Origin: a bacterium
Lineage (GTDB): Bacteria; JAHJDO01
Direction: 5' to 3'
Assembly (NCBI GenBank): GCA_030652805.1
Contig: JAUSPT010000024.1
Location: forward strand, 37,050 to 101,049
Length of the DNA stretch: 64,000 nt
Part shown: positions 1-64,000 of the stretch, piece by piece
How the letters are laid out: every line of letters starts with the position of its first letter
Numbering within the stretch: position 1 is the first letter of the stretch
Made by a program: the position numbers and the translations under genes
The notes under the pieces: generated by a model
Databases searched by the model: none
What the model saw: only the letters and a program-made list of their open reading frames with translations
Told to the model about the DNA's origin: nothing

Positions 1-210
1 CTTTCAGCATGGACAGACCTTTTTATATATCCCGGATATAAATTTAAAGTAGTGAACGCTATTATTACAAACTTTCATCTTCCAAAGTCAACGCTATTAA
101 TTTTAATACATGCTTTTGCGGGCAGAAAACTTATAACAAAGACATACAAAGAGGCAATTAAAAAGGAGTACAGGTTCTATAGTTATGGAGATGTGACGTT
201 TGTCACATAA
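1..210 (+). CDS. queA: tRNA preQ1(34) S-adenosylmethionine ribosyltransferase-isomerase, C-terminal end (partial)
   Basis: The first 69 codons are open and end at a TAA at 208-210; the 5' part lies outside the window. The reading frame starts inside the family's [10 protein letters not shown]-type motif and continues with [11 protein letters not shown], an AFAG motif and a closing YRFYSYGD block, the usual end of QueA. QueA transfers the ribosyl part of SAM to preQ1 in tRNA to make epoxyqueuosine. About 65 bases and a new promoter separate it from the next gene, so it probably closes an upstream operon. Family assignment is firm; only the tail is visible. Confidence 0.9.
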
Positions 211-214
211 TAAC

Positions 215-242
215 TTGACAATCAATAGCCAATAACTATAAT
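215..242 (+). promoter_or_regulatory. Consensus sigma-70 promoter of the fab operon
   Basis: TTGACA (215-220) and TATAAT (237-242) are both exact consensus hexamers, separated by 16 bases. Transcription would start near 249, giving a leader of about 25 bases before fabG. It sits directly after the queA stop codon, so fabG-acpP-fabF probably forms its own transcription unit. Confidence 0.8.
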
Positions 243-274
243 GCCAGCGATGAATTAAGAAATTGGGAGGAAGC

Positions 275-1015
275 ATGAAGCTTGGTGGAAAAACAGCAGT
301 TGTAACTGGTTCAGCTCAGGGTATTGGAAAGGAAATAGCGTGTAGTCTGGCAAAGGAGGGCGCAAATGTTGTAGTTTCCGATATAGATCTTGAACTTGCA
401 GAACAAACAGCAGCCGAGATAAGAAAAATGGGAAGAGAAACGCTGGTTATAAAAGCTGATGTTTCTATGCCAGAGGAAGCTGCAAACATTATAGAAAAAA
501 CGATTGACAAATTAGGAAGCCTGGATATACTCATCAACAATGCTGGAATAACCAGGGACAACTTTATTTTACGCATGAAGGATGAGGACTGGGATAAGGT
601 GTTAGCAATAAATCTTAAGGGGACATTTAACTGTATTAAAGCGGCTGCAAAAGTTATGTTAAAGCAAAGAAAAGGCAAAATAGTAAACATGGCATCCATT
701 ATAGGATTAATAGGCAATGCTGGGCAGGCGAATTATGCTGCCTCTAAAGCAGGTGTAATTGCCCTAACCAAGTCCGCTGCCAAAGAATTCGGCTCAAGAG
801 GAATAACTGTTAATGCTATAGCACCTGGTTTTATAAGCACAAGAATGACAGAAGTGCTTAAAGAAGATACAAAACAAAAAATGCTGGGCAATATTCCTCT
901 AGGTAGATTTGGCTTACCCACTGATGTTGCAAATCTTGTTTTATTTCTTGTCTCTGATGAAGCAAATTACATCACAGGACAGGTAATTAATGTAGACGGT
1001 GGAATGGTAACTTGA
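275..1015 (+). CDS. fabG: 3-oxoacyl-[acyl-carrier-protein] reductase
   Basis: A 246-residue short-chain dehydrogenase that reduces 3-oxoacyl-ACP with NADPH in fatty acid elongation. The N-terminus has the Rossmann motif TGSAQGIG, the middle has NNAGI, and the catalytic Ser141, Tyr154 and Lys158 lie in the expected spacing. The C-terminus has the family's INVDGGM motif. An in-frame TTG exists at 263, but the ATG at 275 is preferred because GGGAGG at 265-270 gives it a good ribosome binding site. It is followed after 28 bases by acpP and then fabF, a classic fab gene order, which separates it from generic SDR oxidoreductases. Confidence 0.95.
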
Positions 1016-1043
1016 AGTTTTCAAAAAAAGGAGGAGATTGAGT

Positions 1044-1277
1044 ATGTCAAGTGAAAAAAGAGTGAAAGAGATTATTGTTGAACAGCTTGGTGTAAAGCCG
1101 GAAGAGGTTACTAATGAGGCATCTTTTGTTGATGATTTAGGCGCAGATTCATTAGATACAGTAGAACTTGTTATGGCACTTGAAGAGGAATTTGACATTG
1201 AAATACCCGATGAAGATGCAGAAAAGATTGTTACAGTTGTCGATGCGACAAACTACATAGATAAGCACGTCCAATAA
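1044..1277 (+). CDS. acpP: Acyl carrier protein
   Basis: A 77-residue acidic acyl carrier protein. Ser36 in the GADSLDTVE motif is the attachment site for 4'-phosphopantetheine, which AcpS (encoded at 61844 in this window) would add. Length and helix pattern match AcpP. The start is the ATG at 1044, preceded by AAGGAGGAG; an in-frame TTG at 1038 lies inside that binding site and is unlikely to be used. It lies between fabG and fabF as in many bacteria. Confidence 0.96.
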
Positions 1278-1296
1278 GAGCATTTCGGTTATAGTC

Positions 1297-2538
1297 ATGG
1301 AGAAAAATAGGGTTGTTATAACAGGTATAGGGGCGGTAACGCCTGTTGGTAATAATCCTGATATTTTTTGGAAAAACATATGCGATGGAAAGAGCGGGGT
1401 AGATCGCATCAGCTTGTTTGATCCATCAGATTTTGATAGCAAGATAGCTGGACAGATTAAAGATTTTGATTCTTCTATGTATCTTAGCCAAAAAGATATA
1501 AAAAGGATGGATCGTTTTGTGCAATTTGCTGTTGCCTGTAGTAAAATGGCTTTAGAGAATAGTGGATTAGATACAGATAAAGAGGATAAGAGCAGAATAG
1601 GTGTTCTTATAGGTTCTGGGATTGGCGGATTAAAGGTAATTGAAGATCAGCACAATGTGCTCTTGCAGAAAGGCCCTTCAAGGGTATCTCCTTTTCTTAT
1701 TCCGATGTTGATAATAGACATGGCTAGTGGACAAGTTGCAATTCAATTTGGTCTTAAAGGTCCGAATTTTGCGATTGCTACTGCGTGCGCTTCCGGCTCT
1801 CATGCAATAGGAGAGGCTTTTAGGATTATTCAAAGAGGAGAAGCAGATATAATGATAGCAGGGGGAACAGAGACTGCAATAACTCCTATTGGTGTTGCCG
1901 GCTTCTGTAAGATGAAGGCTCTTTCTACAAGAAATGATAAGCCTGAGAAAGCAAGCAGACCATTTGACAGGGATAGAGATGGTTTTGTAATTGGGGAAGG
2001 AGCAGGTATTCTGCTTCTTGAAGATTTGGATCATGCAACAAGGAGAGGTGCATACATTTATGCAGAATTAGCAGGTTTTGGTATGACTGCTGATGCATAT
2101 CATATAACATCTCCATCTCCTGAGGGTGAGGGAGCTGCGCAAGCAATGAAATTGGCTTTGGACGATGCGACGCTAAATCCTGAAGATATTGATTACATTA
2201 ATGCACATGGCACTTCAACCCCTTTCAATGACAGATGTGAGACAAAGGCTATTAAAACTGTATTCGGCAAGTATGCAAAAAACATACCTGTGAGTTCAAC
2301 GAAATCTATGACGGGTCATCTTTTAGGAGCGAGTGGAGGGGTTGAATTGATAACATGTGTCTTAAGCATAAAGCATGGCATTATTACTCCAACTATAAAC
2401 TATGAAAATCCGGATCCTGAATGTGATCTTGATTATGTGCCTAATACTGCGAGAGAATGCAAGGTTCAATATGCGATGTCAAATTCATTTGGTTTTGGCG
2501 GTCATAATTCAGCTTTAGTTGTAAAGAAATTTGAATAA
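1297..2538 (+). CDS. fabF: 3-oxoacyl-[acyl-carrier-protein] synthase II
   Basis: A 413-residue condensing enzyme that extends acyl-ACP with malonyl-ACP. The Cys-His-His triad is visible: Cys164 in [13 protein letters not shown], His304 in [11 protein letters not shown] and His341 in [11 protein letters not shown]. Length and residue numbering match E. coli FabF closely, and two histidines (not His-Asn) exclude FabH. It closes the fabG-acpP-fabF unit. The binding site before the ATG at 1297 is weak, but the N-terminal [12 protein letters not shown] strand starts where expected. Confidence 0.96.
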
Positions 2539-2572
2539 TGATGATTTCTAAAATTTCAAGGAGACAATAGTT

Positions 2573-4486
2573 ATGAAAAAACTTTCAATATTCTTATTAA
2601 TATTTTCAGTAATCTTAACCAGTGTAACTCCTGCATATAGTTGGCCGTGGTCCAGAAATCGTCGTCCGCTTCCGCCCAAAACAGCAACAATCCAAGGCAG
2701 AGTAACAAATTCCCTAACAAATCAAGCCATATCCGGCGCAGCAGTCCGAGCAGGCAGTTACAGAGCCAGTACAAATGCAAATGGGCAGTATGTAATAAAA
2801 AATATTAATGTATGGTTCTGGGGAAGAATATATAGAGTAAGCGCATCAGCAAATGGATATTACTCAAGTTCTAAATGGATATATGTGAGAGCAGGAAGAA
2901 CATACACATTAAACTTCAGATTAAGACCCAAAAAACCGCTAATATTAGTCAAGATAACTTCCCCTGAAGACAATTCATACATAAGCGGGTCAAGCTTAGA
3001 TGTAAAAGTAGCATGGCAGGGCAGAGCAGGAATAATAGACTTATATTTAGATAATAGTTTAGCTGGAAGCTACAGAACATGGCGCTGGTGGCATAGAACA
3101 GGAATTCATACATTTAAAATAGACATTTCAGTTCAACAAGATGGAGAGCACAAGCTCAAAGCAATAGCATACAGATCACACATGAGAAAAGGCTACAAAG
3201 CAGAGTCTAAAGAGATAACATTCGTGTTAGATAACACCTCCCCTGTAATTTCAGCTCTATTACCAGAAGATAACGCTTTAATTAACAACAACCAGCCAGA
3301 GATCTCAGCAGTGTTGTCGGATGCTACAAGCGGGATTGGCAAAGAGACAATCATATTGAAACTTGATGATGCAGAAGTGACTTCAGCTTATGATGAGGTA
3401 ACAGGGGAACTAAGTTATACACCAGAAACAGCGCTTGAAGACGGAATTCATACAGTTTCTATTGAGGTAAAGGATAGAGCGGAAAATGAAGCAAGTGCAA
3501 GCTCAACATTTAGAGTGGAAACAGACACAACACCGCCAAGCATAACTGATTTATCTCCAAAAGACGCTTCCACAATCTACTACACAACGCCAAAAATCTC
3601 AGTAAAATATTCTGATGATAAATCAGGTATAGATAAAACCACAGTAAAGATGTTGGTAAACGCAGTAGATGTAACAGCAAGCAGTATAATTACAGATGAA
3701 GGTATTTCGTACAAACCTACAGAAGAACTCACAGAAGGCGGAGTAACAGTAAATATAGAGGTGAAAGACAAGGCAGGGAATCTAGCAACGAAGGAATTTA
3801 GTTTTGAGATAAAGATATTGACAGCGGAAGATCTTTTGCAGGCAGTAAAGAATAATCACGACTCAATTACCAGTATGAAGACAGACTATACTGTTGAATC
3901 GTTGTTAAATTCAGAGCCTGTTCTTGAGACGCAGTATGTAAGGTGTTTTTACAAAGACCCTTCAAAAACGAAGTTATATACTTATGAAGATTCAGATATG
4001 ACAAACAAGCTGAGTATATTAATAATGGATGATACAAGCATATACGATGTAGATCCAAACACAGGAGATATAGACGAAGTAAATACTTTTGAAGCAGAGG
4101 GGCTTGGAATTGAGTTTGAAGCATACGGTGATACAGAACTGTTTTTTGAATCTCATGACGTAACCAGTGAGACAATAGATGGAATGAGTGGCATAGGAGA
4201 AATAACAGCAGTCCCTGAGAATGCCAATGATACCTATTCCAAGATAAAGTTAAAAATAGATTATCCCAAAGAGATTATCGTAGGAATGTCTTTTTATGAC
4301 AATGATGATGAATATATAAGCGGATTTGAGGTAGTTGAAGCTGTAGAGATTGACGGTATCTGGGTTCCAAAGAAAGTAATTGAAACACCTGCGTTAGAAG
4401 GGATGCAGGTTATTCAAACATACAGTAACATTGAAATAAATGTTGATATTCCTAATGACGCATTTGATCCGGGAAAGCAGTTATGA
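2573..4486 (+). CDS. Secreted multidomain protein: carboxypeptidase-regulatory-like and Ig-like domains, LolA-like C-terminus
   Basis: A 637-residue exported protein of unknown specific role. Residues 1-23 are a signal peptide ending AYS. Residues 35-118 look like a carboxypeptidase regulatory-like beta domain (GRVTNSLTNQAISGA pattern). Residues 120-400 hold about three Ig-like beta domains of the kind seen in bacterial surface proteins, with recurring DNTSPVIS/DTTPPSIT joints. The last 220 residues (from about 415) resemble outer-membrane lipoprotein-sorting or LolA-like proteins. The ATG at 2573 follows AAGGAGAC. Its stop overlaps the next start by four bases, so it is coupled to another secreted protein. 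Function is inferred only at domain level. Confidence 0.7.
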   Translation: MKKLSIFLLIFSVILTSVTPAYSWPWSRNRRPLPPKTATIQGRVTNSLTNQAISGAAVRAGSYRASTNANGQYVIKNINVWFWGRIYRVSASANGYYSSSKWIYVRAGRTYTLNFRLRPKKPLILVKITSPEDNSYISGSSLDVKVAWQGRAGIIDLYLDNSLAGSYRTWRWWHRTGIHTFKIDISVQQDGEHKLKAIAYRSHMRKGYKAESKEITFVLDNTSPVISALLPEDNALINNNQPEISAVLSDATSGIGKETIILKLDDAEVTSAYDEVTGELSYTPETALEDGIHTVSIEVKDRAENEASASSTFRVETDTTPPSITDLSPKDASTIYYTTPKISVKYSDDKSGIDKTTVKMLVNAVDVTASSIITDEGISYKPTEELTEGGVTVNIEVKDKAGNLATKEFSFEIKILTAEDLLQAVKNNHDSITSMKTDYTVESLLNSEPVLETQYVRCFYKDPSKTKLYTYEDSDMTNKLSILIMDDTSIYDVDPNTGDIDEVNTFEAEGLGIEFEAYGDTELFFESHDVTSETIDGMSGIGEITAVPENANDTYSKIKLKIDYPKEIIVGMSFYDNDDEYISGFEVVEAVEIDGIWVPKKVIETPALEGMQVIQTYSNIEINVDIPNDAFDPGKQL

Positions 4487-5466
4487 AAAAAATTAGTTTA
4501 TTACTATTTATACTCACAATATGTTTAGCTGTAACTATACCTTCTTACGCAAAAAGGCTAAAAGGATGTGATTATGTAAGTTATCATAGTCCCTGCTGGA
4601 TGCCTGATTCAAAACATATCGTGTACATAAAACATATAAGTCATCACAAGTATCGTTATGGCTGGCTGGCTGCGGTGAGCAAGAGCGGAGATTTATGGGT
4701 GGGAAACGATTATTATATCTACAAGATGAATGTAGAGACGAAAAAAGAAGAGATAATTAAAAAATATTTTTCAAAGGTAGATCAGATAAAGTCTAAGTAT
4801 GAGTATTTTGTTGACGAGAACGGAAAAGCAAAGAGATTTCCATATAAAATGGAATCTTTTAAGATAGATTGTTCTAAAGACGGGAAATGGATATGTTTTA
4901 ATTCGGGGACGTTGCATCTTTTAAGCGCAGACGGAAAGATATTAAAAAAACTGCCTGTAGCTGGTGGCATCCCCAAATTTTCCCCGGATGGCAAAAGAAT
5001 ACTTTACGGTGTTTCTAGTGATGTAAGAACACATGAAGGAAAATATGTATGCAAGAAAGACGATTTAAGACTGATAGATGTAGATGGAGAAAATGACAGA
5101 TTATTGGTTGAAAATGCTACACATGGCATCTGGCATCCAAGCGGAGAGAAAATAGGATATCACAGAGAAAAAGATAAAATAGATTTCTGGACAGTAAATG
5201 TTGATGGAACGAATAAAAAAGCCGAGTTCAAAGCAAATTGTTATCCATGTGATTGGTCGCCTGATGGTGGGTATATAAACACTGTGGGAAGATTTCTCGA
5301 TATGCAAGGAAAGAGAATGAAGACAGGTTTTAAAAGTATTCCCTCATATGGAAAATTTTCACCTGATGGACTCAAAATGGTTGGAGAAAGTTTAGGCATA
5401 ACTTTCTCCAAAATTGGAGACGAAAAAGAAACGGTATTGCTTAAAGATTATTCAAAGGAATATTAA
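4483..5466 (+). CDS. Secreted TolB-like beta-propeller protein
   Basis: A 327-residue exported protein with a signal peptide at 1-23 (ends SYA). The rest has repeated WMPDSKHIVYI, FSPDGKRILYG, WHPSGEKIGYH and WSPDGGYINT motifs, one per propeller blade, as in TolB/WD40-like (PD40) proteins. Such propellers are usually binding scaffolds; no catalytic signature is visible. The start codon overlaps the preceding stop (ATGA), so the two exported proteins are likely translated together. Specific partner unknown. Confidence 0.75.
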   Translation: MKKISLLLFILTICLAVTIPSYAKRLKGCDYVSYHSPCWMPDSKHIVYIKHISHHKYRYGWLAAVSKSGDLWVGNDYYIYKMNVETKKEEIIKKYFSKVDQIKSKYEYFVDENGKAKRFPYKMESFKIDCSKDGKWICFNSGTLHLLSADGKILKKLPVAGGIPKFSPDGKRILYGVSSDVRTHEGKYVCKKDDLRLIDVDGENDRLLVENATHGIWHPSGEKIGYHREKDKIDFWTVNVDGTNKKAEFKANCYPCDWSPDGGYINTVGRFLDMQGKRMKTGFKSIPSYGKFSPDGLKMVGESLGITFSKIGDEKETVLLKDYSKEY

Positions 5467-5481
5467 ATACGGGAGAGAAAG

Positions 5482-8187
5482 ATGAGAAATAAGAGATTTA
5501 ATTTTCTAATAATATTATTGTGTACGATGTTTTTGTTCACATCTTTTTCAATAGAGGCAGACCAATTATACACAACGGAAACTGCTTGGGAGGATAATCT
5601 GGATGTTTACCGTCCTTGTCCTGTATTATTCCTTCACGGTTTTGCAGCAGGTTCGCCGGAAACATGGCAAAAGGTAGTAGATAACCTTAAAACTCATCAT
5701 TTTGATTTCTATTATAGGGGAGAGAAGTATGGACACAGTTTTGGTAATAAAGTTAGTCCGTATCTAGAATCTATTCAATTCTTCAATGAAGCTGATGAAC
5801 CGGTGGTAGGCAAGAACAACTCCGTAGATACATACAAAGCGGGAGACTGTTATGTGGACAGAGGCTTGAGGGATATAAATGATCCGGGTGGAGCTAATAA
5901 GGTTTACTATTGGCTGCACAAACGTGTTCCAGATGGTGTTAATGACAGATTATCTTTTCTTGATAAGGAATCCACTCCAATAATTGGGACTTATACAGTT
6001 GACAGTGAAAAGCCAAAGGTAAACATGATTTGCCACAGTCTGGGAGGATTGTCTGCAAGGCAGTTTTTGAAACAGTATGGGGATGAAAATGTGGCGAAGC
6101 TGATAACCGTGGGCACTCCTCATTTAGGCTCTCCTCTTGCTGCAGCGGCGCATGGTGGATATGTGGGAACTCAGCTTATAGCCAAGGCAATTGCATCTAC
6201 ATTCTATATTCCAAGACTATCAAAAATTCTAATTCCAAAGATTGAGGGAGCCTCATTATGGCCGCCAAAGATTAAGATAGGCATCAGAAAATCCACTTTT
6301 ACTTCCTATGTTTCAGGTATAAAAAACACACGCGTTAATCTTCCTGATTTAGCAGATATTGATATTCAGGGAGACGCAGTAAGCGATTTGGTACCCGGAT
6401 GTGAATTTTTAAATCAGCTAAATAGTTCTGTTCCTGGCGGTCCGAAATATTACTGCGTTTACGGGCAGTATTCTGCAATTCCATATATTCATATTGGAGT
6501 CAATGCGATAGGTGGAGATATGGTAGTTCCTGTAGCCAGCCAGAGAGCCGATGGAGTGGGAATTCCATGGAAGGAAATGAAGAGGATTTATACATATCAT
6601 TCAAACGAAGGAGCCACTTTAGCGGAGAATGATTGTAAAACTCTTTTAGGATTCCTTGATGATACAGAACCAGTCCTTGACTTAGTCCGAGTTTTAGAAT
6701 CAAAAGACATAAATCTTTCAACGCTTCCTGAAAGGCCGGAAGGAGATTGGGACAATGAAGACACTGACTGGAGACAGCACTCAGCAGGTGGAAGTGTAAT
6801 AGAACTGGATATATTGAAATATGGCAAGGTTTACATCGAAGGTAAAGTTGACAACGAATATCTTCCTGCAACAAGTGAAGTAAAGATAGCAGTTTTTAAA
6901 AGGGATAAAAATCAATCAGCCACTTATGATGAAGATGAATTAGAATACTGGGGGTATGAATCTGATGATTTTGGCTATGTAACAAAGAAATGGAGTAATC
7001 TTGAAGAAGCAAAAGAGACTAGATGTTTAAAGCCTTATGCAAATCAGATACCAGCACCAGCAGGATTCAGATATAAGGTAGAATTTAATTTTAAAGACCC
7101 AGATAAACCAGAACCTGGAATATATGAAGCAAAAGTCTTCGTTGAAAACCCAGCAGGCTTGAAATCAGAGGTAAAATCTTTAAAAGTAACGTTTTTTGAC
7201 AGTAGCACAGGATTAGATTGCGGATATTGGAATGGTAGTTTTGCCTTTATCCATAAAAATGCCTATGAACCGCCTATGATTTATAAACATCCAAATTATG
7301 AGCTAATAGATATAGAGTGTCCAGAGTTGTTGCCTTTACGTGGTAATTACTTAAGTGATAAATGGTATTATGATGGTGATAGTTGGAATGAGATCTATGA
7401 GCCAGACTGGGGTGAAGGGGATTGGAGTGATAGAGGGACAAGCTCTATACAAACCACAGGTAATGAACCTTATGGTAAAATAACTAAATTAGGTAAAGAG
7501 ATAAACGTCGATGGCGAAAACAGATATTATTTTAAAGCGCGCATTTGGCTTCTTTCTGGTGGAGTATGGAGTTATACTGACCATATAGGTGGTTATGTTT
7601 ATGATGGACAGTGCTATGAAGAGGGATGGGCGTACGCTAGTGGAGGAGTACAAGGTGCATGGAAATGGGGCAATGATATATGTTATTTAGCGGCACATGG
7701 TACTTCTCATGGTACTTATGCTATGTATTGTAAAAATGGGGTTTATTTAGGTACAAGTTTATTCTCATATCGTGGAATTGGTCTTACAGTTTGTCCCAAT
7801 TTAGTTTATGCAAGAGCTACTTCTTATTATGCACGGGCTGATTATGGTCTTGCTAGACCAGATGGAATAATAACCTTAGAGAGGATAGGTCATATACCTC
7901 CTTATTATGGCTCTTATCACGCTTTGTCTAATGGTTGTTTGCGAATTAAAAGCACTTCTCAACGTCAATATGAGTATTATATTGATGCTGTAAAAAATAG
8001 TGGCACTTACTCTTTGCCTCAATATAACGGATATGAGTTTAGCGGCATAAGTTTCTATCGTAACAGTGGGAATGAAGTTATTGCGATAGTAAGTAGTTGG
8101 CAACATCCTGATGAAGATATGACAAGAATAATGAGCTTTAATCCCATAACAAATAGCTGGACAGATTATGGAGAAGTTCCGTGGTAA
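5482..8187 (+). CDS. Secreted alpha/beta-hydrolase (lipase-like) with long C-terminal extension
   Basis: A 901-residue exported protein. After a signal peptide (about 1-26) comes an alpha/beta-hydrolase: the oxyanion motif LFLHGF at 50-55 and the nucleophile elbow CHSLGG with Ser186, then TVGTPHLGSP, typical of triacylglycerol lipases and PGAP1-like esterases. A later H-S-N-E segment near residue 373 may supply the histidine. From about 430 on there are beta-rich segments, including an Ig-like region, and an aromatic (Tyr/Trp-rich) C-terminal domain of unknown type. It follows two exported proteins at 15 bases, so the three may act together at the cell surface. Substrate is not predictable. 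Confidence 0.75.
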   Translation: MRNKRFNFLIILLCTMFLFTSFSIEADQLYTTETAWEDNLDVYRPCPVLFLHGFAAGSPETWQKVVDNLKTHHFDFYYRGEKYGHSFGNKVSPYLESIQFFNEADEPVVGKNNSVDTYKAGDCYVDRGLRDINDPGGANKVYYWLHKRVPDGVNDRLSFLDKESTPIIGTYTVDSEKPKVNMICHSLGGLSARQFLKQYGDENVAKLITVGTPHLGSPLAAAAHGGYVGTQLIAKAIASTFYIPRLSKILIPKIEGASLWPPKIKIGIRKSTFTSYVSGIKNTRVNLPDLADIDIQGDAVSDLVPGCEFLNQLNSSVPGGPKYYCVYGQYSAIPYIHIGVNAIGGDMVVPVASQRADGVGIPWKEMKRIYTYHSNEGATLAENDCKTLLGFLDDTEPVLDLVRVLESKDINLSTLPERPEGDWDNEDTDWRQHSAGGSVIELDILKYGKVYIEGKVDNEYLPATSEVKIAVFKRDKNQSATYDEDELEYWGYESDDFGYVTKKWSNLEEAKETRCLKPYANQIPAPAGFRYKVEFNFKDPDKPEPGIYEAKVFVENPAGLKSEVKSLKVTFFDSSTGLDCGYWNGSFAFIHKNAYEPPMIYKHPNYELIDIECPELLPLRGNYLSDKWYYDGDSWNEIYEPDWGEGDWSDRGTSSIQTTGNEPYGKITKLGKEINVDGENRYYFKARIWLLSGGVWSYTDHIGGYVYDGQCYEEGWAYASGGVQGAWKWGNDICYLAAHGTSHGTYAMYCKNGVYLGTSLFSYRGIGLTVCPNLVYARATSYYARADYGLARPDGIITLERIGHIPPYYGSYHALSNGCLRIKSTSQRQYEYYIDAVKNSGTYSLPQYNGYEFSGISFYRNSGNEVIAIVSSWQHPDEDMTRIMSFNPITNSWTDYGEVPW

Positions 8188-8273
8188 AGAAAATTGGAGG
8201 CATAACCCATTACAACGCTAACACTCGCAATGACTTGGCAGGATAGGAATAATTAACCTAAGGAGATAGACAT

Positions 8274-9413
8274 ATGGATTTTAGTTTAACAGAAGAACAG
8301 CAGATGATGCTTGAGGAAGTTAAGAAAGTTTGTAAAGAAAAAATAGCTCCAAGAGCAGAGGAGGTTGACGAAAAAGGTGAATTCCCGAAAGAGAACATTG
8401 ATCTTTTGGCCAATATGGATTTACTTGGGCTTGTTATCCCTGAGGAATATGGCGGTCTTGGCATGGGTTTTTTAACATGGGCTCTTGTTGCTGAGGAGAT
8501 TTCAAAAGCATGTGGAACAACAGGTCTTATTTTTGGAGCTAATTTGCTTTGTGTGTATCCACTGATGACTTTTGGCACAGAAGAGCAAAAGAAAAAATAT
8601 CTGCCGTCTCTGGCAAAGGATAAGCTCGCAGCGTTTGCTCTCACTGAGCCGGAAGCAGGCTCTGACGCTGGAAACGTCAAGACAACCGCAAAGCTTGAAG
8701 GAGATCAATATATAATAAATGGCAGAAAGATCTTTAATACGAATGGTGGAGAAGCAAGCATCTATATTATTATTGCAAGTACACATCCGGCTCAGGGGCC
8801 TCGCGGTCTGAGTGCGTTCATAGTCGAGGAAGACACTCCTGGATTTACAATAGGGCAAAAGTTTAACAAGATGGGGTTCAGTGCACTTCCGAATGTAGAA
8901 CTTGTTTTTGATGATTGTAAGGTGCCAAAAGAAAATCTATTATTAAAAGAAAGACGTGGTTTTCGAGTTGCAATGGAAACATTTGATGCAGGCAGAATCG
9001 GAGTTGGCATAGGCGCGCTTGGCATTGCTGAGGCAGCGTTCGAAGCCGCTCTCAAATACGCAAAGGAAAGAGTGCAATTTGGAAAGCCGATAGCCTCTTT
9101 TCAGGCGATTCAACATATTTTGGCTGATATGGCAACAGAGATTGAGGCAGTAAAATTGATACTTTATAAATCAGCATGGCTTAAGGACCAGAATCAGCCT
9201 TTTGAAAAATATGCTTCAATGGGAAAACTAAAGGCTTCAGAAGTTGCTATGCACGTATCTACAAAAGCTGTGCAGGTTTTTGGCGGATACGGATATATGA
9301 AGGAATATCCTGTGCAGAGGTATATGAGAGAAGCCAAACTGTTTGAAATAATAGAAGGCACCTCTGAAATCCAACGCAGTGTTATTGCAAACTTTTTATT
9401 AAAGGGACGTTAA
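8274..9413 (+). CDS. Acyl-CoA dehydrogenase (short-chain/butyryl-CoA type)
   Basis: A 379-residue FAD enzyme that introduces the 2,3 double bond into acyl-CoA. Motifs in order are PEEYGGLG, AFALTEPEAGSDAG (FAD/substrate loop), and the C-terminal FGGYGYMKEYPV and IEGTSEIQR. Glu361 directly before GTSE is in the position of the catalytic base in short-chain and butyryl-CoA dehydrogenases. Size equals Bcd. The start at 8274 has AAGGAG upstream. EtfB, its electron acceptor subunit, is encoded four bases downstream. Short-chain specificity is inferred from the placement of the glutamate. Confidence 0.92.
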   Translation: MDFSLTEEQQMMLEEVKKVCKEKIAPRAEEVDEKGEFPKENIDLLANMDLLGLVIPEEYGGLGMGFLTWALVAEEISKACGTTGLIFGANLLCVYPLMTFGTEEQKKKYLPSLAKDKLAAFALTEPEAGSDAGNVKTTAKLEGDQYIINGRKIFNTNGGEASIYIIIASTHPAQGPRGLSAFIVEEDTPGFTIGQKFNKMGFSALPNVELVFDDCKVPKENLLLKERRGFRVAMETFDAGRIGVGIGALGIAEAAFEAALKYAKERVQFGKPIASFQAIQHILADMATEIEAVKLILYKSAWLKDQNQPFEKYASMGKLKASEVAMHVSTKAVQVFGGYGYMKEYPVQRYMREAKLFEIIEGTSEIQRSVIANFLLKGR

Positions 9414-9416
9414 ATC

Positions 9417-10208
9417 ATGCAGTTCATTGTTTGTATAAAACAAGTTCCTGATACTGAAGAGATAAACAATGTTAAAATAGATTCCCAGACAAACACAATG
9501 ATTAGAGAAGGGATAAAGAATGTTATAAATCCCTTTGATGAGAACGCAATTGAGGAAGCTCTTAAGTTAAGAGAAAAATATGGAGGCAAGGTCACTGTTA
9601 TCAGCATGGGGCCTCCACAGGTAGAGGCTGCGCTTAAATCTGCTCTGGCAATGGGTGCAGATGAAGCGATACTTATTTGCGATAGAGCATTTGCTGGTTC
9701 AGATACACTTGCTACATCATACACATTGGCTCAAGCCATAAATAAAATAGGGAAGTTTGACATTGTATTATTTGGTAAACAGGCTATAGATGGTGATACT
9801 GCCCAGGTTGGACCTGGTGTTGCAGAACAGCTCGGTATAGCGCAAATAACATATGCCCGAAAAATAGAGATTAATGACAATATATTAAGGGCTGAGAGAG
9901 CATTAGAGAATTCTTTTGAGGTTGTAGAGGTAAAGCTTCCATGCGCGGTGACAGTTACAAAAGAGATTAATGAACCACGTTATGCTTCGATGAAGGGGCT
10001 TCTTATGGCAAGGAAAAAGCAGATTCATGTTTGGAGCGCTGAGGACTTGGATGTTGATAAGGACAAGATAGGGCTGGATGGTTCTCCTACTCAGGTAGTT
10101 AAAATATTCACTCCACAGACAAAACATGAAGGTGAAATTCTGGATGGGACATCTTCAGAAGTTGTAGATAAACTTGTTTCAAAATTAACAGAACATAAGC
10201 TTTTCTAA
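9417..10208 (+). CDS. etfB: Electron transfer flavoprotein subunit beta
   Basis: A 263-residue EtfB, which binds AMP and, in bifurcating types, a second FAD, and passes electrons from acyl-CoA dehydrogenase. It shows the MQFIVCIKQVPDT start, an NPFDENAIEEAL segment, GKQAIDGDTAQVGP and TVTKEINEPRYASMKG, all typical of EtfB. It begins four bases after the acyl-CoA dehydrogenase stop, so the two are an operon. The partner etfA is not next to it: two tRNA genes and a convergent permease follow. EtfA must be encoded elsewhere. Confidence 0.93.
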   Translation: MQFIVCIKQVPDTEEINNVKIDSQTNTMIREGIKNVINPFDENAIEEALKLREKYGGKVTVISMGPPQVEAALKSALAMGADEAILICDRAFAGSDTLATSYTLAQAINKIGKFDIVLFGKQAIDGDTAQVGPGVAEQLGIAQITYARKIEINDNILRAERALENSFEVVEVKLPCAVTVTKEINEPRYASMKGLLMARKKQIHVWSAEDLDVDKDKIGLDGSPTQVVKIFTPQTKHEGEILDGTSSEVVDKLVSKLTEHKLF

Positions 10209-10230
10209 TCTTTTATCCTCAAACTAACAT

Positions 10231-10304
10231 GTGCCTGTAGCTCAGTTGGATAGAGCGTTGGGTTGCGGACCCAAAGGTCGGAGGTTCAAATCCTCTCAGG
10301 CATG
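10231..10304 (+). tRNA. tRNA-Arg (anticodon GCG)
   Basis: A complete cloverleaf. The seven-pair acceptor stem is GTGCCTG with CAGGCAT. The D arm has GCTCAGTTGGATAGAGC, the anticodon stem TTGGG/CCCAA encloses loop TTGCGGA with anticodon GCG, and the T arm has GGTTCAAATCC. Discriminator base is G; CCA is not encoded. It lies 22 bases after etfB and 7 bases before tRNA-Ser, so the pair is probably cotranscribed. Confidence 0.93.
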
Positions 10305-10311
10305 CCGCAAT

Positions 10312-10398
10312 GGAGAGATCGCGTAGCCTGGCTTAGCGCGCACGCTTGGAAAGCGTGTAACCTGAAAGGGTTCGAGGGTTCAAATCCCTCTCTCTCCG
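10312..10398 (+). tRNA. tRNA-Ser (anticodon GGA)
   Basis: A class II tRNA of 87 bases. Acceptor GGAGAGA pairs with TCTCTCC. The anticodon stem CACGC/GCGTG holds loop TTGGAAA with anticodon GGA, followed by a long variable arm (AACCTGAAAGGGTT) and T arm GAGGGTTCAAATCCCTC. Discriminator G. The long variable arm together with GGA identifies serine. Confidence 0.94.
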
Positions 10399-10418
10399 CC
10401 GGTTTCTTTCAGCTTCTT

Positions 10419-12287
10419 TCATTCACGGTGCCTTTTTCCAAGAAGCATAATATCTCGTAGTCCTTCGATACTTTTAGCATGTAACCAGTCTTTGTCAAAG
10501 TTTGCATCTTGAGTAATTTGTGCAATTGCTGATAAAGCGCGCAGATGAAAATTCCTTTCATCACGTGTGCCAACTAATATGAATACAGCATAAACAGGAG
10601 TTGACGATTCTATAAAGTTAATGCCAGCTTCACATCTTACTATAACCAGTTCGAATTTGTGCTTGCCGTCAATAATTATATGTGGAATTGCCAATCCTGG
10701 CTTTATTACTGTTGTTGAAGTTTTCTCCCGCGCAATTAAAGAATCGAGCACTTGCTTTGCGTCCATGTTTAATCTGCTAGCGAGTTTTTCTGCAATAATT
10801 GCGAAGAATTCTTTAAGTGTAACTTGTTTTGTTATATCAATTACTTTGCATCTTTTTACTAATTCGTCAAATCTGTCTTCTATTATTTTGTCCCGTTCTT
10901 TTAGAACTTCGCGTAGCTCAGCTCCTAATGAATCACCTGCAATCTCTTTGGCAGTTATACGCTCAACAATATGTATTAGAGCGGACTTGCGCATGGATAT
11001 CTTGCGAACATAAATCCTATGCCATAAAATACAGGAAAGGATAAAGCTTCCCGTTCCAAGGATTGCTATAGTTCCCATCTTATATATTAGAAACCCATAA
11101 CAGATGATTCCTGCTATTTGTAACCAGGGATACAATGGCGAGCGGAATGTTGGCTTATAATTCAGAATTTTGCTTTCACGCATAACAATGCATGCTAGGA
11201 ACGCAAATATAAATAATACGAGCTGCATGGTGGAGGCTACTTTTACAAGATTTTCAAGATTTAGAAAAAGCATCACTATTATCATGAAAATTCCTGTAAA
11301 TATTATAGAAAAATGTGGTGTGTTAGATCGTTTGTTTATGTTTGCAAGAAATCCTGGCAGAAGATGATCACGACTCATTGCCATAGGAAAACGTGATGCA
11401 GCCAGTATACCCGCGTTGGCAGTAGTAATAAAAGCAAGTATTGCAGCGATTGCCATAACCAAGCTGCCAATTTTACCAAATATTTTATATCCCCCAGTTG
11501 ATATTGGAGTCAGGGAATGCGCCAGTTCATGCTTGTCGAGCAAGCCCACTGTTACAAAAATTGCTAAACCATAAAGAAGCAGTACAACGCAAAATGCCAG
11601 TATCATTCCGTACGGGATGTTCTTTGTTGGATTCTTTACCTCTTCTGCAACACTTGCAACCTTTGTCAATCCACAAAACGATATAAAGACCATACCGGCT
11701 GCTGCAAACAGCGCGTGCTTGTCAGACAGCATAAAAGGAGTGTATCTGTTGACATCAATAAACATTGTTCCGCGAGATATATATAAAACCAATAAACCGA
11801 TGAGCAGAATTACAAAGAAAACCTGAAACCTTCCTGTGAATTTAACGCTTGTCAGGTTGAGAATTATAAAAAACACACAGAATCCTACAGCAATGAGTTT
11901 AATCTGCCAATCTGTGATATTTGGGTTGATCAATGTTGCAAATACACCAATGCCAACTAATGAGAACGCGCTTTTAAGACTGAGCGAAAACCAACTGGCG
12001 AATCCACCCATTGTGCCTGCCGCTGAGCCCATACTTCGCTCAATAAAGAAGTAATCGCCGCCGGCTTTAGGCATAGCTGTAGTCAATTCAGCCTCAGAAA
12101 ATAACGCTGGTAGAATGAGTATGCCTGCCAGAATATAGACTAGAATCACTGCTGGACCAACTTTAGCATAGATCAGTCCAGGAAGGATAAACAGTCCTGA
12201 ACTAATCATTGCGCCAGCAGCGATGCAAAATACGTCAATACCCCTCAGTTGGCGGATTAATCTTTTGCCTTGATTATTATGAGACAT
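10419..12287 (-). CDS. APC-family amino acid permease fused to a C-terminal PTS EIIA domain
   Basis: About 622 residues. The first 430 form a 12-helix APC (amino acid-polyamine-organocation) permease, starting with the AAGAMISSGLFILPG motif of helix 1. The last 150 residues are a PTS EIIA type-2 (PtsN/fructose-like) domain whose phosphorylatable His536 lies in LAIPHII. Such a fusion suggests that amino acid uptake is gated by the phosphorylation state of the PTS, whose EI and HPr are encoded at 47167-49203. An in-frame ATG 19 codons upstream is possible (12344); the one at 12287 is chosen because the sequence becomes family-like right after it. Transcribed towards the two tRNA genes. Confidence 0.85.
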   Translation of the reverse strand: MSHNNQGKRLIRQLRGIDVFCIAAGAMISSGLFILPGLIYAKVGPAVILVYILAGILILPALFSEAELTTAMPKAGGDYFFIERSMGSAAGTMGGFASWFSLSLKSAFSLVGIGVFATLINPNITDWQIKLIAVGFCVFFIILNLTSVKFTGRFQVFFVILLIGLLVLYISRGTMFIDVNRYTPFMLSDKHALFAAAGMVFISFCGLTKVASVAEEVKNPTKNIPYGMILAFCVVLLLYGLAIFVTVGLLDKHELAHSLTPISTGGYKIFGKIGSLVMAIAAILAFITTANAGILAASRFPMAMSRDHLLPGFLANINKRSNTPHFSIIFTGIFMIIVMLFLNLENLVKVASTMQLVLFIFAFLACIVMRESKILNYKPTFRSPLYPWLQIAGIICYGFLIYKMGTIAILGTGSFILSCILWHRIYVRKISMRKSALIHIVERITAKEIAGDSLGAELREVLKERDKIIEDRFDELVKRCKVIDITKQVTLKEFFAIIAEKLASRLNMDAKQVLDSLIAREKTSTTVIKPGLAIPHIIIDGKHKFELVIVRCEAGINFIESSTPVYAVFILVGTRDERNFHLRALSAIAQITQDANFDKDWLHAKSIEGLRDIMLLGKRHRE

Positions 12288-12423
12288 AATCTGTATATTA
12301 TACTGCCAAATCTCATAATTGCGAGAACTTTTAGAAAAACGCAAGATATTACAAATTAAGGCAATATAATTTGAGAAATATAGTTATGTTAAAGATACAC
12401 TCTCTCAAAAAGGAGTATTAACT

Positions 12424-14118
12424 ATGATGACAGATTTAGAAATTGCACAAGCCGCAAAACTTAAACCAATTCAGGAGATTGCCAAAAATATTGGGCTAAA
12501 AGATGATGAACTAGAATTGTATGGTAAGTACAAGGCAAAAATTATTCTTGAAGTCCAGGATAGGTTACATACACAATCAAATGGTAAGTATATTGATGTA
12601 ACAGCCATTACTCCTACTCCTCTTGGTGAAGGAAAAACTGTTACAACTATTGGCCTGAGTATGGCACTCAACAGAATAGGCAAAAAGACAATTACTGCAA
12701 TAAGACAGCCTTCAATGGGTCCCACATTTGGAATTAAAGGTGGTGCAGCAGGCGGAGGATATTCACAAGTTGTACCTATGGAGGATTTCAATCTTCATCT
12801 TACAGGGGATATACACGCTGTAGGAGTAGCTCATAACCTTCTTGCAGCATTTATTGACAACTCTCTTCAGAAAAAGAATCCATTAAATATAGATCCATTT
12901 AGTATTACATGGCGCCGTGTTGTTGATATCAGCGATAGAGCTCTGAGAAATATTGTAATAGGCCTGGGCGGCAAGATAGATGGAGTTCCTAGGGAAACCG
13001 GTTTTGATATAACTGTAGCTTCAGAAGTTATGGCAATCCTTGCTTTAACAACAGGCTTAAAAGATTTAAGGAAAAGGTTGGGCAGAATAGTAATTGGTTA
13101 CACGAGAGATGAGGAGCCTGTAACAGCGGAAGATCTTAAATGCGCAGGCGCAATGACTGTTCTGATGAAAGACGCGATAAAGCCAACTTTAATGCAGACA
13201 TTAGAGAATACGCCTGTGTTTGTGCATGCAGGTCCATTTGCAAATATTGCACACGGCAATAGTTCTATACTGGCTGACAAAATAGGATTAAAACTTGCTG
13301 ATTATGTAGTAACAGAGAGTGGATTTGGAGCAGATTGCGGAGCAGAAAAATTTCTTAACATCAAATGCCGTTATAGTAAACTAATTCCCGATGCGGCTGT
13401 AATAGTATGTACTGTTAGGGCACTTAAGATGCACAGCGGTGATTTTACAGTTGTTGCTGGAAAACCGCTTGATGAGGGATTAATCAAAGAAAATCTGGAT
13501 GCTATTGAGCGTGGAGCTTGTAATCTGGAGAAACATATTGAAAATATAAAATTGTTTGGAATTCCTGTAGTAGTTGCTGTGAATAGATTCACTACTGATA
13601 CAGATAAAGAAATAGAATTAATAAGAGAAATAGCTAAAGGGGCTGGCGCGGAAGATGCGGTTGAGAGTACTGTGTGGGCTGAAGGAGGTAAGGGAGGAGA
13701 AGAACTTGCAAAGAAAGTTGTTGAAGTTGCAGAGAAACCCAGTAATTTTAAATTTCTATATGATTTAGAACAATCAATAGAAGAGAAGATGACTATCATT
13801 GCAAAAAAGATTTACGGAGCTGATGGGATAGATATTTCTCCTGTGGTTAGAAAGAAGATCCGTATGTATGAAAAAAATGGGCTTGATAAACTACCTATCT
13901 GTATGGCAAAGACACATCTTTCACTTTCTCATGATCCAAAATTAAAGGGAAGACCAAAAGGTTTCACAGTTCCAATAAAAGACATTAGACTATCTGCAGG
14001 AGCAGGTTTTCTTTACCCTCTACTTGGAGACATGCGAACAATGCCAGGACTTCCGACTACCCCTGCTGGTACAAAGGTAGATATTGACAGTACAGGGAAA
14101 ACTGTTGGATTGTTTTAA
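12424..14118 (+). CDS. fhs: Formate--tetrahydrofolate ligase
   Basis: A 564-residue enzyme that makes 10-formyl-THF from formate, THF and ATP, for one-carbon supply or the Wood-Ljungdahl methyl branch. The ATP-binding motif [13 protein letters not shown] (about residues 61-73) and the [22 protein letters not shown]-type block with family-invariant order are present, and length is standard. The ATG at 12424 follows AAAAGGAG at a good distance; a second ATG follows directly. A TATAAT at 12365-12370 may be its -10 element, but no clear -35 is seen. It is monocistronic or joined to the small membrane protein 90 bases downstream. Confidence 0.96.
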
Positions 14119-14208
14119 TAATTTGAAAAAAGGGCTTGTATTTTTTTTAAACTTAATTAGAATTAGATAAACGTTTGAAAAATTAACTTTGGAAGGAGGT
14201 GTAGAAAT

Positions 14209-14469
14209 ATGTGGAGTTTAATTGGAGGAATAGCTGCTATAGTACTTGGAGCTCTGGGATTAAAAATATGGTGGTTGCTTTTTCTGAAAGGTCTTGCTGC
14301 TACTGTTCCAGCAATATTAGTTCTTGGCGGCATAGCTGCTGTTGCTGCTGGTGTCAGTTCTATTAAAGATGATATTGCGGCTAAAAAGGAGAAGGAGGAA
14401 GAGAAGGAAAAGCCAGCTGCTGAGGAAGTAAAACCAGAGGAGAAAAAGGAAGAAGAGAAAAGCGAATAA
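14209..14469 (+). CDS. Small two-helix membrane protein with acidic/lysine tail (MamI-like)
   Basis: An 86-residue protein behind a strong binding site (GGAAGGAGGTG). Residues 4-22 and 28-48 are membrane segments joined by a short turn with a WW pair; residues 50-86 are a soluble Lys/Glu/Ala/Pro tail. The pattern LGALGLKIWW followed by VPAILVLGGIAAVAAGV resembles, from memory, the magnetosome membrane protein MamI. No other magnetosome gene is in the window, and many small hydrophobic proteins share this look. A rho-independent terminator follows, so it ends the fhs unit. Function unknown. Confidence 0.65.
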   Translation: MWSLIGGIAAIVLGALGLKIWWLLFLKGLAATVPAILVLGGIAAVAAGVSSIKDDIAAKKEKEEEKEKPAAEEVKPEEKKEEEKSE

Positions 14470-14487
14470 AAATTTTTTATATGGTTA

Positions 14488-14534
14488 AAGGGACAGAGTA
14501 AGTCACAGGACGTGTGATTTATCTGTCCCTTTTA
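14488..14534 (+). terminator. Rho-independent terminator after the small membrane protein
   Basis: AAGGGACAGA (14488-14497) pairs with TCTGTCCCTT (14522-14531), and inside it TCACA pairs with TGTGA, giving one long hairpin followed by a T-rich run. It separates the fhs unit from the EF-G promoter that starts ten bases later. Confidence 0.8.
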
Positions 14535-14540
14535 TTGTGC

Positions 14541-14569
14541 TTGACATAGCATGCTGTAATTGATATGTT
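14541..14569 (+). promoter_or_regulatory. Putative sigma-70 promoter of the EF-G gene
   Basis: TTGACA (14541-14546, exact) and TATGTT (14564-14569) are separated by 17 bases. It lies directly downstream of the terminator and about 58 bases before the EF-G start codon. Confidence 0.65.
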
Positions 14570-14626
14570 TCCCCTCGATATGTGTCCTGATTTAGGGTAA
14601 CTTACTTAATAGCATAGGAAGAAGTA

Positions 14627-16696
14627 ATGCAAATTGGAGATGTTAAAAAGATAAGAAATATCGGCATTATGGCTCATATTGATGCGGGTAAAACGACAAC
14701 AACAGAAAGAATGCTATTCTTTGCAGGCAGGATACATCGCATAGGCGAAGTTCATGACGGGGCTGCTACAATGGACTGGATGGAACAGGAAAGAGAGAGG
14801 GGAATAACAATCACGTCTGCGGCCACAACATGTATCTGGCGTAAGCATCATATTAATATCATTGACACTCCAGGGCATGTAGATTTCACTGCAGAGGTAG
14901 AACGAAGTCTAAGGGTTTTAGATGGTGCAGTAGCAATATTTTGCGCAGTTGGCGGTGTAGAGCCGCAAACTGAAACTGTATGGAGGCAGTCGGAAAAATA
15001 TAAAATTCCCAAGATTGTCTTTATTAATAAAATGGATAGAATTGGAGCAGATTTTTTTGCTGTACTTGAGATGATAGACAAGAAACTTGGAGTTAACTAT
15101 GTGCCAATTCAGTTGCCTATTGGAAAGGAAGATAATTTTCATGGCATTATAGATATTGTGGAAGAAAAGGCATTTTTCTTCAATCCGGAAGACGCTATGG
15201 AAGAGCCGAAAGAACGAGAAATTCCAGAAGACTATGTAAAGATGACGAAGAAATATAGAAATGAGCTAATAGAAAAACTTGCTGACACAGATGACAGTCT
15301 CATGAATAAATATATTGAAAATCAGCCCATTACAATAGAGGAAATTAAGAATTCTCTTAACAAAGCAACTATAAAATCCGAGATATTCCCTGTGCTGTGC
15401 GGCGCAGCTTTCAAGAACAAGGGAGTCAGGAGGCTTATGGAAGCTGTTGTCGATTACCTGCCAAGTCCAGAAGAGGCCCCCCCTGTAGAAGTTATAGATA
15501 GTGATTCAGGAGAAAAGAGCCTGTTCAGTTTCGGAGAAAAAAAGGATTTATTGGGGCTCGCTTTTAAGATTGCTGTTGACCCTCATATTGGAAAACTTGT
15601 TTATTGCAGAATATATTCGGGTTCAATAAAACAAGGTGAATATGTTTTCAAGGCAGGGTCATCAAAGAAAGAAAGAATATCCCGTATTGTAAAGATGCAC
15701 GCTAATAAAAAAGAAGCTGTGAATAGTCTCAGCGCAGGAGATATAGGAGCAATAATCGGGCCAATGAACATTACTACTGGAGATACAATATGTAAACAAA
15801 ATTCTAATCTTTTTCTCGAGAACATAGAATTTCCAACACCTGTAATTTCAGTGGCAATTGAAGCAAAGAACAAGATTGAGCAAGAGAAACTTTCGGATTC
15901 CATAAGAAAATTATCTAATGAGGACCCGACATTTAATTTCTTTTTTAATGAAGAGACATCCCAAACTATTCTTTCTGGTATGGGTGAACTGCATCTTGAG
16001 ATCCTGGTAGATAGATTAAAGAGGGAGTTTAAAGTGTCTGCGAATGTAGGCAAGCCTAAAGTTGCTTTCAAGGAGACAATAACCAATATTCAGGAAGAAA
16101 AATACAAACATCAGAAGCAAACTGGTGGAAGAGGGCAATTTGCAGAAGTACACATAGAACTAATTCCTGCAAAGAGAGGTGAAGGGTTCGAATTTATTAA
16201 TGATATCAAGCAGGGAGCTATTCCAAGAGAATTTATTCCTGCTGTTGAAAAGGGCTGTATTGAGGCAATGGAAGCAGGAATTTTTGCGGGATATCCTGTA
16301 ATTGATGTAAAAGTAAGATTATTTGACGGAAGATTTCACGAAGTTGACTCTTCTGAAATAGCTTTTAAGGTAGCCGGGTACTATGCATTCAAAAGTGCGT
16401 TTATGAAGGCAGGTCCAAGGCTTGTTGAGCCGATTATGACAGTAGATATATCTACTCCGGAAGAGTATTTTGGTTCAATCATGTCTGATATAACATCAAG
16501 AAGAGGTAAGATAATCCTGATAGAAAAAAAGGCTAAGAGCCAGTTAATAAAGGCTGAGGTTCCGCTTATGGAACTTTTCGGTTACGCTACACAGCTGAGA
16601 TCACTATCACAGGGACGAGCAACAGAGTCTATGCGGTTTGAAAGATATGACAAAGCTCCTCCGCATGTTGTCAGTAAAATAATAGAAGACAATTAA
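14627..16696 (+). CDS. fusA: Translation elongation factor G
   Basis: A 689-residue GTPase that moves tRNAs and mRNA through the ribosome. The P-loop AHIDAGKT lies at residues 16-23, with DTPGHVDFT (G3) and NKMDR (G4) following, then domains II-V ending in [16 protein letters not shown]. Full length and all domains are present. It stands alone with its own promoter rather than in a str operon (rpsL-rpsG-fusA-tuf); tuf starts about 47 kb away. It could therefore be the only EF-G moved out of context or a second EF-G paralogue. The symbol is used on family membership. Confidence 0.88.
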
Positions 16697-16702
16697 ATTA
16701 AC

Positions 16703-16722
16703 GGGTCAAGCACGCTTGACCC
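16703..16722. terminator. Small hairpin between convergent genes
   Basis: GGGTCAAG-CACG-CTTGACCC forms a perfect 8-bp stem with a 4-base loop. It lies seven bases past the EF-G stop and just before the end of the convergent HD-domain gene, where a bidirectional terminator is expected. There is no clear T-run on either side, so efficiency is doubtful. Confidence 0.5.
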
Positions 16723-16725
16723 CTA

Positions 16726-18153
16726 CTAGATATTTGTAGACAGAGCTTCCCTTGTTCTGAATATTTCTTCAAATGCTCTGACTAGTTTCTTTTTATGTCT
16801 ATAGTCATGAGCGTATATCCTGCAGAGGTAGACTCTGGAAGGCACAAATTCAAATAGCTCCTTTAACGTTTCTTTCTGGACCTTTCCAGACGCAAGCTCG
16901 TATAAGAAAATCTGTTTGTCTCCCATAGCCATGGGATTATCAGGCATTGGATCAAGGGCAGGAATATCTATGCGAAAATCTATCTTATCAGGAGAGAGGT
17001 TTTCCTTTATTTTCGCTTCCAATCTTTCAACATCTGAATAGAAAATATCTGCATAATTTTCTGTATCCTTTAATCTTTCAAATTTCTCATAAACCATTTT
17101 CCACTGCCTTTGTCTCATAAGAATCTTCTCCCATTCTCTGCCAAGCCGGCAGATACTTTGATTTAGGCTGTATTTCCATTTATCTACACTCGCAAACAAT
17201 GACCATTCTGTAAGATATAAATAATCATTGAGATGATTTATAGGATTTTTATTTTCAAAGACCACTTTCATTGTTTCAGAGAATATATCCTTTAAACACA
17301 GATCTATGGACCTTGTAGCTCTGTGGTAATAAACAGCAGAATAAAGACTCAATCTGGCATTAACAAAATTGAGCAATGCTGTCTTCCCAGCTCCATGAAG
17401 CGTTAAACCTTTTGATGATATAAATGTATAGTGCAGAATGCGTTCAAGATCAATAATGCCTCTGGAAAAGCCTGTTATATACGAATCTCTTAATACATAG
17501 TCAAGATTATCTACAGTATATATTCCACTAAAAAGAGGTAGTAAGAATTTAAGCCACTTTGGGAAAGATGAGCGAGTTCTGTCTTTTTTAGGCTTTTCAA
17601 TAAGAAAAGATATGTACAAAGGGTCAATAACCTCACCTTTAGCAAAATCTCCGGATGGACTTCTTTTGATTTTCTTTAATAATGAGGCTAGCTTTGCTTT
17701 TATTATTGTCTTTGATATTGTCTCATGGGAAACATTAAATTGTTTGAGATAATTGTCATCAAAAAAATGTCCGAATGGTCCATGCCCTATATCATGAAGC
17801 AGGCCTGCAAGTCTCATCAGCTCTTCTAGGTAATTACTTGACGGGCAATCCGGACAGACTTTTTTTATTGACGGATATAGATGCAGGGCAAACCTGCCTG
17901 CTACATGCATTGTTCCAAGTGAATGCTGAAATCTGCTGTGCTCAGCTGAAGGAAAAACCCAGAATGCGCTTTGAAGTTGATGTATGCGTCTGAGCCGCTG
18001 TACCCACGGATTATCAATAATATCACGTTCTGTAATCTCTGTTTTATCTTCCTCAGTTGGAGAAGTAAATTTGATGTAATTATGTATAGGGTCGCTTATT
18101 AGATCTATGCCTGAATAAAAAGAATCGTTTTCACCTAGCTCTTTTGTTTCCAT
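16726..18153 (-). CDS. HD-domain phosphohydrolase (dNTPase-like, COG1078 type)
   Basis: About 475 residues. The metal-binding HD signature is clear: HSRFQHSLGTMHVA early, then LLHDIGHGPFGHFFDD, and a later DNLDYVLRDS motif, as in SAMHD1/dGTPase-related proteins. These hydrolyse (d)NTPs or related phosphoesters; the substrate cannot be read here. The ATG at 18153 is preferred, with a GAGG upstream; an in-frame TTG at 18177 would add eight residues. It is convergent with EF-G. Confidence 0.85.
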   Translation of the reverse strand: METKELGENDSFYSGIDLISDPIHNYIKFTSPTEEDKTEITERDIIDNPWVQRLRRIHQLQSAFWVFPSAEHSRFQHSLGTMHVAGRFALHLYPSIKKVCPDCPSSNYLEELMRLAGLLHDIGHGPFGHFFDDNYLKQFNVSHETISKTIIKAKLASLLKKIKRSPSGDFAKGEVIDPLYISFLIEKPKKDRTRSSFPKWLKFLLPLFSGIYTVDNLDYVLRDSYITGFSRGIIDLERILHYTFISSKGLTLHGAGKTALLNFVNARLSLYSAVYYHRATRSIDLCLKDIFSETMKVVFENKNPINHLNDYLYLTEWSLFASVDKWKYSLNQSICRLGREWEKILMRQRQWKMVYEKFERLKDTENYADIFYSDVERLEAKIKENLSPDKIDFRIDIPALDPMPDNPMAMGDKQIFLYELASGKVQKETLKELFEFVPSRVYLCRIYAHDYRHKKKLVRAFEEIFRTREALSTNI

Positions 18154-18252
18154 TACCTGAGCCTCACATTTTATCAATAGTTACTTTTCTATTAGTATAC
18201 AAACATTCCTTTGTGTGTCAATAATATCAGATGATCACGGATTTCCCAGTTT

Positions 18253-19584
18253 TTACCGGGATAATAAACAGGCTGGAATAAACAGGGCTTGAGTATCGTT
18301 TAACTGTCGGCTGTCAAGGAAATCTTTTGTAACAACCAATGTATTTTTAGCATTTATCTGACTCATGCCACTTTTCATTGCTCTGGGAACCTTTGCCGAT
18401 TTAAGCGGTTGATATTTAACTTCAATAGCCATATCCCTGATTAAAAAGTCTATTTCGGTACCACTGTAAGTCCTCCAAAAGGATACGGGGTTGGCTATAT
18501 CTTGAAGTCCTGCCAGTAGTTGGAATATTACGTTTTCAACCAGATGACCTTTATCTATCCGATCCGATAACGGAAGGAACTGATTAATAAGTGCATTGCG
18601 TATGCCTGTATCATAAAAATATGTTTTAGGTGATTTAATAACTCTTTTCTTCACATTAGAAAAATACGGCGGTATCAAGTCAACTACGAATGTAACCGAA
18701 AGGATATCCAGATACCTCTGCAGGGTGCGATATGTGATTCCAAGGGGAGTAGTAAGTTCAGAATAGACCGTCAGGCTGCCTATTTGACCGGCCAGAATCT
18801 TAATCAACTGAGTAAAAGAGCCCAGATGATCTATATCAAATAGGGTGTGAATATCCTTGCGCAGATAATCATTGATAATACTCTGAAGGCGTTTCTGCTT
18901 AATATCTGCTGAATCGGCCATAACCACGGCTGGGTGACCACCGTAAACAGTATATTCTTCAAAAAGCGGTATCAGTCTCTGTAGAAAAGGTTGTATCGCA
19001 GGAGGCTCTGGCATCCTTTTCCCAAAGATATTTCGCAAACAAAATTTTTCGGTGAGTTCCGATAACTGATGCTCCTGCCTAAAATTGAGAAATTCTTTGA
19101 ATGCAAGAGACTGTAGATGAAATTCCTGTTTCCTACCGGGCAGAGTGTCCTTGAATTTTTTCCGTAATCCGGTAGATGAGGAACCCGAAGCGATTATTTT
19201 TATTTCAGGGTGGTGGTCAACAAGAAGTTTTACCAGTTGAGATGGATTGTCCAAATACTGAATTTCGTCAATGAACAGATAAAGAATACGTTTTGAATGA
19301 AATTTTTTCCCGGCCAGGCGCAAATGTTCTAATAAAGCTGAAACACCGCTATTACAGATTTCCAGGTCGGCAGAAGATTCTAAGTCGAAAAAAGCTATAT
19401 TTTCAAGATTTGCTATTTTAGTCTTAAGTAAATACTGGGCCAGAAGAAACATAAGGCAGCTTTTTCCCACCTGTCTGGAACCAACGATAATAATAGATTC
19501 ACGTTCAGACAACCATGGGATAATTTGTTCCATAATATCTCTTTTGTTTAACTTGCGATTGACGACATCTTCAGTTTTTATCAT
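18253..19584 (-). CDS. AAA ATPase with DUF4143 (AAA_14 family)
   Basis: A 443-residue protein. Walker A GSRQVGKS lies at 35-42, a Walker B LFIDEIQYLD about 75 residues later, and an ASGSSS sensor segment follows. The second half is a DUF4143 region with a PD-(D/E)XK-like stretch near the end (TEIDFLI...AIEVKY). This large family, common in accessory regions, has no settled function; roles in mobile elements or defence have been suggested. It has its own leader of about 170 bases towards the kinase locus. Codon use and composition look slightly less AT-rich than its neighbours. Confidence 0.85.
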   Translation of the reverse strand: MIKTEDVVNRKLNKRDIMEQIIPWLSERESIIIVGSRQVGKSCLMFLLAQYLLKTKIANLENIAFFDLESSADLEICNSGVSALLEHLRLAGKKFHSKRILYLFIDEIQYLDNPSQLVKLLVDHHPEIKIIASGSSSTGLRKKFKDTLPGRKQEFHLQSLAFKEFLNFRQEHQLSELTEKFCLRNIFGKRMPEPPAIQPFLQRLIPLFEEYTVYGGHPAVVMADSADIKQKRLQSIINDYLRKDIHTLFDIDHLGSFTQLIKILAGQIGSLTVYSELTTPLGITYRTLQRYLDILSVTFVVDLIPPYFSNVKKRVIKSPKTYFYDTGIRNALINQFLPLSDRIDKGHLVENVIFQLLAGLQDIANPVSFWRTYSGTEIDFLIRDMAIEVKYQPLKSAKVPRAMKSGMSQINAKNTLVVTKDFLDSRQLNDTQALFIPACLLSR

Positions 19585-19757
19585 ATTAGTGCCTCCATAG
19601 ACAATTATATCATGGAAAATATTGTTGTCAATGTCAAAAATTTTCTATTAAATAAAAATAATAGATTGTTTTGTAGTAATAAGTTATAATTAAATTTCTA
19701 ACGAGGTTTAGCTGATGGCTTTGCCTACCAAAGAAAGGATTTGGAAGGGAATTAAAA

Positions 19758-21455
19758 ATGGAAGCAAGAAAAACAGGAATTGATATTTTAGGCAATAAGC
19801 CCTGGGGTACACACTTCTGCCAATTTTACCAGACCAAAAATGATTTAATTGATATTCTGGTGCCGTATTTTAAAGCGGGATTAGAAAATAATGAATTTTG
19901 CATGTGGGTTACTTCAGAGCCTCTAAATGTTGAAGAAACAAAGGAATCGTTAAGAAAGGCTGTAAAAGACCTGGATAAGTATATCAAAAAAGGTCAGATA
20001 GAAATACTTGATTACAGCCAGTGGTATACCAAAGCAGGAAAATTCGAACAGGATAGGGTATTACAGGGCTGGGTCAAAAAGGAGAAGGAAGCCATAAAGA
20101 AAGGGTTTGACGGTCTCCGCCTCACAGGCAATACTTTCTGGCTTGAGAAAAAGGACTGGAAGAGTTTTGCTGATTATGAAGAAGTGGTAAACAATGTTAT
20201 AGGTAAATATAAAATGCTCGCAATCTGCACCTATTCCCTTGAAAAGTGCAATCTATTTAAAGTCCTGGATGTAGTCAAAAACCACCAATTCGCTCTCATA
20301 CAGCGTGCAGGTAAATGGGAGATTATTGAAAGCGCCGAGCTCAGGAAGGCGGAGGAGGAGCTAAGGGAAAACGAAGAGAAGTATCGAGACTTGTGGGAGA
20401 ACGTAAATGACCTTATTCAGAGCGTTAAACCAGATGGTACGTTTGTATATGTTAACCGTGCCTGGCGAGAAACTCTTGGGTATAATGAGAAAGAAATCCC
20501 AGATCTCTCGTTGTTGGATATCATTCATCCCGACAGTCATGCGCACTGTATGGAGATATTTAAGCGTTTGTTAGCTGGAGAAAAGGTCGAATACATTGAA
20601 GCTGCGTTCCTGGCCAAGGATGGCAAGACAATTATGGTCGAGGGAAGCGCAAACTGTCGCTTCGTAGATGGCAAGCCTGTTACTACACGCGCTATTTTCC
20701 GTGATGTCACCGAGCGCAAGAAGGTGGAGAAGAGGAAATCGGAATTTCTTTCTCATGTATCCCACGCCTTAAGGACACCCTTGGCTTCGATTAAATCCTT
20801 TGTAGAGATTCTCTTAAAGTACAAAGATGTGAATCCGACCGAACAAAGTGAGTTTCTGACTGTAATTAATAATGAAACTGACCGTTTAACTCGCCTGATA
20901 AATCAACTTTTAGATTTAGACAAGATAGAACAGGACGAGTTAAAATGGAAATTTGTGTCTTGTGATATCTCGAATATAGTTCAGAACGCAATTAGTGAGC
21001 TAGAGCCATTGATACAAGAAAAAAATATTGTAGTTAATATGAATCTTCCTTCTCAGGATTTGATTGTTAATGGAGATAAAGATAGATTAAATGAGGTGTT
21101 CATAAATCTAATAGGCAATGCAATTAAATTTACTCCTAGTAAGAGAGAGATTAGGATAACCGTTAAAAATAAAGGGAAAGTTGTCGAAGTCAGTATAGCT
21201 GATACAGGTATAGGAATACCCAAGGATGAGTTGACCAATATCTTTGAAAGGTTCAAGAGATTAGATAACTCCATTAATAGAAAGCTAACAGGAACAGGTT
21301 TGGGCTTATACATATGCAAGCAAATTATAGAAAAGCATGAAGGTAAGATTTGGGCTGAGAGCCATGGAAGTAAGGGTGCTAAATTTATTTTTGTCTTACC
21401 AAAGTATAAAGCTAAGTCAACTAAAAAGAGAATCGAACCCAAAAGAGGTTCATAG
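19758..21455 (+). CDS. Sensor histidine kinase: MEDS, PAS, HisKA, HATPase
   Basis: A 565-residue soluble kinase with no membrane segments. Residues 10-175 match the MEDS (methanogen/methylotroph DcmR sensory) domain, with GTHFCQFYQTKNDL near the start. Residues 205-320 are a PAS domain. The phosphoacceptor is His336 in SHALRTPLAS, followed by a HATPase (430-550) with ADTGIGIP and GTGLGLYICK boxes. It starts a five-gene run of signalling genes that ends with a sigma-54 activator just before the gas vesicle island. The signal is probably cytoplasmic, but its nature is unknown. Confidence 0.9.
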   Translation: MEARKTGIDILGNKPWGTHFCQFYQTKNDLIDILVPYFKAGLENNEFCMWVTSEPLNVEETKESLRKAVKDLDKYIKKGQIEILDYSQWYTKAGKFEQDRVLQGWVKKEKEAIKKGFDGLRLTGNTFWLEKKDWKSFADYEEVVNNVIGKYKMLAICTYSLEKCNLFKVLDVVKNHQFALIQRAGKWEIIESAELRKAEEELRENEEKYRDLWENVNDLIQSVKPDGTFVYVNRAWRETLGYNEKEIPDLSLLDIIHPDSHAHCMEIFKRLLAGEKVEYIEAAFLAKDGKTIMVEGSANCRFVDGKPVTTRAIFRDVTERKKVEKRKSEFLSHVSHALRTPLASIKSFVEILLKYKDVNPTEQSEFLTVINNETDRLTRLINQLLDLDKIEQDELKWKFVSCDISNIVQNAISELEPLIQEKNIVVNMNLPSQDLIVNGDKDRLNEVFINLIGNAIKFTPSKREIRITVKNKGKVVEVSIADTGIGIPKDELTNIFERFKRLDNSINRKLTGTGLGLYICKQIIEKHEGKIWAESHGSKGAKFIFVLPKYKAKSTKKRIEPKRGS

Positions 21456-21472
21456 AGTAATAGGAGAGATCT

Positions 21473-22159
21473 ATGGCTAAGAGAACAATCTTAGTAGTTG
21501 ATGATGATCCTAATATCATTCAAGCGGTCTCTTTTGTTTTAAAAAAGGAAGGATATATAGTTACTACAGCTGTTGATGGAAAAGAAGCATTTAAAAAAGC
21601 TAAAGAAGAATTACCTCACCTAATTATTCTTGATGTTATGTTACCGAAACTGAGTGGATTTGAGGTCTGTAAACGATTAAAAGCTAATACTCAAACCAGA
21701 AAAATTCGTACTATTATGTTGACTGCTAGGAGTGAAGAAAAGGATAAAAGGTTGGGTGAGAAGTTAGGTGTGAATGCTTATATTACTAAACCTTATAATA
21801 TTGATGAGGTTCTATTTACAGTAAAGAGAGCTATAGAGAAAAAAGAATTACAGAGATCAATTGAAAAAATGAAAAAAGCAGCCTTGGTGGGGTATATGGG
21901 AGAGGCGATGTCTCATGAGATATTTAATCCTTTATCTGTTGTTTCTGGCTCCGTCCAACTTTTAATGAGCAGGATTAAAAAAGGCAAAAAGCTAACTACA
22001 AAAGAATATGAAGATTTCTTTAAAAATATTACTAAAAATGTAGAAAGGTGCATAGAGATTATAAATATTTTTAGGAAATTTTATGCATCTATAGGCATTG
22101 AGATTAAGCCTAGAAATTTAGAAGAAACGTTAAGGGATATATTGGAAGGCAAGATATGA
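21473..22159 (+). CDS. Response regulator receiver fused to an orphan HisKA-like dimerisation domain
   Basis: A 228-residue protein. Residues 5-120 are a receiver domain with phosphoacceptor Asp54 (ILDVMLPK) and the Lys of TKPYN. From about 130 there is a coiled linker and a HisKA-like helix pair with His148 in SHEIFNPLSVV. It stops there: no ATPase domain follows. Its stop overlaps the start of the next gene, a complete PAS-HisKA-HATPase kinase. It may dimerise with or be phosphorylated by that kinase, or be a phosphotransfer intermediate. Alternatively the two could be a kinase split by mutation, but the second gene has its own HisKA, so that is unlikely. Confidence 0.8.
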   Translation: MAKRTILVVDDDPNIIQAVSFVLKKEGYIVTTAVDGKEAFKKAKEELPHLIILDVMLPKLSGFEVCKRLKANTQTRKIRTIMLTARSEEKDKRLGEKLGVNAYITKPYNIDEVLFTVKRAIEKKELQRSIEKMKKAALVGYMGEAMSHEIFNPLSVVSGSVQLLMSRIKKGKKLTTKEYEDFFKNITKNVERCIEIINIFRKFYASIGIEIKPRNLEETLRDILEGKI

Positions 22160-23229
22160 TTATGAGTAAAGAGTTTAGCAGAGCTCTGTTTGAGTACAAT
22201 CCTATTGAAACCGTAGTCGTGGATTTGGAAGGAAGAATAATCGACTTTAATCTGGCAAAAAAGAACTCAGGGGATAGATTGCCCAATATTGGGGATGGGA
22301 TGTACAAGGATTATGCAGCTCATCATGAGATTGACATGTATGCTGAATTGATAAAATGTATCAGAACAAGTAAGGTAAAAAAGTTTCCTGAGAAAAAATA
22401 TAAAAAGAGGTTTCTATCCATAACAATAGCTCCCTTTCCCAAAGGGGCAATTATAACATCTCTAGATGTCACCGAGCACAAGAAAGAGACAGAAATAGAG
22501 AGGAAAAGAGCTACAGAGGCGAAAAAGGATTATGAACAACTACAAGCCAATAAGGACGATTTGATTCGCTCCGAGAAACTTGCCTTTACCGGCCGCATAG
22601 CCGCAAATATTGCTCATGAGATAAGAAATCCCCTGACCAATGTAGCTATGGCAGTCCAGCAGCTTGGGAAAACCATTAAACAGGAAGGACACATTGCTAA
22701 ACATATGGACATCATTAAAAGAAACACAGAAAGGATTAACTATTTAATTACTGAACTCCTAAATTGTGCCCGCCCGCCAAAACTTAATATACAGCCATGT
22801 AATATTCATAAGGTATTAGAAGATATTTTAGAGTCCAACAAGACTAAGATTAGTTCAAAAAATATAAAGATAATTAAAAGGTTTACCTCTGACACATTCA
22901 TAATAAAGATTGATAAAGAACAAATGCAGCGTGCCTTCTTAAACATAGTCATCAATGCTATTGAAGCTATGCCCAAGAGAGGCAAATTGACCATTATTAC
23001 AGAGTTTAAGGGAAATCTTTTTGAGGTGAAGGTTCAAGATACAGGTAAAGGCATTCCTGAAGAAGATATTATCAGGATATTTGACCCTTTCTTTAGTTCC
23101 AAGTCCGGGGGTGTAGGCTTAGGATTGACTATATGTTATGGGATTATTGTGAGCCATGGCGGTACTATAGAGGTAGAAAGCAAGCCGAAAGAAGGGTCTA
23201 TCTTTATGGTATCTTTGCCAATTGGGTAA
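22156..23229 (+). CDS. PAS sensor histidine kinase (NtrB-like)
   Basis: A 357-residue soluble kinase. Residues 10-110 form a short PAS-like domain, then a coiled linker. The phosphoacceptor is His154 in AHEIRNPLTN, and the HATPase domain has NIVINAIEAMPKRG, DTGKGIPEED and GVGLGLTICYGI. The HEIRNPL box and short architecture are typical of NtrB/AtoS-type kinases that pair with sigma-54 activators such as the one encoded at 24060. The start codon ATG at 22156 overlaps the previous stop; an in-frame ATG two codons later is equally possible. Confidence 0.88.
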   Translation: MIMSKEFSRALFEYNPIETVVVDLEGRIIDFNLAKKNSGDRLPNIGDGMYKDYAAHHEIDMYAELIKCIRTSKVKKFPEKKYKKRFLSITIAPFPKGAIITSLDVTEHKKETEIERKRATEAKKDYEQLQANKDDLIRSEKLAFTGRIAANIAHEIRNPLTNVAMAVQQLGKTIKQEGHIAKHMDIIKRNTERINYLITELLNCARPPKLNIQPCNIHKVLEDILESNKTKISSKNIKIIKRFTSDTFIIKIDKEQMQRAFLNIVINAIEAMPKRGKLTIITEFKGNLFEVKVQDTGKGIPEEDIIRIFDPFFSSKSGGVGLGLTICYGIIVSHGGTIEVESKPKEGSIFMVSLPIG

Positions 23230-23325
23230 AGATCAAAAGTTAGAAAAAGTAAAATTTTGAGATAAAAAAGGCACAAAGTGACAAAGGCGCAAAAGATGCT
23301 CGTTTACATAACGGAGAGTGAATAT

Positions 23326-23398
23326 AAACTCACCCTGACCCTCTCTTGAGTAGAGAGGGAATGTTCCCCTTCTCTGTCAAGAGAAGGGGCGAGGGGAT
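23326..23398. repeat. Dispersed intergenic repeat: two tandem hairpins
   Basis: Within the gap between two signalling genes, CCCTCTC pairs with GAGAGGG around 23338-23359, and CCCCTTCTCT-GTCA-AGAGAAGGGG (23366-23389) forms a perfect 10-bp stem. The first unit (23326-23360) reappears in inverted orientation at 60720-60753 with one small difference, so this is a dispersed REP-like element. The rest of the gap (23230-23325) shows nothing else. Confidence 0.75.
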
Positions 23399-23439
23399 GA
23401 GTTGAGTTCACTAAATATTTACGACGACGGAGTGTAATA

Positions 23440-24048
23440 GTGGAAATAAAATATGATATTAGAAGAGGCGCAGATATATATCGGGCAATTTATGGAGCTC
23501 GATTACAGAAATGGATTCTTGCAGGTAAGATAAAGCGAGGAGAAGTAATTGTCTGGCGAAGCGGTCTTTCAGGCTGGCGCAAAGCCGAAGAACTTGAAGA
23601 ACTGGCGCCATTTTTTGAACAGTGGGAAAAAGAACAATTAAGAGAAACAAAGAGGCAAAAAGAGCAAGTCTTCTTAAGGAAGAAACAGAAGAAGATAAAG
23701 AATATTTTGATAATAGACGATGAGAAGGATTTGTGTTCGCTCCTGTCTGACGCCTTAATCCAGAGAAACTACAATGTATCGATTGCAAACACAAAAAGAG
23801 AAGCTATGGCTTATCTTAAAAAGAAATCACCTGATTTAGTTCTGTTAGACCTAAAACTACCTGATGGCGATGGAATAAAAATCCTTCCTAGGATCAAAAG
23901 GGTAAATCCAGAGACAGTAGTGATTGTAATTTCTGCCTATGGAAGCGAAGAAAGCAGACAAATGGCAAAAAAGGGAGGAGCTTTTACCTTTATAAACAAG
24001 CCGTTTACTGAAGAAGATATATTAAGGAGTATAAAAGTACTCTCATAA
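23440..24048 (+). CDS. Response regulator with N-terminal GYF-like domain
   Basis: A 202-residue protein. Residues 1-62 look like a GYF_2-type domain: YDIRRGADIYR, then GEVIVWRSGLSGWRKAEEL and a closing Phe/Trp pair. Such domains bind peptides. A short basic linker leads to a receiver domain (about 85-202) with Asp137 in LLDLKLPDG and the Lys of NKPF. No output domain follows. GTG at 23440 is the probable start, with GGAG upstream. It lies 11 bases before the NtrC-type gene and may be an adaptor or a phosphate sink in that system. Confidence 0.8.
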   Translation: MEIKYDIRRGADIYRAIYGARLQKWILAGKIKRGEVIVWRSGLSGWRKAEELEELAPFFEQWEKEQLRETKRQKEQVFLRKKQKKIKNILIIDDEKDLCSLLSDALIQRNYNVSIANTKREAMAYLKKKSPDLVLLDLKLPDGDGIKILPRIKRVNPETVVIVISAYGSEESRQMAKKGGAFTFINKPFTEEDILRSIKVLS

Positions 24049-24059
24049 CAGAGGGCAGC

Positions 24060-25439
24060 ATGGAGACGATTCTAATAGTAGATGATGAGAAGGACTTGCG
24101 TTTTAATCTTTCCAACATTTTGAAGGACGAAGGTTACAACGCAATCGCTGTGGGAGACGGAAGGAAAGCGCTTAATGCAGTTAAGAAAAATTCTCCCAAT
24201 TTGGTCCTGCTGGATATGAAGCTTCCTGAAATGGATGGGATGCAGATTCTAGAGAAGATGAAGCTGATTGATAAGGATTTGATTATTATAATGCTTACTG
24301 CTTATGGAAATCTAAATGGAGCGGTAAAAGCAATGAAATTAGGGGCATTTGACTATCTTGCCAAGCCTTTTGATAATGAAGAATTAATTCTTGTAATAAA
24401 AAGGGCTCTTCGGACCCAATATTTAGCCAAGGAAGTAGAAACTCTAAAAAAACGGGTTGGTGAAAAAATTACAGCAGAAGAGCTAATGGGAGAAAGCCCT
24501 CAAATAAAGCAAGTCTTAAAACAGATTAAGATAATTGCTCCGACCAATATGACTGTAATACTTCAAGGTGAAAGCGGAACAGGCAAGGAATTGATTGCTC
24601 AGATGATCCATCAGGAAAGTCCGCGAAAAAATGACCCTTTTATTGCTATAGACTGTGGCGCAATTCCCGATACATTGGCTGAGAGTGAACTCTTTGGTCA
24701 TGAGAAAGGCGCCTTTACAGGAGCTGATGCTCAAAAAGAAGGCAGGTTTGAAGAGGCTAATGGAGGAACTCTGTTTCTGGATGAGATTACAAATCTCTCT
24801 TCTACTACGCAGAGAAAACTTCTCAGAGTGATACAGGAAAGAAGGCTTCAGCATATAGGCGGCAAGAGAAGTATAAAAGTTGACGTCAGAATAATCGTGG
24901 CTACGAACATTAATCTCTCAGGCGCGGTAAGGCGGGGTAAATTTAGAGAGGACCTCTTCCATAGGTTAAATGAATTTCATATTTCACTTCCCCCGCTTCG
25001 GGAAAGAAAAGATGACATCCCCCATTTAGCCATGCGTTTTTTGGGGGGAGGAAATCAGGAATTAAATAAAAAAATAGAAGGGTTTTCTTCTGATGTAATG
25101 AAATTGCTTCTGGATTATCCCTGGCCGGGCAATGTTAGAGAATTAAAGAATGTAGTCAGAAAAGCAGTGCTTCTGTGCGATTCCAATCATATCAAACCGG
25201 AACACTTTCCATTAGATAATATTGCTTCCACTAAAAAGCTTGAATTTCAGCAGGATTTGGATAAAGGAGTCTCCCTCAAAGAGATAACTAAAAAAGCGAC
25301 AGGACAGATAGAAAAGGAAGCTATTGAGCAAGCACTGGCAAAAGCCGGCGGCAATAAAAGTAAAACCGCCAAAATCCTCAAAATAGACCGCATGACCCTC
25401 TATTCTAAGATGAAGGAATATCAGATACGTAGACTGTAA
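24060..25439 (+). CDS. NtrC-family sigma-54-dependent response regulator, likely activator of the gas vesicle island
   Basis: A 459-residue regulator with all three domains: receiver (Asp52 in LLDMKLPEMDG), AAA+ sigma-54 interaction domain with Walker A GESGTGKE at 170-177 and the sigma-54-contacting GAFTGA loop at 217-222, and a C-terminal Fis-type helix-turn-helix (GGNKSKTAKILKIDRMTLYSK). The intact GAFTGA means it should drive open complex formation. Only about 260 bases after its stop lies a textbook sigma-54 promoter preceded by palindromes, in front of gvpA. By analogy, GvrA, an NtrC-family protein, is required for gas vesicles in Serratia sp. 39006. The target assignment is inference from position. 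Confidence 0.92.
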   Translation: METILIVDDEKDLRFNLSNILKDEGYNAIAVGDGRKALNAVKKNSPNLVLLDMKLPEMDGMQILEKMKLIDKDLIIIMLTAYGNLNGAVKAMKLGAFDYLAKPFDNEELILVIKRALRTQYLAKEVETLKKRVGEKITAEELMGESPQIKQVLKQIKIIAPTNMTVILQGESGTGKELIAQMIHQESPRKNDPFIAIDCGAIPDTLAESELFGHEKGAFTGADAQKEGRFEEANGGTLFLDEITNLSSTTQRKLLRVIQERRLQHIGGKRSIKVDVRIIVATNINLSGAVRRGKFREDLFHRLNEFHISLPPLRERKDDIPHLAMRFLGGGNQELNKKIEGFSSDVMKLLLDYPWPGNVRELKNVVRKAVLLCDSNHIKPEHFPLDNIASTKKLEFQQDLDKGVSLKEITKKATGQIEKEAIEQALAKAGGNKSKTAKILKIDRMTLYSKMKEYQIRRL

Positions 25440-25511
25440 ATCGTATATCGTATACAGCACACGGCTAACGAAATACGGACGACGAAATACGAAATACAGC
25501 ATGCAAAGCGC

Positions 25512-25595
25512 TGTAGAATAGAGTCTACACTATATAAAGGAACACGTAGGGTTGTTGTAAAATAAATTCTACACAGATGTAGAAACAACTCTACG
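25512..25595 (+). promoter_or_regulatory. Palindromic upstream activator sites for an NtrC-type protein (putative)
   Basis: Two related 18-base palindromes built on TCTACA/TGTAGA: TGTAGA-N6-TCTACA at 25512-25529 and TTCTACA-N4-TGTAGAA at 25567-25584. Around the second, CGTAGGGTTGTT (25545-25556) and AACAACTCTACG (25584-25595) form an outer inverted repeat with one mismatch. They lie about 120-190 bases upstream of the sigma-54 promoter, the usual distance for enhancer sites bound by NtrC-family dimers. Binding by the product of 24060 is inferred. Confidence 0.6.
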
Positions 25596-25700
25596 CTTTT
25601 TGCCTTTAAATTTCCTCTGCTTTTAAGCTCCTCAGAATTCTTTCAAAAGATATTTTTAAAAAAGAGGATACGCAAGCCGAAATTTTTTTTAGCAGATACT

Positions 25701-25717
25701 TTGGCACGGAATTTGCT
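25701..25717 (+). promoter_or_regulatory. Sigma-54 (RpoN) promoter of the gas vesicle island
   Basis: TTGGCACG-GAAT-TTGCT matches the sigma-54 consensus TTGGCACG-N4-TTGCW at every defined position, with the -24 GG at 25703-25704 and the -12 GC at 25715-25716. Transcription should start near 25728, about 100 bases before gvpA. It is the only such site I noticed in the window. Confidence 0.88.
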
Positions 25718-25726
25718 TTTACAATA

Positions 25727-25813
25727 CAGATGGTCGCAGATGAAAAATCGCAGATGGGTACAGATGTTCAATCTGCGCTGGTCTGTGAAAATAATCTGCG
25801 CTAATCTGTGAAA
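25727..25813 (+). repeat. Repeated CAGAT/ATCTG words in the gvpA leader
   Basis: The stretch between the predicted transcription start and the gvpA binding site consists of repeated words: CGCAGAT and ACAGATG in the first half, AATCTGCGCT and TCTGTGAAA in the second. The halves are complementary (CGCAGAT with ATCTGCG) and would fold into a leader hairpin. Similar words recur at 26083-26165 after gvpA. It may stabilise the gvpA mRNA or may simply be a dispersed intergenic repeat. Between 25440 and 25511 there are short AAATACG/CGTAT repeats and no gene. Confidence 0.55.
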
Positions 25814-25830
25814 GAGGGGAGGTGGAAAAA

Positions 25831-26037
25831 ATGGCAGTAGAAAAAGCAATCGGTTCATCTAGTTTGGTTGAGGTTATTGACAGAATCCTTGACAAGGGTG
25901 TTGTGGTTGATGCATGGGTTAGAATTTCTTTAGTTGGTATTGAATTACTCGCTATTGAAGCAAGAGTCGTAGTCGCATCAGTCGAGACATACCTGAAGTA
26001 TGCTGAAGCAATTGGTCTAACCGCAACAGCAGCTTAA
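25831..26037 (+). CDS. gvpA: Gas vesicle major structural protein GvpA
   Basis: A 68-residue protein with the canonical GvpA core: [20 protein letters not shown], then [33 protein letters not shown]. This is the hydrophobic helix-beta-beta-helix subunit that forms the ribs of the gas-filled shell. Length is typical. ATG at 25831 follows GGGGAGG; an in-frame GTG at 25822 overlaps that site and is rejected. It is the first gene after the sigma-54 promoter and is followed by a hairpin that could let it be made in excess over the downstream genes. Three further GvpA-family proteins are encoded at 30832, 38960 and 41728. Confidence 0.97.
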
Positions 26038-26048
26038 GTATAGTTTAA

Positions 26049-26199
26049 AAAAAGGATTCTTGCCGAGCCACCCTTTTGAGCGCAGATTGGCGCAGATGTA
26101 AAAGACAGATGCACACAGAGAAATCTGTGATAATCAGCGTAAAAAAATCAGTGTTAATCTGTGGTTTAAACAGCATGGTTCGCCAAGAGATTCCTTTTT
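26049..26199 (+). terminator. Large imperfect hairpin between gvpA and the rest of the island
   Basis: AAAAAGGATTCTTGCCGAGCCA (given in parts: 26049-26070) is nearly complementary to 26176-26199, which ends in CCTTTTT. The arms differ only by a two-base bulge and two mismatches. Between them lie further ATCTGTG/CAGAT words that can pair. The long stem ending in a T-run suggests a partial terminator or an mRNA end stabiliser, which would raise GvpA relative to the minor proteins. No gene fits in 26038-26226. Confidence 0.55.
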
Positions 26200-26226
26200 C
26201 CGTTCTGAGAAAAAAGGGGTAAAATT

Positions 26227-26925
26227 ATGGGAAGTGCCGAGGAAATGAAGAATTTGGCGCAAGGAATTGTTTCTTCTTATCAGGCCAGAGTTTCTGAAGT
26301 AGCCACGGTCATGGACAATGCTCACCAAATTCTTGAAGATTTTAAGCTCAAAAGAAGTGAGATGAGCAGTCAACTTAGAGAAACCCTTGCCAATGGAGAG
26401 TCTCTCAGAAAAAAGGATTTTGATAATATGATGAAAGGCATCCTTTCCCATCAAGAAGAAAGAGAAAAAGAGGTAAAAGATTTATTAAAGACTTTTTTTG
26501 AAGAACAAAAAGAAATAGCTGAAGCCATTAGGAAGAATTTGGCCGAAGGCGAAAGCGTGAGAATAAGTGATTTTAAAAAGATGCTCCAGGATATTCAGGC
26601 AAGGCAGAAACTCAGGGAAAATGAAGTAAGAACGACCCTAAAGGAATTTCAGGAAGGACATAGGGAGATGGCTGAGTCTTTGCACAGCCTTTTAAATAAA
26701 GAAGAGTCCTTACGGATTGAGGACTTTAAAGAGATGCTAAAAGATATTCGTTCAAGACAGATAGAGCGGAAAAAAGAAGTCAGAACCAAACTTGATGAAT
26801 TCAGGAAAGAACATCAAAATATGACTTCCGAATGGAATAAACTAACCGGTCTTATGGCCGAGAAAAGAGCCAGCAAGCTGAGAGGAGGTGAGAGAGAGGA
26901 AAAGTTGGAAGTTGCCAGGGTTTAA
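26227..26925 (+). CDS. GvpC-like helical repeat protein (51-residue repeats)
   Basis: A 232-residue, highly charged, all-helical protein. A 56-residue N-terminal cap is followed by three repeats of about 51 residues (57-107, 108-158, 159-208), each starting GESLR..DF..M and continuing with xxRxxEV, a LLKxF and an EHxxMAxxL segment, then a basic tail. The next gene has the same cap and repeat. Position right after gvpA and the amphipathic repeat design suggest the role of GvpC, which binds and stiffens the outside of the shell, although the classical cyanobacterial repeat is 33 residues. Homology to GvpC is inferred, not shown. Confidence 0.7.
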   Translation: MGSAEEMKNLAQGIVSSYQARVSEVATVMDNAHQILEDFKLKRSEMSSQLRETLANGESLRKKDFDNMMKGILSHQEEREKEVKDLLKTFFEEQKEIAEAIRKNLAEGESVRISDFKKMLQDIQARQKLRENEVRTTLKEFQEGHREMAESLHSLLNKEESLRIEDFKEMLKDIRSRQIERKKEVRTKLDEFRKEHQNMTSEWNKLTGLMAEKRASKLRGGEREEKLEVARV

Positions 26926-26995
26926 TTTTGGATCCTGGGTAAGTAACCTGATGTATGGGAACTAAGAAACTAGAAGTTTAAGAGGAGGAATAAAG

Positions 26996-28027
26996 ATGGG
27001 AATAGCAAGTGATATCAAAGCACTGGGTGAGGACATTGTTGCCTCTTATGATACGCGAGTAAGGGCGATAGGTGTGCTTGTCAAGGACGTCGACAAAATG
27101 CTTAAGGGTCTTCATACGGATCATAAGAGTATGGCTGCCAATCTTAAAGCTGGCCTTAACAAGGGAGAAGAAGATAGGCTCAATGCCTTTAAGCCAATGA
27201 TAGCAGAAATTCAGAAGCGGACAAAGGAAATAGAAGTCTATGTTAAAACTCTGCTCAAAAAGTTTCACAGCGAGCATATGGAAATGTCTGCCAATCTTAA
27301 TGCCTCTCTTGCAAAAGGAGAAGAGGATCGACTTAAGGACTTTAGAGCAATGATGGCTGATGTTAAGAAGTTTGTAGCGGATATGGTTGATACGACTGCG
27401 AAACTGATGAAGCAAATTCAGGCTGAACAGAAAGATAGAAATAAAGGAGTAGCTGATCTCCTTGCAAAGTTTGCGCAAGACCATGCATCTATGGCAGATG
27501 AGCTTAGAAAAAGCCTTGCAAAAGGAGAAACAAACAGGCTTGAAGACTTCAAAAAGATGATAGATAGTATCCAAAAATATGTGGCTGATGTAATTAGTGC
27601 GACTAAGCAGCTAATTAGCGAAATTCAAGCAAGGCAGGATGAGAGAAACAAAGAGGTTCTTGCTCTCTTACAGGCATTCCAGGCCGAAAGAGAAAAGATG
27701 GCTGCTAACTGGCAGGCTCTGGCTGCAACAATGGAGAAGAGAAGAGGCGGTAAGCCGATTCCAGTTAAAGTAGAAGCCAGGCAGGAAGTAAAGACTGTTG
27801 AAGAGGCAGTGAAAGAAAAACCCAAAGCTAAACCTAAGGCTGGGCCTAAACCCAAAACACCTGAAGGTCAGATATTAGCTTTGCTTAGGGAGCATGCTGA
27901 AGGCATGAGCTTGCCGAATTTAGGAAATGAAGCAGGCTGCCACTTTATAAAGCTGACCAGTCCAATGAGAGGTCTGCTGGATAAAGGCAAAGTTAGAAAA
28001 GAAGATAATCTTTACTTTATTGCTTAG
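26996..28027 (+). CDS. GvpC-like helical repeat protein with C-terminal winged-helix-like domain
   Basis: A 343-residue relative of the preceding protein. The 56-residue cap (MGIASDIKALGEDIVASY...) is followed by one 51-residue repeat (57-107) and two 69-residue repeats (108-176, 177-245) that contain an 18-residue insertion after the GEEDRLxDF start. A Pro/Lys linker (about 250-285, with KAKPKAGPKPK) leads to a compact domain (285-343) resembling a small winged helix, with ILALLREHAEGMSLPNL. The repeats probably bind the shell; the end domain could bind another island protein. Start ATG at 26996 follows AGGAGG. Confidence 0.7.
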   Translation: MGIASDIKALGEDIVASYDTRVRAIGVLVKDVDKMLKGLHTDHKSMAANLKAGLNKGEEDRLNAFKPMIAEIQKRTKEIEVYVKTLLKKFHSEHMEMSANLNASLAKGEEDRLKDFRAMMADVKKFVADMVDTTAKLMKQIQAEQKDRNKGVADLLAKFAQDHASMADELRKSLAKGETNRLEDFKKMIDSIQKYVADVISATKQLISEIQARQDERNKEVLALLQAFQAEREKMAANWQALAATMEKRRGGKPIPVKVEARQEVKTVEEAVKEKPKAKPKAGPKPKTPEGQILALLREHAEGMSLPNLGNEAGCHFIKLTSPMRGLLDKGKVRKEDNLYFIA

Positions 28028-28043
28028 TGAATGGAGGTGAAAG

Positions 28044-28364
28044 ATGAGCGAGATAAAATGTGCTTTCTGCAAAGGCACGGGCAAGGATCCATTTGATCTT
28101 CTATCCGAGCTTGCTGTCTGCCAGGTTTGCGGAGGCAGGGGTAAAGTTGAGGTAAAAGAGCCGGCAATCAAGTGTGTCTTTTGTAGCAGCACCGGTATCT
28201 ATCCTCGTAGTCGAGTTACCTGCACTGTATGTAATGGCAAAGGAATGGTTGCGGTTAAAGGCGCGACTGACGAGTGCCCTAAGTGCAAAGGCACAGGCAG
28301 AGCAATAGATAGCGGACTTCCCTGCATTAAATGTGGAGGCAAAGGGGTCGTTTCAAAAAAATGA
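28044..28364 (+). CDS. Stand-alone DnaJ-type zinc finger protein (six CXXCXGXG motifs), copy 1
   Basis: A 106-residue protein made almost only of cysteine motifs: CAFCKGTG, CQVCGGRG, CVFCSSTG, CTVCNGKG, CPKCKGTG and CIKCGGKG. DnaJ itself has four such motifs binding two zincs; this has six, enough for three. There is no J domain. Stand-alone DnaJ zinc fingers such as plant BSD2 act as specific assembly chaperones, so a role in holding unassembled Gvp proteins is plausible. Two paralogues are at 30149 and 31667. Its TGA overlaps the ATG of the next gene. Confidence 0.85.
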   Translation: MSEIKCAFCKGTGKDPFDLLSELAVCQVCGGRGKVEVKEPAIKCVFCSSTGIYPRSRVTCTVCNGKGMVAVKGATDECPKCKGTGRAIDSGLPCIKCGGKGVVSKK

Positions 28365-28546
28365 CTGAATTAAACTCCTCCAGGGAAGACTTTCTTAGAA
28401 AAAGAAAGGAAGCGTTAGATAAGTTGAGTTCCTGCCGGGAAGGTTTTAGAAGGAAGGAGAAGAGAATAAAAGCGGATTTGGCAGAGGCGGGCAAGACTTG
28501 GGAGAAAGTGAGCCAAAAGTTCAAGTGGTGGCAGTCTCTGCCCTAG
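28361..28546 (+). CDS. Small basic coiled-coil protein of the gas vesicle island
   Basis: A 61-residue Lys/Arg/Glu-rich helical protein (MTELNSSREDFLRKRKEAL start, FKWWQSLP end). Its ATG overlaps the stop of the zinc finger gene in the ATGA arrangement, which indicates translational coupling and fixes the start; the longer in-frame reading upstream lies inside the zinc finger gene. No family recognised. The RKRKEAL...CREGFRRKE pattern recalls the charged helices of the repeat proteins upstream, but no repeat is complete. Confidence 0.6.
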   Translation: MTELNSSREDFLRKRKEALDKLSSCREGFRRKEKRIKADLAEAGKTWEKVSQKFKWWQSLP

Positions 28547-28586
28547 AGGAAAAGAAAACAAAAATCAAAAAAGGAGGTAAGATAAG

Positions 28587-29507
28587 ATGGCAGCTGTTGA
28601 GGAGATGACCACAGTACTTGAACCAAGTCCTTTATCAGACTTTGTGGAAACAAAGTATGTGAAGGATGTCACTAATCGGACACTTTCCTATATTAAGGCC
28701 GGTTTTCCGGTCCATTTTCGAGGTCCTTCAGGGACAGGAAAGACCACTCTGGCTATGCATGTAGCCAGTAAGGTTAAAAGGCCGGTGGTAATGATTCACG
28801 GGGATGAAGAGTTTACAACCTCTGATTTGGTGGGTGGTGAACATGGCTACAGGTTTAGAAAGGTTGTAGACAGATTTGTCTCCAGGGTGTTGAAAGTGGA
28901 AGAAGATATGGTAAAGCGCTGGGTGGATAACCGTTTAACGGTTGCCTGTAAGTATGGTTTTACCCTTATCTATGATGAATTCACACGTTCCCGTCCTGAG
29001 GCAAACAATATTCTTCTCTCTATTTTGCAGGAGAAGATGATGGATCTGCCAGTGGGAAGAGGCGGAGAAGAACCGTATTTAAAGGTTGACCCTGATTTTA
29101 CCGCTATTTTCACATCAAACCCTGAGGAATATGCCGGAGTTCATCGGAGTCAGGACGCTCTTAGGGACAGAATGATAACCATGGATTTGGACCATTTTGA
29201 TTATGATACGGAAATAGGTATTACCAGGGCAAAATCCAAACTCTCTAAACAAGATTCTGAGAGGATAGTTAATATTGTAAGAGGATTGAGGGAATCAGGA
29301 AAGTGTGAGTATGCACCAACCGTACGCGGCTGTATTATGATTGCTAAGACGCTTAAAGTTCTGGGCACTGCTCCTGCTAAGAGTAATGGTTCCTTCAGCG
29401 CGATGTGTCAGGACATATTGGCTTCTGAGACCAGTAGAGTTGGCTCAAAGACGAATCAGGACAGGGTAAAGGGGATAGTTAAGGAGTTGGTTAAGAAATA
29501 TAGTTAA
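28587..29507 (+). CDS. gvpN: Gas vesicle AAA+ ATPase GvpN
   Basis: A 306-residue MoxR-type AAA+ ATPase. Walker A GPSGTGKT is at 46-53, the HGDEEFTTSDLVGG segment follows, Walker B is LIYDEFTRSRPE, and a FTSNPEEYAG sensor region and a DALRDRM arginine finger area come later. The EFTTSDLVGG...YDEFTRSRPEANN order is characteristic of GvpN, which is needed for vesicles to grow from small bicones to full size. The start at 28587 has AAGGAGG. Length is slightly under that of most GvpN proteins, but all motifs are intact. Confidence 0.93.
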   Translation: MAAVEEMTTVLEPSPLSDFVETKYVKDVTNRTLSYIKAGFPVHFRGPSGTGKTTLAMHVASKVKRPVVMIHGDEEFTTSDLVGGEHGYRFRKVVDRFVSRVLKVEEDMVKRWVDNRLTVACKYGFTLIYDEFTRSRPEANNILLSILQEKMMDLPVGRGGEEPYLKVDPDFTAIFTSNPEEYAGVHRSQDALRDRMITMDLDHFDYDTEIGITRAKSKLSKQDSERIVNIVRGLRESGKCEYAPTVRGCIMIAKTLKVLGTAPAKSNGSFSAMCQDILASETSRVGSKTNQDRVKGIVKELVKKYS

Positions 29508-29585
29508 AAGACAGAGGGCAGAAGGCAGAAAGCAGAAAAATCTGCTCTCAGAAATCTGGTTTCTGAATAAGAGAGGAGAAAGAAA

Positions 29586-29756
29586 ATGACACTGATGAGG
29601 ACGTTTTCTAAAGTGGAAAAAGATGGGAAGATAAAACTTCCCGGTAATATTCAGCGAGCAGCAGGTCTTAAAGAAGGCCAGTTGATTGAGCTGAAGATTG
29701 TAGGAGCAAGCAGGAAGAAGAATATCTTGCTCTCGGCTAAAGATAGCGCAAGATAG
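29586..29756 (+). CDS. Small AbrB/SpoVT-like protein
   Basis: A 56-residue protein behind GAGAGGAG. It reads as a swapped-hairpin SpoVT-AbrB domain: FSKVEKDGKIKLPGNIQRAAGLKEGQLIELKIV (positions 6-38), the strand-helix-strand pattern of MazE/AbrB. Such proteins bind DNA as dimers or act as antitoxins; no toxin is adjacent. Here it sits between gvpN and a coiled-coil protein, so it may regulate the island or have been recruited as a structural adaptor. A beta-barrel of this kind also resembles the N-domain fold of CDC48, encoded at 33543. Confidence 0.7.
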   Translation: MTLMRTFSKVEKDGKIKLPGNIQRAAGLKEGQLIELKIVGASRKKNILLSAKDSAR

Positions 29757-29791
29757 GTCTGTAAGTTTCTCACATTATAAGGGAGAGAACA

Positions 29792-30127
29792 ATGAAGGAT
29801 GTTAATAGTCTGCCGGGACTCCATAAGTTGAGGACTATGTTTAGTGCCAAGAAGAGGTCCATACCAAAGGTTCAAAGCTCGGGTTATTTAGATTTGTATA
29901 TGCTCGGGAAAGAGAAAGAGAGACTCCTGAAGGAAGATGAGAGGCTGGATATGAGAAAAGACACTCTCAAGAAGCGCCTGGAGGAGATAGACCTGGAGAT
30001 GAATCAACTACAGGAGGTCTCGAAAAGCGGGATTAAATCTGCTCCGGACATAGGTTTTTCAGGAGGCACTTTCACGCAGAAAAATGGAGTCAAAAAAGAG
30101 TGGAAAAAGATGTCTTTAAATTATTAA
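29792..30127 (+). CDS. Coiled-coil protein with KKMxxxY tail, copy 1
   Basis: A 111-residue protein, not matched to a known family. Residues 30-75 form a charged coiled coil (EKERLLKEDERLDMRKD). The C-terminus is KKEWKKMSLNY, which closely matches the end of the protein at 39601 (RKERFKKMNIEY). Two unrelated-length proteins of the same island sharing only this tail suggests a docking or targeting peptide. Start ATG follows GGGAGAG. Expected to be cytoplasmic. Confidence 0.65.
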   Translation: MKDVNSLPGLHKLRTMFSAKKRSIPKVQSSGYLDLYMLGKEKERLLKEDERLDMRKDTLKKRLEEIDLEMNQLQEVSKSGIKSAPDIGFSGGTFTQKNGVKKEWKKMSLNY

Positions 30128-30148
30128 CAACTGCATAGGTGGTTGAGA

Positions 30149-30541
30149 ATGAATTGGAACACATTTGACTTTAAAAGCGGGAAAAGCGGAAGAACCAGGT
30201 CAGGACGAAGGATAGGTGAGATTTTGGAAGGGGATAAGTTTAGATGTTCATTATGCAGAGGCACAGGGATATTACCCCGAACCAAGGGCACAAGATGTCA
30301 TGTATGTAAAGGCTCAGGCATAGTTTCCTTAACCGGACCGGCAGTAGTATGCGCTTACTGCAAAGGCAGAGGCGATTATCCGCCGAGGACAAGTCTTACC
30401 TGTACGGTTTGCGGAGGGAAGGGTTTAGTTAGCATTACCAAACCCATTGAAATATGCGAACATTGCCGGGGAACCGGTGCTGAGCCGGGCAATAAACTAC
30501 CTTGCTTAAAATGCAAAGGTAAGGGTGTGATTACAAAATAG
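30149..30541 (+). CDS. Stand-alone DnaJ-type zinc finger protein (six CXXCXGXG motifs), copy 2
   Basis: A 130-residue paralogue of the protein at 28044. A 30-residue N-terminus (MNWNTFDFKSGKSG...RRIGEIL) precedes six motifs: CSLCRGTG, CHVCKGSG, CAYCKGRG, CTVCGGKG, CEHCRGTG and CLKCKGKG. The N-terminal WNTF..RRIGEIL segment is shared with copy 3 at 31667 (WQTMEWN...RRGEIL) but absent from copy 1. ATG at 30149 follows GGTGG and is preferred to an in-frame TTG at 30143. gvpO follows. Confidence 0.83.
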   Translation: MNWNTFDFKSGKSGRTRSGRRIGEILEGDKFRCSLCRGTGILPRTKGTRCHVCKGSGIVSLTGPAVVCAYCKGRGDYPPRTSLTCTVCGGKGLVSITKPIEICEHCRGTGAEPGNKLPCLKCKGKGVITK

Positions 30542-30558
30542 AAATCGGGAGAGAGACT

Positions 30559-30816
30559 ATGAAAATAGAAGAAGTAGAGAAGGCGATCACAGATTTCTTT
30601 AAGAGCAGTCTTGGTGGAAAGGCAAAAGTAATAAAGATAGTAAAATCTCAGGATGGCTGGACAGGTGAGGCAGAGATTTATGAGGAGAGTTCATTTATTA
30701 AATCTTTAGGACTATCTACCAGAGTTCAGGATAGGAATATTTACGGGATTAAATTGACTGATGCCTTGGAAGTGGTCTCTTACGCGCGAAAAGAGGGATC
30801 TGTAAAAGAGGAATAA
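30559..30816 (+). CDS. gvpO: Gas vesicle protein GvpO, copy 1
   Basis: An 85-residue GvpO-family protein: an N-terminal helix (VEKAITDFFKSSLG), the GWTGEAEIYEESSFIKSLGL strand-turn and RDRN-like QDRNIYGIKL, ending VVSYARKE. GvpO is a small cytoplasmic accessory protein needed for gas vesicle formation in haloarchaea; its biochemical action is unsettled. Start follows GGGAGAG. A second copy at 38656 is about two-thirds identical by eye, and both are followed by a GvpA-family gene. Confidence 0.88.
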   Translation: MKIEEVEKAITDFFKSSLGGKAKVIKIVKSQDGWTGEAEIYEESSFIKSLGLSTRVQDRNIYGIKLTDALEVVSYARKEGSVKEE

Positions 30817-30831
30817 AAATAAGGAGCAATT

Positions 30832-31128
30832 ATGACTAATAAAATGGCTCATGCTACTGAGGCGACGAATCTTGCGGATATTTTAGAAAGGGTTCTGGAT
30901 AAGGGGATAGTTATTGCCGGGGATATTAAGATCCAAATTGCCGACATTGATCTTCTCACTATCAAAATAAGGCTGTTGGTTGCCTCTGTGGATAAGGCAA
31001 TGGAGATGGGGATAAATTGGTGGCAGCAGGATTCTTATCTTTCTTCTGAAGCAAAAGAGAAAGAAATAGAGAACGAAAATAAATCCTTAAAAAAGAGATT
31101 AGAACGGTTAGAAGCGAAGATAAAATAA
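30832..31128 (+). CDS. GvpA-family minor protein (GvpJ/GvpM/GvpS-like) with coiled-coil tail
   Basis: A 98-residue protein. Residues 12-62 are a GvpA-like core (NLADILERVLDKGIVIAGDIKIQIADIDLLTIKIRLLVASVDKA), followed by the GINWW motif often seen in GvpJ and GvpS, and a C-terminal coiled coil (70-98). Minor GvpA homologues are thought to form the tips or nucleate the shell. The start follows AAGGAG. Which of J, M or S it corresponds to cannot be decided by eye. Confidence 0.85.
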   Translation: MTNKMAHATEATNLADILERVLDKGIVIAGDIKIQIADIDLLTIKIRLLVASVDKAMEMGINWWQQDSYLSSEAKEKEIENENKSLKKRLERLEAKIK

Positions 31129-31132
31129 AGAA

Positions 31133-31441
31133 ATGACCAGTATGGAGCGTGAGACTTTAGATGTTATTGCTGAAAATGAGGAGAGAGTCCATTATTACTT
31201 AATAGCTCAGGAATTAAAGGTAAGCGCTCATTATGCCTATGTGATTTGCAAAGGGCTTGAGAGAGACAAATATGTTGATTTTGATACATTTAAAGGAGTA
31301 TGCAGCTTAACAGAAAAAGGTAAAGAAACAGTGGAAGAGAATTGGCTTTTTAAACTTAAGCAGCAAAAGCAGAATATTCAGAAGAGAAGAAAAGAAAATA
31401 AGGGAAAAATTTCTAAGAATGTTGAGGTTGTAAATTATTAA
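31133..31441 (+). CDS. Small winged-helix-like protein with basic tail
   Basis: A 102-residue protein. Residues 1-65 look like a winged helix (RETLDVIAENEERVHYYLIAQELKVSAHYAYVICKGLERDKYVD, then a CSLTEKGKE wing); residues 66-102 are a Lys/Gln-rich tail. The next gene encodes a second, shorter winged helix of similar design. They could bind DNA as local regulators, but their place amid structural genes and the similar domain at the end of the repeat protein at 26996 leave a protein-binding role open. Starts four bases after the previous stop. Confidence 0.65.
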   Translation: MTSMERETLDVIAENEERVHYYLIAQELKVSAHYAYVICKGLERDKYVDFDTFKGVCSLTEKGKETVEENWLFKLKQQKQNIQKRRKENKGKISKNVEVVNY

Positions 31442-31444
31442 GAC

Positions 31445-31657
31445 GTGAGTATAACAGCTACAGAATTAGAAATACTAAGAATTATAAAAAAGAAAAACGG
31501 TTTAATATCTATGAAAGAGTTAAGCAGTAAAGCAGGGTTTGAGATAGGCTATACCTACATGTTGTGCAAGTCCCTGGAAAAGCAGGATTGTATTGGGTTT
31601 TTTACCCATTCATCTTGTAGAATAACTGCAACAGGCAAAGGTCTGATAAGCGAATAG
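31445..31657 (+). CDS. Short winged-helix-like protein
   Basis: A 70-residue protein with a single winged-helix pattern: TATELEILRIIKKKNGLISMKELSSKAGFEIGYTYMLCKSLEKQD, then a strand and an ITATGKGLI end. It aligns by eye with the first 65 residues of the preceding protein (same Y-V/M-xCKxLE core), so the pair probably arose by duplication. The start is GTG at 31445, three bases after the previous stop. Role unknown. Confidence 0.6.
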   Translation: MSITATELEILRIIKKKNGLISMKELSSKAGFEIGYTYMLCKSLEKQDCIGFFTHSSCRITATGKGLISE

Positions 31658-31666
31658 GAGGTCGAA

Positions 31667-32053
31667 ATGAGCTGGCAAACAATGGAGTGGAATAAACAAA
31701 AGATCGGGCGCAGAGGAGAGATTTTAACCAGGGATGTCTACAGATGCGGTTTTTGTAGAGGCACAGGTCTCCTTTCTTCTAAAAAGGGGATAAAATGTCC
31801 TGTTTGTTTAGGTAATGGAGAGGCAAAGGTTTCATCTCCGGCTGTAATTTGCGCTTATTGCAATGGAACGGGAAAAAGACATCCTCGAACTACCCTCACC
31901 TGTACTGTTTGCCGAGGAAAGGGTGTTGTGAGCGTGGGAACTTCTGATATTGAAGCTTGTCCTACTTGCAAAGGAATAGGCAGGGAACGCGGCAGGACTC
32001 TTCCCTGTTTAACCTGCAAAGGGACAGGCGTTATTCCTAAAAAGAAGAGATAA
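31667..32053 (+). CDS. Stand-alone DnaJ-type zinc finger protein (six CXXCXGXG motifs), copy 3
   Basis: A 128-residue paralogue of the proteins at 28044 and 30149. After a WQTMEWN...RRGEIL N-terminus come CGFCRGTG, CPVCLGNG, CAYCNGTG, CTVCRGKG, CPTCKGIG and CLTCKGTG. ATG at 31667 follows AGGAGG. An Hsp20-type gene follows after 32 bases, an association of two chaperone types in one operon. Confidence 0.83.
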   Translation: MSWQTMEWNKQKIGRRGEILTRDVYRCGFCRGTGLLSSKKGIKCPVCLGNGEAKVSSPAVICAYCNGTGKRHPRTTLTCTVCRGKGVVSVGTSDIEACPTCKGIGRERGRTLPCLTCKGTGVIPKKKR

Positions 32054-32085
32054 TATTTTAGTATTAAATGTACAGGGAGAAAAAA

Positions 32086-32604
32086 ATGGCTAAAGAAAAG
32101 AAAAAAAATGAAGAAGCGGTAGGTTTTGATTTTGGCATTGGTGGGCTGTTTAAAGGTATTGAGAAATTAGTTGACCTGGCAGCAGATTTAAAAGAGGCCG
32201 GAGGGGAGATTAAGAAAGAAGGCGAAATAGACCTGAGCCATCTTAAGAAAGGGATGAAGGGAGTATTTGGATTTTCTGTAAAAAGCGCGGTGGGAGGAAA
32301 ACCAACAGTTGAGACATTCGGCCACAAAATTAAGAAGACCCCTGAAGGTCCCACGGTTGAAGAAGAGAGAGAGCCTATCATAGATGTATTTGATGAAAAA
32401 GAAGAGATCCGAGTCTATGCTGAGATGCCGGGGGTAAATGACGAGTCTATATCGGTTGATTTAAAAGGGGATATATTAGAAATAACAGCTGTAAGTAAGG
32501 ATAGAAAATACCGCAAGGAAATTTTGCTTCCTGCTAAAGTTGAATCTAAAACTTTAGAGAGGAGTTTTAAAAACGGTATCTTAGAAATAAAAATAAAGAA
32601 ATGA
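32086..32604 (+). CDS. Hsp20-family protein of the gas vesicle island (GvpH-like), copy 1
   Basis: A 172-residue protein. The last 85 residues are an Hsp20/alpha-crystallin domain (PIIDVFDEKEEIRVYAEMPGV start, LERSFKNGILEIKIKK end). The N-terminal half is charged and specific to this locus (GGLFKGIEKLVDLAADLKEAGG, then a Gly/Lys-rich linker). GvpH proteins of other gas vesicle clusters have the same domain. The ATG at 32086 follows GGGAG; the ATG at 32068 is in frame but lacks a binding site. The Get3-type gene starts four bases later. Confidence 0.8.
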   Translation: MAKEKKKNEEAVGFDFGIGGLFKGIEKLVDLAADLKEAGGEIKKEGEIDLSHLKKGMKGVFGFSVKSAVGGKPTVETFGHKIKKTPEGPTVEEEREPIIDVFDEKEEIRVYAEMPGVNDESISVDLKGDILEITAVSKDRKYRKEILLPAKVESKTLERSFKNGILEIKIKK

Positions 32605-32607
32605 TAT

Positions 32608-33543
32608 ATGGCATTAACAGGATTAAGAGAAGATGCGTTAAAACTGGTTTTATTTGGAGGGAAGGGCGGCGTAGGAAAGACAACCTGTGCATCAAGCACA
32701 GGCTTTTATTTAGCAAAGAATTTCAGGACATTGCTTTTTTCAACAGACCCGGCACATTCGCTCTCTGATAGTTTAGAGCAGGACATTGGCAGTAACATAA
32801 TAGAGGTGAAAGGGACAAAAAACTTGAGTGCTTTTGAAGTAAGCGCAGAAAAAGCTCTTTCTAGATTCAAGATAGAACATGAAGACCAGATAAAAAAGAT
32901 TTTGGATACCTCTACCTATTTAGATGAGGAAGACATTGATTCCATCTTTGATTTGCCTATTCCCGGGATGGATGAAGTGATGGGGTTCAAGACAATTGTT
33001 GATTTAATAGAGGAAGCTAAGTTTGACAAGTACATTGTAGATACCGCGCCTAGCGGTCATGCGATGAGACTTCTGACTTTACCTGACCTGCTGGATGACT
33101 GGGTCAAGGTTATGGCAAAGATGAGATGGAAGTATAGATATATGGTGGAAAGATTTGGCGGAAGATATAATCCTGACGAAGGCGATGATTTCTTATTAAC
33201 TATGAAAAAGACCGTAAAGAGAATAGAAAATCTTCTTAAGGATCAAAAAAGGTGTGAATTTATAGCAGTTACCATTCCGGAAGATATGGCAATTTTAGAA
33301 ACCGGGAGAATGATAAATAATTTGAACGACTATGGCATAAAAGTGAGGCAATTAGTAATAAATAATGTTGTAGAATCGCAGGATTGCGGATTTTGTAGAG
33401 AAAGAAGAAAAGGGCAGGAGAAACATATAAACAGGATAATGAAAAAGTTTGATGACTTAAAAATAACAATTGTCCCTTTGCAATCAAGGGAGGTTAAAGG
33501 TATAGATACCTTGAATAATTTTAAAGAGATGCTATTTCAATAA
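32608..33543 (+). CDS. Get3/ArsA-family ATPase
   Basis: A 311-residue P-loop ATPase with the deviant Walker [10 protein letters not shown] at 17-25 and the Get3/ArsA signature [12 protein letters not shown]. The A-motif [17 protein letters not shown] follows, and a CxxC-like pair sits at DCGFCRERR. Only one nucleotide domain is present, as in eukaryotic and archaeal Get3 rather than E. coli ArsA. No arsenic genes are nearby. Get3 shields hydrophobic helices, so a role in handling hydrophobic GvpA or tail segments is plausible. Its stop overlaps the ATG of the CDC48-like gene. Confidence 0.85.
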
Positions 33544-35711
33544 TGGGAAAAAAGAACTCAGCTCTTACACTTAAAGTAAAAGAAGCTCTGCCAAAGGATG
33601 CAGGAAGGGCTATCGCCAGGATTGACCCGGAAGATATGAAAACTCTTGGAATAGAAGTGGGCGAGGTTGTAGAGATTGACGGTAAAAGAAAAACTCCTGT
33701 CAAAGCAATGCCATCTTACGTAGAAGATAGAGGGAAAAAGACTATTCAAATGGATGGAATATCCAGAGAGAATGCGCAGATTGGACTGGATGAAAAGGTA
33801 AAGATCAGCAAGATTGACTATAAGTCTGCTAACAAAATCACACTCTCGCCTCTAACTGCATCAAGTCTGCTTCAAAGAGATAAAGATACCAGATATATCG
33901 GGTCGCTTATGGAGGGGCTTCCTGTAACCAGCGGCGATAGGATTAGAGCTACGCTTTTTGGCTCAAGATCCTGCGATTTTAAGGTGCTGGATACTATTCC
34001 TGCGGGTGTAGTTTTAATAAACCAGACTACTTCAATAAAGATGAAGACAAAGGGAGCAGAAAAAGAGAGGTCAGCCAAAGTTTCATATGAAGATATTGGC
34101 GGGCTTGATAAGCCAATCCAAAGAATCAGGGAGATGATAGAGCTTCCTTTAAAATATCCTCAAGTATTTGAAAGATTAGGAATTGATCCGCCGAAAGGCG
34201 TTTTTCTCCATGGTCCTCCGGGTTGTGGAAAAACCTTAATCGCTCGGGCCGTGGCTAATGAAACAGATGCTTATTTTACCAGCATAAGCGGACCGGAAAT
34301 TATGGGGAAGTTTTATGGGGAGAGCGAAGCTCGCCTCCGTTCCATATTTGAAGATGCTCAGGCACATGCGCCTGCTATCATATTTTTGGATGAGATTGAA
34401 TCTATTGCTCCAAAAAGAGAAGATATGGGCGCTGAAAAACAGGTTGAGCGAAGAGTAGTAGCTCAGCTTCTGGCTCTGATGGATGGATTAGAATCAAGGG
34501 GACATGTTGTTGTTATAGCTGCAACCAATTTGCCTAATACAGTTGATCCGGCTTTGAGACGGCCAGGCCGTTTTGACAGAGAATTATCTATCCCTATTCC
34601 GGATAAAAATGGGCGATTAGAAATTTTACAGATACATACAAGAGGAATGCCTTTGGCAGAAGATGTGAGTTTAGAGAGATTAGCTGAGATTACTCATGGA
34701 TTTGTGGGCGCGGATTTAGAATCATTAGCAAGAGAAGCAGCAATGTCAGCGTTAAGAAAGATTTTGCCTAAGATAGATTTTGAATTAGCGGAGATACCTT
34801 ATGAGACTCTTTTAGAATTGCAGGTTACTATGGACAATTTTTTGGAGGCATTGAAAGAAATAGAGCCTTCTGCTATCCGCGAGGTATTTGTTGAGATTCC
34901 TGATGTCCGGTGGGATGAGGTTGGTGGATTAGATGAAATAAAGAAGTCTTTAATTGAAGCCGTGGAATGGCCTCTTAAATACAGCAGATTATTTGAGCAC
35001 GTCAAAACAGAGCCGCCTACAGGCATTTTGCTCTCCGGTTCTCCGGGTACGGGAAAGACTTTGGTAGCCAAAGCATTAGCTACTGAGAGCGGGGTTAATT
35101 TTATTTCTGTTAAAGGCCCTGAGATTATAAGTAAGTATGTGGGTGAGTCAGAACGCGCTGTCCGTGAGATATTTAAAAAGGCAAGAATGGCTGCTCCATG
35201 TATTTTATTCCTGGATGAAATAGACAGTCTGGTTCCTACACGCGGAAGCGCTGGAGGGGATTCACAGGTAACCGAGAGAGTGATCAGCCAATTTCTTACC
35301 GAACTTGGAGGGATAGAGAGATTAAAGGGCGTAGTAGTGATTGGTGCGACCAATAGATTAGATATGATAGACACCGCAGTATCAAGGGCGGGAAGGTTTG
35401 ATATCCATTTAAACTTTCCATTACCTGATAAAAAGACAAGACTCAGAATTTTTGAAATTCATGCTAAAGACAAACCATTAGATAAAGATGTAAATTTAGA
35501 AAAATTAGCAGATCAAATAGAAGAATATTCCGGAGCAGATATTGAAGCTGTTTGCCGTCGCGCGTCTATGCTTGCTATAAGAGGATATATAGAAAATCAA
35601 AAGGCAAAAAGCAAAGATCAAAAATTAGAACTCAAGATATCAAAGAGCAATTTTGAAGAAGCTATTAGTTTACTAAAAGAACAGAAGAACGAAATAAAGG
35701 GGGGTGGTTAA
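33543..35711 (+). CDS. CDC48/p97-like double AAA+ ATPase
   Basis: A 722-residue protein with the full CDC48 layout: a double-psi-barrel N domain (1-85, [17 protein letters not shown]), a CDC48 domain 2-like region (about 95-170), D1 with Walker A GPPGCGKT at 224-231 and IIFLDEIES, and D2 with GSPGTGKT at 499-506 and ILFLDEIDS. The second-region arginine fingers and a C-terminal helical part are also present. Such unfoldases remodel complexes. Type is best known from archaea and eukaryotes, so an ancient transfer is likely. Translation is coupled to the Get3-type gene (TAATG). Here it probably remodels Gvp assemblies. Confidence 0.9.
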
Positions 35712-35712
35712 A

Positions 35713-35847
35713 ATGGCAGGGATTATTGAGAAAATTAAAAACTTTTTTAGCAGCATGTGTATATGCAAAGTTAAGAAGGAAAAAGAAGAACCTAAACTGC
35801 AACAGGAAGAGCCTAAGGTAGAGGAAAAACCTGAAGAACAAAAATAA
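35713..35847 (+). CDS. Tiny amphipathic protein with Lys/Glu tail
   Basis: A 44-residue reading frame between the CDC48-like gene and a gvpF/L gene. GGGGTGG at 35700-35706 is a good binding site. Residues 1-20 (MAGIIEKIKNFFSSMCICKV) would form an amphipathic helix with a CxC pair; residues 21-44 are a charged Lys/Glu/Gln tail. It could attach to a membrane or to the shell surface. Not recognised; coding status rests on spacing, binding site and composition. Confidence 0.5.
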   Translation: MAGIIEKIKNFFSSMCICKVKKEKEEPKLQQEEPKVEEKPEEQK

Positions 35848-35862
35848 TAAACAAGGTGTAAA

Positions 35863-36867
35863 ATGGCTGAAATTGGAAAATATATTTATGGAATTATAAG
35901 TTCTAATACGAACTTCCGCCTTTTTATCTCGGAGGATAGCATACATGCGATTCCTTATCAGGATATCTCGGCTGTAGTAGGAGACTCTGAGATAATCGAT
36001 TACACCTGTATATCTAAAGGTGATGTGGCGAAAATGCTGGTCAGGCATCAAAAGGTTATTGAAGGCGTTATGAGTTCAGGGCTTACAATTATTCCTATGA
36101 AATTAGGTACATTCGCTGTTTCGGAAATTGAGGTCAAAGATATTTTGGATAGAGGATATAACCTCATTAAGGAGATTATGGAGAAGACGGGCGATAAAAT
36201 AGAGATTGATATAGTCGCCACATGGAGTGATTTTCCTTCAATTCTTAAAGAGGTTGGGGAAGAGAGAGAAATTAAAGAATTCAAAGAAAGGCTTTTAGCT
36301 AGTCCAAAAGAGATAACCATAACTGAGCAAATGAAAGTAGGGCTTATGGTTAAGAAAGCATTGGATACAAGAAAAGAAAAATATGCTGAAAAGATAAAGA
36401 ATGCACTGGAAACTCTAAGCCAGGATCTAAAGTTGCATGAACTCATGGACGATAATATGGTTGCTAATATAGCCTTTTTGATAAATAAAACCCGGCAAAT
36501 AGAATTTGATAAAAAGATAGAAGACCTAAACACTGAATTTCACGATGAGTTAAATTTTAGATGTATAGGTCCGCTTCCGCCTTATAGTTTCTATACGCTT
36601 GAGATAAAAAAGATGAAATTTGACGAGATTGATTGGGCAAAAAAGAAGTTGAGGTTAAATGATTTTGCAGGTAAAGATGAAATTAAGAAAGCTTATCGAA
36701 GAGTAGCCGCCTCTTCCCATCCTGATAGAAATCCGGATATACCGGCTAAAATTTTTGATGATGTAAACAAAGCTAATAAGATACTTATTGATTATTGCAA
36801 AGCTCGTGAACAAGCAGGCGAGGAAGAATTTGAAAAGAACGCAATATTGATCAAAGTGAGGGAGTAA
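35863..36867 (+). CDS. GvpF/GvpL-family protein fused to a C-terminal J domain
   Basis: A 334-residue protein. Residues 4-253 are a GvpF/L domain: GKYIYGII start, HQKVIEGVMSSGLTIIPMKLGT, and the closing FRCIGPLPPYSFYTLEI. From about 255 on comes a J domain (NDFAGKDEIKKAYRRVAASSHPDRNPD) with the catalytic His286-Pro287-Asp288 intact, which should stimulate an Hsp70 ATPase. GvpF/L proteins contact GvpA during nucleation, so this fusion could recruit DnaK to new subunits. No dnaK is in the window. It is the first of three consecutive gvpF/L genes. Confidence 0.88.
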   Translation: MAEIGKYIYGIISSNTNFRLFISEDSIHAIPYQDISAVVGDSEIIDYTCISKGDVAKMLVRHQKVIEGVMSSGLTIIPMKLGTFAVSEIEVKDILDRGYNLIKEIMEKTGDKIEIDIVATWSDFPSILKEVGEEREIKEFKERLLASPKEITITEQMKVGLMVKKALDTRKEKYAEKIKNALETLSQDLKLHELMDDNMVANIAFLINKTRQIEFDKKIEDLNTEFHDELNFRCIGPLPPYSFYTLEIKKMKFDEIDWAKKKLRLNDFAGKDEIKKAYRRVAASSHPDRNPDIPAKIFDDVNKANKILIDYCKAREQAGEEEFEKNAILIKVRE

Positions 36868-36874
36868 TAGGAAT

Positions 36875-37645
36875 ATGGAGAAAGAAGGTAAATATATCTA
36901 TTGTATTATCGCAACATCGCAGGAGAGGAACTTTGGGTCAATAGGAATAGGTGGCAGGGGCGATGAGGTATTAACCATTGGCTATAATGATCTGAGCATG
37001 GTTGTAAGCAGTCATCCAATGACTAAATTTACTGTTAATCGCGAGAATATGCTGGCTCATGAGAAGGTAATTGAAGAAGTGATGAAGGAATTTGATAGTG
37101 TTCTTCCAGTCAGATTTGGCACAGTTGCCTCTAATGCCGATGAGATAAGAAATCTTCTGGATAAAAGATATAGAGAATTTAAGGACTCATTAAGAAATAT
37201 GGATCATAAAATAGAATTAGGGGTTAAAGGGATATGGAAGAATATGGATATCATCTTCAAGGAGATTTCAGAAGAGAACAGAGAGATTAAGAAGGCAAAA
37301 GTGAAAATTCAAAACGGCAAAGGGAAAAAGAATATACAATCTAAGATGGAGGTTGGTAAAGAGGTTTTTGAAGCTCTGCAAAAGAAAAAAGAGAAAGAGG
37401 CAGAGAAGATAGTAGATGCCTTAAGAAGAACATCCTTTGACCATAAACTTAATGAGACTATTACTGATGAGATGTTTATGAATGCAGCCTTTTTGGTGGA
37501 TAAAGGGAGAGAGAAAGAATTTGATAACATAATGGGTGATTTAAGTGAAGAATATAAGGATAGAGTAAAGTTTATGTATGTAGGTCCTTTACCTGTTTTT
37601 AATTTTGTGAGCATTGCAATTTATCCTGAAGAATGGGAGAAATAA
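36875..37645 (+). CDS. Gas vesicle protein GvpF/GvpL, copy 2
   Basis: A 256-residue GvpF/L-family protein. It begins GKYIYCIIATS, has the AHEKVIEEVM and VLPVRFGTVA motifs near residues 55-80, and closes with FMYVGPLPVFNFVSI. The Lys/Glu-rich middle (about 140-175) is coiled coil. GvpF and GvpL are two-domain cytoplasmic proteins that bind GvpA and are thought to start assembly. No J domain. Separated by one base from copy 3; the two resemble each other more than either resembles the J-domain copy. Confidence 0.9.
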   Translation: MEKEGKYIYCIIATSQERNFGSIGIGGRGDEVLTIGYNDLSMVVSSHPMTKFTVNRENMLAHEKVIEEVMKEFDSVLPVRFGTVASNADEIRNLLDKRYREFKDSLRNMDHKIELGVKGIWKNMDIIFKEISEENREIKKAKVKIQNGKGKKNIQSKMEVGKEVFEALQKKKEKEAEKIVDALRRTSFDHKLNETITDEMFMNAAFLVDKGREKEFDNIMGDLSEEYKDRVKFMYVGPLPVFNFVSIAIYPEEWEK

Positions 37646-37646
37646 G

Positions 37647-38414
37647 ATGGAAACGGCTGTAAAACGAGGTAAATATATATATTGCGTAATTGAGTCAAAT
37701 CAAGCCCAATCATTCGGTTCGCCGGGAGTTGGCGGAAGAGGGGACGAATTGCATACTATTTGCTTTAACGATATAGCAGTTGTAGTGAGCAATTCTCCAA
37801 TAATAAAATACCCGGTATCAAGGGAGAATACACTTGCTCATGAAAAGGCAATTGAGGAAGTGATGGAAAAATATGTAGTTTTGCCGGTAAGATTTTGTAC
37901 AATTGCTGAAGACGAGAAGAAGGTAAAAAAGATTTTAGAAAGAGAGCATGATAAATTCAAAGATTTGTTGGATGAGATCAAAGGGAAAAAAGAGCTCGGA
38001 TTAAAAGCAATATTTAAAGAGGATGTTATTTATAAAGATATCCTGGAAAAACATGAAGGCATAAGAAAGTTAAAAGAAGGGCTGGCTTCTAAACCCCCTG
38101 AAGCGACCCATTACGAACGTATGGAAATAGGAAAAATGGTGGAAACTGCTCTACAAAAAGAAAAAGAGATTTGTGAAAAGGAAATTATTAATGCTCTTTT
38201 GCCTTTGGCAGTAGAGCATAAGACGAATAATACCTATGGTGAACGAATGATTATTAATGCGGCTTTTTTAGTGGAGAAAAGCAAAGAAACAGAATTTGAT
38301 CAGAAGGTTCAGGAACTTGACGGAAAATATGGTAATAAAATAAAATTTAAATATGTGGGCACATTACCGCCATTTAATTTTGTCAATTTAGTAATTAATA
38401 TAGGAGAGTATTAA
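37647..38414 (+). CDS. Gas vesicle protein GvpF/GvpL, copy 3
   Basis: A 255-residue GvpF/L-family protein: RGKYIYCVIES start, GSPGVGGRGDELHTI, AHEKAIEEVM, VVLPVRFCTIA, and end FKYVGTLPPFNFVNLV. The ATG at 37647, just after the TAA of copy 2 and behind GGGAG, is the start; an in-frame reading into copy 2 is rejected. Its TAA overlaps the ATG of gvpG, so F/L and G are translationally coupled, matching their known co-requirement. Confidence 0.9.
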   Translation: METAVKRGKYIYCVIESNQAQSFGSPGVGGRGDELHTICFNDIAVVVSNSPIIKYPVSRENTLAHEKAIEEVMEKYVVLPVRFCTIAEDEKKVKKILEREHDKFKDLLDEIKGKKELGLKAIFKEDVIYKDILEKHEGIRKLKEGLASKPPEATHYERMEIGKMVETALQKEKEICEKEIINALLPLAVEHKTNNTYGERMIINAAFLVEKSKETEFDQKVQELDGKYGNKIKFKYVGTLPPFNFVNLVINIGEY

Positions 38415-38653
38415 TGTTTTTAATTGATGATATATTCCTTGCGCCATTGAAAGGGGTGGTTTGGCTTGGCAAGAAGATGAATGAGGTTATAGAGAAGGAA
38501 ATCTCTGATGAAGGGCGGATAAAAGAGAAACTTATGGAATTACAAATGCAGTTTGAACTTGATGAAATAAACGATGAAGAATATAAGAAGCAGGAAGAAG
38601 AACTTTTAGCGCGATTGGACGCTATTAGAAAAGCAAAAGAAGAGGAGGTGTGA
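38414..38653 (+). CDS. gvpG: Gas vesicle protein GvpG
   Basis: A 79-residue GvpG: a hydrophobic start (FLIDDIFLAPLKGVVWLGKKMNEVIEKE) and a charged helical rest ending in LLARLDAIRKAKEEE. The LIDDIFLAPLKG motif is typical. GvpG is an accessory protein that works with GvpF and GvpL. Start overlaps the previous stop (TAATG). Confidence 0.93.
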   Translation: MFLIDDIFLAPLKGVVWLGKKMNEVIEKEISDEGRIKEKLMELQMQFELDEINDEEYKKQEEELLARLDAIRKAKEEEV

Positions 38654-38655
38654 AG

Positions 38656-38913
38656 ATGGCTAATATGGAAGAAGCTAAGAAAGCAGTTGCAGAGTTTTTA
38701 AAAAAGACCCTTAATGTCAAAGATGTAAAGGTTATTAAGGTTGGAAAGAGCGAAAAGGGCTGGGAGACAGAAGCAGAAGTATATGAAGAAAGTTCATTTA
38801 TAAAGGCTCTCGGACTTCCAACAAGAGTAAAGGACCGGAATATCTATGAGATTAAATTGGATGATAAGTTGGAAGTAGAGTCTTACGAACGTAAAAAGGA
38901 AGAGAAGGAATAG
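38656..38913 (+). CDS. gvpO: Gas vesicle protein GvpO, copy 2
   Basis: An 85-residue GvpO with the same pattern as the copy at 30559: VKVIKVGKSEKGWETEAEVYEESSFIKALGL and KDRNIYEIKLDDKLEVESYER. ATG at 38656 follows GAGGAGG; the GTG at 38650 is in frame but lies within that site. The pair gvpO then GvpA-family gene then later Hsp20 occurs twice in the island, suggesting a block duplication. Confidence 0.88.
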   Translation: MANMEEAKKAVAEFLKKTLNVKDVKVIKVGKSEKGWETEAEVYEESSFIKALGLPTRVKDRNIYEIKLDDKLEVESYERKKEEKE

Positions 38914-38959
38914 AGGCAGTGATAAGAGAGAAGAAGGGAGGCAATAAAGGAGGAACGAG

Positions 38960-39325
38960 ATGGCTTTAGAGGCGACAAGAGGTAATGGTGGTGATAACGG
39001 AACTCTGGTTGACGTAATAGACCGCATTCTGGATAAGGGTTTAGTCATCAATGCGGATATTACTGTATCCGTAGCGGGGGTTGAATTACTTGGTGTAAAG
39101 GTTCGGGCAGCTCTGGCTTCATTTGAAACCGCAGCAAAATATGGTTTAGAATTCCCCTCAGGCACTAATTACGAAACCGCGGCATGGAAAGAGGCGGCAA
39201 AAGGTAAAGATGAATGTCCGCAGTGTGCTAAAAAGGTACTGACAGATGAACTGATGAATAAAGGATGCCCTTGGTGCGGCTGGCAAAGCGCTAAGGCAAA
39301 ACTAAAACCAAAACAAATAGTCTAA
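38960..39325 (+). CDS. GvpA-family protein fused to a C-terminal zinc ribbon
   Basis: A 121-residue protein. Residues 14-62 are a GvpA core ([20 protein letters not shown], then VAGVELLGVKVRAALASFETAAKYG). A short linker leads to a zinc ribbon with Cys86, Cys89, Cys103 and Cys106 (CPQCAKKVLTDELMNKGCPWCGW). The same ribbon recurs in the next gene and in the protein at 41728. Minor GvpA homologues may cap or nucleate the shell; the ribbon could stay on the cytoplasmic side and recruit partners. The start follows AAAGGAGGAAC. Confidence 0.88.
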   Translation: MALEATRGNGGDNGTLVDVIDRILDKGLVINADITVSVAGVELLGVKVRAALASFETAAKYGLEFPSGTNYETAAWKEAAKGKDECPQCAKKVLTDELMNKGCPWCGWQSAKAKLKPKQIV

Positions 39326-39330
39326 ATTCT

Positions 39331-39597
39331 ATGAGCAAAAAGGAAAAATCGAGATTAGGCGGGTTTAATCTTCTAGGCATTCCTCTAGACCCTACTTTGG
39401 GTGTAGGAGATAAGGTTTTAGACCATGTAGATGAATCAATAGAAGCTGAAAAAAGAAAAGAAGCGGGTTCTAAATATTGGGCCCGTTGCTCTTTCTATTA
39501 CACTGTTTGCCCTAAATGCAGTCGTAAGGTAATTACTGAAGAGTTGGAAGAAAAGGGATGTTTTGTTTGTGGATATAAACCTAATAAGGAGGAGTGA
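39331..39597 (+). CDS. Zinc-ribbon protein of the gas vesicle island
   Basis: An 88-residue protein. The N-terminal half (GGFNLLGIPLDPTLGVGDKVLDHV) is unique; residues 58-83 are a zinc ribbon with Cys60, Cys63, Cys77 and Cys80 (CPKCSRKVITEELEEKGCFVCGYKP), nearly the same as the ribbon on the GvpA-family protein encoded directly upstream. The [IL]T[ED]EL..KGC spacing is conserved among all copies. Likely a soluble member of the same interaction set. Starts five bases after the previous stop. Confidence 0.75.
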   Translation: MSKKEKSRLGGFNLLGIPLDPTLGVGDKVLDHVDESIEAEKRKEAGSKYWARCSFYYTVCPKCSRKVITEELEEKGCFVCGYKPNKEE

Positions 39598-39600
39598 CAT

Positions 39601-39990
39601 ATGCGCGTTAAAATTAACACAAATAGAGATATAAAAAGTAACATGGACATTGCAAGAAAACAGAAGATACCATCTATGACATCAAAGATAGAGGATATAG
39701 TAAAGGCAGAATTGGAAGAAGAATTTGGACCAACATTGACAGAGGAAGAACTCTCTAAAATAGCCCAGAAGGAAAAAGAGAGAAAAGTAAAGCGGGATTT
39801 GGCCTTGAAAAACTCTAGGATGAAAATAATGAGGGTAAAGGAAAAGGCGAGGGAGACTCAGAGGATAAGACAGGAAATAGCTAAGGGGAAAACTTGCCAC
39901 CACATCAAGGATTTTAGCGCGGGGGCAAACCTCAAAGTTAGCGGAGATTCTAGAAAAGAGAGGTTTAAGAAAATGAATATTGAATACTAA
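39601..39990 (+). CDS. Coiled-coil protein with KKMxxxY tail, copy 2
   Basis: A 129-residue, strongly charged helical protein (EEELSKIAQKEKERKVKRD, then KEKARETQRIRQEIAKG). Its end, RKERFKKMNIEY, matches the end of the protein at 29792. The rest of the two proteins is only loosely similar, both coiled coil with a Gly/Ser-containing linker before the tail. GGAGGAG precedes the start. Function unknown; the tail looks like a peptide ligand for a shared partner. Confidence 0.65.
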   Translation: MRVKINTNRDIKSNMDIARKQKIPSMTSKIEDIVKAELEEEFGPTLTEEELSKIAQKEKERKVKRDLALKNSRMKIMRVKEKARETQRIRQEIAKGKTCHHIKDFSAGANLKVSGDSRKERFKKMNIEY

Positions 39991-39991
39991 T

Positions 39992-40033
39992 CTTGCTGCA
40001 AGTTGTTTTATTTGTGGATATAAGGGAGGATAA
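39992..40033 (+). pseudogene. Fossil end of a zinc-ribbon reading frame
   Basis: Between two genes a short open stretch reads LAASCFICGYKGG and then stop. It matches the end of the zinc-ribbon protein encoded about 420 bases upstream (GCFVCGYKP), also at base level (TGTTTT.TTTGTGGATATAA). It has no start codon or first cysteine pair. It looks like the leftover 3' end of a duplicated ribbon gene, probably displaced when the neighbouring gene was inserted. Confidence 0.45.
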
Positions 40034-40038
40034 AGGAA

Positions 40039-40605
40039 ATGGATGAAGAAAAAAAGCGAAATCCTGAGAAGCAAAGAGATAAAAAGAAAGAACCTGGTAG
40101 AGAAAAGGAAGAGGGTATAGCAGGAGAAACTCTTAAAGGGATTGGTAAGATGATTCCAGGATTGGGTGGATTGTTCAGGGGTCTGAGAAAATCTCCAGTA
40201 TTCAAAGAAAGATTAAAAAAGATTGATGAAGAAGTAGAGCGCAAGTTGAAGGAAGCTCCCTTAGAAAAGACAGAAAAAGGAAAATTTAAGATAGAGGGAA
40301 AGTTTGAAGCAAGGCATTTAGCTCCAGATAAACCATTTATGAGAAAGGAAGTTTCTCCTCCAATGCCACAGGAAAGGTCAGCAGATATTTTTGACGAGGA
40401 AGATCATATTAAAATAATAGCTGAAATCCCCGGCGTAGATGCAAATGATATAAATCTTAATTTGCAAGGGAATAAACTTACTATATCTGTAGATACCCTT
40501 GACCGTAAATATCATCAGGAATTGAAACTACCCTGCGAACCTAAAGGGGAATTGCAGAAGTCTTATAAGAATGGGATCTTAGAAGTAAAGATAAAAAAGG
40601 AATAA
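40039..40605 (+). CDS. Hsp20-family protein of the gas vesicle island (GvpH-like), copy 2
   Basis: A 188-residue protein. The last 80 residues are an Hsp20 domain (DIFDEEDHIKIIAEIPGVDANDINL start, LQKSYKNGILEVKIKKE end). The N-terminal half is charged, with a GGLFRGLRKSPVFKERLKKIDEEVERKL helix comparable to GGLFKGIEKLVDLAADL in copy 1, so the two are true paralogues and not separate acquisitions. Start ATG follows AAAGG. gvpK follows after 24 bases. Confidence 0.8.
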   Translation: MDEEKKRNPEKQRDKKKEPGREKEEGIAGETLKGIGKMIPGLGGLFRGLRKSPVFKERLKKIDEEVERKLKEAPLEKTEKGKFKIEGKFEARHLAPDKPFMRKEVSPPMPQERSADIFDEEDHIKIIAEIPGVDANDINLNLQGNKLTISVDTLDRKYHQELKLPCEPKGELQKSYKNGILEVKIKKE

Positions 40606-40629
40606 TTTTTCATTGGAGCAAAATGACAT

Positions 40630-40953
40630 ATGCCAATAGATATTGATGAGGATAATCTAAAACACGGGGTTTTAGGGCTGGTTATTGCTTTAGTGGAGGT
40701 AATTAAAGATGCTCTTAATCTCCAGGCAATGAAACGTATGGAGGGAGGATCTCTTACGGAAGAAGAGATGGAACGATTGGGCGAAGCCCTTATGGATTTA
40801 GATGTGGCAATTGAGGATATAAAAAAGGAACAGGGTGTTACTGAGTCAGTTAAATCCGTAAGGGATGGATTGGATAGTATTGTGGATGATGTATTAGACA
40901 AGATGATAAATCCAGAAAGATGGAGGAAAGAAGCAGAGGAGAAAGGAATTTAA
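40630..40953 (+). CDS. gvpK: Gas vesicle protein GvpK
   Basis: A 107-residue GvpK. Signature segments are DNLKHGVLGLVIALVEVIKDAL, MKRMEGGSLTEEEMERLGEALMDLD and a closing acidic/basic helix. GvpK is an essential small accessory protein in many gas vesicle clusters. Length is typical. The next gvpF/L gene begins two bases after the stop. Confidence 0.94.
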   Translation: MPIDIDEDNLKHGVLGLVIALVEVIKDALNLQAMKRMEGGSLTEEEMERLGEALMDLDVAIEDIKKEQGVTESVKSVRDGLDSIVDDVLDKMINPERWRKEAEEKGI

Positions 40954-40954
40954 G

Positions 40955-41719
40955 ATGAATGAAGCAAGATATCTTTATTGTATAGCCGATGGAAATAAAA
41001 AGATAACATTTGGCAATATTGGAATAGAGGATAGCGAAGTCTACACTATCCCTTATGAAGATTTATGCGCTGTAGTTCATAATTGTCCTTCAGAGCCCTA
41101 CAAATCAGAGGATAATGAAGTGGTGAAAAAATGGGTAACGGCTCACCAGAAGGTTGTTGATACTGTCTGGGGAAAATTTGGCACTGTCTTACCATTGGGT
41201 TTTGATACCATAATTAAAGGCGAGAAGGGGACTACCCCGGATAAGAATATGAAGAATTGGATTAAAGAAGATTACAAAAATTTAAAAGAAAAGATAGCTA
41301 AGCTTAAAGGCAAGGCTGAGTATGGGGTTCAGATTTCCTGGGACCCTAAGGTGATTGGAGAAAAGTTAATAGAAAGTAATCAAGAGATTAAGAAATTAAA
41401 TGAGGAGATAAAATCCAAATCCAAGGGTCTTGCTTATATGTATAAACAGAAACTGGAGAATCTCTTGAAGAAAGAGATGGAAGTGGAGGCGGAAAGGCAT
41501 TTTAAAGATTTTTACGAGAAAATTAAAAAATGTGCGAATGAAATTAAAGTAGAAAAGACTAAAAAACTTGAAGAAGGAAAACAAATGCTGATAAACCTTT
41601 CTTGTCTTTTACCCAAAGAAAAAAGCAAGGTATTAGGCGAGGAGTTAGAAAAGATTAACGATATGGAAGAATTCTACGTTCGCTTCACTGGTCCCTGGCC
41701 GCCATATAGTTTTGTATAG
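40955..41719 (+). CDS. Gas vesicle protein GvpF/GvpL, copy 4
   Basis: A 254-residue GvpF/L-family protein: EARYLYCIADGN start, a VYTIPYEDLCAVVHN strand, AHQKVVDTVWGKFGTVLPLGFDTI, a long coiled middle (130-215) and the end VRFTGPWPPYSFV. It is more divergent from copies 2 and 3 and lacks their R-F-G-T motif in full (L-G-F-D-T here). It lies between gvpK and a GvpA-family fusion gene, suggesting a separate partner. Confidence 0.9.
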   Translation: MNEARYLYCIADGNKKITFGNIGIEDSEVYTIPYEDLCAVVHNCPSEPYKSEDNEVVKKWVTAHQKVVDTVWGKFGTVLPLGFDTIIKGEKGTTPDKNMKNWIKEDYKNLKEKIAKLKGKAEYGVQISWDPKVIGEKLIESNQEIKKLNEEIKSKSKGLAYMYKQKLENLLKKEMEVEAERHFKDFYEKIKKCANEIKVEKTKKLEEGKQMLINLSCLLPKEKSKVLGEELEKINDMEEFYVRFTGPWPPYSFV

Positions 41720-41727
41720 GATAAAAA

Positions 41728-42834
41728 ATGGAACCGACCCGCAATGTTCAGGCAACTTTGGTTGATTTATTGGATAGGATACTGGATAAGGGGCTGGTAA
41801 TCAACGCCGATATTATCATCTCTGTGGCTGGTATTCCTTTAATCGGCGTTAATTTGAGAGCGGCGTTAGCAGGAATGGAGACTATGCTTAAATACGGGGT
41901 GATGCAGTCCTGGGATGAGAAGAGCAGGGCATGGGAGAGGGAACATCAGAAGAAGGCTCTTCCTTCTCTGGTTGAAGGGGAGAAGATCGCCCTGAAAATA
42001 TATGGTTCTTATTATTATAGTAAAGGAATATATAATGCCTGGAAACCAGGCTATTTTTATTTAACTAATAAAAGGCTTATTCTTCACCGTCAGGATTTTG
42101 ATGAAATCACCTTTCAGATACCATTAGAAAAAATAAAAGCATTAATAGTGAAAGAGGAAGAGCATTTTGTTAAAGAAAAGAAAAAACAGGTGCTTTATCT
42201 TATGGATAGACAGGATCAAGCGCATCGGCTTAGCGCAGTAGAGGCAAACCAATTAAAAGAGGCTATTGAACAAAGAATAAAGGATATGGGACTTTGTCTG
42301 GAAGAAAATCCTGTTCTTCCAGAGTTTGTGGATGAGCGAATTGCAGGTTCGCTGATGGAAGAAGAAAAGGTTAGTCATCAAGGGAAGAAAGTGTGGTATT
42401 TAGTGCCGCCTGAAGGAATTCAACAAGAGACCTGGAGACCGGGTCATCTCTATCTTACCAATAAAAGATTATTTTGGTGGTATGATTTTGATAAAAGAAT
42501 AGTTTTTGATGTTTCTGTTGATAAAATAGTTGGCGTTAATGCCGAGATGAGAAAAACAAGCGGTCTTGATAGTAAGAAAGAGAAAATCCTTGATATACTA
42601 TACGGGGTTAATTCAACAAAAAGAACAGCTTCTTTTGCCGGAAAGGAAATAGATGAATGGGCGGAAGCGCTAAACAGGATTGTTCCCGGCAAGATAAATG
42701 AGGAAATCGAAACCTGCCCCCAGTGCGGCAGGCCCGCCCCGGCCAAAGAATTATTAGAAGAGAGTTGCCAGAGCTGTGGCTGGGTCAGCCCTAGATTAAA
42801 AAAGAAGATAGCTCAAGCGGCTTTATCAGCATGA
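41728..42834 (+). CDS. GvpA-family protein fused to two GRAM/PH-like domains and a zinc ribbon
   Basis: A 368-residue protein of unusual design. Residues 10-60 are a GvpA core (LVDLLDRILDKGLVINADI, GVNLRAALAGMETMLKYGV). Two GRAM/PH-like domains follow (about 80-190 and 205-320), each with the hallmark strand GYFYLTNKRLILH or GHLYLTNKRLFWW. The end has a zinc ribbon with Cys330, Cys333, Cys347 and Cys350. GRAM domains bind lipids or proteins, so this could tie the shell tip to a membrane or to the assembly machinery. Its TGA overlaps the start of another double-GRAM protein. Confidence 0.85.
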   Translation: MEPTRNVQATLVDLLDRILDKGLVINADIIISVAGIPLIGVNLRAALAGMETMLKYGVMQSWDEKSRAWEREHQKKALPSLVEGEKIALKIYGSYYYSKGIYNAWKPGYFYLTNKRLILHRQDFDEITFQIPLEKIKALIVKEEEHFVKEKKKQVLYLMDRQDQAHRLSAVEANQLKEAIEQRIKDMGLCLEENPVLPEFVDERIAGSLMEEEKVSHQGKKVWYLVPPEGIQQETWRPGHLYLTNKRLFWWYDFDKRIVFDVSVDKIVGVNAEMRKTSGLDSKKEKILDILYGVNSTKRTASFAGKEIDEWAEALNRIVPGKINEEIETCPQCGRPAPAKELLEESCQSCGWVSPRLKKKIAQAALSA

Positions 42835-44039
42835 GAAGTTATTTAGATACTATAAGAAAACCGGTTAATTTACCTTTGCTTCAGGGCGAAGAAGTGCTTA
42901 AGTATTTTACGGCGAGCTACGATGTTGGGAGTTCACTTGCCTCATCCTGGAGACTGGGAAATTTATATCTTACCAATAAGAGACTGCTTTTTGTCCAGGG
43001 AAGAAAGATACTATTTGAGGGCCTGCTCAGCCAAATAAAGACTATAAATATAGTAAAGAGAAGATGGATTTTGGGTAAGAAAGTAAAACAACTAAGTATA
43101 GTATCTGAAGGCAGGAGAGCGCCATATATTGCCATAAAAGACCCTGAAGAATGGAAAAAAGCAATCCTTTCTGATCCACAGTCCCCAGTCCATAACTCGC
43201 AACCTGATGAAGTAATTTTAAAAGGAAGGGGTGGTTATTTAACTCCCGGTCAATCAAAGTGGAGGCTTGGCACTCTTCTCCTTACCAATAAAAAACTCGC
43301 ATTTTCCCAGTTGAGGGGAATTGTATGGGAGACGCCACTCAGCAGTATTAAGGGTTTAAGAATAGAAAAAAGAGTTTACGGGGTCAGTAAAAGTGATGCG
43401 ATATGTGTGGAATATGAATCTTTGGGTGAATTATTAAAAGCATGGATTATATCGCTTAATTTAGAGACTTGGAGAAAAGAGCTATATGAGAGAGTATTAC
43501 TAAAAGTAGATCGGGAGACATTAGATAAAATTGTTACCGAATTGGATCCAGGTTCAAAAGGGATACTCTGGTTTCTTTATGAGAACCGACACGCAAGAAT
43601 CGATATCTTAGCCAAGCTCATAAAGTCTCCTACCCATATGGATGTTTTACTTAAAATAAGGGAGATTATAAACCCAACAGCTGAAAAGCTCATCGGCTAT
43701 CCTATACTCTCATTCGAGAGTTCAAAAGTTGACTGGGAAACTGGCGAGAAAGTTACGTTTAGCTGGTGGCTCGCTGGTCAGCCTTATAGAGAGAAAATGG
43801 AGCCGCTTCTGGACATATTTGATGAGGATGCTGAGCTGGTAGTCTATTTAGAGATGGTAGGTATTAAAGAAGATAAGTTATGCTTAAGTGTGGTGAATAA
43901 CAAACTTATTATTGATGCAGATAAAAATTATCATAAAGAAATTTCTCTTCCCGCAGTGGTTAATACAAATAGTTTTACCAAGAGGTATAAAAATAATATA
44001 TTGGAAGTAAGGTTAAAAAAGGGAAAGTGTAACAGGTGA
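42831..44039 (+). CDS. Double GRAM/PH-like, winged-helix-like and Hsp20 fusion protein
   Basis: A 402-residue protein. Two GRAM/PH-like domains (1-110 and 115-215) carry WRLGNLYLTNKRLLF and WRLGTLLLTNKKLAF strands. Residues 220-300 look like a winged helix (LDPGSKGILWFLYENRHARIDILAKLI). The last 80 residues are an Hsp20/p23-like domain (LLDIFDEDAELVVYLEMVGI start, YKNNILEVRLKKG end), clearly related to the two Hsp20 proteins of this island. ATGA overlap with the preceding GvpA-GRAM gene indicates coupling. A membrane- or shell-linked chaperone is a reasonable guess; no precedent known to me. Confidence 0.78.
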   Translation: MRSYLDTIRKPVNLPLLQGEEVLKYFTASYDVGSSLASSWRLGNLYLTNKRLLFVQGRKILFEGLLSQIKTINIVKRRWILGKKVKQLSIVSEGRRAPYIAIKDPEEWKKAILSDPQSPVHNSQPDEVILKGRGGYLTPGQSKWRLGTLLLTNKKLAFSQLRGIVWETPLSSIKGLRIEKRVYGVSKSDAICVEYESLGELLKAWIISLNLETWRKELYERVLLKVDRETLDKIVTELDPGSKGILWFLYENRHARIDILAKLIKSPTHMDVLLKIREIINPTAEKLIGYPILSFESSKVDWETGEKVTFSWWLAGQPYREKMEPLLDIFDEDAELVVYLEMVGIKEDKLCLSVVNNKLIIDADKNYHKEISLPAVVNTNSFTKRYKNNILEVRLKKGKCNR

Positions 44040-44716
44040 GAAAACTTATTTATGTGCCGATTATACATATGAGCGCTGACTTAGGCAGTGTTGCCAAGCA
44101 GGTAAATAAAAGAGGTATTGCAGATTTTGGAGAGGAATTCTGGAAGAAACACAGAGAGACTGTGTCCGGCTTTTGGGATTCGATTGTAAAATATTTTGCC
44201 AATTTAGAGGTTAAAGATTTTAAGATATACCAGGATGGCTTGGTAGCTGATGGAGAAGTTGGCCAAAAAATAGTGGAGGAAGGCGTTAAATCCGGCAGTA
44301 AAAATTATGAAGTTATCGATGATTTATTGAAGAAAGGGGGGATTTTAGTCCAGACAGAGGATTTCCCTCTGGTTAAAGAAGAAAGAGATCGTATTGTTAA
44401 AATTACCCAGGCTAAGACGATAACAACGAAGTTAATAGCATATTTAGGATATAGATTGACTAAGGATTGGTTACTAAGGAAAAGAGATAATTATATAGCT
44501 AAGAGGATAGATGAAACTTTAGAACATGGCGGAGAAAAGGGCATCCTCTTTTTAGGTGCATACCACAACATAATACCTGAACTCTCTAAAAAAATTCAGA
44601 TAACTGAGGTAAAGGAAGCAAAAAAAGTAAGGGATTATCAAAGATTGCTTCTCTCATTTAGAAAGAATAAAGAAGAATTTGAAGAGTTAGCAAGATATTT
44701 AATCTCACCAATATAA
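44036..44716 (+). CDS. Conserved protein at the end of the gas vesicle island, function unknown
   Basis: A 226-residue soluble protein. The GTG start at 44036 overlaps the previous stop, so it belongs to the operon. The first strand LIYVPIIHMSADLGS and the late segment GILFLGAYHNIIPEL are spaced like the two histidine motifs of TraB/Tiki-type proteins (GxxH and GAGH), but the match is weak and I do not assign it. A basic region (KDWLLRKRDNYIAKR) lies between. Last gene before an inverted repeat. Confidence 0.6.
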   Translation: MRKLIYVPIIHMSADLGSVAKQVNKRGIADFGEEFWKKHRETVSGFWDSIVKYFANLEVKDFKIYQDGLVADGEVGQKIVEEGVKSGSKNYEVIDDLLKKGGILVQTEDFPLVKEERDRIVKITQAKTITTKLIAYLGYRLTKDWLLRKRDNYIAKRIDETLEHGGEKGILFLGAYHNIIPELSKKIQITEVKEAKKVRDYQRLLLSFRKNKEEFEELARYLISPI

Positions 44717-44757
44717 AAGAACCCTTTACTGCTTTTTTCTCTTTCATCGTTAATCCC

Positions 44758-44813
44758 ATAGACCATCTCCTGTTTTAATCTTTTCCCCGCCTTTATATCA
44801 GGAGATAGTCTAT
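44758..44813. terminator. Inverted repeat closing the gas vesicle island
   Basis: ATAGACCATCTCCTG (44758-44772) and CAGGAGATAGTCTAT (44799-44813) are complementary over 15 bases with one mismatch, around a 26-base T/C-rich loop. It lies 42 bases past the last island gene and before tRNA-Ala. It probably ends the long gas vesicle transcript; there is no strong T-run afterwards. Confidence 0.5.
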
Positions 44814-44889
44814 AACCTAAATTTTTGTGTAGATTTTTACGTGAGGCAATGATACAATTCCCTGTTAACTAAAATCCGTGGTACTATAA

Positions 44890-44962
<73 letters not shown>

Positions 44963-44992
44963 CAAACTTATCATAACTTTATGGGAGAATAT

Positions 44993-45349
44993 ATGGCAAA
45001 ACACAAAGTTTTTAAAATACATGATAAATTACACGTTACTATAACAAGTAAACAAATAGAATTAACATCTAAACTTAGGGATTATATTCAGCAGAAAACT
45101 TCAAAATTAACAAAATACTTCTCTCATATATCTGACATACACATTATCATAAATGAAGAAAAATATAGACATGTTATAGAAATTAATGCATTAACTAACG
45201 GAATAATAATGCCGGGCAGAGCAGAGCATACAGATGTTCATACAGCGTTTGATAAAGCACTTGCTAAGGTCGAAAACCAAATCAGAAGATATAAGGACAA
45301 AATCGTAACTCATACATCTAAGCAAGAAAAGACAGAGAGTAATTCCTGA
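44993..45349 (+). CDS. hpf: Ribosome hibernation promoting factor / RaiA-like protein
   Basis: A 118-residue short-type HPF that binds the 30S decoding region and blocks translation in resting cells. The beta-alpha-beta-beta-beta-alpha pattern is visible: VTITSKQIELTSKLRDYIQQKTSKL, a SDIHIIINEE strand, then HTDVHTAFDKALAKVENQIRRYKDK. No long C-terminal dimerisation domain. The ATG at 44993 is favoured over 44981 because GGGAG lies at 44983-44987. Placement next to EIIA(Ntr) and HPr kinase genes resembles the rpoN-hpf-ptsN neighbourhood of many bacteria. Confidence 0.88.
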   Translation: MAKHKVFKIHDKLHVTITSKQIELTSKLRDYIQQKTSKLTKYFSHISDIHIIINEEKYRHVIEINALTNGIIMPGRAEHTDVHTAFDKALAKVENQIRRYKDKIVTHTSKQEKTESNS

Positions 45350-45365
45350 TAAAAAAGGATATAAG

Positions 45366-45839
45366 GTGAGACTAACTGATTTTATTAATAAAGGTGCAGT
45401 TTGTATAGATTTGAAATCAAATGATAAAACAGCTGTGCTTTATGAACTGGTTGATATTCTCCAGAAATCTGGAGGAATTAAAAATGGTAATAGTAATAGA
45501 GAAAAATTGTTTAACATTCTATGTGAGAGAGAGAAACTCGGCAGCACAGGAATTGCTAATAGAGCGGCTATCCCGCATGGAAAATCTGATTTGGTAAAAA
45601 GCATAACCATTGCTATTGGTATTTCTCCTAATGGAGTTGATTTTGATTCTATTGACGGGCAAAAGACATGTATATTCGCTCTTTTAATTGCGCCTCCTAG
45701 CTCTGCAGCTCCTCATTTAAGAGCACTGGCCAGAATAGCCCGTCTTTTTAAAAATAAGACTTTCAGGCATGTTTTAATAAATGCTAAATCTCCAGAAGAC
45801 GTAATAAGACTAATTGCAACAGAAGAGAAAACTCTTTGA
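45366..45839 (+). CDS. ptsN: PTS EIIA domain protein (PtsN/EIIA-Ntr-like)
   Basis: A 157-residue PTS EIIA type-2 protein with phosphoacceptor His71 in RAAIPHGKS. The L-C-x-R-E-K-L-G-S-T-G-I and PHLRALARIARL segments are typical. Such proteins are regulators phosphorylated through EI and HPr and do not carry sugar by themselves. GTG at 45366 is the start, 16 bases after hpf, with AAGG upstream. It belongs to the hpf-ptsN-hprK run. Confidence 0.87.
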   Translation: MRLTDFINKGAVCIDLKSNDKTAVLYELVDILQKSGGIKNGNSNREKLFNILCEREKLGSTGIANRAAIPHGKSDLVKSITIAIGISPNGVDFDSIDGQKTCIFALLIAPPSSAAPHLRALARIARLFKNKTFRHVLINAKSPEDVIRLIATEEKTL

Positions 45840-45846
45840 GGGTCCA

Positions 45847-46398
45847 ATGATAAAAGCGGCAGTTAAGACAGAAAAAAGAACAATGACTCATGGAGTTTTA
45901 TTGGATGTGCATGGATCTGGTGTGTTAATTACAGGTAAAAGCGGTGTGGGAAAAAGTGAAGCAGCACTTGATCTGATTACAAGAGGACAGCGGTTGGTTG
46001 CAGATGACGTTGTTAATATTAAATTAGTCGCAGAGAAATTTCTGATGGGCTCCGGGTCTGAACTCACTAAACATAAGATGGAGATCAGAGGTCTGGGCAT
46101 TATAGACGTTTGCGCTATCTTTGGAATAGGAAGCATAAGAAATCGTAAAAGGATAGAATTGGTGATAAAACTTGAACACTGGGACAGCAGTAAGGAATAT
46201 GAAAGATTGGGGCTGGAAGAAAAAATACACTGTATATTGGGGATAGGCATTCCAATGATAATTATTCCTGTAAGGCCTGGACGTAATATTGCAACAATTA
46301 TTGAAGTTGCTACGAAAAATCACAGATTAAGAAGAATGGGTGCTTTTGCAGCAAAAGAGCTGGATGAAGAATTAATTAATATGTCGAAAAATAAATAG
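45847..46398 (+). CDS. hprK: HPr kinase/phosphorylase, short form lacking the N-terminal domain
   Basis: A 183-residue protein equal to the C-terminal catalytic domain of HprK: MTHGVLLDVHGSGVLITG, Walker A GKSGVGKS at 30-37, and the signature EIRGLGIIDV. Full-length enzymes have about 310 residues; the 125-residue N-terminal domain is missing, as in alphaproteobacterial short HprK. It phosphorylates HPr on a serine, and HPr here keeps that serine (Ser51). The ATG at 45847 follows GAGGG; an in-frame reading from 45814 runs into ptsN and is rejected. Confidence 0.88.
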   Translation: MIKAAVKTEKRTMTHGVLLDVHGSGVLITGKSGVGKSEAALDLITRGQRLVADDVVNIKLVAEKFLMGSGSELTKHKMEIRGLGIIDVCAIFGIGSIRNRKRIELVIKLEHWDSSKEYERLGLEEKIHCILGIGIPMIIIPVRPGRNIATIIEVATKNHRLRRMGAFAAKELDEELINMSKNK

Positions 46399-46421
46399 TA
46401 AATTAAGAGAGGAAAAGGTAT

Positions 46422-47183
46422 ATGCGTAAGCCGTTAATAGCTGGGAATTGGAAAATGAATAAAACTGTGAGCGAAGCAGCAGATTTTGCAAATAACTTAA
46501 AGTCAGCATTAAGAGACCTGCAATATGTTGAAATTGTTATATGTCCTGCTTTCGTTGCTTTAAGTGAAGTTAGTAAAATACTGGAAGGAAACAGCGCAAA
46601 GTTAGGTGCTCAGAATATGTATATGCAGGAGAATGGCGCATATACAGGAGAAATATCGCCTCTAATGTTAAAGGAACTGGGTTGCAGGTATGTTATAATA
46701 GGGCATTCTGAAAGGAGAGAATATTTTAAGGAAGATAATAAATTAATTAATGCTAAGATAAAGTTGGCCTTAAAATACCAATTGCGTCCAATTTTGTGCG
46801 TTGGCGAAACTCTCTCAGAATACCAAAACAATCAAACTATTGATATTGTAAAAACAGAAATTAGAGAGGGTTTAGCTGGTATAGATGAGGAGCAAATGAG
46901 TCAAGTAGCTATTGCATATGAGCCGATTTGGGCTATTGGAACAGGGGAAACCGCTACTCCAGATGATGCTAATAGAGTTCATAAGATTATAAGAAAGATT
47001 ATATCAGAGATGTTTGATGCTAAAACTGGCGAAAAAACGAGAATACAGTATGGAGGCAGTGTAAAACCAGATAATATAAGCGCTTTGATGGAAAAATCCG
47101 ACATAGACGGGGCTTTAGTAGGTGGAGCAAGTTTGTCTGTTGAATCATTTATAAGAATAGTCAATTATGATAAAAAAGACTGA
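46422..47183 (+). CDS. tpiA: Triosephosphate isomerase
   Basis: A 253-residue TIM barrel that interconverts dihydroxyacetone phosphate and glyceraldehyde 3-phosphate. GNWKMNK at the start carries the catalytic lysine; His95 in IIGHSERREYF and Glu167 in AYEPIWAIGTG sit at the canonical numbers. The phosphate-binding GGSVKPDN and GALVGGASL loops are present. Its 3' end overlaps the HPr gene by 17 bases, an unusual coupling of a glycolytic enzyme with the PTS. Confidence 0.97.
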   Translation: MRKPLIAGNWKMNKTVSEAADFANNLKSALRDLQYVEIVICPAFVALSEVSKILEGNSAKLGAQNMYMQENGAYTGEISPLMLKELGCRYVIIGHSERREYFKEDNKLINAKIKLALKYQLRPILCVGETLSEYQNNQTIDIVKTEIREGLAGIDEEQMSQVAIAYEPIWAIGTGETATPDDANRVHKIIRKIISEMFDAKTGEKTRIQYGGSVKPDNISALMEKSDIDGALVGGASLSVESFIRIVNYDKKD

Positions 47184-47448
47184 TATAAAAAGAATAGTTG
47201 TTATAAAGAATACGCTTGGTCTGCATGCAAGACCAGCAGCTTTATTTGTTCAACTTGCTAATAAATTTCAATCGGAGATTTTTGTAGAGAAAAAAGAGCA
47301 AAAAGTAAATGGGAAAAGCATCATGGGAATAATGACATTGGCTGCTGGCAAAGGGCAGAAAATAACTATAATAGCAGACGGAAATGATGCTGAAAAAGCT
47401 GTAAAGGCCTTAGAAAAATTACTTAAAGATAAATTTGGAGAGGAGTAA
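47167..47448 (+). CDS. ptsH: Phosphocarrier protein HPr
   Basis: A 93-residue HPr with the EI-phosphorylated His20 in GLHARPAA and regulatory Ser51 in NGKSIMGIM, the target of HprK. LAAGKGQKITIIADG and the closing helix match the family. The N-terminus is about five residues longer than usual because the gene starts inside the end of tpiA. ptsI follows after six bases. Confidence 0.94.
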   Translation: MIKKTDIKRIVVIKNTLGLHARPAALFVQLANKFQSEIFVEKKEQKVNGKSIMGIMTLAAGKGQKITIIADGNDAEKAVKALEKLLKDKFGEE

Positions 47449-47454
47449 ACTAGA

Positions 47455-49203
47455 TTGTTGAATGGAATTCCTGTATCACCCGGCATAGTAATCGGGAAAG
47501 TTCTATTATTGGATAGTCGAATATCTGCTGTGCCTAAGTATAAGATTAACAAAGATGGAATAGTAAAAGAAATAATCCGCTTTACAAGAGCGCTTAGCAA
47601 AGCTAAAAGGGAGCTTACAGAGATTCAGAGAAAATTTGTTGACAAGGTTGGAGAAACGCACGCCGCTATCTTTGATGCGCATTTGTTAATTCTAGAGGAT
47701 TCATCACTAATAGAAAAAACCATAGAACAAGTAAGAAATGAACAGTTTAATGTGGAGTTTGTATTTTCCCAGGTACTGGAGAAGGTAATTAAAAAGTTTT
47801 CTGGTATTAATGATGAATACATGGGGGAACGTGTAGCTGATATAAACGACGTTGGCAGACGCGTTCTCAAAAATCTTTTAGCCAAGAAGCATGTGGATTT
47901 GTCTAATTTAAAAGAAAGGGTTGTGCTCGTAAGCCATGATCTTTCTCCATCAGACACTGCCCAAATGAATAAGAATAAAGTCATAGGCTTTGCGACTGAA
48001 ATAGGCGGGCGAACTTCGCATACAGCAATCATGGCAAGAACGTTAGAGATCCCTGCTGTTGTAGGAGTAGAAAACATTACTCAAAAAGTGATTACAGGGG
48101 ACACTATTATTATAGATGGGGTTAAGGGAATAGTAATAGTAAATCCTTCTCCGTTTATTCTTGAGAAATATTTGAAGAAGCGGGCAGAAATTAAGTCATT
48201 AGAAAGAAAGCTCTCAAGACTTAGATACGTACGCGCAGATACGCTTGATGGGCAGAAAATTTTGCTGGCGGCAAATATAGAATCACGAAACGAAGTCCAT
48301 TCAATAATAACACATGGCGCAAACGGGATAGGACTTTATAGAACAGAATTTCTCTACTTAAAGAGAAATACTATGCCTAGCGAAGAAGAGCAGTTTAACG
48401 CTTATAGGTATGTTGCTCAAAAAATTAATCCGCAGAATGTGGTTATAAGAACTCTTGATCTGGGAGGAGATAAGTTTATATCAGAGTTAGGAATGCCAAA
48501 AGAAATGAATCCCCTTTTAGGTTTGAGGGCTATTAGATTTTGTTTGAAACGGCCGGATATATTCAAGCCTCAGTTACGGGCCATTCTAAGAGCAAGCCAT
48601 TACGGTAATGTGTCAATGATGTTCCCTATGATATCAGGATTGTCAGAACTAAGAGAGGCAAAAGTGCTTGTTGAGGGGGTAAAAAAGGAACTGGATAGGG
48701 AAAATCTTCCTTATGACAGGAATATTAAGGTTGGCGTTATGATAGAGGTGCCTTCCGCGGCATTAATAGCTGATATATTGGCGAAGGAAGCAGATTTTTT
48801 TAGCATAGGAACTAATGACTTAATTCAGTATTCTTTTGCGCTAGACAGAGTTAACGAAAAAATCTCCTATCTCTATAGACCTAATCATCCGGCAGTTTAT
48901 CGTTTAATCAAAATGATTATAGACGCTGCGAATAAGGCTGATATTCCTGTCACTATATGTGGAGAGATGGCAGGAGTGCCAGCATCTGTATTGGCCTTAT
49001 TGGGATTGGGATTGTTTCGTTTCAGTATGGCCTCTGTAATAATTCCTGAAATTAAAAAACTGATTCGCCACGTAAACACTAATGATGCAAAAAAAGTTGC
49101 TAAACATGTTCTCGAATTATCAACAGGTAAGGAAGCAGACAGGTATCTGAGATCTAAGATTGAAAAGATTATCTCAAGGGCTGAAATTGAGATATATGGC
49201 TAA
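47455..49203 (+). CDS. ptsI: PTS enzyme I (phosphoenolpyruvate-protein phosphotransferase)
   Basis: A 582-residue EI that takes phosphate from PEP and passes it to HPr. His189 in GGRTSHTAIMAR and Cys502 in VTICGEMAG sit where expected; the PEP-binding YRTEFLYLKR and FSIGTNDLIQY motifs are intact. The start is TTG at 47455 behind GGAGAGGAG. No EIIB or EIIC is in the window, so phosphate probably flows to the EIIA protein at 45366 and the permease-linked EIIA at 10419. Confidence 0.94.
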   Translation: MLNGIPVSPGIVIGKVLLLDSRISAVPKYKINKDGIVKEIIRFTRALSKAKRELTEIQRKFVDKVGETHAAIFDAHLLILEDSSLIEKTIEQVRNEQFNVEFVFSQVLEKVIKKFSGINDEYMGERVADINDVGRRVLKNLLAKKHVDLSNLKERVVLVSHDLSPSDTAQMNKNKVIGFATEIGGRTSHTAIMARTLEIPAVVGVENITQKVITGDTIIIDGVKGIVIVNPSPFILEKYLKKRAEIKSLERKLSRLRYVRADTLDGQKILLAANIESRNEVHSIITHGANGIGLYRTEFLYLKRNTMPSEEEQFNAYRYVAQKINPQNVVIRTLDLGGDKFISELGMPKEMNPLLGLRAIRFCLKRPDIFKPQLRAILRASHYGNVSMMFPMISGLSELREAKVLVEGVKKELDRENLPYDRNIKVGVMIEVPSAALIADILAKEADFFSIGTNDLIQYSFALDRVNEKISYLYRPNHPAVYRLIKMIIDAANKADIPVTICGEMAGVPASVLALLGLGLFRFSMASVIIPEIKKLIRHVNTNDAKKVAKHVLELSTGKEADRYLRSKIEKIISRAEIEIYG

Positions 49204-49214
49204 CTATTATGAAG

Positions 49215-49362
49215 ATGAAATATCAAATCACAAATAACAAATCTCAAACAAATTCAAAATTTCAATTTTCAAAATTCAAAGACAGAGCAATTTTGATCAT
49301 TGGTTATTTGGTCATTGTGATTTGTTTGTTATTTGGTACTTGGTACTTGGAATTTTAAAATT
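49215..49362. repeat. AT-rich imperfect inverted repeat
   Basis: The gap between ptsI and the next gene starts with AAATATCAAATCACAAATAACAAAT-type words and ends with their approximate complements (GTGATTTGTTTGTTATTTGGTACTTGG). It would form a long imperfect hairpin. Repeats of this CAAATAAC/GTTATTTG style are common between genes in some uncultured bacterial genomes. No gene fits; the remaining 45 bases contain only the next binding site. Confidence 0.6.
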
Positions 49363-49408
49363 TATACTAACTTAGAGTTAAACATTTACAAGAGAGGAAA
49401 TTTTTTTT

Positions 49409-50467
49409 ATGGATGTTTTGGATAACTTAGAGTCAATAAAGAAAATAGATGTATCTAATATGTTTGATTTGATATTGAATTTTGACTCTCAGTGCGAGGA
49501 GGCTGTTTCTGCTGCCCGGTCTTGCGATATTCCTCGGGAATATTCACAGGTTGAGAAAATTATAGTCATAGGTATGGGTGGTTCAGCAATTGGAGGAGAT
49601 ATTTTATCAAAACTTCTCATAGATGAAATAAAAGTTCCAGTATTTGTTAATCGCAATTATCGTTTGCCTAATTTTGCAGATAAGAAAACTCTTGTATTTG
49701 CTACAAGTTATTCAGGTAATACTGAAGAGACACTTTCGTCTTACAACGATGCGAAGGGACGTGGTTGCAGAATAATTTGTGTAACAAGTGGGGGAAGACT
49801 GGCTGAGAATGCAGAGTCTGACAGTCTTCCACTCATAAAAATACCCGGTGGTCAGCCTCCGAGAAGTGCGTTAGGATACATGTTTCTACCTGTGTTAATA
49901 GTTATGCAAAATCTAGGACTTACTACTTCAAAGATGGAAGATATAAGCGAAGCTATAAGTATTTTGAAGAGGTTAAAAACTGTGTGGGGAAATAAATTCT
50001 CTGATTCAAACCTGGCAAAAAAACTTGCAAAGACATTATACAATAAATTCCCTCTGATCTATTCTATAGATGGCTGTCTTGGGCCAGTAGCTCTAAGATG
50101 GAAAACACAGCTGAATGAAAACAGTAAAATTCTGGCGTACAATAATGTTTTCCCTGAGCTGGATCATAATGAAATAGTTGGCTGGGAAGGGCTGGATAAT
50201 CTAACCAAGAGTATGTCAGTCATAATACTCAGAGATAAAGGTGATTTTGAGAGAAATTCAAAGCGCATTGTTATAACAAATTCAATCATAAAAGACAAGC
50301 CAAGTGAAATTACTGAAGTCTGGACAGAGGGTAATTCTGTATTAGCCAGAATGTTTTCACTTATTTATCTTGGAGATTTTGTGAGTTTTTATCTTGCAAT
50401 ATTGTATGGAGTTGATCCAACACCTGTTGATAAAATAGAAACATTAAAGAAAAAACTGGTAGAATAA
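49409..50467 (+). CDS. Bifunctional phosphoglucose/phosphomannose isomerase (SIS domain)
   Basis: A 352-residue double-SIS sugar isomerase. GMGGSAIGGDIL and FATSYSGNTEETLSSY are the phosphosugar-binding motifs; the GQPPRSALGYMFLP segment and late PELDHNEIVGWEG (with the proton-transfer His/Glu) mark the bifunctional PGI/PMI family. It makes fructose 6-phosphate from glucose 6-phosphate or mannose 6-phosphate. Start ATG follows AGAGAGG. Confidence 0.9.
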   Translation: MDVLDNLESIKKIDVSNMFDLILNFDSQCEEAVSAARSCDIPREYSQVEKIIVIGMGGSAIGGDILSKLLIDEIKVPVFVNRNYRLPNFADKKTLVFATSYSGNTEETLSSYNDAKGRGCRIICVTSGGRLAENAESDSLPLIKIPGGQPPRSALGYMFLPVLIVMQNLGLTTSKMEDISEAISILKRLKTVWGNKFSDSNLAKKLAKTLYNKFPLIYSIDGCLGPVALRWKTQLNENSKILAYNNVFPELDHNEIVGWEGLDNLTKSMSVIILRDKGDFERNSKRIVITNSIIKDKPSEITEVWTEGNSVLARMFSLIYLGDFVSFYLAILYGVDPTPVDKIETLKKKLVE

Positions 50468-50483
50468 CAGAAGGAGGAATTAG

Positions 50484-51647
50484 ATGGTAACAAAGAGTAG
50501 CAACAACTATTTATTTACATCAGAGTCTGTAACTGAAGGACACCCTGACAAAATGGCAGACCAGATATCTGACAGTGTTTTAGATGTTATTATGGAGAAT
50601 GACCCAAATGGAAGAGTTGCATGTGAGACACTTGTTACGACAGGCATCGTATATGTTGCCGGAGAGATTACAACTTCGTGCTATGTAGATATTCCTACAA
50701 TTGCAAGAAAGACTATTAGAGAGATTGGCTATACCAGTGCTTCTTATGGATTTGATTACGAAACATGTGGTGTTCTTACTGCTATACAATCTCAGTCTCC
50801 AGACATTGCTCTCGGTGTTGATCCAGGTGGTGCAGGAGACCAGGGTATGATGTTTGGTTATGCGACTGAGGAGACAAAGGAACTTATGCCCTTGCCAATC
50901 ATGCTTGCTCATAAACTTTGCAGAAGACTGGCTAAGATAAGAAAAGAAAAAATCTTAGATTACTTAAGGCCTGATGGGAAGTCACAGGTAACGGCTGAAT
51001 ATGTAGATGGAAAACCATACCGCATAGAAGCAATAGTAGTATCAACACAGCATGATGGCGATATTGATATGAACATCTTAAAGGATGATATAAAAGAACA
51101 TGTGATAAGACCTGTTATTCCTTCTAATCTGATGGATAGCAAAACCAAGATTTTTATAAATCCAACAGGTCGCTTTGAGATAGGTGGACCGCATGGAGAT
51201 ACTGGTTTGACAGGGAGAAAGATCATAGTTGATACATACGGCGGTGTAGGCAGCCACGGTGGGGGCTGTTTTTCTGGTAAGGATTGTACCAAAGTTGATC
51301 GATCTGCATCTTATTTTGCCCGCTACCTTGCAAAGAATATAGTGGCAGCTGGTTTAACATCTGAGTGTGAGATTCAGCTGGCATATGCAATTGGAGTACC
51401 GGAACCAGTTTCAGTTATGGTAAATACATTCAATAAAGGCAAGATAGCCAAAGATAAAATTAAAAAGCTTCTTATCGATAATTTTGATATGAGCCCGAAA
51501 GGGATAATTAATCATCTAAAACTTCGCAGGCCAATCTATAAGAAGACTGCTTGCTATGGTCATTTTGGCAGGGAAGAAGCTACCTTTACATGGGAAAAGA
51601 CAGACAAAGCAGATTTTCTTAGAAAAAAGGCTGGACTGTGCTCGTGA
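50484..51647 (+). CDS. metK: S-adenosylmethionine synthetase
   Basis: A 387-residue MetK making SAM from methionine and ATP. It shows [20 protein letters not shown], the [13 protein letters not shown] hexapeptide region and GGAFSGKD-like [17 protein letters not shown] (with Cys where Ala is usual). Start follows AGGAGG. 23 bases later comes ahcY, so synthesis and recycling of the SAM cycle are in one operon. Confidence 0.96.
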
Positions 51648-51658
51648 TTAATATATAG

Positions 51659-52927
<1,269 letters not shown>

Positions 52928-52940
52928 CTCAGTTAATGTT

Positions 52941-53135
52941 ATGATTAAAAAAATAATAAAAACTACGACACATGCCAAACAGGCAATAGATGATCGAAAA
53001 TTCTGGCAATCACAAACGTCCGAATATAGGTTGAGTACTGTAGAAAAGCTGAGAATTGAGGCGGGGAATTTTTTGTATGAATATCCAGCAAGACTTCAAA
53101 GAACTATTAGAGTTACTCGAAAAACATCAAGTTGA
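52941..53135 (+). CDS. Small protein paired with a nucleotidyltransferase
   Basis: A 64-residue basic protein: IIKTTTHAKQAIDDRKFWQSQTSEYRLSTVEKLR, then ARLQRTIRVTRK. The pattern of an xDRxFW..x(S/T)..ERL..VE.LR helix and a closing RLxRTxRV is one I recognise from small genes directly upstream of DUF6036-type nucleotidyltransferases. It overlaps that gene by 59 bases in another frame. Possibly the partner of a toxin-antitoxin-like pair. Confidence 0.6.
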   Translation: MIKKIIKTTTHAKQAIDDRKFWQSQTSEYRLSTVEKLRIEAGNFLYEYPARLQRTIRVTRKTSS

Positions 53136-53517
53136 ATATATGATTGTCGGCGGATATGCCGTCGCTTTTCATGGTTTTCCGAGATTTACAAAAGATATTG
53201 ATATATTCTTTTCCAGTTCTTCCAAAAATGTTGAGAAAATCATAGCAGTGCTTGTTGAGTTTGGCTTTTCAAAAACTGACCTATCCCCTGAATTGTTTCT
53301 TAAAGAAGGGAATATTGTTACTTTCGGGATAGCACCTGTTCGGGTAGATTTTGTAAATAAAATTGATGGTGTGGATTTTTCAGCAGCATGTCCAAGACGT
53401 GTCAGAGGAAAGTATGGCAGCGTTGATGTTTATTTTATCGGGAAGAAAGATTTGCTGACAAACAAAAGCTCAACTACGAGAACTAGGGATAAAGCGGACG
53501 TAGAAGAATTGTCATAA
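53077..53517 (+). CDS. Nucleotidyltransferase-like protein (DUF6036/MNT type)
   Basis: A 146-residue protein: LLEKHQVEYMIVGGYAVAFHGFPRFTKDIDIFF has the GG motif of polymerase-beta-type nucleotidyltransferases and the two aspartates of KDIDIF; a third acidic residue may be Asp in VRVDFV. Many such proteins act as antitoxins or toxins that modify tRNA or proteins. The ATG at 53077 follows GCGGGG. The C-terminal end (TRDKADVEEL) is typical of the family. Confidence 0.75.
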   Translation: MNIQQDFKELLELLEKHQVEYMIVGGYAVAFHGFPRFTKDIDIFFSSSSKNVEKIIAVLVEFGFSKTDLSPELFLKEGNIVTFGIAPVRVDFVNKIDGVDFSAACPRRVRGKYGSVDVYFIGKKDLLTNKSSTTRTRDKADVEELS

Positions 53518-53525
53518 TAAAAATT

Positions 53526-56500
53526 CTACACTTCCCAGCACACACATCTAAAATTGCAATTATCGCATTTTGTTTTATCGTATTCTGAAAGCTTCTCAAA
53601 TTCAAGATTGTGAATCCTCTTCCATACGTCAATAATGAGCTTCTTCATATCTTCTGCCATTTTATCAGTTATTGTAAGCTCGAGTGTTTTATATTCTCCT
53701 TCTTCTATATCGTATTTTTTGACCGTTCTTTTTGCGGGCTCTAAAAACTCAAGTTTGCATGATGCTACTTTATAGGGCTCGGGTTGATTTTCGAGTATTA
53801 ATTTATATGCTATTAGCTGGTGAAGGTATGGGTCGCAGTCTTTATTAAGAGGGTCATTGTTGTCTGTAATGCTTTTTATATGTCTATATGCATCTCCTGT
53901 TTTGTAATCAATAACGCACACGTTTCTATTGTTTCCAACAGTATCTATTCTGTCAAACCTTCCTGAAAAAGGGATATTCTCATTTATAAATATTCCAAGG
54001 CTTTTCTCTATGAATAAAACGCACGCAGGGCTTTCAGCCTTCTTCTGATACCAGTTTCTGAGCTCCTCAACTTTCCCAAGGCAGCCTTGTTCTATCCTTT
54101 GTCCCGGGGACATATTTTCCAGACAGGTCTTAAAAACATTCTCAAAAAAACTAAATCCGGGGAGACTTCGCCTCGAGAGACTTTGTCTCTTTTTGTATAT
54201 TTCATAGGTTTTGCTCAATGCTTTGTGTACACATGTTCCAAATAGCAGGCTTTCAGTTAATTCACTTGGAATCATTAACAGGTTATTGTAGAGAAAAGAT
54301 CTCTTGCATTTTACATAGTCATTTACATTTGTTGGATTTAGGGTTATGAATTTTACGTAGTCTTTGAGAATTTCATCTGTTTGCAAAAAGGGAGGACGTT
54401 CCTTAACTGTATCTATGGAAAATCTAAGAACATGTTCTTCAGGTATAAGGCATGGTTGAGGCTCAATATCCATGTTCTTAAGAAACATGCTGGTAATGTC
54501 TTTTTCCAGAGGAGCAGCAGTAAAAAATAGATTCGCTTTAGCCCTTGTACACGCTACATAGAATAGTCTTATTTCATCGTATATATGGAGTTTTTTCATC
54601 GCTTCCAAGGAACATACACTTTCAGGTATTTGAAGAATAGTTTGCGGAATAGGTATTAGGTCTGTAATTAGTTTTTTAGGCCATTTTTTATCATGAATAC
54701 AAAAAGGAATAAAAACAGTATGAAATTCAGTTCCTTTCCCACTGTGAGCTGTTAATACTCTGACCCCTTTTTGATGAGAACTTGCAAGTATACCTTGAAT
54801 TCCTATGCCGTAAGATTGCTGCAAATTGATATTTCCCACAAAATCAGTAATCGTCATTATAGGATTGGTAGTTACCTGTTCCTTTACACACTCAATAAAA
54901 GAAGAGATTGCTCTTAAATCTCTTACTTTTAATATCTGGTCTGTTTCGTACTGTGCTAATATAAACTCCAGCATTCCGGAATCCTTTATATACTGAAGTA
55001 TTAGCTGATGAACCGAACGCGTGCCGGAATCCTTAATAAGTCTTTGAATCGCCCATGAGAATTTATGTAACTTTAGAGGTTTTTTAAGGTTGATATGTTT
55101 TGTTATTTTTAGTTGATTTGATTCTTGCTCTGTAGGCGAAGTGTTTCCTGGAAATCCTGATGTTATTTCTTCGAGGAAAGTAATTGATTTATTCCCATTA
55201 ATATTTTTCCTCTTTTTTAAGCTTACATAACTCAGCAAAGCAGTCATATCACTTACATCTATTTCAAAATAATCAGAAGCAAGTAATTCAAATATATACC
55301 TATCTGCATGCTCAGGATTATGCGAATTTACTGCAAGGTTTAGAGCTGAAAACAGCTGCCTGACACGCAGATGGGAGCTTATATCCTCCTTGCCATCTGT
55401 TACATACGGAATTCCTGTTTGCAGGAATGCATCAATAATAGGCAGTATGTCTTTTCTTGTTCTAAGGAGTATAGCTATATCGCTGTATGGGTCATCACCT
55501 GGTATAATCTTCTCTCTAACAAGCCGTTTAATTTCCTCTACAATAAAAGATACCTCTTCTCTGAGGGAACCGAATTTTAATGATTTTACCCCATTAGAGA
55601 AAACCACTGACTTTAGTCGGTGGTGCGGGACTAAAGATTTCTGTGATATTCTCTTATGCGAAGGGATTTCTTCTATGAGTTTTCTTGATATATTAAGTAT
55701 TTCAGGAGTTGAGCGATAGTTTTCTGTAAGCGTCATTTGTGTGAGATTCTTAAATCTGTCTTTTATTGTCCTGAAGTTTGCAATAGATGCGCCCTGAAAT
55801 CTGTATATTGACTGGTCATCATCTCCAACCACACATAGATTAGTTTTCTTGGGATTAATAAGACTTAGAAGCAGTTTGAGCTGAGCTTTGTTTGTATCCT
55901 GAAACTCGTCCACCATAATATAGCTAAATTTCCCCCTGTACTTTTTACCCAGATTCTTGTCATGATTCAGAATATGAGTTGCCATAATTATCATATCATC
56001 AAAATCATATCTTCCCCTCTCATCAAGAACATGTTTTTCTCCTGAATCCTTGAGCTCTTCATACATTCTGTAAACCTTTTCAAATTGGTTAAGTTTTGGG
56101 ATATGTTTTTCCTGAATAATCTCTCCGTCAGTAAAGATATTACTCAGACATTGGGAAAAATCGTCGGGGGTGATACCTTCCCTTTTTAGAATATTTATGT
56201 TTCTGATAATCTCCTTTTCATAATGATAAGGCGCTCTAAAGGGTCTGATTTGTGAGATATTATCTAAATTGTCCAGAATGTATCTTATAAGTTTGATTCT
56301 CTCTGTGTCATGCAGTTCTATTTTTTCTCCAAAGGCCTCAGATACTTCCTCTGATTCAGTAATGATGGAATTTGCAAGGCTGTGATATGTCTCAACTTCT
56401 ACAAAGTAACCGTCAGCGCCAATAATTTCAACAATCCTTTCCCTGATAGTTCCGCTAGCAGCATTGGTAAAGCTCAGGATAAGGATATTTGACGGCGAAG

Positions 56501-56651
56501 CATTGTTTCTTTTTAGTATATTTGCCGTTCTTACAGAAAGCACCTGAGTTTTCCCGGTGCCTGGTCCGGCCAGTACAACAACATGTTCTTTAATGTTGTC
56601 AACAACTGCTTTTTGTTTATCATTTAACTGGTTATAATAATTGCTGTACAT
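53526..56651 (-). CDS. UvrD/Rep-type helicase fused to a RecB-like Fe-S nuclease
   Basis: A 1041-residue superfamily 1 helicase-nuclease. Walker A AGPGTGKT lies at 28-35, with DEFQDTN (motif II), GDDDQSIYRFQGA and LTENYRS following, and motif VI VACTRAKANLFFTA near 690. The last 250 residues are a PD-(D/E)XK nuclease: GRFDRIDTVG and VIDYKTGD, enclosed by a cysteine before (VKCKRSFLYN) and three after (CDNCNFRCVC), which would bind a 4Fe-4S cluster as in AddB or Cas4. Likely works in DNA end processing or defence. Convergent with the nucleotidyltransferase pair. Confidence 0.9.
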   Translation of the reverse strand: MYSNYYNQLNDKQKAVVDNIKEHVVVLAGPGTGKTQVLSVRTANILKRNNASPSNILILSFTNAASGTIRERIVEIIGADGYFVEVETYHSLANSIITESEEVSEAFGEKIELHDTERIKLIRYILDNLDNISQIRPFRAPYHYEKEIIRNINILKREGITPDDFSQCLSNIFTDGEIIQEKHIPKLNQFEKVYRMYEELKDSGEKHVLDERGRYDFDDMIIMATHILNHDKNLGKKYRGKFSYIMVDEFQDTNKAQLKLLLSLINPKKTNLCVVGDDDQSIYRFQGASIANFRTIKDRFKNLTQMTLTENYRSTPEILNISRKLIEEIPSHKRISQKSLVPHHRLKSVVFSNGVKSLKFGSLREEVSFIVEEIKRLVREKIIPGDDPYSDIAILLRTRKDILPIIDAFLQTGIPYVTDGKEDISSHLRVRQLFSALNLAVNSHNPEHADRYIFELLASDYFEIDVSDMTALLSYVSLKKRKNINGNKSITFLEEITSGFPGNTSPTEQESNQLKITKHINLKKPLKLHKFSWAIQRLIKDSGTRSVHQLILQYIKDSGMLEFILAQYETDQILKVRDLRAISSFIECVKEQVTTNPIMTITDFVGNINLQQSYGIGIQGILASSHQKGVRVLTAHSGKGTEFHTVFIPFCIHDKKWPKKLITDLIPIPQTILQIPESVCSLEAMKKLHIYDEIRLFYVACTRAKANLFFTAAPLEKDITSMFLKNMDIEPQPCLIPEEHVLRFSIDTVKERPPFLQTDEILKDYVKFITLNPTNVNDYVKCKRSFLYNNLLMIPSELTESLLFGTCVHKALSKTYEIYKKRQSLSRRSLPGFSFFENVFKTCLENMSPGQRIEQGCLGKVEELRNWYQKKAESPACVLFIEKSLGIFINENIPFSGRFDRIDTVGNNRNVCVIDYKTGDAYRHIKSITDNNDPLNKDCDPYLHQLIAYKLILENQPEPYKVASCKLEFLEPAKRTVKKYDIEEGEYKTLELTITDKMAEDMKKLIIDVWKRIHNLEFEKLSEYDKTKCDNCNFRCVCWEV

Positions 56652-56708
56652 GACTTAATATATTAACATAAAACTGGGACACAATAAAGAAAGCCCGTTT
56701 ATATTTGC

Positions 56709-56745
56709 CATTGCGAATCCCGAATGCTTTCGGGATGAAGCAATC
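56709..56745. repeat. Dispersed CATTGCGA...AAGCAATCTC hairpin repeat
   Basis: ATCCCGAA-TGCT-TTCGGGAT (56717-56736) is a perfect 8-bp hairpin, flanked by CATTGCGA and GAAGCAATCTC. The same flanks, inverted and with another centre, occur at 60650-60682. A second GC-rich hairpin (GGGCGG/CCGCCC) lies at 56774-56795. The region 56652-56912 between the divergent helicase and DUF1016 genes holds no gene. Confidence 0.65.
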
Positions 56746-56912
56746 TCATCTTTTTGAATTTTTATATTGTAGGGGCGGGGCTTGCCTCCGCCCTTTTTCC
56801 TTTTGTCTATTTTTATTGAGGTTTTAAGTAATTTGAGGTAAGGTAATATTAAAGCAGAAGTAATTGTTCAATAGTGTATTTTAAAAGAACTTTTATGATA
56901 TAAAGAATTAGT

Positions 56913-57953
56913 ATGAAAAAGAAGTTGGAAATAAATACCACACTATACACAGACGTAAAAAAGCTGATTGAAAGTGCCCGCACTGCTGTTGCACAGACAA
57001 TTAATGTCGGTCTTACGATGCTTTACTGGAATATTGGTAAAAGAATTAATGATGAGATTTTAAAAAATAAGAGAGCTGATTACGGCAAACAAATTTTCTC
57101 TACGCTGTCGCACAAATTGACAGAGGAATATGGCAAAGGATTTTCTCGTTCAGCATTAACCAGAATGTGTTTATTTAATGAAAAGTTTCCTGATCTCAAG
57201 ATTGTTGCGACGCTGTCGCACAAATTAAGTTGGTCACATTTTATTGAAATTTTACCTCTCAGCAATGAACTCCAACAAGATTTCTATGCTCAAATGTGCC
57301 GGATTGAACAGTGGAGTGTCCGTACGCTGAGGAAAAAGATTGATTCCATGCTGTTTGAACGGACAGCTATCTCTAAAAAACCAGAGGAATTGGCAAAACT
57401 TGAACTAAAAAATCTACAGGAGAATGACAAGGTAACTCCTGATTTGGTATTCAGGAGTCCTTATATTCTTGATTTTTTAAACCTGAAAGACACCTATCAA
57501 GAAAAAGACTTAGAGAAAGCCATACTAAATAAAATAGAGCAGTTTATTCTTGAACTTGGCAAAGGTTTTACGTTCGTAGAACGGCAAAAAAGAATGATAA
57601 TTGATGATAAAGACTTTTATCTTGATATGCTGTTTTATCATCGCAAACTCAAGCGGCTTGTTGCTATTGAATTAAAGCTAGGTAAATTTAAGGCTTCATA
57701 CAAAGGGCAGATGGAGCTTTATTTGAAATGGCTGGGAAAATATGAAATGGAAGAAGACGAAGATCTGCCTATTGGTTTGATATTATGTGCGGAAGGGAGC
57801 AAAGAGCAAATTGAACTGTTGCAACTTGAAGAAAGCAATATCAAAGTTGCTGAATATATTACTAAAATTTTACCAAAGAAGTTATTAAAAGAAAAACTGC
57901 ATCAATTCTATCTGCAAAGTAAGAGTTTGATTGAAAATAGGGACAGGTGTTGA
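56913..57953 (+). CDS. PD-(D/E)XK nuclease family protein (DUF1016/YhcG)
   Basis: A 346-residue YhcG-type protein. The N-terminal DUF1016 domain (LTMLYWNIGKRINDEI, LTEEYGKGFSRSALTRM) is followed by the nuclease half, with VERQKRMIIDDKDFYLDMLFYHRKLKRLVAIELKLGKF containing the D...E-x-K active site, and YLKWLGKYE. These proteins are frequent near mobile or restriction genes; their exact role is unsettled. An in-frame duplicate STLSHKL/ATLSHKL occurs at about 63-100. Confidence 0.88.
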   Translation: MKKKLEINTTLYTDVKKLIESARTAVAQTINVGLTMLYWNIGKRINDEILKNKRADYGKQIFSTLSHKLTEEYGKGFSRSALTRMCLFNEKFPDLKIVATLSHKLSWSHFIEILPLSNELQQDFYAQMCRIEQWSVRTLRKKIDSMLFERTAISKKPEELAKLELKNLQENDKVTPDLVFRSPYILDFLNLKDTYQEKDLEKAILNKIEQFILELGKGFTFVERQKRMIIDDKDFYLDMLFYHRKLKRLVAIELKLGKFKASYKGQMELYLKWLGKYEMEEDEDLPIGLILCAEGSKEQIELLQLEESNIKVAEYITKILPKKLLKEKLHQFYLQSKSLIENRDRC

Positions 57954-58079
57954 ATAATAAGAAATTTCCGAAAAATTTTGGTTTGCAAAAAGTCGCTGTT
58001 CCTATTTTTTTACCCATATCATATACTATGAGTTGATTTCATTGTATGACCAAATTATTCGGCAAATAAAAGTTAAAGG

Positions 58080-59075
58080 ATGAGTAGAATACGATGCCAT
58101 ACCGTCCCCCAATTTTACCTAAAGTATTTTCTCATACCTAATTCTAACCTCTTTTGGGTATATGATAAGAAAGACTCCACTGCCAGAGAACAGTCCCCCA
58201 TCAATACTACCGTAATAGGTGACTATTATTTATCTTCATCAGATAAAGAAGGTAATAAAGATACGAGAATGGAAGACTTTTTTTCTGTGCTGGAGGATAG
58301 GACTAAACCATTATTTGATGCGTGGATATCTAATCCATTCAAATGGTCTGAAGATGATAAATCTTTAATTGCGATATTCTTATCTTTTATGTATACACGA
58401 GCTCCGAGAACAATTGAGTTAACAAAAGAAATGGGTGCTGTTGGTATTAATTATCGTCTTGATAAGTTAAAGGATGTTGCAAATGACGCAGGAAAATTTA
58501 AAAAGCTATATGAAGATTTTTGTGCTAGCAAAGAAGGGAAGGGTTGCAAAATTTCGTTTAAAGAATGTTCCCATCTAATGTCAGATCCACTAAAATATGT
58601 AAAAGTTCAAATCAATGAAAAACACGCTATTGGAGACAGCCTTCGTATGTCAGAAGCTATATACCGTGTTCTCATGAGTATGCATTGGGGTATAGGCTAT
58701 ATTGATGACGAGCATTTTTTTGTAACAAACGATACTCCTGTAAATATTTTTGTTCCAACCAATGACAAAAAAGCAATACTTGGTAGTGGTTTTGGTTCGC
58801 CCAAAGCAGAAATTAATTTTCCATTGTCACCAAAGCTATGTTTGCGGATAAGGCATACACCGATAAATAGATATCATCGCGTATATGCAGGTTTTGTTGA
58901 TGAAATAAACAGAAGAAGTGTTTATACAGCAGAACGTTATATTATTTCTTCTTTTAAAAGTAATAGAATTTATAAAATTGTTAAAGAAGCAGCTTCAACA
59001 TACGGAAAACCAAAGATAGATGCCGAGAAAATTAGGCAAAGATTGGAAGATGCCGGAGTGGGTAATAATCTGTAA
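58080..59075 (+). CDS. DUF4238 protein
   Basis: A 331-residue protein of the DUF4238 family: CHTVPQFYLKYFLIPNSNLFWVYDK at the start and the middle HWGIGYIDDEHFFVTNDTPV are its marks. Function unknown; these genes are scattered in accessory regions and some authors suspect a defence or nuclease-like role. The 126-base gap before it shows nothing. AAAGG precedes the ATG. Confidence 0.8.
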   Translation: MSRIRCHTVPQFYLKYFLIPNSNLFWVYDKKDSTAREQSPINTTVIGDYYLSSSDKEGNKDTRMEDFFSVLEDRTKPLFDAWISNPFKWSEDDKSLIAIFLSFMYTRAPRTIELTKEMGAVGINYRLDKLKDVANDAGKFKKLYEDFCASKEGKGCKISFKECSHLMSDPLKYVKVQINEKHAIGDSLRMSEAIYRVLMSMHWGIGYIDDEHFFVTNDTPVNIFVPTNDKKAILGSGFGSPKAEINFPLSPKLCLRIRHTPINRYHRVYAGFVDEINRRSVYTAERYIISSFKSNRIYKIVKEAASTYGKPKIDAEKIRQRLEDAGVGNNL

Positions 59076-59250
59076 CGGAAAGGGAAAAGGGGCAGAGTAT
59101 CGAAAGGGGCTAAGTTTTTATTGTTGATAAAACCGTTTTCAAATACGCATTTTGACAAAATAAGTTGTGAGGTGTTACTATCACATTAGCAACATTGTTC
59201 TTTAAAAATTAATTATTTTTCAGTTTTGCCTTAAAGAAGCTTTGGCTTCT

Positions 59251-59335
59251 CACCGCAAAGTGAGGTAGAGCTGTCATATCGCTGTCCTTCGGGATGGCGA
59301 GGGGTGGCAGTCTTTATCGGATTCACTTTGCGGTG
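59251..59335 (+). ncRNA. Possible structured RNA: 85-nt hairpin with a UUCG tetraloop
   Basis: The outer arms CACCGCAAAGTGA (59251-59263) and TCACTTTGCGGTG (59323-59335) are perfectly complementary over 13 bases. Inside, CTGTCAT pairs with GTGGCAG and CGCTGTCC pairs with GGATGGCG around a C(TTCG)G loop. Four of the inner pairs are G-U when read as plus-strand RNA and would be A-C mismatches on the other strand, which favours plus-strand RNA. It could also be a dispersed repeat. The 349-base gap 59076-59424 holds no other feature. Confidence 0.35.
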
Positions 59336-59424
59336 GCCGATATAGATGTTTGCGCCCCTTTTTTATTGGGAAGTGGACTAGAATGAGATATAATGGTTTT
59401 AAGAAAATAAAAATAGGAGATCCA

Positions 59425-59874
59425 ATGAACACAAAAAAAGGCTTTCTAAGATTAACAATTATTTTTTCAATTATTGTATATGCGATAACATTTGGGGTTT
59501 GTTTTATGGACTTTAATAATTATCGTCCTGATTATAGAATGAAAAGTAAATATAAGGCTACTGATAAAGAGACTGGAAAAACAGTTGCTTTTGATTGGGA
59601 AGGAGTAAATCCGCCTACTGAAAGTGATTTAGAGGAGATTTTTGCAAAAGCTAGAAATATATCCTCCCCCAAAACATTTAATCTTGATGTTAAACCTAAA
59701 ATTCTCACCGATGATGATATTAGACGATTTGATGCTAAAGAAAAATATGACAATGCTAAACTTAGCCTCTTATTAACTCCTTTGGCGTTTTTTGCGGGAG
59801 TTTGGAGTCTGTGGATAATCTATTTTATTATTAGAGTTCTATCTGTTTGGGTAATAAGAGGATTTAAAAAATAA
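59425..59874 (+). CDS. Small membrane protein with two transmembrane segments (1)
   Basis: A 149-residue protein: a short basic start (NTKKGFLRLTI), membrane segment about 10-30, a hydrophilic loop (31-110) with KATDKETGKTVAFDWEG, and a second membrane segment (about 117-140). The start shares KKGFLRLT.I.SIIV with the next protein, and the last segment shares the W-x-I-Y pattern, so they are paralogues. ATG at 59425 follows AGGAG; upstream in-frame ATGs lack a site. Function unknown. Confidence 0.65.
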   Translation: MNTKKGFLRLTIIFSIIVYAITFGVCFMDFNNYRPDYRMKSKYKATDKETGKTVAFDWEGVNPPTESDLEEIFAKARNISSPKTFNLDVKPKILTDDDIRRFDAKEKYDNAKLSLLLTPLAFFAGVWSLWIIYFIIRVLSVWVIRGFKK

Positions 59875-59883
59875 AGGAAAAGA

Positions 59884-60273
59884 ATGAATAAGAAAAAGGG
59901 ATTTCTGAGACTTACGCTGGTATTATCGATTATAGTAGGTATCCTATCAGGTGTAATTGGATATATTTCATATGAAGCTATGAATTTAGACCTAAGACCA
60001 TTAGAACTTAAACCAATCAGATTAAGTGATATTCCCGATACATTACCTACGCCAGGTTTTGTGCCCGATAAGCCAACACCAAGCTTTATACCAGATAAAC
60101 CCACATCTGGATTTGTTCCTGATGAAGTAATACCAGAATGGTCAAAAGTTACAGCTGGAATACTATGGCTGATTATAGGTTTTATTTCAGTTTGGACAAT
60201 CTATGGCTTTATAAGATGGTGTATTATTAACCTTACAACATGGATAATTATAGGATTTAAGACAAGTCAATGA
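59884..60273 (+). CDS. Small membrane protein with PDKPT repeats (2)
   Basis: A 129-residue relative of the preceding protein. A membrane segment at 11-30, then a proline-rich loop with three repeats of 10-11 residues (TPGFVPDKP, TPSFIPDKP, TSGFVPDEV), then a second membrane segment (about 88-110) and an amphipathic end. Repeat copy number may vary among strains. Its stop overlaps the next start. Confidence 0.65.
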   Translation: MNKKKGFLRLTLVLSIIVGILSGVIGYISYEAMNLDLRPLELKPIRLSDIPDTLPTPGFVPDKPTPSFIPDKPTSGFVPDEVIPEWSKVTAGILWLIIGFISVWTIYGFIRWCIINLTTWIIIGFKTSQ

Positions 60274-60605
60274 AAAAACTTAAAATAATTTTACCAACAA
60301 TCTCTATCATAATGCTTTTATTGGCAATCCCTAAAGGATTATTTCCTTATAGCTATAATCTTCTCCGTTTTGTTGTTTGTGGAACAGGAGTATTCCTTGC
60401 GATAATATCATACAAAAGTAAGGATACTGTATGGACTTGGACAATGGGAATAGTCGCCTTTATTTTTAATCCAATTTTCCCTATACATTTGGGCAAAGAG
60501 ATTTGGGTTGTAATTGATATTGTAGTTGCAATTGTTTTTTCTGTTTATCTTTTTGTAATAAAATCCGGAAAAATAAAAAGGATAAAAAGGGATAGCAACC
60601 TTTAG
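60270..60605 (+). CDS. DUF6804-like small membrane protein
   Basis: A 111-residue protein with four predicted membrane segments (about 5-22, 28-46, 52-68, 78-98). The Y-N-L-L-R-F-V start of segment 2 and FNPIFPIHLGKEIWVVID before segment 4 match small membrane proteins now grouped as DUF6804. Starts in the ATGA overlap with the previous gene. Function unknown. Confidence 0.65.
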   Translation: MKKLKIILPTISIIMLLLAIPKGLFPYSYNLLRFVVCGTGVFLAIISYKSKDTVWTWTMGIVAFIFNPIFPIHLGKEIWVVIDIVVAIVFSVYLFVIKSGKIKRIKRDSNL

Positions 60606-60612
60606 GAATAAA

Positions 60613-60753
60613 CACTGGATTCTGCGATTAAGCCGCAGAATGACAGGCGAGATTGCCACGTCGCTACGCTTCTCGCAATGACGGACTTGGGTGAATATAT
60701 AGTATAGGAATTTCCATTTTCCCTCTCTGTCAAGAGAGGGTCAGGGTGAGTTT
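60613..60753. repeat. Cluster of three dispersed hairpin repeats before rodA
   Basis: In order: ATTCTGCG...CGCAGAAT (60619-60641), then GAGATTGCCACGTCGCTACG...CTCGCAATG (60650-60682), related to the repeat at 56709, then 60720-60753, the inverted copy of 23326-23360. The last ends three bases before the rodA start codon, so rodA has no room for a normal leader after it. Confidence 0.7.
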
Positions 60754-60756
60754 AAT

Positions 60757-61842
60757 ATGATTGATAGAAGATTGTTGGAAAATTTTGATTTTATTTTATT
60801 CTTTACAACAATTGTATTATGTCTGGTGGGTATAATATTTATCAAAAGCGCTACCAGTACACTGGAAATTGACTACGCAAAAAGGCAGCTTTTATACTTC
60901 TCTATTGGATTAGTCGGGCTGATAATTGCAGTAATGTTCAATTATTCTAAGATAGCTAAGCATACAATACCAGTTTATGCGTTATCTGTGCTGTTATTAA
61001 TAACGGTTCTTCTTATAGGCGAAGGCGTAGGTGGGGCAAAAAGGTGGATTTCTCTTGGTATAGTAAGTTTTCAGCCGTCGGAATTATTTAAAATTACATC
61101 TATCTTAATGATAGCGTATTATTTGGATAAGGTGGGTAAGAGAGTAAGTAATTCTAAAATATTAAGTTACGTTTTTTTAATTGTGGTTTTACCAGTTTTA
61201 CTTATTATTATTCAACCGGATCTTGGCACTGCTCTCTCTCTAATTTTTGTGATCTTTACTGTTGTATTTGTCTCAGGAGGAAGCATTCGGAATATGTTGA
61301 TTGTAATTGGAATAAGTCTTGCTAGTTGTCCGTTTTTATGGGGATTTTTAAGAACGTATCAGAAGAAAAGACTGCTGGTTTTCATGAATCCAGATGTAGA
61401 TCCTTTAGGTGCTGGTTATGCTATAATTCAATCAAAGATAGCTGTTGGAGCCGGTGGATTATTTGGATATGGATGGAAAAGAGGTTACCAGACGCACCTT
61501 AACTTTATACCGGAACATCACACGGATTTTATCTTCTCAACAATAGCCGAGGAATGGGGATTTATAGGATCATGCGTATTGTTGTTACTTTATGCTGTTC
61601 TCCTTTGGCGTATGTTTAGTATAGCAAGCTTGGTAAGAGATAAATTGGGCTTACTTATAATTGTTGGGGTAATTTCTCTTTTTGGGGTACAGGTTTTTAT
61701 CAACATAGGAATGGCAATAGGGATAATGCCCATTACAGGCCTTACACTGCCGTTTTTGAGTTATGGAGGCTCATCCTTAATTGTAAATATGTGTTTAATA
61801 GGGTTAGTGCTTAATATAGGAATGAGGAGGTTTAAAGTTTAG
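60757..61842 (+). CDS. rodA: Rod shape-determining protein RodA (SEDS glycosyltransferase)
   Basis: A 361-residue SEDS membrane protein with about ten helices that polymerises lipid II for the lateral wall. The signature AKRWISLGIVSFQPSELFKI, the PDLGTALSL motif, and the late NIGMAIGIMPITGLTLPFLSYGGSS are present. The layout favours RodA over FtsW. acpS starts one base after the stop. Its presence supports a rod-shaped, peptidoglycan-bearing cell. The PBP2 partner is not in the window. Confidence 0.9.
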   Translation: MIDRRLLENFDFILFFTTIVLCLVGIIFIKSATSTLEIDYAKRQLLYFSIGLVGLIIAVMFNYSKIAKHTIPVYALSVLLLITVLLIGEGVGGAKRWISLGIVSFQPSELFKITSILMIAYYLDKVGKRVSNSKILSYVFLIVVLPVLLIIIQPDLGTALSLIFVIFTVVFVSGGSIRNMLIVIGISLASCPFLWGFLRTYQKKRLLVFMNPDVDPLGAGYAIIQSKIAVGAGGLFGYGWKRGYQTHLNFIPEHHTDFIFSTIAEEWGFIGSCVLLLLYAVLLWRMFSIASLVRDKLGLLIIVGVISLFGVQVFINIGMAIGIMPITGLTLPFLSYGGSSLIVNMCLIGLVLNIGMRRFKV

Positions 61843-61843
61843 T

Positions 61844-62221
61844 ATGAATGTTATAGGAGTTGGGGTAGATCTAGTTGAGGTAAATAGAATTGAAACTGCT
61901 ATTAGAAGATTTGGAGATAGATTCCTGAAGAAAATATACACAGACATGGAAATAAAATACTGCAATACAGGAAAAGTAGCCTGCCAGCATTTTGCGGGGA
62001 AGTTTGCAGCAAAGGAAGCGGTATACAAAACATTAAATATTGATTGTGTTGTAAAATGGACAGAGATAGAAGTTAAAAATTTAGAACAAGGTCGTCCGTA
62101 TGTAGTTCTTCATGGTAAAGTAAAGAAAATTGCTAAAGAAAAGAATATTTCAAGCATTTTGGTAAGCATTTCTCATATAAAGACCCGCGCAGTAGCTTCT
62201 GCAGTGGCTCTGAGTGTTTAA
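61844..62221 (+). CDS. acpS: Holo-[acyl-carrier-protein] synthase
   Basis: A 125-residue AcpS that transfers 4'-phosphopantetheine to AcpP (encoded at 1044). The Mg-binding motif GVGVDLVEVNRIE and FAGKFAAKEAVYKTL are canonical; the end SHIKTRAVASAVAL is also typical. Overlaps the lnt start by eight bases. Confidence 0.95.
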   Translation: MNVIGVGVDLVEVNRIETAIRRFGDRFLKKIYTDMEIKYCNTGKVACQHFAGKFAAKEAVYKTLNIDCVVKWTEIEVKNLEQGRPYVVLHGKVKKIAKEKNISSILVSISHIKTRAVASAVALSV

Positions 62222-63782
62222 AATATTGGAATTTAAAAATCTCTCCTTGTCTTTTATTTCAGGAATGCTGCTTGCAATTTCCTTTCCCAAAATTGATTTT
62301 GAATATGGTGCATGGATAGCTCTAGTTCCACTATTCCTGATTTTAGTAAATGTTGATTCAAAAAAAGCTTTTACTTTCTCCTATATAACAGGGGTAGTTT
62401 TTTTTGCATCCACAATTTATTGGATATCCTTTGTCAGCACATTAGGCACGGTGTTGCTTGTTCTATATCTTAGCCTTTACATGGCTGTATTTGGGTTTTT
62501 TACGAACTGCCTTTTTAGGAGGCTCAAATTACCGCTGGCGCTTATTGCTCCTCCTGTCTGGGTATTACTCGAATTTGCAAGAGCACATTTTCTTACTGGA
62601 TTTCCCTGGGTTTTGTTAGGCTATTCCCAGTATAAACAGATCACGCTTATTCAGAGCGCATCTTTTATTAGTGTTTATGGAATATCGTGTCTAATTGTTC
62701 TCATTAATGCCTCAATTGCTGATGTATGGTTATTTTTTAAGAATAGAAGTGGAGACTGGAGGTTCTTAATATGTCCAGTATTATCAGTTATTGCTGTTAT
62801 CGTTTTTTTGATTTATGGTAATGCCAGTATAAGGACAGAAAAGAGAGGAGGCGTTGAAGAAGGCATTAAGGTTGGGATTGTTCAGCCGAACATAACGCAT
62901 GAAGAAAAAGCAGAAGATGTTTACAGCTCAAGAGAGAAAGCTCTAAATATTCATCTAAATCTAAGTGAAGAGCTTCTAAAATTTGACCCTGATATCATTA
63001 TTTGGCCTGAAACTGCGCTGACCTATATGGATAATTACGACGAGAAATTGATTACTAAACTCAAAAATTTTGCAAAGCATAATAATTTACATCTTCTGAC
63101 AGGTGTTTGTTATAAGTCGCCCTTAACAAGTAAATTCTATAATAGTGTGTTTCTTTTTGCTCCGAATGGCGCAATACGGGAACGCTATGATAAAATACAT
63201 CTTGTGCCGTTTGGTGAATATATCCCTCTTAAGAAGCTTTTCCCGTTTTTGGGCAAAGTGGTTCCTATAGGAGATTTTGATTGTGGAAAAGAGTACACAG
63301 TATTGAATTTTTTTAGAGAAGGCAAATTAGATTCAGATCAAAAAATTAAGTTTGCTTGTACAATCTGTTTTGAAAATATATTTTCAGACTTTACTCGGCA
63401 ATTTGTAAGAAATGGCGCACAGTTTCTAGTTAATATTACAAATGACAGCTGGTTTGGTAACTCCAAAGCTCCATATCAGCATATGTCAATGTCTGTATTT
63501 AGAGCTGTAGAAAATCGTATACCAGTGATTTTCAATGCAAATACAGGTGTTTCTTGCTTTATTGATAAATACGGAAGAATAAGCAATAGAGTAAACGATG
63601 GCAATGACGATATCTTTATTGCAGGAACTGGTTTTGCTAATGTGTCTTTTAATAATAAGAAAACTTTTTATACAAAGTATGGAAATCTATTCGTGATATT
63701 TAACATAATTTGGCTGGTAATATTGACAGGTATTTATATATTTGTTAGAATCGCCCCTCATCCTAGTCTTTTGCCCACATAG
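62214..63782 (+). CDS. lnt: Apolipoprotein N-acyltransferase
   Basis: A 522-residue membrane enzyme that adds the third acyl chain to lipoproteins, evidence for an outer membrane. About six N-terminal helices are followed by a nitrilase domain with the catalytic Glu266 (WPETALT), Lys327 (YDKIHLVPFGEY) and Cys385 (CTICFENIF), close to E. coli numbering. GTG at 62214 is the start. The last ten bases overlap the 5' end of tRNA-Thr; the final residues after the C-terminal helix are therefore probably dispensable. Confidence 0.93.
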   Translation: MFKILEFKNLSLSFISGMLLAISFPKIDFEYGAWIALVPLFLILVNVDSKKAFTFSYITGVVFFASTIYWISFVSTLGTVLLVLYLSLYMAVFGFFTNCLFRRLKLPLALIAPPVWVLLEFARAHFLTGFPWVLLGYSQYKQITLIQSASFISVYGISCLIVLINASIADVWLFFKNRSGDWRFLICPVLSVIAVIVFLIYGNASIRTEKRGGVEEGIKVGIVQPNITHEEKAEDVYSSREKALNIHLNLSEELLKFDPDIIIWPETALTYMDNYDEKLITKLKNFAKHNNLHLLTGVCYKSPLTSKFYNSVFLFAPNGAIRERYDKIHLVPFGEYIPLKKLFPFLGKVVPIGDFDCGKEYTVLNFFREGKLDSDQKIKFACTICFENIFSDFTRQFVRNGAQFLVNITNDSWFGNSKAPYQHMSMSVFRAVENRIPVIFNANTGVSCFIDKYGRISNRVNDGNDDIFIAGTGFANVSFNNKKTFYTKYGNLFVIFNIIWLVILTGIYIFVRIAPHPSLLPT

Positions 63783-63845
63783 CTCAGTTGGCAGAGCACA
63801 TGCATGGTAAGCATGAGGTCATCGGTTCAATTCCGATTGTGGGCT
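63773..63845 (+). tRNA. tRNA-Thr (anticodon GGT)
   Basis: A perfect acceptor stem GCCCACA/TGTGGGC, anticodon stem CATGC/GCATG with loop ATGGTAA (anticodon GGT) and T arm ATCGGTTCAATTCCGAT. Discriminator T; CCA not encoded. A tRNA-Thr before tuf is a common bacterial arrangement. Confidence 0.95.
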
Positions 63846-63861
63846 CTGTCAAAAAAAGGAC

Positions 63862-63889
63862 TTGCAAGAGAAAGAGGATATGATATAAT
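63862..63889 (+). promoter_or_regulatory. Sigma-70 promoter of tuf
   Basis: TTGCAA (63862-63867) and an exact TATAAT (63884-63889) with 16 bases between. Transcription would begin near 63896, about 30 bases before the tuf start codon. Confidence 0.7.
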
Positions 63890-63895
63890 CCGTGA

Positions 63896-64000
<105 letters not shown>

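Follow-up and report, generated by a model that had tools for sequence, protein, structure and literature searches.

A gas vesicle gene island that carries a conserved set of chaperone genes

Read from its genes alone, the run of 30 co-directional genes at positions 25,822-44,716 (+ strand) of the 64,000-nucleotide stretch analysed here ("the window") is a complete gas vesicle gene island. It encodes four GvpA/J/M proteins, GvpN, GvpG, GvpK, two GvpO proteins and four GvpF/L proteins, and GvpA, GvpN, GvpF/L, GvpG, GvpK and the second GvpO pass the curated cut-offs for their families. The same run encodes three proteins with a DnaJ-type zinc finger, three with an Hsp20 domain, a Get3-type ATPase, a complete CDC48 and a fusion of GvpF/L to a J domain, which we call GvpF-J. 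The gene order is conserved, the set is tied closely to gvpA in different phyla, the catalytic motifs are intact, and a sigma-54-type start site is conserved as well. We consider it probable that the island has a set of proteins dedicated to folding, assembly and quality control of the hydrophobic GvpA/J/M proteins, and that GvpF-J recruits DnaK.

Every component named in the initial annotation was recovered, on the + strand and in place, by Pfam, NCBIfam and family HMM searches. GvpA itself is among them, but the single gvpA listed there belongs to a GvpA/J/M family of four proteins. Joint expression of the genes had also been proposed. The packing is indeed tight, with 26 of 29 intergenic gaps no longer than 70 nt and several of them overlaps; the three larger gaps are 189, 284 and 151 nt. 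Given this pattern, one to four transcripts are possible. The annotation had missed a pair of GvpC-like repeat proteins, the presence of an NtrC-type regulator along with a sigma-54 promoter, and the absence of the whole 26.7-kb block from a congener.

Gene content of the island

GvpA, the major shell protein (25822..26037; NF006874 131 bits, cut-off 100), shares 94-99% identity with GvpA from other phyla. The other family members are a GvpA/J-like protein (30832..31128; PF00741 63 bits), a GvpA-family protein fused to a zinc ribbon (38960..39325; PF00741 62 bits, with a CxxC...CxxC tail) and a GvpM-like protein with two PH/GRAM-like domains and a zinc ribbon (41728..42834; PF00741 62.5 bits, Vps36_ESCRT-II 34 bits). 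Directly after gvpA lie the two GvpC-like proteins. The first (26227..26925) has 51-residue repeats with a periodicity far above that of shuffled sequences; the second (26996..28027), identified by periodicity and a family HMM, ends in a winged-helix-like segment. The repeat-protein HMM finds the protein annotated as GvpC in Nostoc with an E-value of 5e-10, where the best among 500 shuffles reached 4.3, and does not match Halobacterium GvpC (E 0.2). Pfam GvpC matches neither repeat protein, and NCBIfam gave no match to the first.

GvpN, an AAA+ ATPase (28587..29507; TIGR02640 339.5 bits, cut-off 266.8), is followed by a small coiled protein (29792..30127) found in 71 of 80 loci. GvpG (38414..38653; PF05120 72 bits), the second GvpO (38650..38913; PF05800 27 bits, cut-off 25) and GvpK (40630..40953; PF05121 67 bits) lie further downstream. 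GvpO-like 1 (30559..30816) has no Pfam match of its own and is a relative of the second GvpO by a family HMM built with that protein. The remaining small proteins are a conserved cluster protein of 71 aa (28331..28546; homologues in 22/80 loci), two winged-helix proteins of 102 and 70 aa (31133..31657; the second just below the cut-off for MarR/HTH_24), a zinc-ribbon protein with paired CxxC (39331..39597; homologue in Atribacteria, L060) and a conserved charged protein of 129 aa (39601..39990; 64% homologue on contig C6, L094). The island ends with a 226-aa protein of a new gvp-associated family (44036..44716), defined by a 20-member alignment with invariant residues. Its model (pLDDT 90.8) has a ChaN-like fold according to VIA-align, which ranks ChaN first (2g5g, Z 9.0); Foldseek alone gave no significant match.

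The three zinc-finger proteins (28044..28364, 30143..30541 and 31667..32053) score 44, 50 and 46 bits against PF00684, the DnaJ central domain, for which the cut-off is 32.7 bits. Each has six CxxCxGxG-type motifs rather than the four CxxCxGxG motifs of DnaJ and thus departs from the DnaJ pattern; six CxxC motifs were found in 69 of 77 homologous ORFs. They are not class A Hsp40 (DnaJ) proteins, since zinc finger and J domain are in different chains. The first Hsp20 protein (32068..32604) scores 32.1 bits with PF00011 and 134 bits with the archaeal Hsp20 model NF041800 (cut-off 140), and the second (40039..40605) scores 24.2 bits with PF00011 (cut-off 20.8). The third Hsp20 domain is fused to PH/GRAM-like domains (42831..44039); it is below the Pfam cut-off (20.5 versus 22.5 bits), as are the PH/GRAM-like domains below theirs, and was detected by a family HMM. 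Relatives adjoin CDC48 in two other loci (L106/L107). GvpH (PF05455) reached 20.4 bits, below its cut-off of 22.

The Get3/ArsA ATPase (32608..33543; TIGR00345 264.6 bits, cut-off 135) is a single-domain protein of 311 aa. Among solved single-domain chains its closest relatives are archaeal Get3-type proteins, and its CxxC aligns with the CDFC of the archaeal structure 3ug6. The P-loop is present in 31/31 homologues and the inter-subunit CxxC in 30/31. The CDC48 unfoldase (33543..35711; TIGR01243 921 bits, cut-off 803) is of archaeal type and has an N domain and two AAA rings (PF02359, PF02933 and two copies of PF00004). Both ATPase sites are intact in 50/50 homologues, as judged from the Walker A, Walker B and arginine finger columns.

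GvpF-J (35863..36867) combines a GvpF/L protein (PF06386 170 bits) with a C-terminal J domain (PF00226 40.4 bits). Its model (pLDDT 93.9) resembles crystal structures of GvpF as well as J domains, the J part forming a helical hairpin. GvpF-J has the HPD motif, as do about 50 of 59 homologues; a minority carry an altered one. With HPD in its J domain, and a gene for a DnaK partner elsewhere in the genome, GvpF-J has the features of a J-domain co-chaperone. Two GvpF/L proteins follow (36875..38414; PF06386 213 and 230 bits), and a fourth lies at 40955..41719 (229 bits).

Upstream control region and the inserted block

A regulatory block of sensor kinases and response regulators (ORFs starting at 19758, 21473, 22156 and 23440; 19758..25439, + strand) precedes the island, and its last gene (24060-25439) encodes an NtrC-type sigma-54 activator; domain names in this block were assigned by eye from the ORF translations. 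A predicted sigma-54 promoter, TGGCACGGAATTTGCT (25702..25717, + strand), is an exact match to the consensus 120 nt before gvpA, and is conserved in one congener (G001). Upstream of it, the palindrome TTCTACA-N4-TGTAGAA (25567..25584), a candidate activator-binding site, is identical in that congener, whose gas vesicle cluster adjoins orthologues of the regulatory block. Sigma-54-type sites were found in 18 of 63 regions upstream of gvpA, against 0.25 expected, and rpoN is present in the genome. A scan of the island for sigma-70 promoters gave no more sites than shuffled sequence. The main transcript may be one that starts at the sigma-54 promoter, under control of the adjoining two-component/NtrC system.

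A 26.7-kb block that includes the regulators at 19758-25439 is cleanly missing from a second congener (G002), which has an empty site. The block is thus an insertion or deletion within the genus. Its two ends have no 11-mer in common, and no integrase was noticed among its ORFs.

Spread of the chaperone genes

The layout is shared by 80 GvpN loci, which represent at least 18 phylum-level groups and include many unrelated uncultured bacteria. The conserved order, with losses, is A-rep-rep-Zf-N-coil-Zf-Hsp20-Get3-CDC48-GvpFJ-F-F-G-O-F-A-K. In the 41 loci with at least 8 kb downstream of gvpN, GvpF-J is present in 40, Hsp20 in 38, CDC48 in 36, ArsA/Get3 in 30 and a zinc-finger protein in 26; some clusters, among them clusters in Chloroflexota, lack CDC48, Get3 or the zinc-finger protein in the part examined. 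CDC48 was found in 38/40 whole genomes carrying an island-type gvpN. Among 209 Omnitrophota genomes, 6 of 10 with gvpA have CDC48 versus 0 of 199 without (P = 2e-9); in the four gvpA genomes that lack it, the gvp genes are on short contigs. Within the genus, which belongs to a barely sampled phylum, CDC48 occurs in exactly the two gvpA genomes. Distances for the different genes of the set are correlated with one another (r 0.56-0.78).

The GvpN tree crosses phyla. Mis-binning is not the sole cause, as the clade includes cluster-bearing contigs of 88-222 kb. Mis-binning of metagenome contigs may explain near-identical pairs, for instance L007/L008.

Within the lineage we found neither gvp-bearing relatives that consistently lack the chaperone genes nor these genes together away from gvp. 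Their co-occurrence, synteny and correlated divergence show that the chaperone genes are not bystanders but truly belong to clusters of this type and are conserved in them. In several other gvp clusters these genes are scarce or missing, and some organisms with clusters lacking most of the set, such as Halobacterium, are known to make gas vesicles. Hence, the set is no general requirement and is in principle unneeded.

Possible functions of the chaperone set

How might the chaperone set act? The biochemical roles below are proposals, with GvpA as a putative client; gene linkage does not by itself identify it as such. GvpF binds GvpA and acts as its chaperone in other organisms (PMC11445434, PMC9501494), and the GvpF/L proteins of the island would likewise bind newly made GvpA. 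In the relay put forward in the initial annotation, in which GvpA would pass along a series of chaperones, this contact between GvpF and GvpA is the one step with published binding data. The J domain of GvpF-J would bring DnaK to the GvpF/L-GvpA complex. Subunits that are unfolded or in the course of assembly may be held by the six-motif zinc-finger proteins and Hsp20s, the Get3 homologue may shield hydrophobic segments and free them with ATP, and CDC48 may pull wrongly assembled subunits apart or strip assembly factors. GvpN would drive shell growth and the GvpC-like proteins would brace the shell.

A bolder version, which we put forward tentatively and think may well be wrong, is a phylum-crossing assembly system in which GvpF-J delivers GvpA to DnaK, a Get3 specific to gas vesicles shields it and an equally gvp-specific CDC48 proofreads the shell. 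In this version Hsp20, Get3, CDC48 and GvpF/G/O form a retained core, both ends of the cluster are exchanged between phyla, and CDC48 is otherwise rare in these bacteria.

An alternative explanation is that the island is an ordinary variant of known gvp clusters, with ArsA/Get3, Hsp20 and AAA proteins as known accessories and little that is new. ArsA-family ATPases and Hsp20 do occur inside gvp operons of four phyla (Castillo and Saier 2010, PMC2963123); however, that ArsA is a two-domain protein of ~640 aa, unlike the CxxC-bearing Get3 type described here, and the island adds CDC48, GvpF-J and the zinc-finger proteins. The plasmid cluster of Methylosinus sp. C49 (NZ_AP022334.1, L088) shares an upstream sigma-54 regulator, GvpH and, at its end, an annotated CDC48-family ATPase, but family HMM searches found no Get3, J fusion or zinc-finger protein there. 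The Octadecabacter arcticus cluster (NC_020910.1, L087) has Hsp20 and an unremarked GvpF/L-J fusion, but the same searches found no CDC48, Get3 or zinc-finger proteins. ArsA plus AAA occur in the Nostoc cluster. Serratia 39006, in which gvpN and the small protein GvpV are needed for growth from bicone to cylinder (PMC4982088), shares gvpN, a further small protein and several GvpA and GvpF proteins; the island's coiled protein sits at the position that gvpV holds there, and the text of that paper does not mention ArsA or AAA proteins. The TRC40/Get3 pathway shares a Get3-family ATPase with a zinc-site CxxC, but the client here would be gas vesicle proteins, and no other pathway members were identified in the cluster. 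The breadth and fusions had initially been thought undescribed. That does not apply to ArsA and Hsp20, or to the CDC48 annotated in Methylosinus. Conversely, in a literature search that was mostly title, abstract and term-count screening, we found no description, for gvp clusters, of CDC48, of a GvpF with a J domain or of zinc fingers of the DnaJ type, or of the spread of the whole set across phyla. We therefore doubt that ordinary variation accounts for the island.

Somewhat less likely still is that CDC48, with the Hsp20, zinc-finger and J proteins, mainly dismantles vesicles or failed intermediates, as in down-regulation of buoyancy. In its favour, both ATPase rings of CDC48, an unfoldase/segregase, are intact, and Hsp20 proteins usually hold aggregating clients. 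However, the J domain sits on a member of the GvpF/L family, members of which bind GvpA early in assembly (PMC11445434), and the chaperone genes lie inside the assembly gene run rather than in a separate unit. That the chaperone genes merely guard the cell against stress and co-travel with gvp genes on a mobile block, for which the 26.7-kb insertion/deletion and the phylum-crossing GvpN tree could speak, is improbable: J and Hsp20 domains are joined to Gvp proteins or to others specific to the cluster, the set has a conserved order and correlated divergence, and relatives without gvpA lack CDC48.

GvpF and GvpN are the current candidates, as chaperone and energy source respectively, for keeping the very hydrophobic GvpA unaggregated and inserting it into the shell. 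The link of GvpF to a J domain, together with Get3 and CDC48, makes the handling of GvpA directly testable by gene removal, and parts of the cluster might raise gas vesicle yield in hosts for ultrasound reporters. Because the same cluster occurs in numerous phyla of bacteria that are uncultured and often from the subsurface, one may also ask what purpose gas vesicles serve in such settings. The recurrence of the package in so many unrelated uncultured bacteria suggests that a separate line of protein quality control can be necessary for making these floats.

Composition of the gas vesicle island

The island comprises 30 open reading frames in one direction (window 25,822-44,716), in a 2.0-Mb draft genome whose phylum is represented in the genome set searched by five genomes, all of one genus. 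Gaps of 70 nt or less at 26 of the 29 junctions bear out the close packing described in the initial annotation, and family searches confirmed every gvp core and chaperone component it had listed. They identified GvpA, GvpN, GvpG, GvpK, GvpO, four GvpF/L and four GvpA-family proteins, together with three DnaJ-type zinc-finger proteins, Hsp20 proteins, a Get3/ArsA ATPase, CDC48 and a fusion of GvpF/L to a J domain (GvpF-J). GvpA, GvpN, Get3 and CDC48 exceeded NCBI curated cut-offs.

Two proteins encoded 3ʹ of gvpA, overlooked in the initial annotation, are repeat proteins that none of the curated models searched recognized. In the first, the repeat unit is 51 residues long (score 1.11; 200 shuffles reached 0.23 at best). 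An HMM of these repeat proteins matched the protein annotated as GvpC in Nostoc sphaeroides at 5e-10, against 4.3 for the best of 500 shuffles. The HMM also hit a Methylocella ORF lying between gvpA and gvpN (1.8e-10) and gave a weak match (4.8e-4) to an ORF after gvpA in Octadecabacter. Across the window and loci L086-L110, its matches were confined to gvp-cluster proteins. Since the HMM matches N. sphaeroides GvpC and, in this set, only gvp-cluster proteins, the two repeat proteins are, judged by sequence, GvpC-like. The second has a winged-helix-like tail, and small winged-helix proteins are encoded inside the operon (window 31133-31657) and at many related loci; the tail and these proteins are possible regulators.

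At window 41728-44039, GvpM-like and Hsp20 domains are fused to PH/GRAM-like domains that could bind membranes or proteins; relatives occur in Atribacteria bins and adjoin CDC48 in L106 and L107. The last gene (window 44036-44716) belongs to a gvp-associated family, found also in L093, L106 and 17 further loci, that has no match in Pfam or NCBIfam. Its His, Asp, Glu and Arg residues are invariant, and its confident predicted model resembles ChaN, whose Z score of 9.0 far exceeds those of the other matches. The family is possibly a hydrolase or a metal or haem binder.

Spread and linkage of the chaperone genes

A scan of named genomes yielded 80 loci with 63-88% identity to the window's GvpN, mostly in metagenome bins, which may be misnamed. 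In a quick, single-gene tree of GvpN, 49 sequences from about 12 phylum-level groups form one well-supported clade with the window, with several changes needed for several phyla. Some clusters have a second gvpN (L040, L049, L055, L057, L061-L063, L068, L069, L081), and most of these copies form a separate clade.

Domain maps revealed a common layout. Where 8 kb or more of sequence was available downstream of gvpN (41 loci), GvpF-J is encoded in 40, Hsp20 in 38, CDC48 in 36, ArsA/Get3 in 30 and the zinc-finger protein in 26; all five occur together in 17. Two of the loci lacking an in-line CDC48, L081 and L084, encode it at another position of the contig, next to genes for Hsp20.

Of 40 whole genomes having this gvpN, 38 have a CDC48 N domain that scores above cut-off; in 14 control genomes, the only four to have it are archaea. 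Of 209 Omnitrophota genomes, ten have gvpA and six have CDC48, all six among the ten (P = 2e-9), with both genes on one contig in five. In the four gvpA genomes without a CDC48 match, the contigs that carry gvp genes are short, and one of these genomes has a CDC48 fragment at a contig end beside GvpF-J. Within the window's genus, CDC48 occurs in exactly the two gvpA genomes. Pairwise distances correlate among GvpN, CDC48, GvpF-J, Get3 and a small coiled protein (r 0.56-0.78; permutation P 0.001 each). Two Chloroflexota genomes have a second, divergent CDC48 without a gvp gene in the stretch examined.

Most or all of the chaperone set is missing from the Spartinivicinus and Halobacterium clusters, so it is not needed everywhere. 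ArsA and Hsp20 were reported in gvp operons in 2010 (PMC2963123), so the breadth of the set, which the initial annotation took to be undescribed, is not wholly so. Among the open-access papers searched, we found none on gvp clusters with CDC48, J domains or Get3; most hits were assessed from their title, abstract and counts of terms.

A σ54 promoter and mosaic structure

The initial annotation also overlooked a σ54 promoter, TGGCACGGAATTTGCT (window 25702-25717), 120 nt before gvpA. A palindrome lies ~120 nt further upstream, and both elements are kept in the congener G001. Genes for an NtrC-type activator and kinases (window 19758-25439) are directly upstream of this region, and rpoN is present in the genome. 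σ54 sites, a few of them far upstream, occur in 18 of 63 gvpA upstream regions (0.25 expected by shuffling), or 16 of 61 once repeats of the window are removed.

In a second congener, G002, the counterpart of the HD-domain gene at window 16,726-18,177 adjoins the tRNA-Ala and HPF genes that in the window lie beyond the end of the island. Hence, the whole ~18.2-44.9 kb block, including the regulators, is absent from G002, by gain or loss. At the left end of the block, next to the HD-domain gene, lies a gene (window 18253-19584) for an AAA-type ATPase, DUF4143-like as read from its sequence.

The Hsp20-Get3-CDC48-GvpFJ-F-F-G-O segment (32.1-38.9 kb) shares 89-97% identity with G001. Apart from gvpA and gvpN, the stretch preceding this segment is less similar to G001 than to clusters from bins named for other groups (Bacteroidetes L019, Elusimicrobia L024, Phycisphaerae L014, Thermodesulfobacteriota L013, Omnitrophota L008 or Cloacimonadota L023). 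For the Gvp genes at 39.0-44.0 kb, no close counterpart was found in the G001 region compared, and the nearest sequences are in Atribacteria bins or on a 4.35-kb contig from the window's own assembly; the last island gene returns to 91% identity with G001. From these sequence comparisons, it looks as if both island ends were exchanged around a retained core. The cluster tail recurs in diverged form on the small contig (L094, 4,350 bp), which encodes GvpK, GvpF, GvpM-PH-zinc ribbon, PH-Hsp20 and ChaN-like proteins, with Gvp genes 77-85% identical. It represents either a second cluster or another organism's contig.

Chaperone proteins and a proposed mechanism

The zinc-finger proteins (starting at window 28044, 30143 and 31667) stand alone and have six CxxCxGxG-type motifs, whereas DnaJ has four; all six CxxC are retained in 69 of 77 homologues. 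They represent an enlarged version of DnaJ's zinc finger. Get3 retains its P-loop and CxxC, and both ATPase sites of CDC48 are retained in 50 of 50 homologues. We infer that Get3, CDC48, the zinc-finger proteins and Hsp20 act on Gvp proteins.

According to published work, GvpF binds GvpA and is likely its chaperone (PMC11445434, PMC9501494). In the island, GvpF-J ends in the J domain; its predicted model is confident (pLDDT 93.9) and matches solved GvpF structures and J domains, and the HPD motif is retained in most homologues. DnaK is encoded elsewhere in the genome. On the simplest reading, GvpF-J would bring DnaK to GvpA.

Follow-up and report, generated by a model that had tools for sequence, protein, structure and literature searches.

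The gene at positions 35,863-36,867 (+) of the window, i.e. the whole 64,000-nucleotide stretch of DNA analysed here, touches the question of how the very hydrophobic shell protein GvpA stays soluble and enters the growing wall of the gas vesicle, a step in which GvpF has been cast as a chaperone only in recent work. The gene is a single open reading frame with an ATG start, whose 334-amino-acid product joins a GvpF/L domain to a J domain, and the locus raises the question of whether, and in what way, such a protein might bring Hsp70 into the assembly of gas vesicles.

Both parts of the protein are well defined. Residues 5-244 match Pfam PF06386 (GvpL_GvpF) with 170.5 bits against a cut-off of 23.6 (E 8.3e-50), over profile positions 1-244 of 245, so that the whole domain is covered, and residues 263-313 match the DnaJ domain PF00226 with 40.4 bits against a cut-off of 27.8 (E 3.2e-10). 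The fusion proposed in the initial annotation is thus confirmed by two matches well above chance, as is, in the translation, its placing of the HPD motif at residues 286-288 (36,718-36,726, +). A chance match, a frame error or an assembly artefact can be ruled out, since both domains score above their cut-offs and 24 other genomes carry the fusion as well. In a sequence search of the PDB, the N-terminal part returned the GvpF crystal structures 4qsg and 6l5d, and the C-terminal part many J domains, including that of E. coli DnaJ bound to DnaK (5nro_B); J domains were also returned when the J part was used alone. Helix II of the fusion is basic, like that of DnaK-binding J domains (EIKKAYRR, compared with EIRKAYKR in E. 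coli).

In an AlphaFold2 model of the full-length protein, computed from an alignment of ten sequences from the window and from relatives (mean pLDDT 82), residues 1-245 match GvpF 6l5d (6l5d_B) with a Z of 21.7 and an rmsd of 2.8 over 236 residues, and GvpF 4qsg with a Z of 20.8. These GvpF proteins, from Anabaena (6l5d) and Microcystis (4qsg), have the fold of the N-terminal 244 residues of the fusion and also its gvp context, but they are about 250 amino acids long, end after the GvpF/L domain and lack a J domain. The domain had initially been taken to end near residue 253; its identity holds, while its boundary is better placed at about residue 244 (residues 1-244, 35,863-36,594, +, from the Pfam and model matches), and a short flexible linker follows (residues 245-253, 36,595-36,621, +), with pLDDT below 50 at 249-252. 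Similarly, the J region, first drawn at 255-334, is borne out for about residues 254-313 (36,622-36,801, +), which the model, the Foldseek and Z matches and Pfam PF00226 predict to be a J domain, whereas residues 314-334 (36,802-36,864, +) are a poorly predicted, family-specific tail and not a canonical J helix IV; the last 14 residues are of low confidence in the model.

Within the modelled J domain, helix I spans residues 254-262 and helix II residues 271-285, followed by the HPD loop and by helix III from residue 295, so that HPD sits between helices II and III, as membership of the J-domain family requires. Foldseek returned dozens of J-domain matches for this part, among them 5nro_B, the DnaJ J domain with DnaK (TM-score 0.71 by target length); the length of the query keeps the individual E-values modest (0.02 to 0.3), and it is the Pfam result that carries the assignment. 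The top Z for the J part (9.3) was obtained with Tim16 (2guz_B). Tim16 is a J-like protein without HPD, and the J fold by itself is therefore no proof of Hsp70 function. Folding of the isolated J region with no alignment as input yielded a weak model (mean pLDDT 66), and the full-length model was used instead.

On its predicted domain content the protein is a class-C type J protein and not a DnaJ: Pfam finds GvpF/L and J only, with no G/F region, zinc finger or CTD of the kind that marks class A. With DnaJ and class-C J proteins it has in common the J fold, the HPD, a basic helix II and an Hsp70 in the genome; unlike in DnaJ, the J domain is C-terminal and the GvpF/L domain would serve as the client module.

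The fusion gene is part of a run of about 30 genes that share a strand and for the most part lie a few bases apart. The run contains gvpA, two genes for GvpC-like coiled-coil proteins, gvpN, a gvpO-like gene, gvpJ/M-type genes, gvpG, gvpK and gvpL, together with two Hsp20 genes and genes for an ArsA-type ATPase and a CDC48-like AAA+ ATPase. The protein is therefore encoded, as expected of the GvpF/L family, alongside gvpA, gvpN, gvpG, gvpK and gvpL. The major shell protein gene gvpA, whose product is the likely client, is located at 25,822-26,037 (+; Pfam Gas_vesicle, E 2.2e-16). Nearer to the fusion are genes for an Hsp20/GvpH small heat-shock protein (32,068-32,604, +; Pfam HSP20, E 1.3e-7), an ArsA/Get3-type ATPase (32,608-33,543, +; Pfam ArsA_ATPase, E 4.6e-79) and, directly upstream, the CDC48-like ATPase (33,543-35,711, +; Pfam CDC48_N, CDC48_2 and two AAA domains), an order of CDC48-like gene and fusion that is kept in most relatives. 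Two plain GvpF/L paralogues follow (36,875-37,645, +, without a J domain, PF06386 E 1.2e-62; 37,647-38,414, +, PF06386 E 5.4e-68), and the GvpL encoded at 40,955-41,719 (+; NCBIfam gas_vesic_GvpL, E 1.7e-58) likewise lacks a J domain. In the ORFs scanned, which came from every gvp locus whether or not it has the fusion, no J domain other than that of the fusion was found.

Several other features of this run deserve mention. Between the CDC48-like gene and the fusion there is a small ORF (35,704-35,847, +) of 47 amino acids, or 44 from an inner ATG, with an amphipathic start, an acidic proline-rich end and no Pfam match; similar ORFs occupy the equivalent place in two related loci (L053 and L048) and perhaps in a third (L046). 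An exact sigma-54 promoter consensus, TGGCACGGAATTTGCT, is present at 25,702-25,717 (+), 104 bases upstream of the gvpA start; it is the sole zero-mismatch site in the window, where about 0.03 would be expected by base composition, and genes for an NtrC-type regulator and two-component proteins lie just upstream of it (21,473-25,439). Given the exact consensus before gvpA and the NtrC-type regulator, transcription of the gvp run probably depends on sigma-54. Beyond gvpL, the gene at 41,728-42,834 combines a GvpA/GvpM-type domain with bacterial PH/GRAM-like and zinc-ribbon parts, and the next one (42,831-44,039) combines weak GRAM/PH-like and Hsp20-like parts; both genes occur a second time, together with another gvpL, on contig 6 of the genome. 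The run closes with the gene for a 226-amino-acid protein (44,036-44,716, +) that has no match in Pfam or NCBIfam, although many gas-vesicle clusters encode a relative of it (L053, L049, L087, L089, L092, L095 and L096). In two relatives a Volactin-type actin-like protein, identified by Pfam, is encoded between gvpF/L genes (L046:12523-13569, E 3.5e-98; L048:9241-10284; 81% identical to each other); none was seen in the window.

The fusion is widespread. Since the query was the fusion itself, the proportions of fused proteins are biased upward: in a sample of 385 genomes, mostly of different families, GvpF/L matches to the window protein (E <= 1e-9) occurred in 21, 15 of them with the fusion (the window's own genome counted); in the phylum of G135 the fusion was present in all five genomes with matches, out of 46, and in the phylum of G228 in at least five of the 24 with matches, out of 95. 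Two more fusions were identified, on a metagenome-assembled contig labelled Bacteroidetes (L046) and on plasmid pOA238_160 of Octadecabacter arcticus 238, and altogether 25 genomes, from many families and bacterial lineages, carry it. The Octadecabacter protein (WP_015497776.1), annotated only as GvpL/GvpF family, is 27% identical to the window protein and has the same GvpF/L-J architecture with HPD; it is encoded in a complete gvp cluster that has no CDC48. This bacterium has been cultured, and its gas vesicles are known (PMC3646047). Plasmid-borne GvpF/L proteins of haloarchaea, actinomycetes and Nostoc match the fusion over the GvpF/L part only, and a search for phage or viral relatives found none.

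In every one of the 25 fusions the HPD is intact. An alignment of 17 J regions (89 columns) is highly diverged, the commonest residue having a mean frequency of 0.53 per column, and H, P and D are its sole invariant columns; the motif is also present in eight further relatives. For the two members of the genus in which the cluster is present, dN/dS comes to 0.23 in the J core, 0.26 in the GvpF/L part and 0.32 when the tail is taken together with the J domain; these values are rough, since substitutions are few. The fusion is under purifying selection, and a degenerate J domain is ruled out by the universal HPD and by dN/dS values of about 0.2-0.3. The conservation on which the initial annotation had made its proposal depend is thus found in 24 other genomes, always with HPD, and this recurrence of a fusion with an intact motif indicates that Hsp70 probably takes part in building gas vesicles.

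How the fusion arose was addressed with a maximum-likelihood tree of 67 GvpF/L domains (16 fused and 51 plain), from which the J part was left out. All 16 fused domains fall on one side of a single branch and the 51 plain ones on the opposite side (SH-aLRT 87, a support that is not starred, in a tree with long branches for L051, L065 and L096). Because the fused domains group apart from the plain ones, the simplest reading is that the fusion is ancient and of single origin and represents a distinct GvpF/L paralogue kept ever since; independent recent fusions are not favoured, as the fused domains group together. The fusion in G455 (L146; G455:C241:3260-4183) stands outside this tree and its GvpF/L domain ends in the manner of the plain paralogues (PCYNFVNL), so that it may be the product of a second, independent J fusion.

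The J domain itself probably derives from a family of small stand-alone J proteins and not from DnaJ, judging by profile scores and common flanking motifs rather than by a J-domain tree. Outside the fusions, a profile of the fused J domains gave its best matches with stand-alone J proteins of 95-123 amino acids, at 59-91 bits (most of them 80 or more), compared with 37-64 bits against full-length DnaJ and CbpA-type proteins. One such protein, of about 105 amino acids, is encoded in the same genome amid non-gvp genes on contig 84 (G000:C84:3926-4234), and small stand-alone relatives also occur in genus members without GvpF/L hits (G001, G003 and G004). This protein is unfused, unlike the GvpF/L-J protein, but it has in common with most fusions an F.eID.AR..LGL start and a YC..YSF.EE tail; the tail pattern YC...SF..E recurs in most relatives of the fusion. 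A derivation from the genome's own DnaJ is not favoured, the fused domain being closer to the small stand-alone proteins.

A potential partner for the J domain is generally available. The genome itself encodes one full DnaK beside a full DnaJ (G000:C55), and a full-length Hsp70 was detected in 14 of the 15 fused genomes tested, the sole case without one being G178, which is 91% complete. One relative, G090, has two DnaK genes. The usual copy is on contig 256; the other, also full-length, is on contig 302 (L050:7140-8984; Pfam HSP70, E 3e-210) and sits in the same orientation in a gvp cluster, with a gvpA-type gene (itself after gvpL) on one side and an Hsp20 gene on the other. DnaK was seen in a gvp cluster in this relative only. 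This second DnaK keeps RIINEPT, the stretch of E. coli DnaK that faces the HPD. In G090 the fusion is encoded on contig 168, whose sequence ends within a following gvpF gene, and contigs 168 and 302 may well be parts of one cluster.

In class-C J proteins the non-J part picks the client and the J part switches on Hsp70. We consider it likely that the fusion is a dedicated co-chaperone of this class in gas-vesicle biogenesis, which holds shell subunits and brings in DnaK. The GvpF/L domain would be the client-binding part, holding the hydrophobic subunits of the shell (GvpA, or the minor relatives GvpJ/M) during their synthesis; the C-terminal J domain would use helix II and the HPD loop to dock on DnaK and would trigger ATP hydrolysis there; DnaK would then clamp the subunit, preventing its aggregation, and would finally release it, either to the shell under construction or to the accessory protein that acts next, for instance GvpG. 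When proteins of Bacillus megaterium were produced in E. coli, GvpF proved to be the primary partner of GvpA2 and was proposed to be its chaperone, displaced by GvpG, and earlier haloarchaeal work had also found GvpF bound to GvpA; GvpF proteins other than the fusion are thus known to bind GvpA, and also to be required for gas vesicles (PMC11445434). If the fused paralogue also binds shell subunits, its J domain would bring DnaK to the subunit; the suggestion of the initial annotation that DnaK is placed where GvpF/L meets GvpA fits this published binding (PMC11445434), with the recruitment of Hsp70 as the inferred step. Against the co-chaperone reading, the GvpF/L proteins of the well-studied systems of Halobacterium, cyanobacteria and actinomycetes have no J domain, and Hsp70 tethering is therefore not generally required.

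Loading of shell subunits is our first choice. The main rival is a role in taking complexes apart, in which DnaK would remove GvpF/L or other accessory proteins from the nucleation complex, or would aid the CDC48-like ATPase in remodelling or clearing failed or collapsed vesicles. Auxilin and other class-C J proteins act by such disassembly, the fusion directly follows the CDC48-like AAA+ gene in most clusters, and Hsp20, ArsA and GvpN ATPases are also encoded in the run. However, no CDC48 is found beside the fusion on the Octadecabacter plasmid or in G052, while CDC48 is present in clusters without the fusion (L099 and L101); as each occurs without the other, the two are not strictly linked. 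The published GvpF-GvpA data, moreover, indicate an early binding of the shell protein (PMC11445434), and we regard disassembly as rather improbable.

Less probable still is that the J fold serves only as a structural or protein-protein interaction module, independent of Hsp70, like Tim16-like J-like domains. The structural rank of Tim16 and the apparent lack of a full-length Hsp70 in G178 would agree with it, but the specific retention of HPD, in J regions that otherwise diverge so far, is not what would be expected of a purely structural module. It is also conceivable that the J domain is mainly a sensor, through which stress, by titrating DnaK away, would halt vesicle assembly; an operon that is probably signal-driven, with its sigma-54 site and NtrC-type regulator, could accommodate an extra, post-translational brake, but the same data are explained by simple co-chaperone action and we consider a sensor very unlikely.

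The co-chaperone reading can be extended, although only tentatively. Three separate DnaJ-type zinc-finger proteins are encoded in the run (30,143-30,541, +, a stand-alone protein with six CXXCXGXG repeats; 28,044-28,364; and 31,667-32,053), with Pfam DnaJ_CXXCXGXG E-values of 3.6e-13, 2.7e-11 and 4.7e-12; they contain six, six and five repeats and almost nothing else, and relatives occur in several other loci (L045, L046, L053, L091, L092 and L096). Because of these proteins, here and in several relatives, one may speculate that DnaJ has been taken apart, and that gvp clusters form a dedicated Hsp70 machine for the loading of shell subunits, with the J domain placed on GvpF/L, the zinc fingers separate, Hsp20 and CDC48 added and, in G090, a private DnaK; we view this as doubtful.

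The initial annotation knew of no characterised gas vesicle protein of this design. NCBI and Pfam models exist for each domain separately, and a GvpF/L-J fusion was described in none of the open papers searched, which is weak evidence, as most subscription papers lie outside that search; the only co-mention of gas vesicles and the J domain in this open literature, a maize heat-shock-protein survey, is unrelated to the fusion. The Octadecabacter genome paper lists the gvp genes without mention of DnaJ (PMC3646047), and DnaJ is likewise unmentioned in a study of Serratia gas vesicles (PMC4982088). On the basis of this search, a GvpF/L protein that doubles as a J-domain protein seems to be a new form of a known type.

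A conserved GvpF/L paralogue with an intact Hsp70-docking domain leads to a definite prediction, namely that DnaK takes part in assembly. Work on the fusion is practical, since it is widespread and occurs in a cultured bacterium, and the protein may aid the engineering of gas vesicles in heterologous hosts, in which the limits are set by assembly and aggregation. If the prediction is true, the assembly of gas vesicles would be tied to the main ATP-driven chaperone of the cell.
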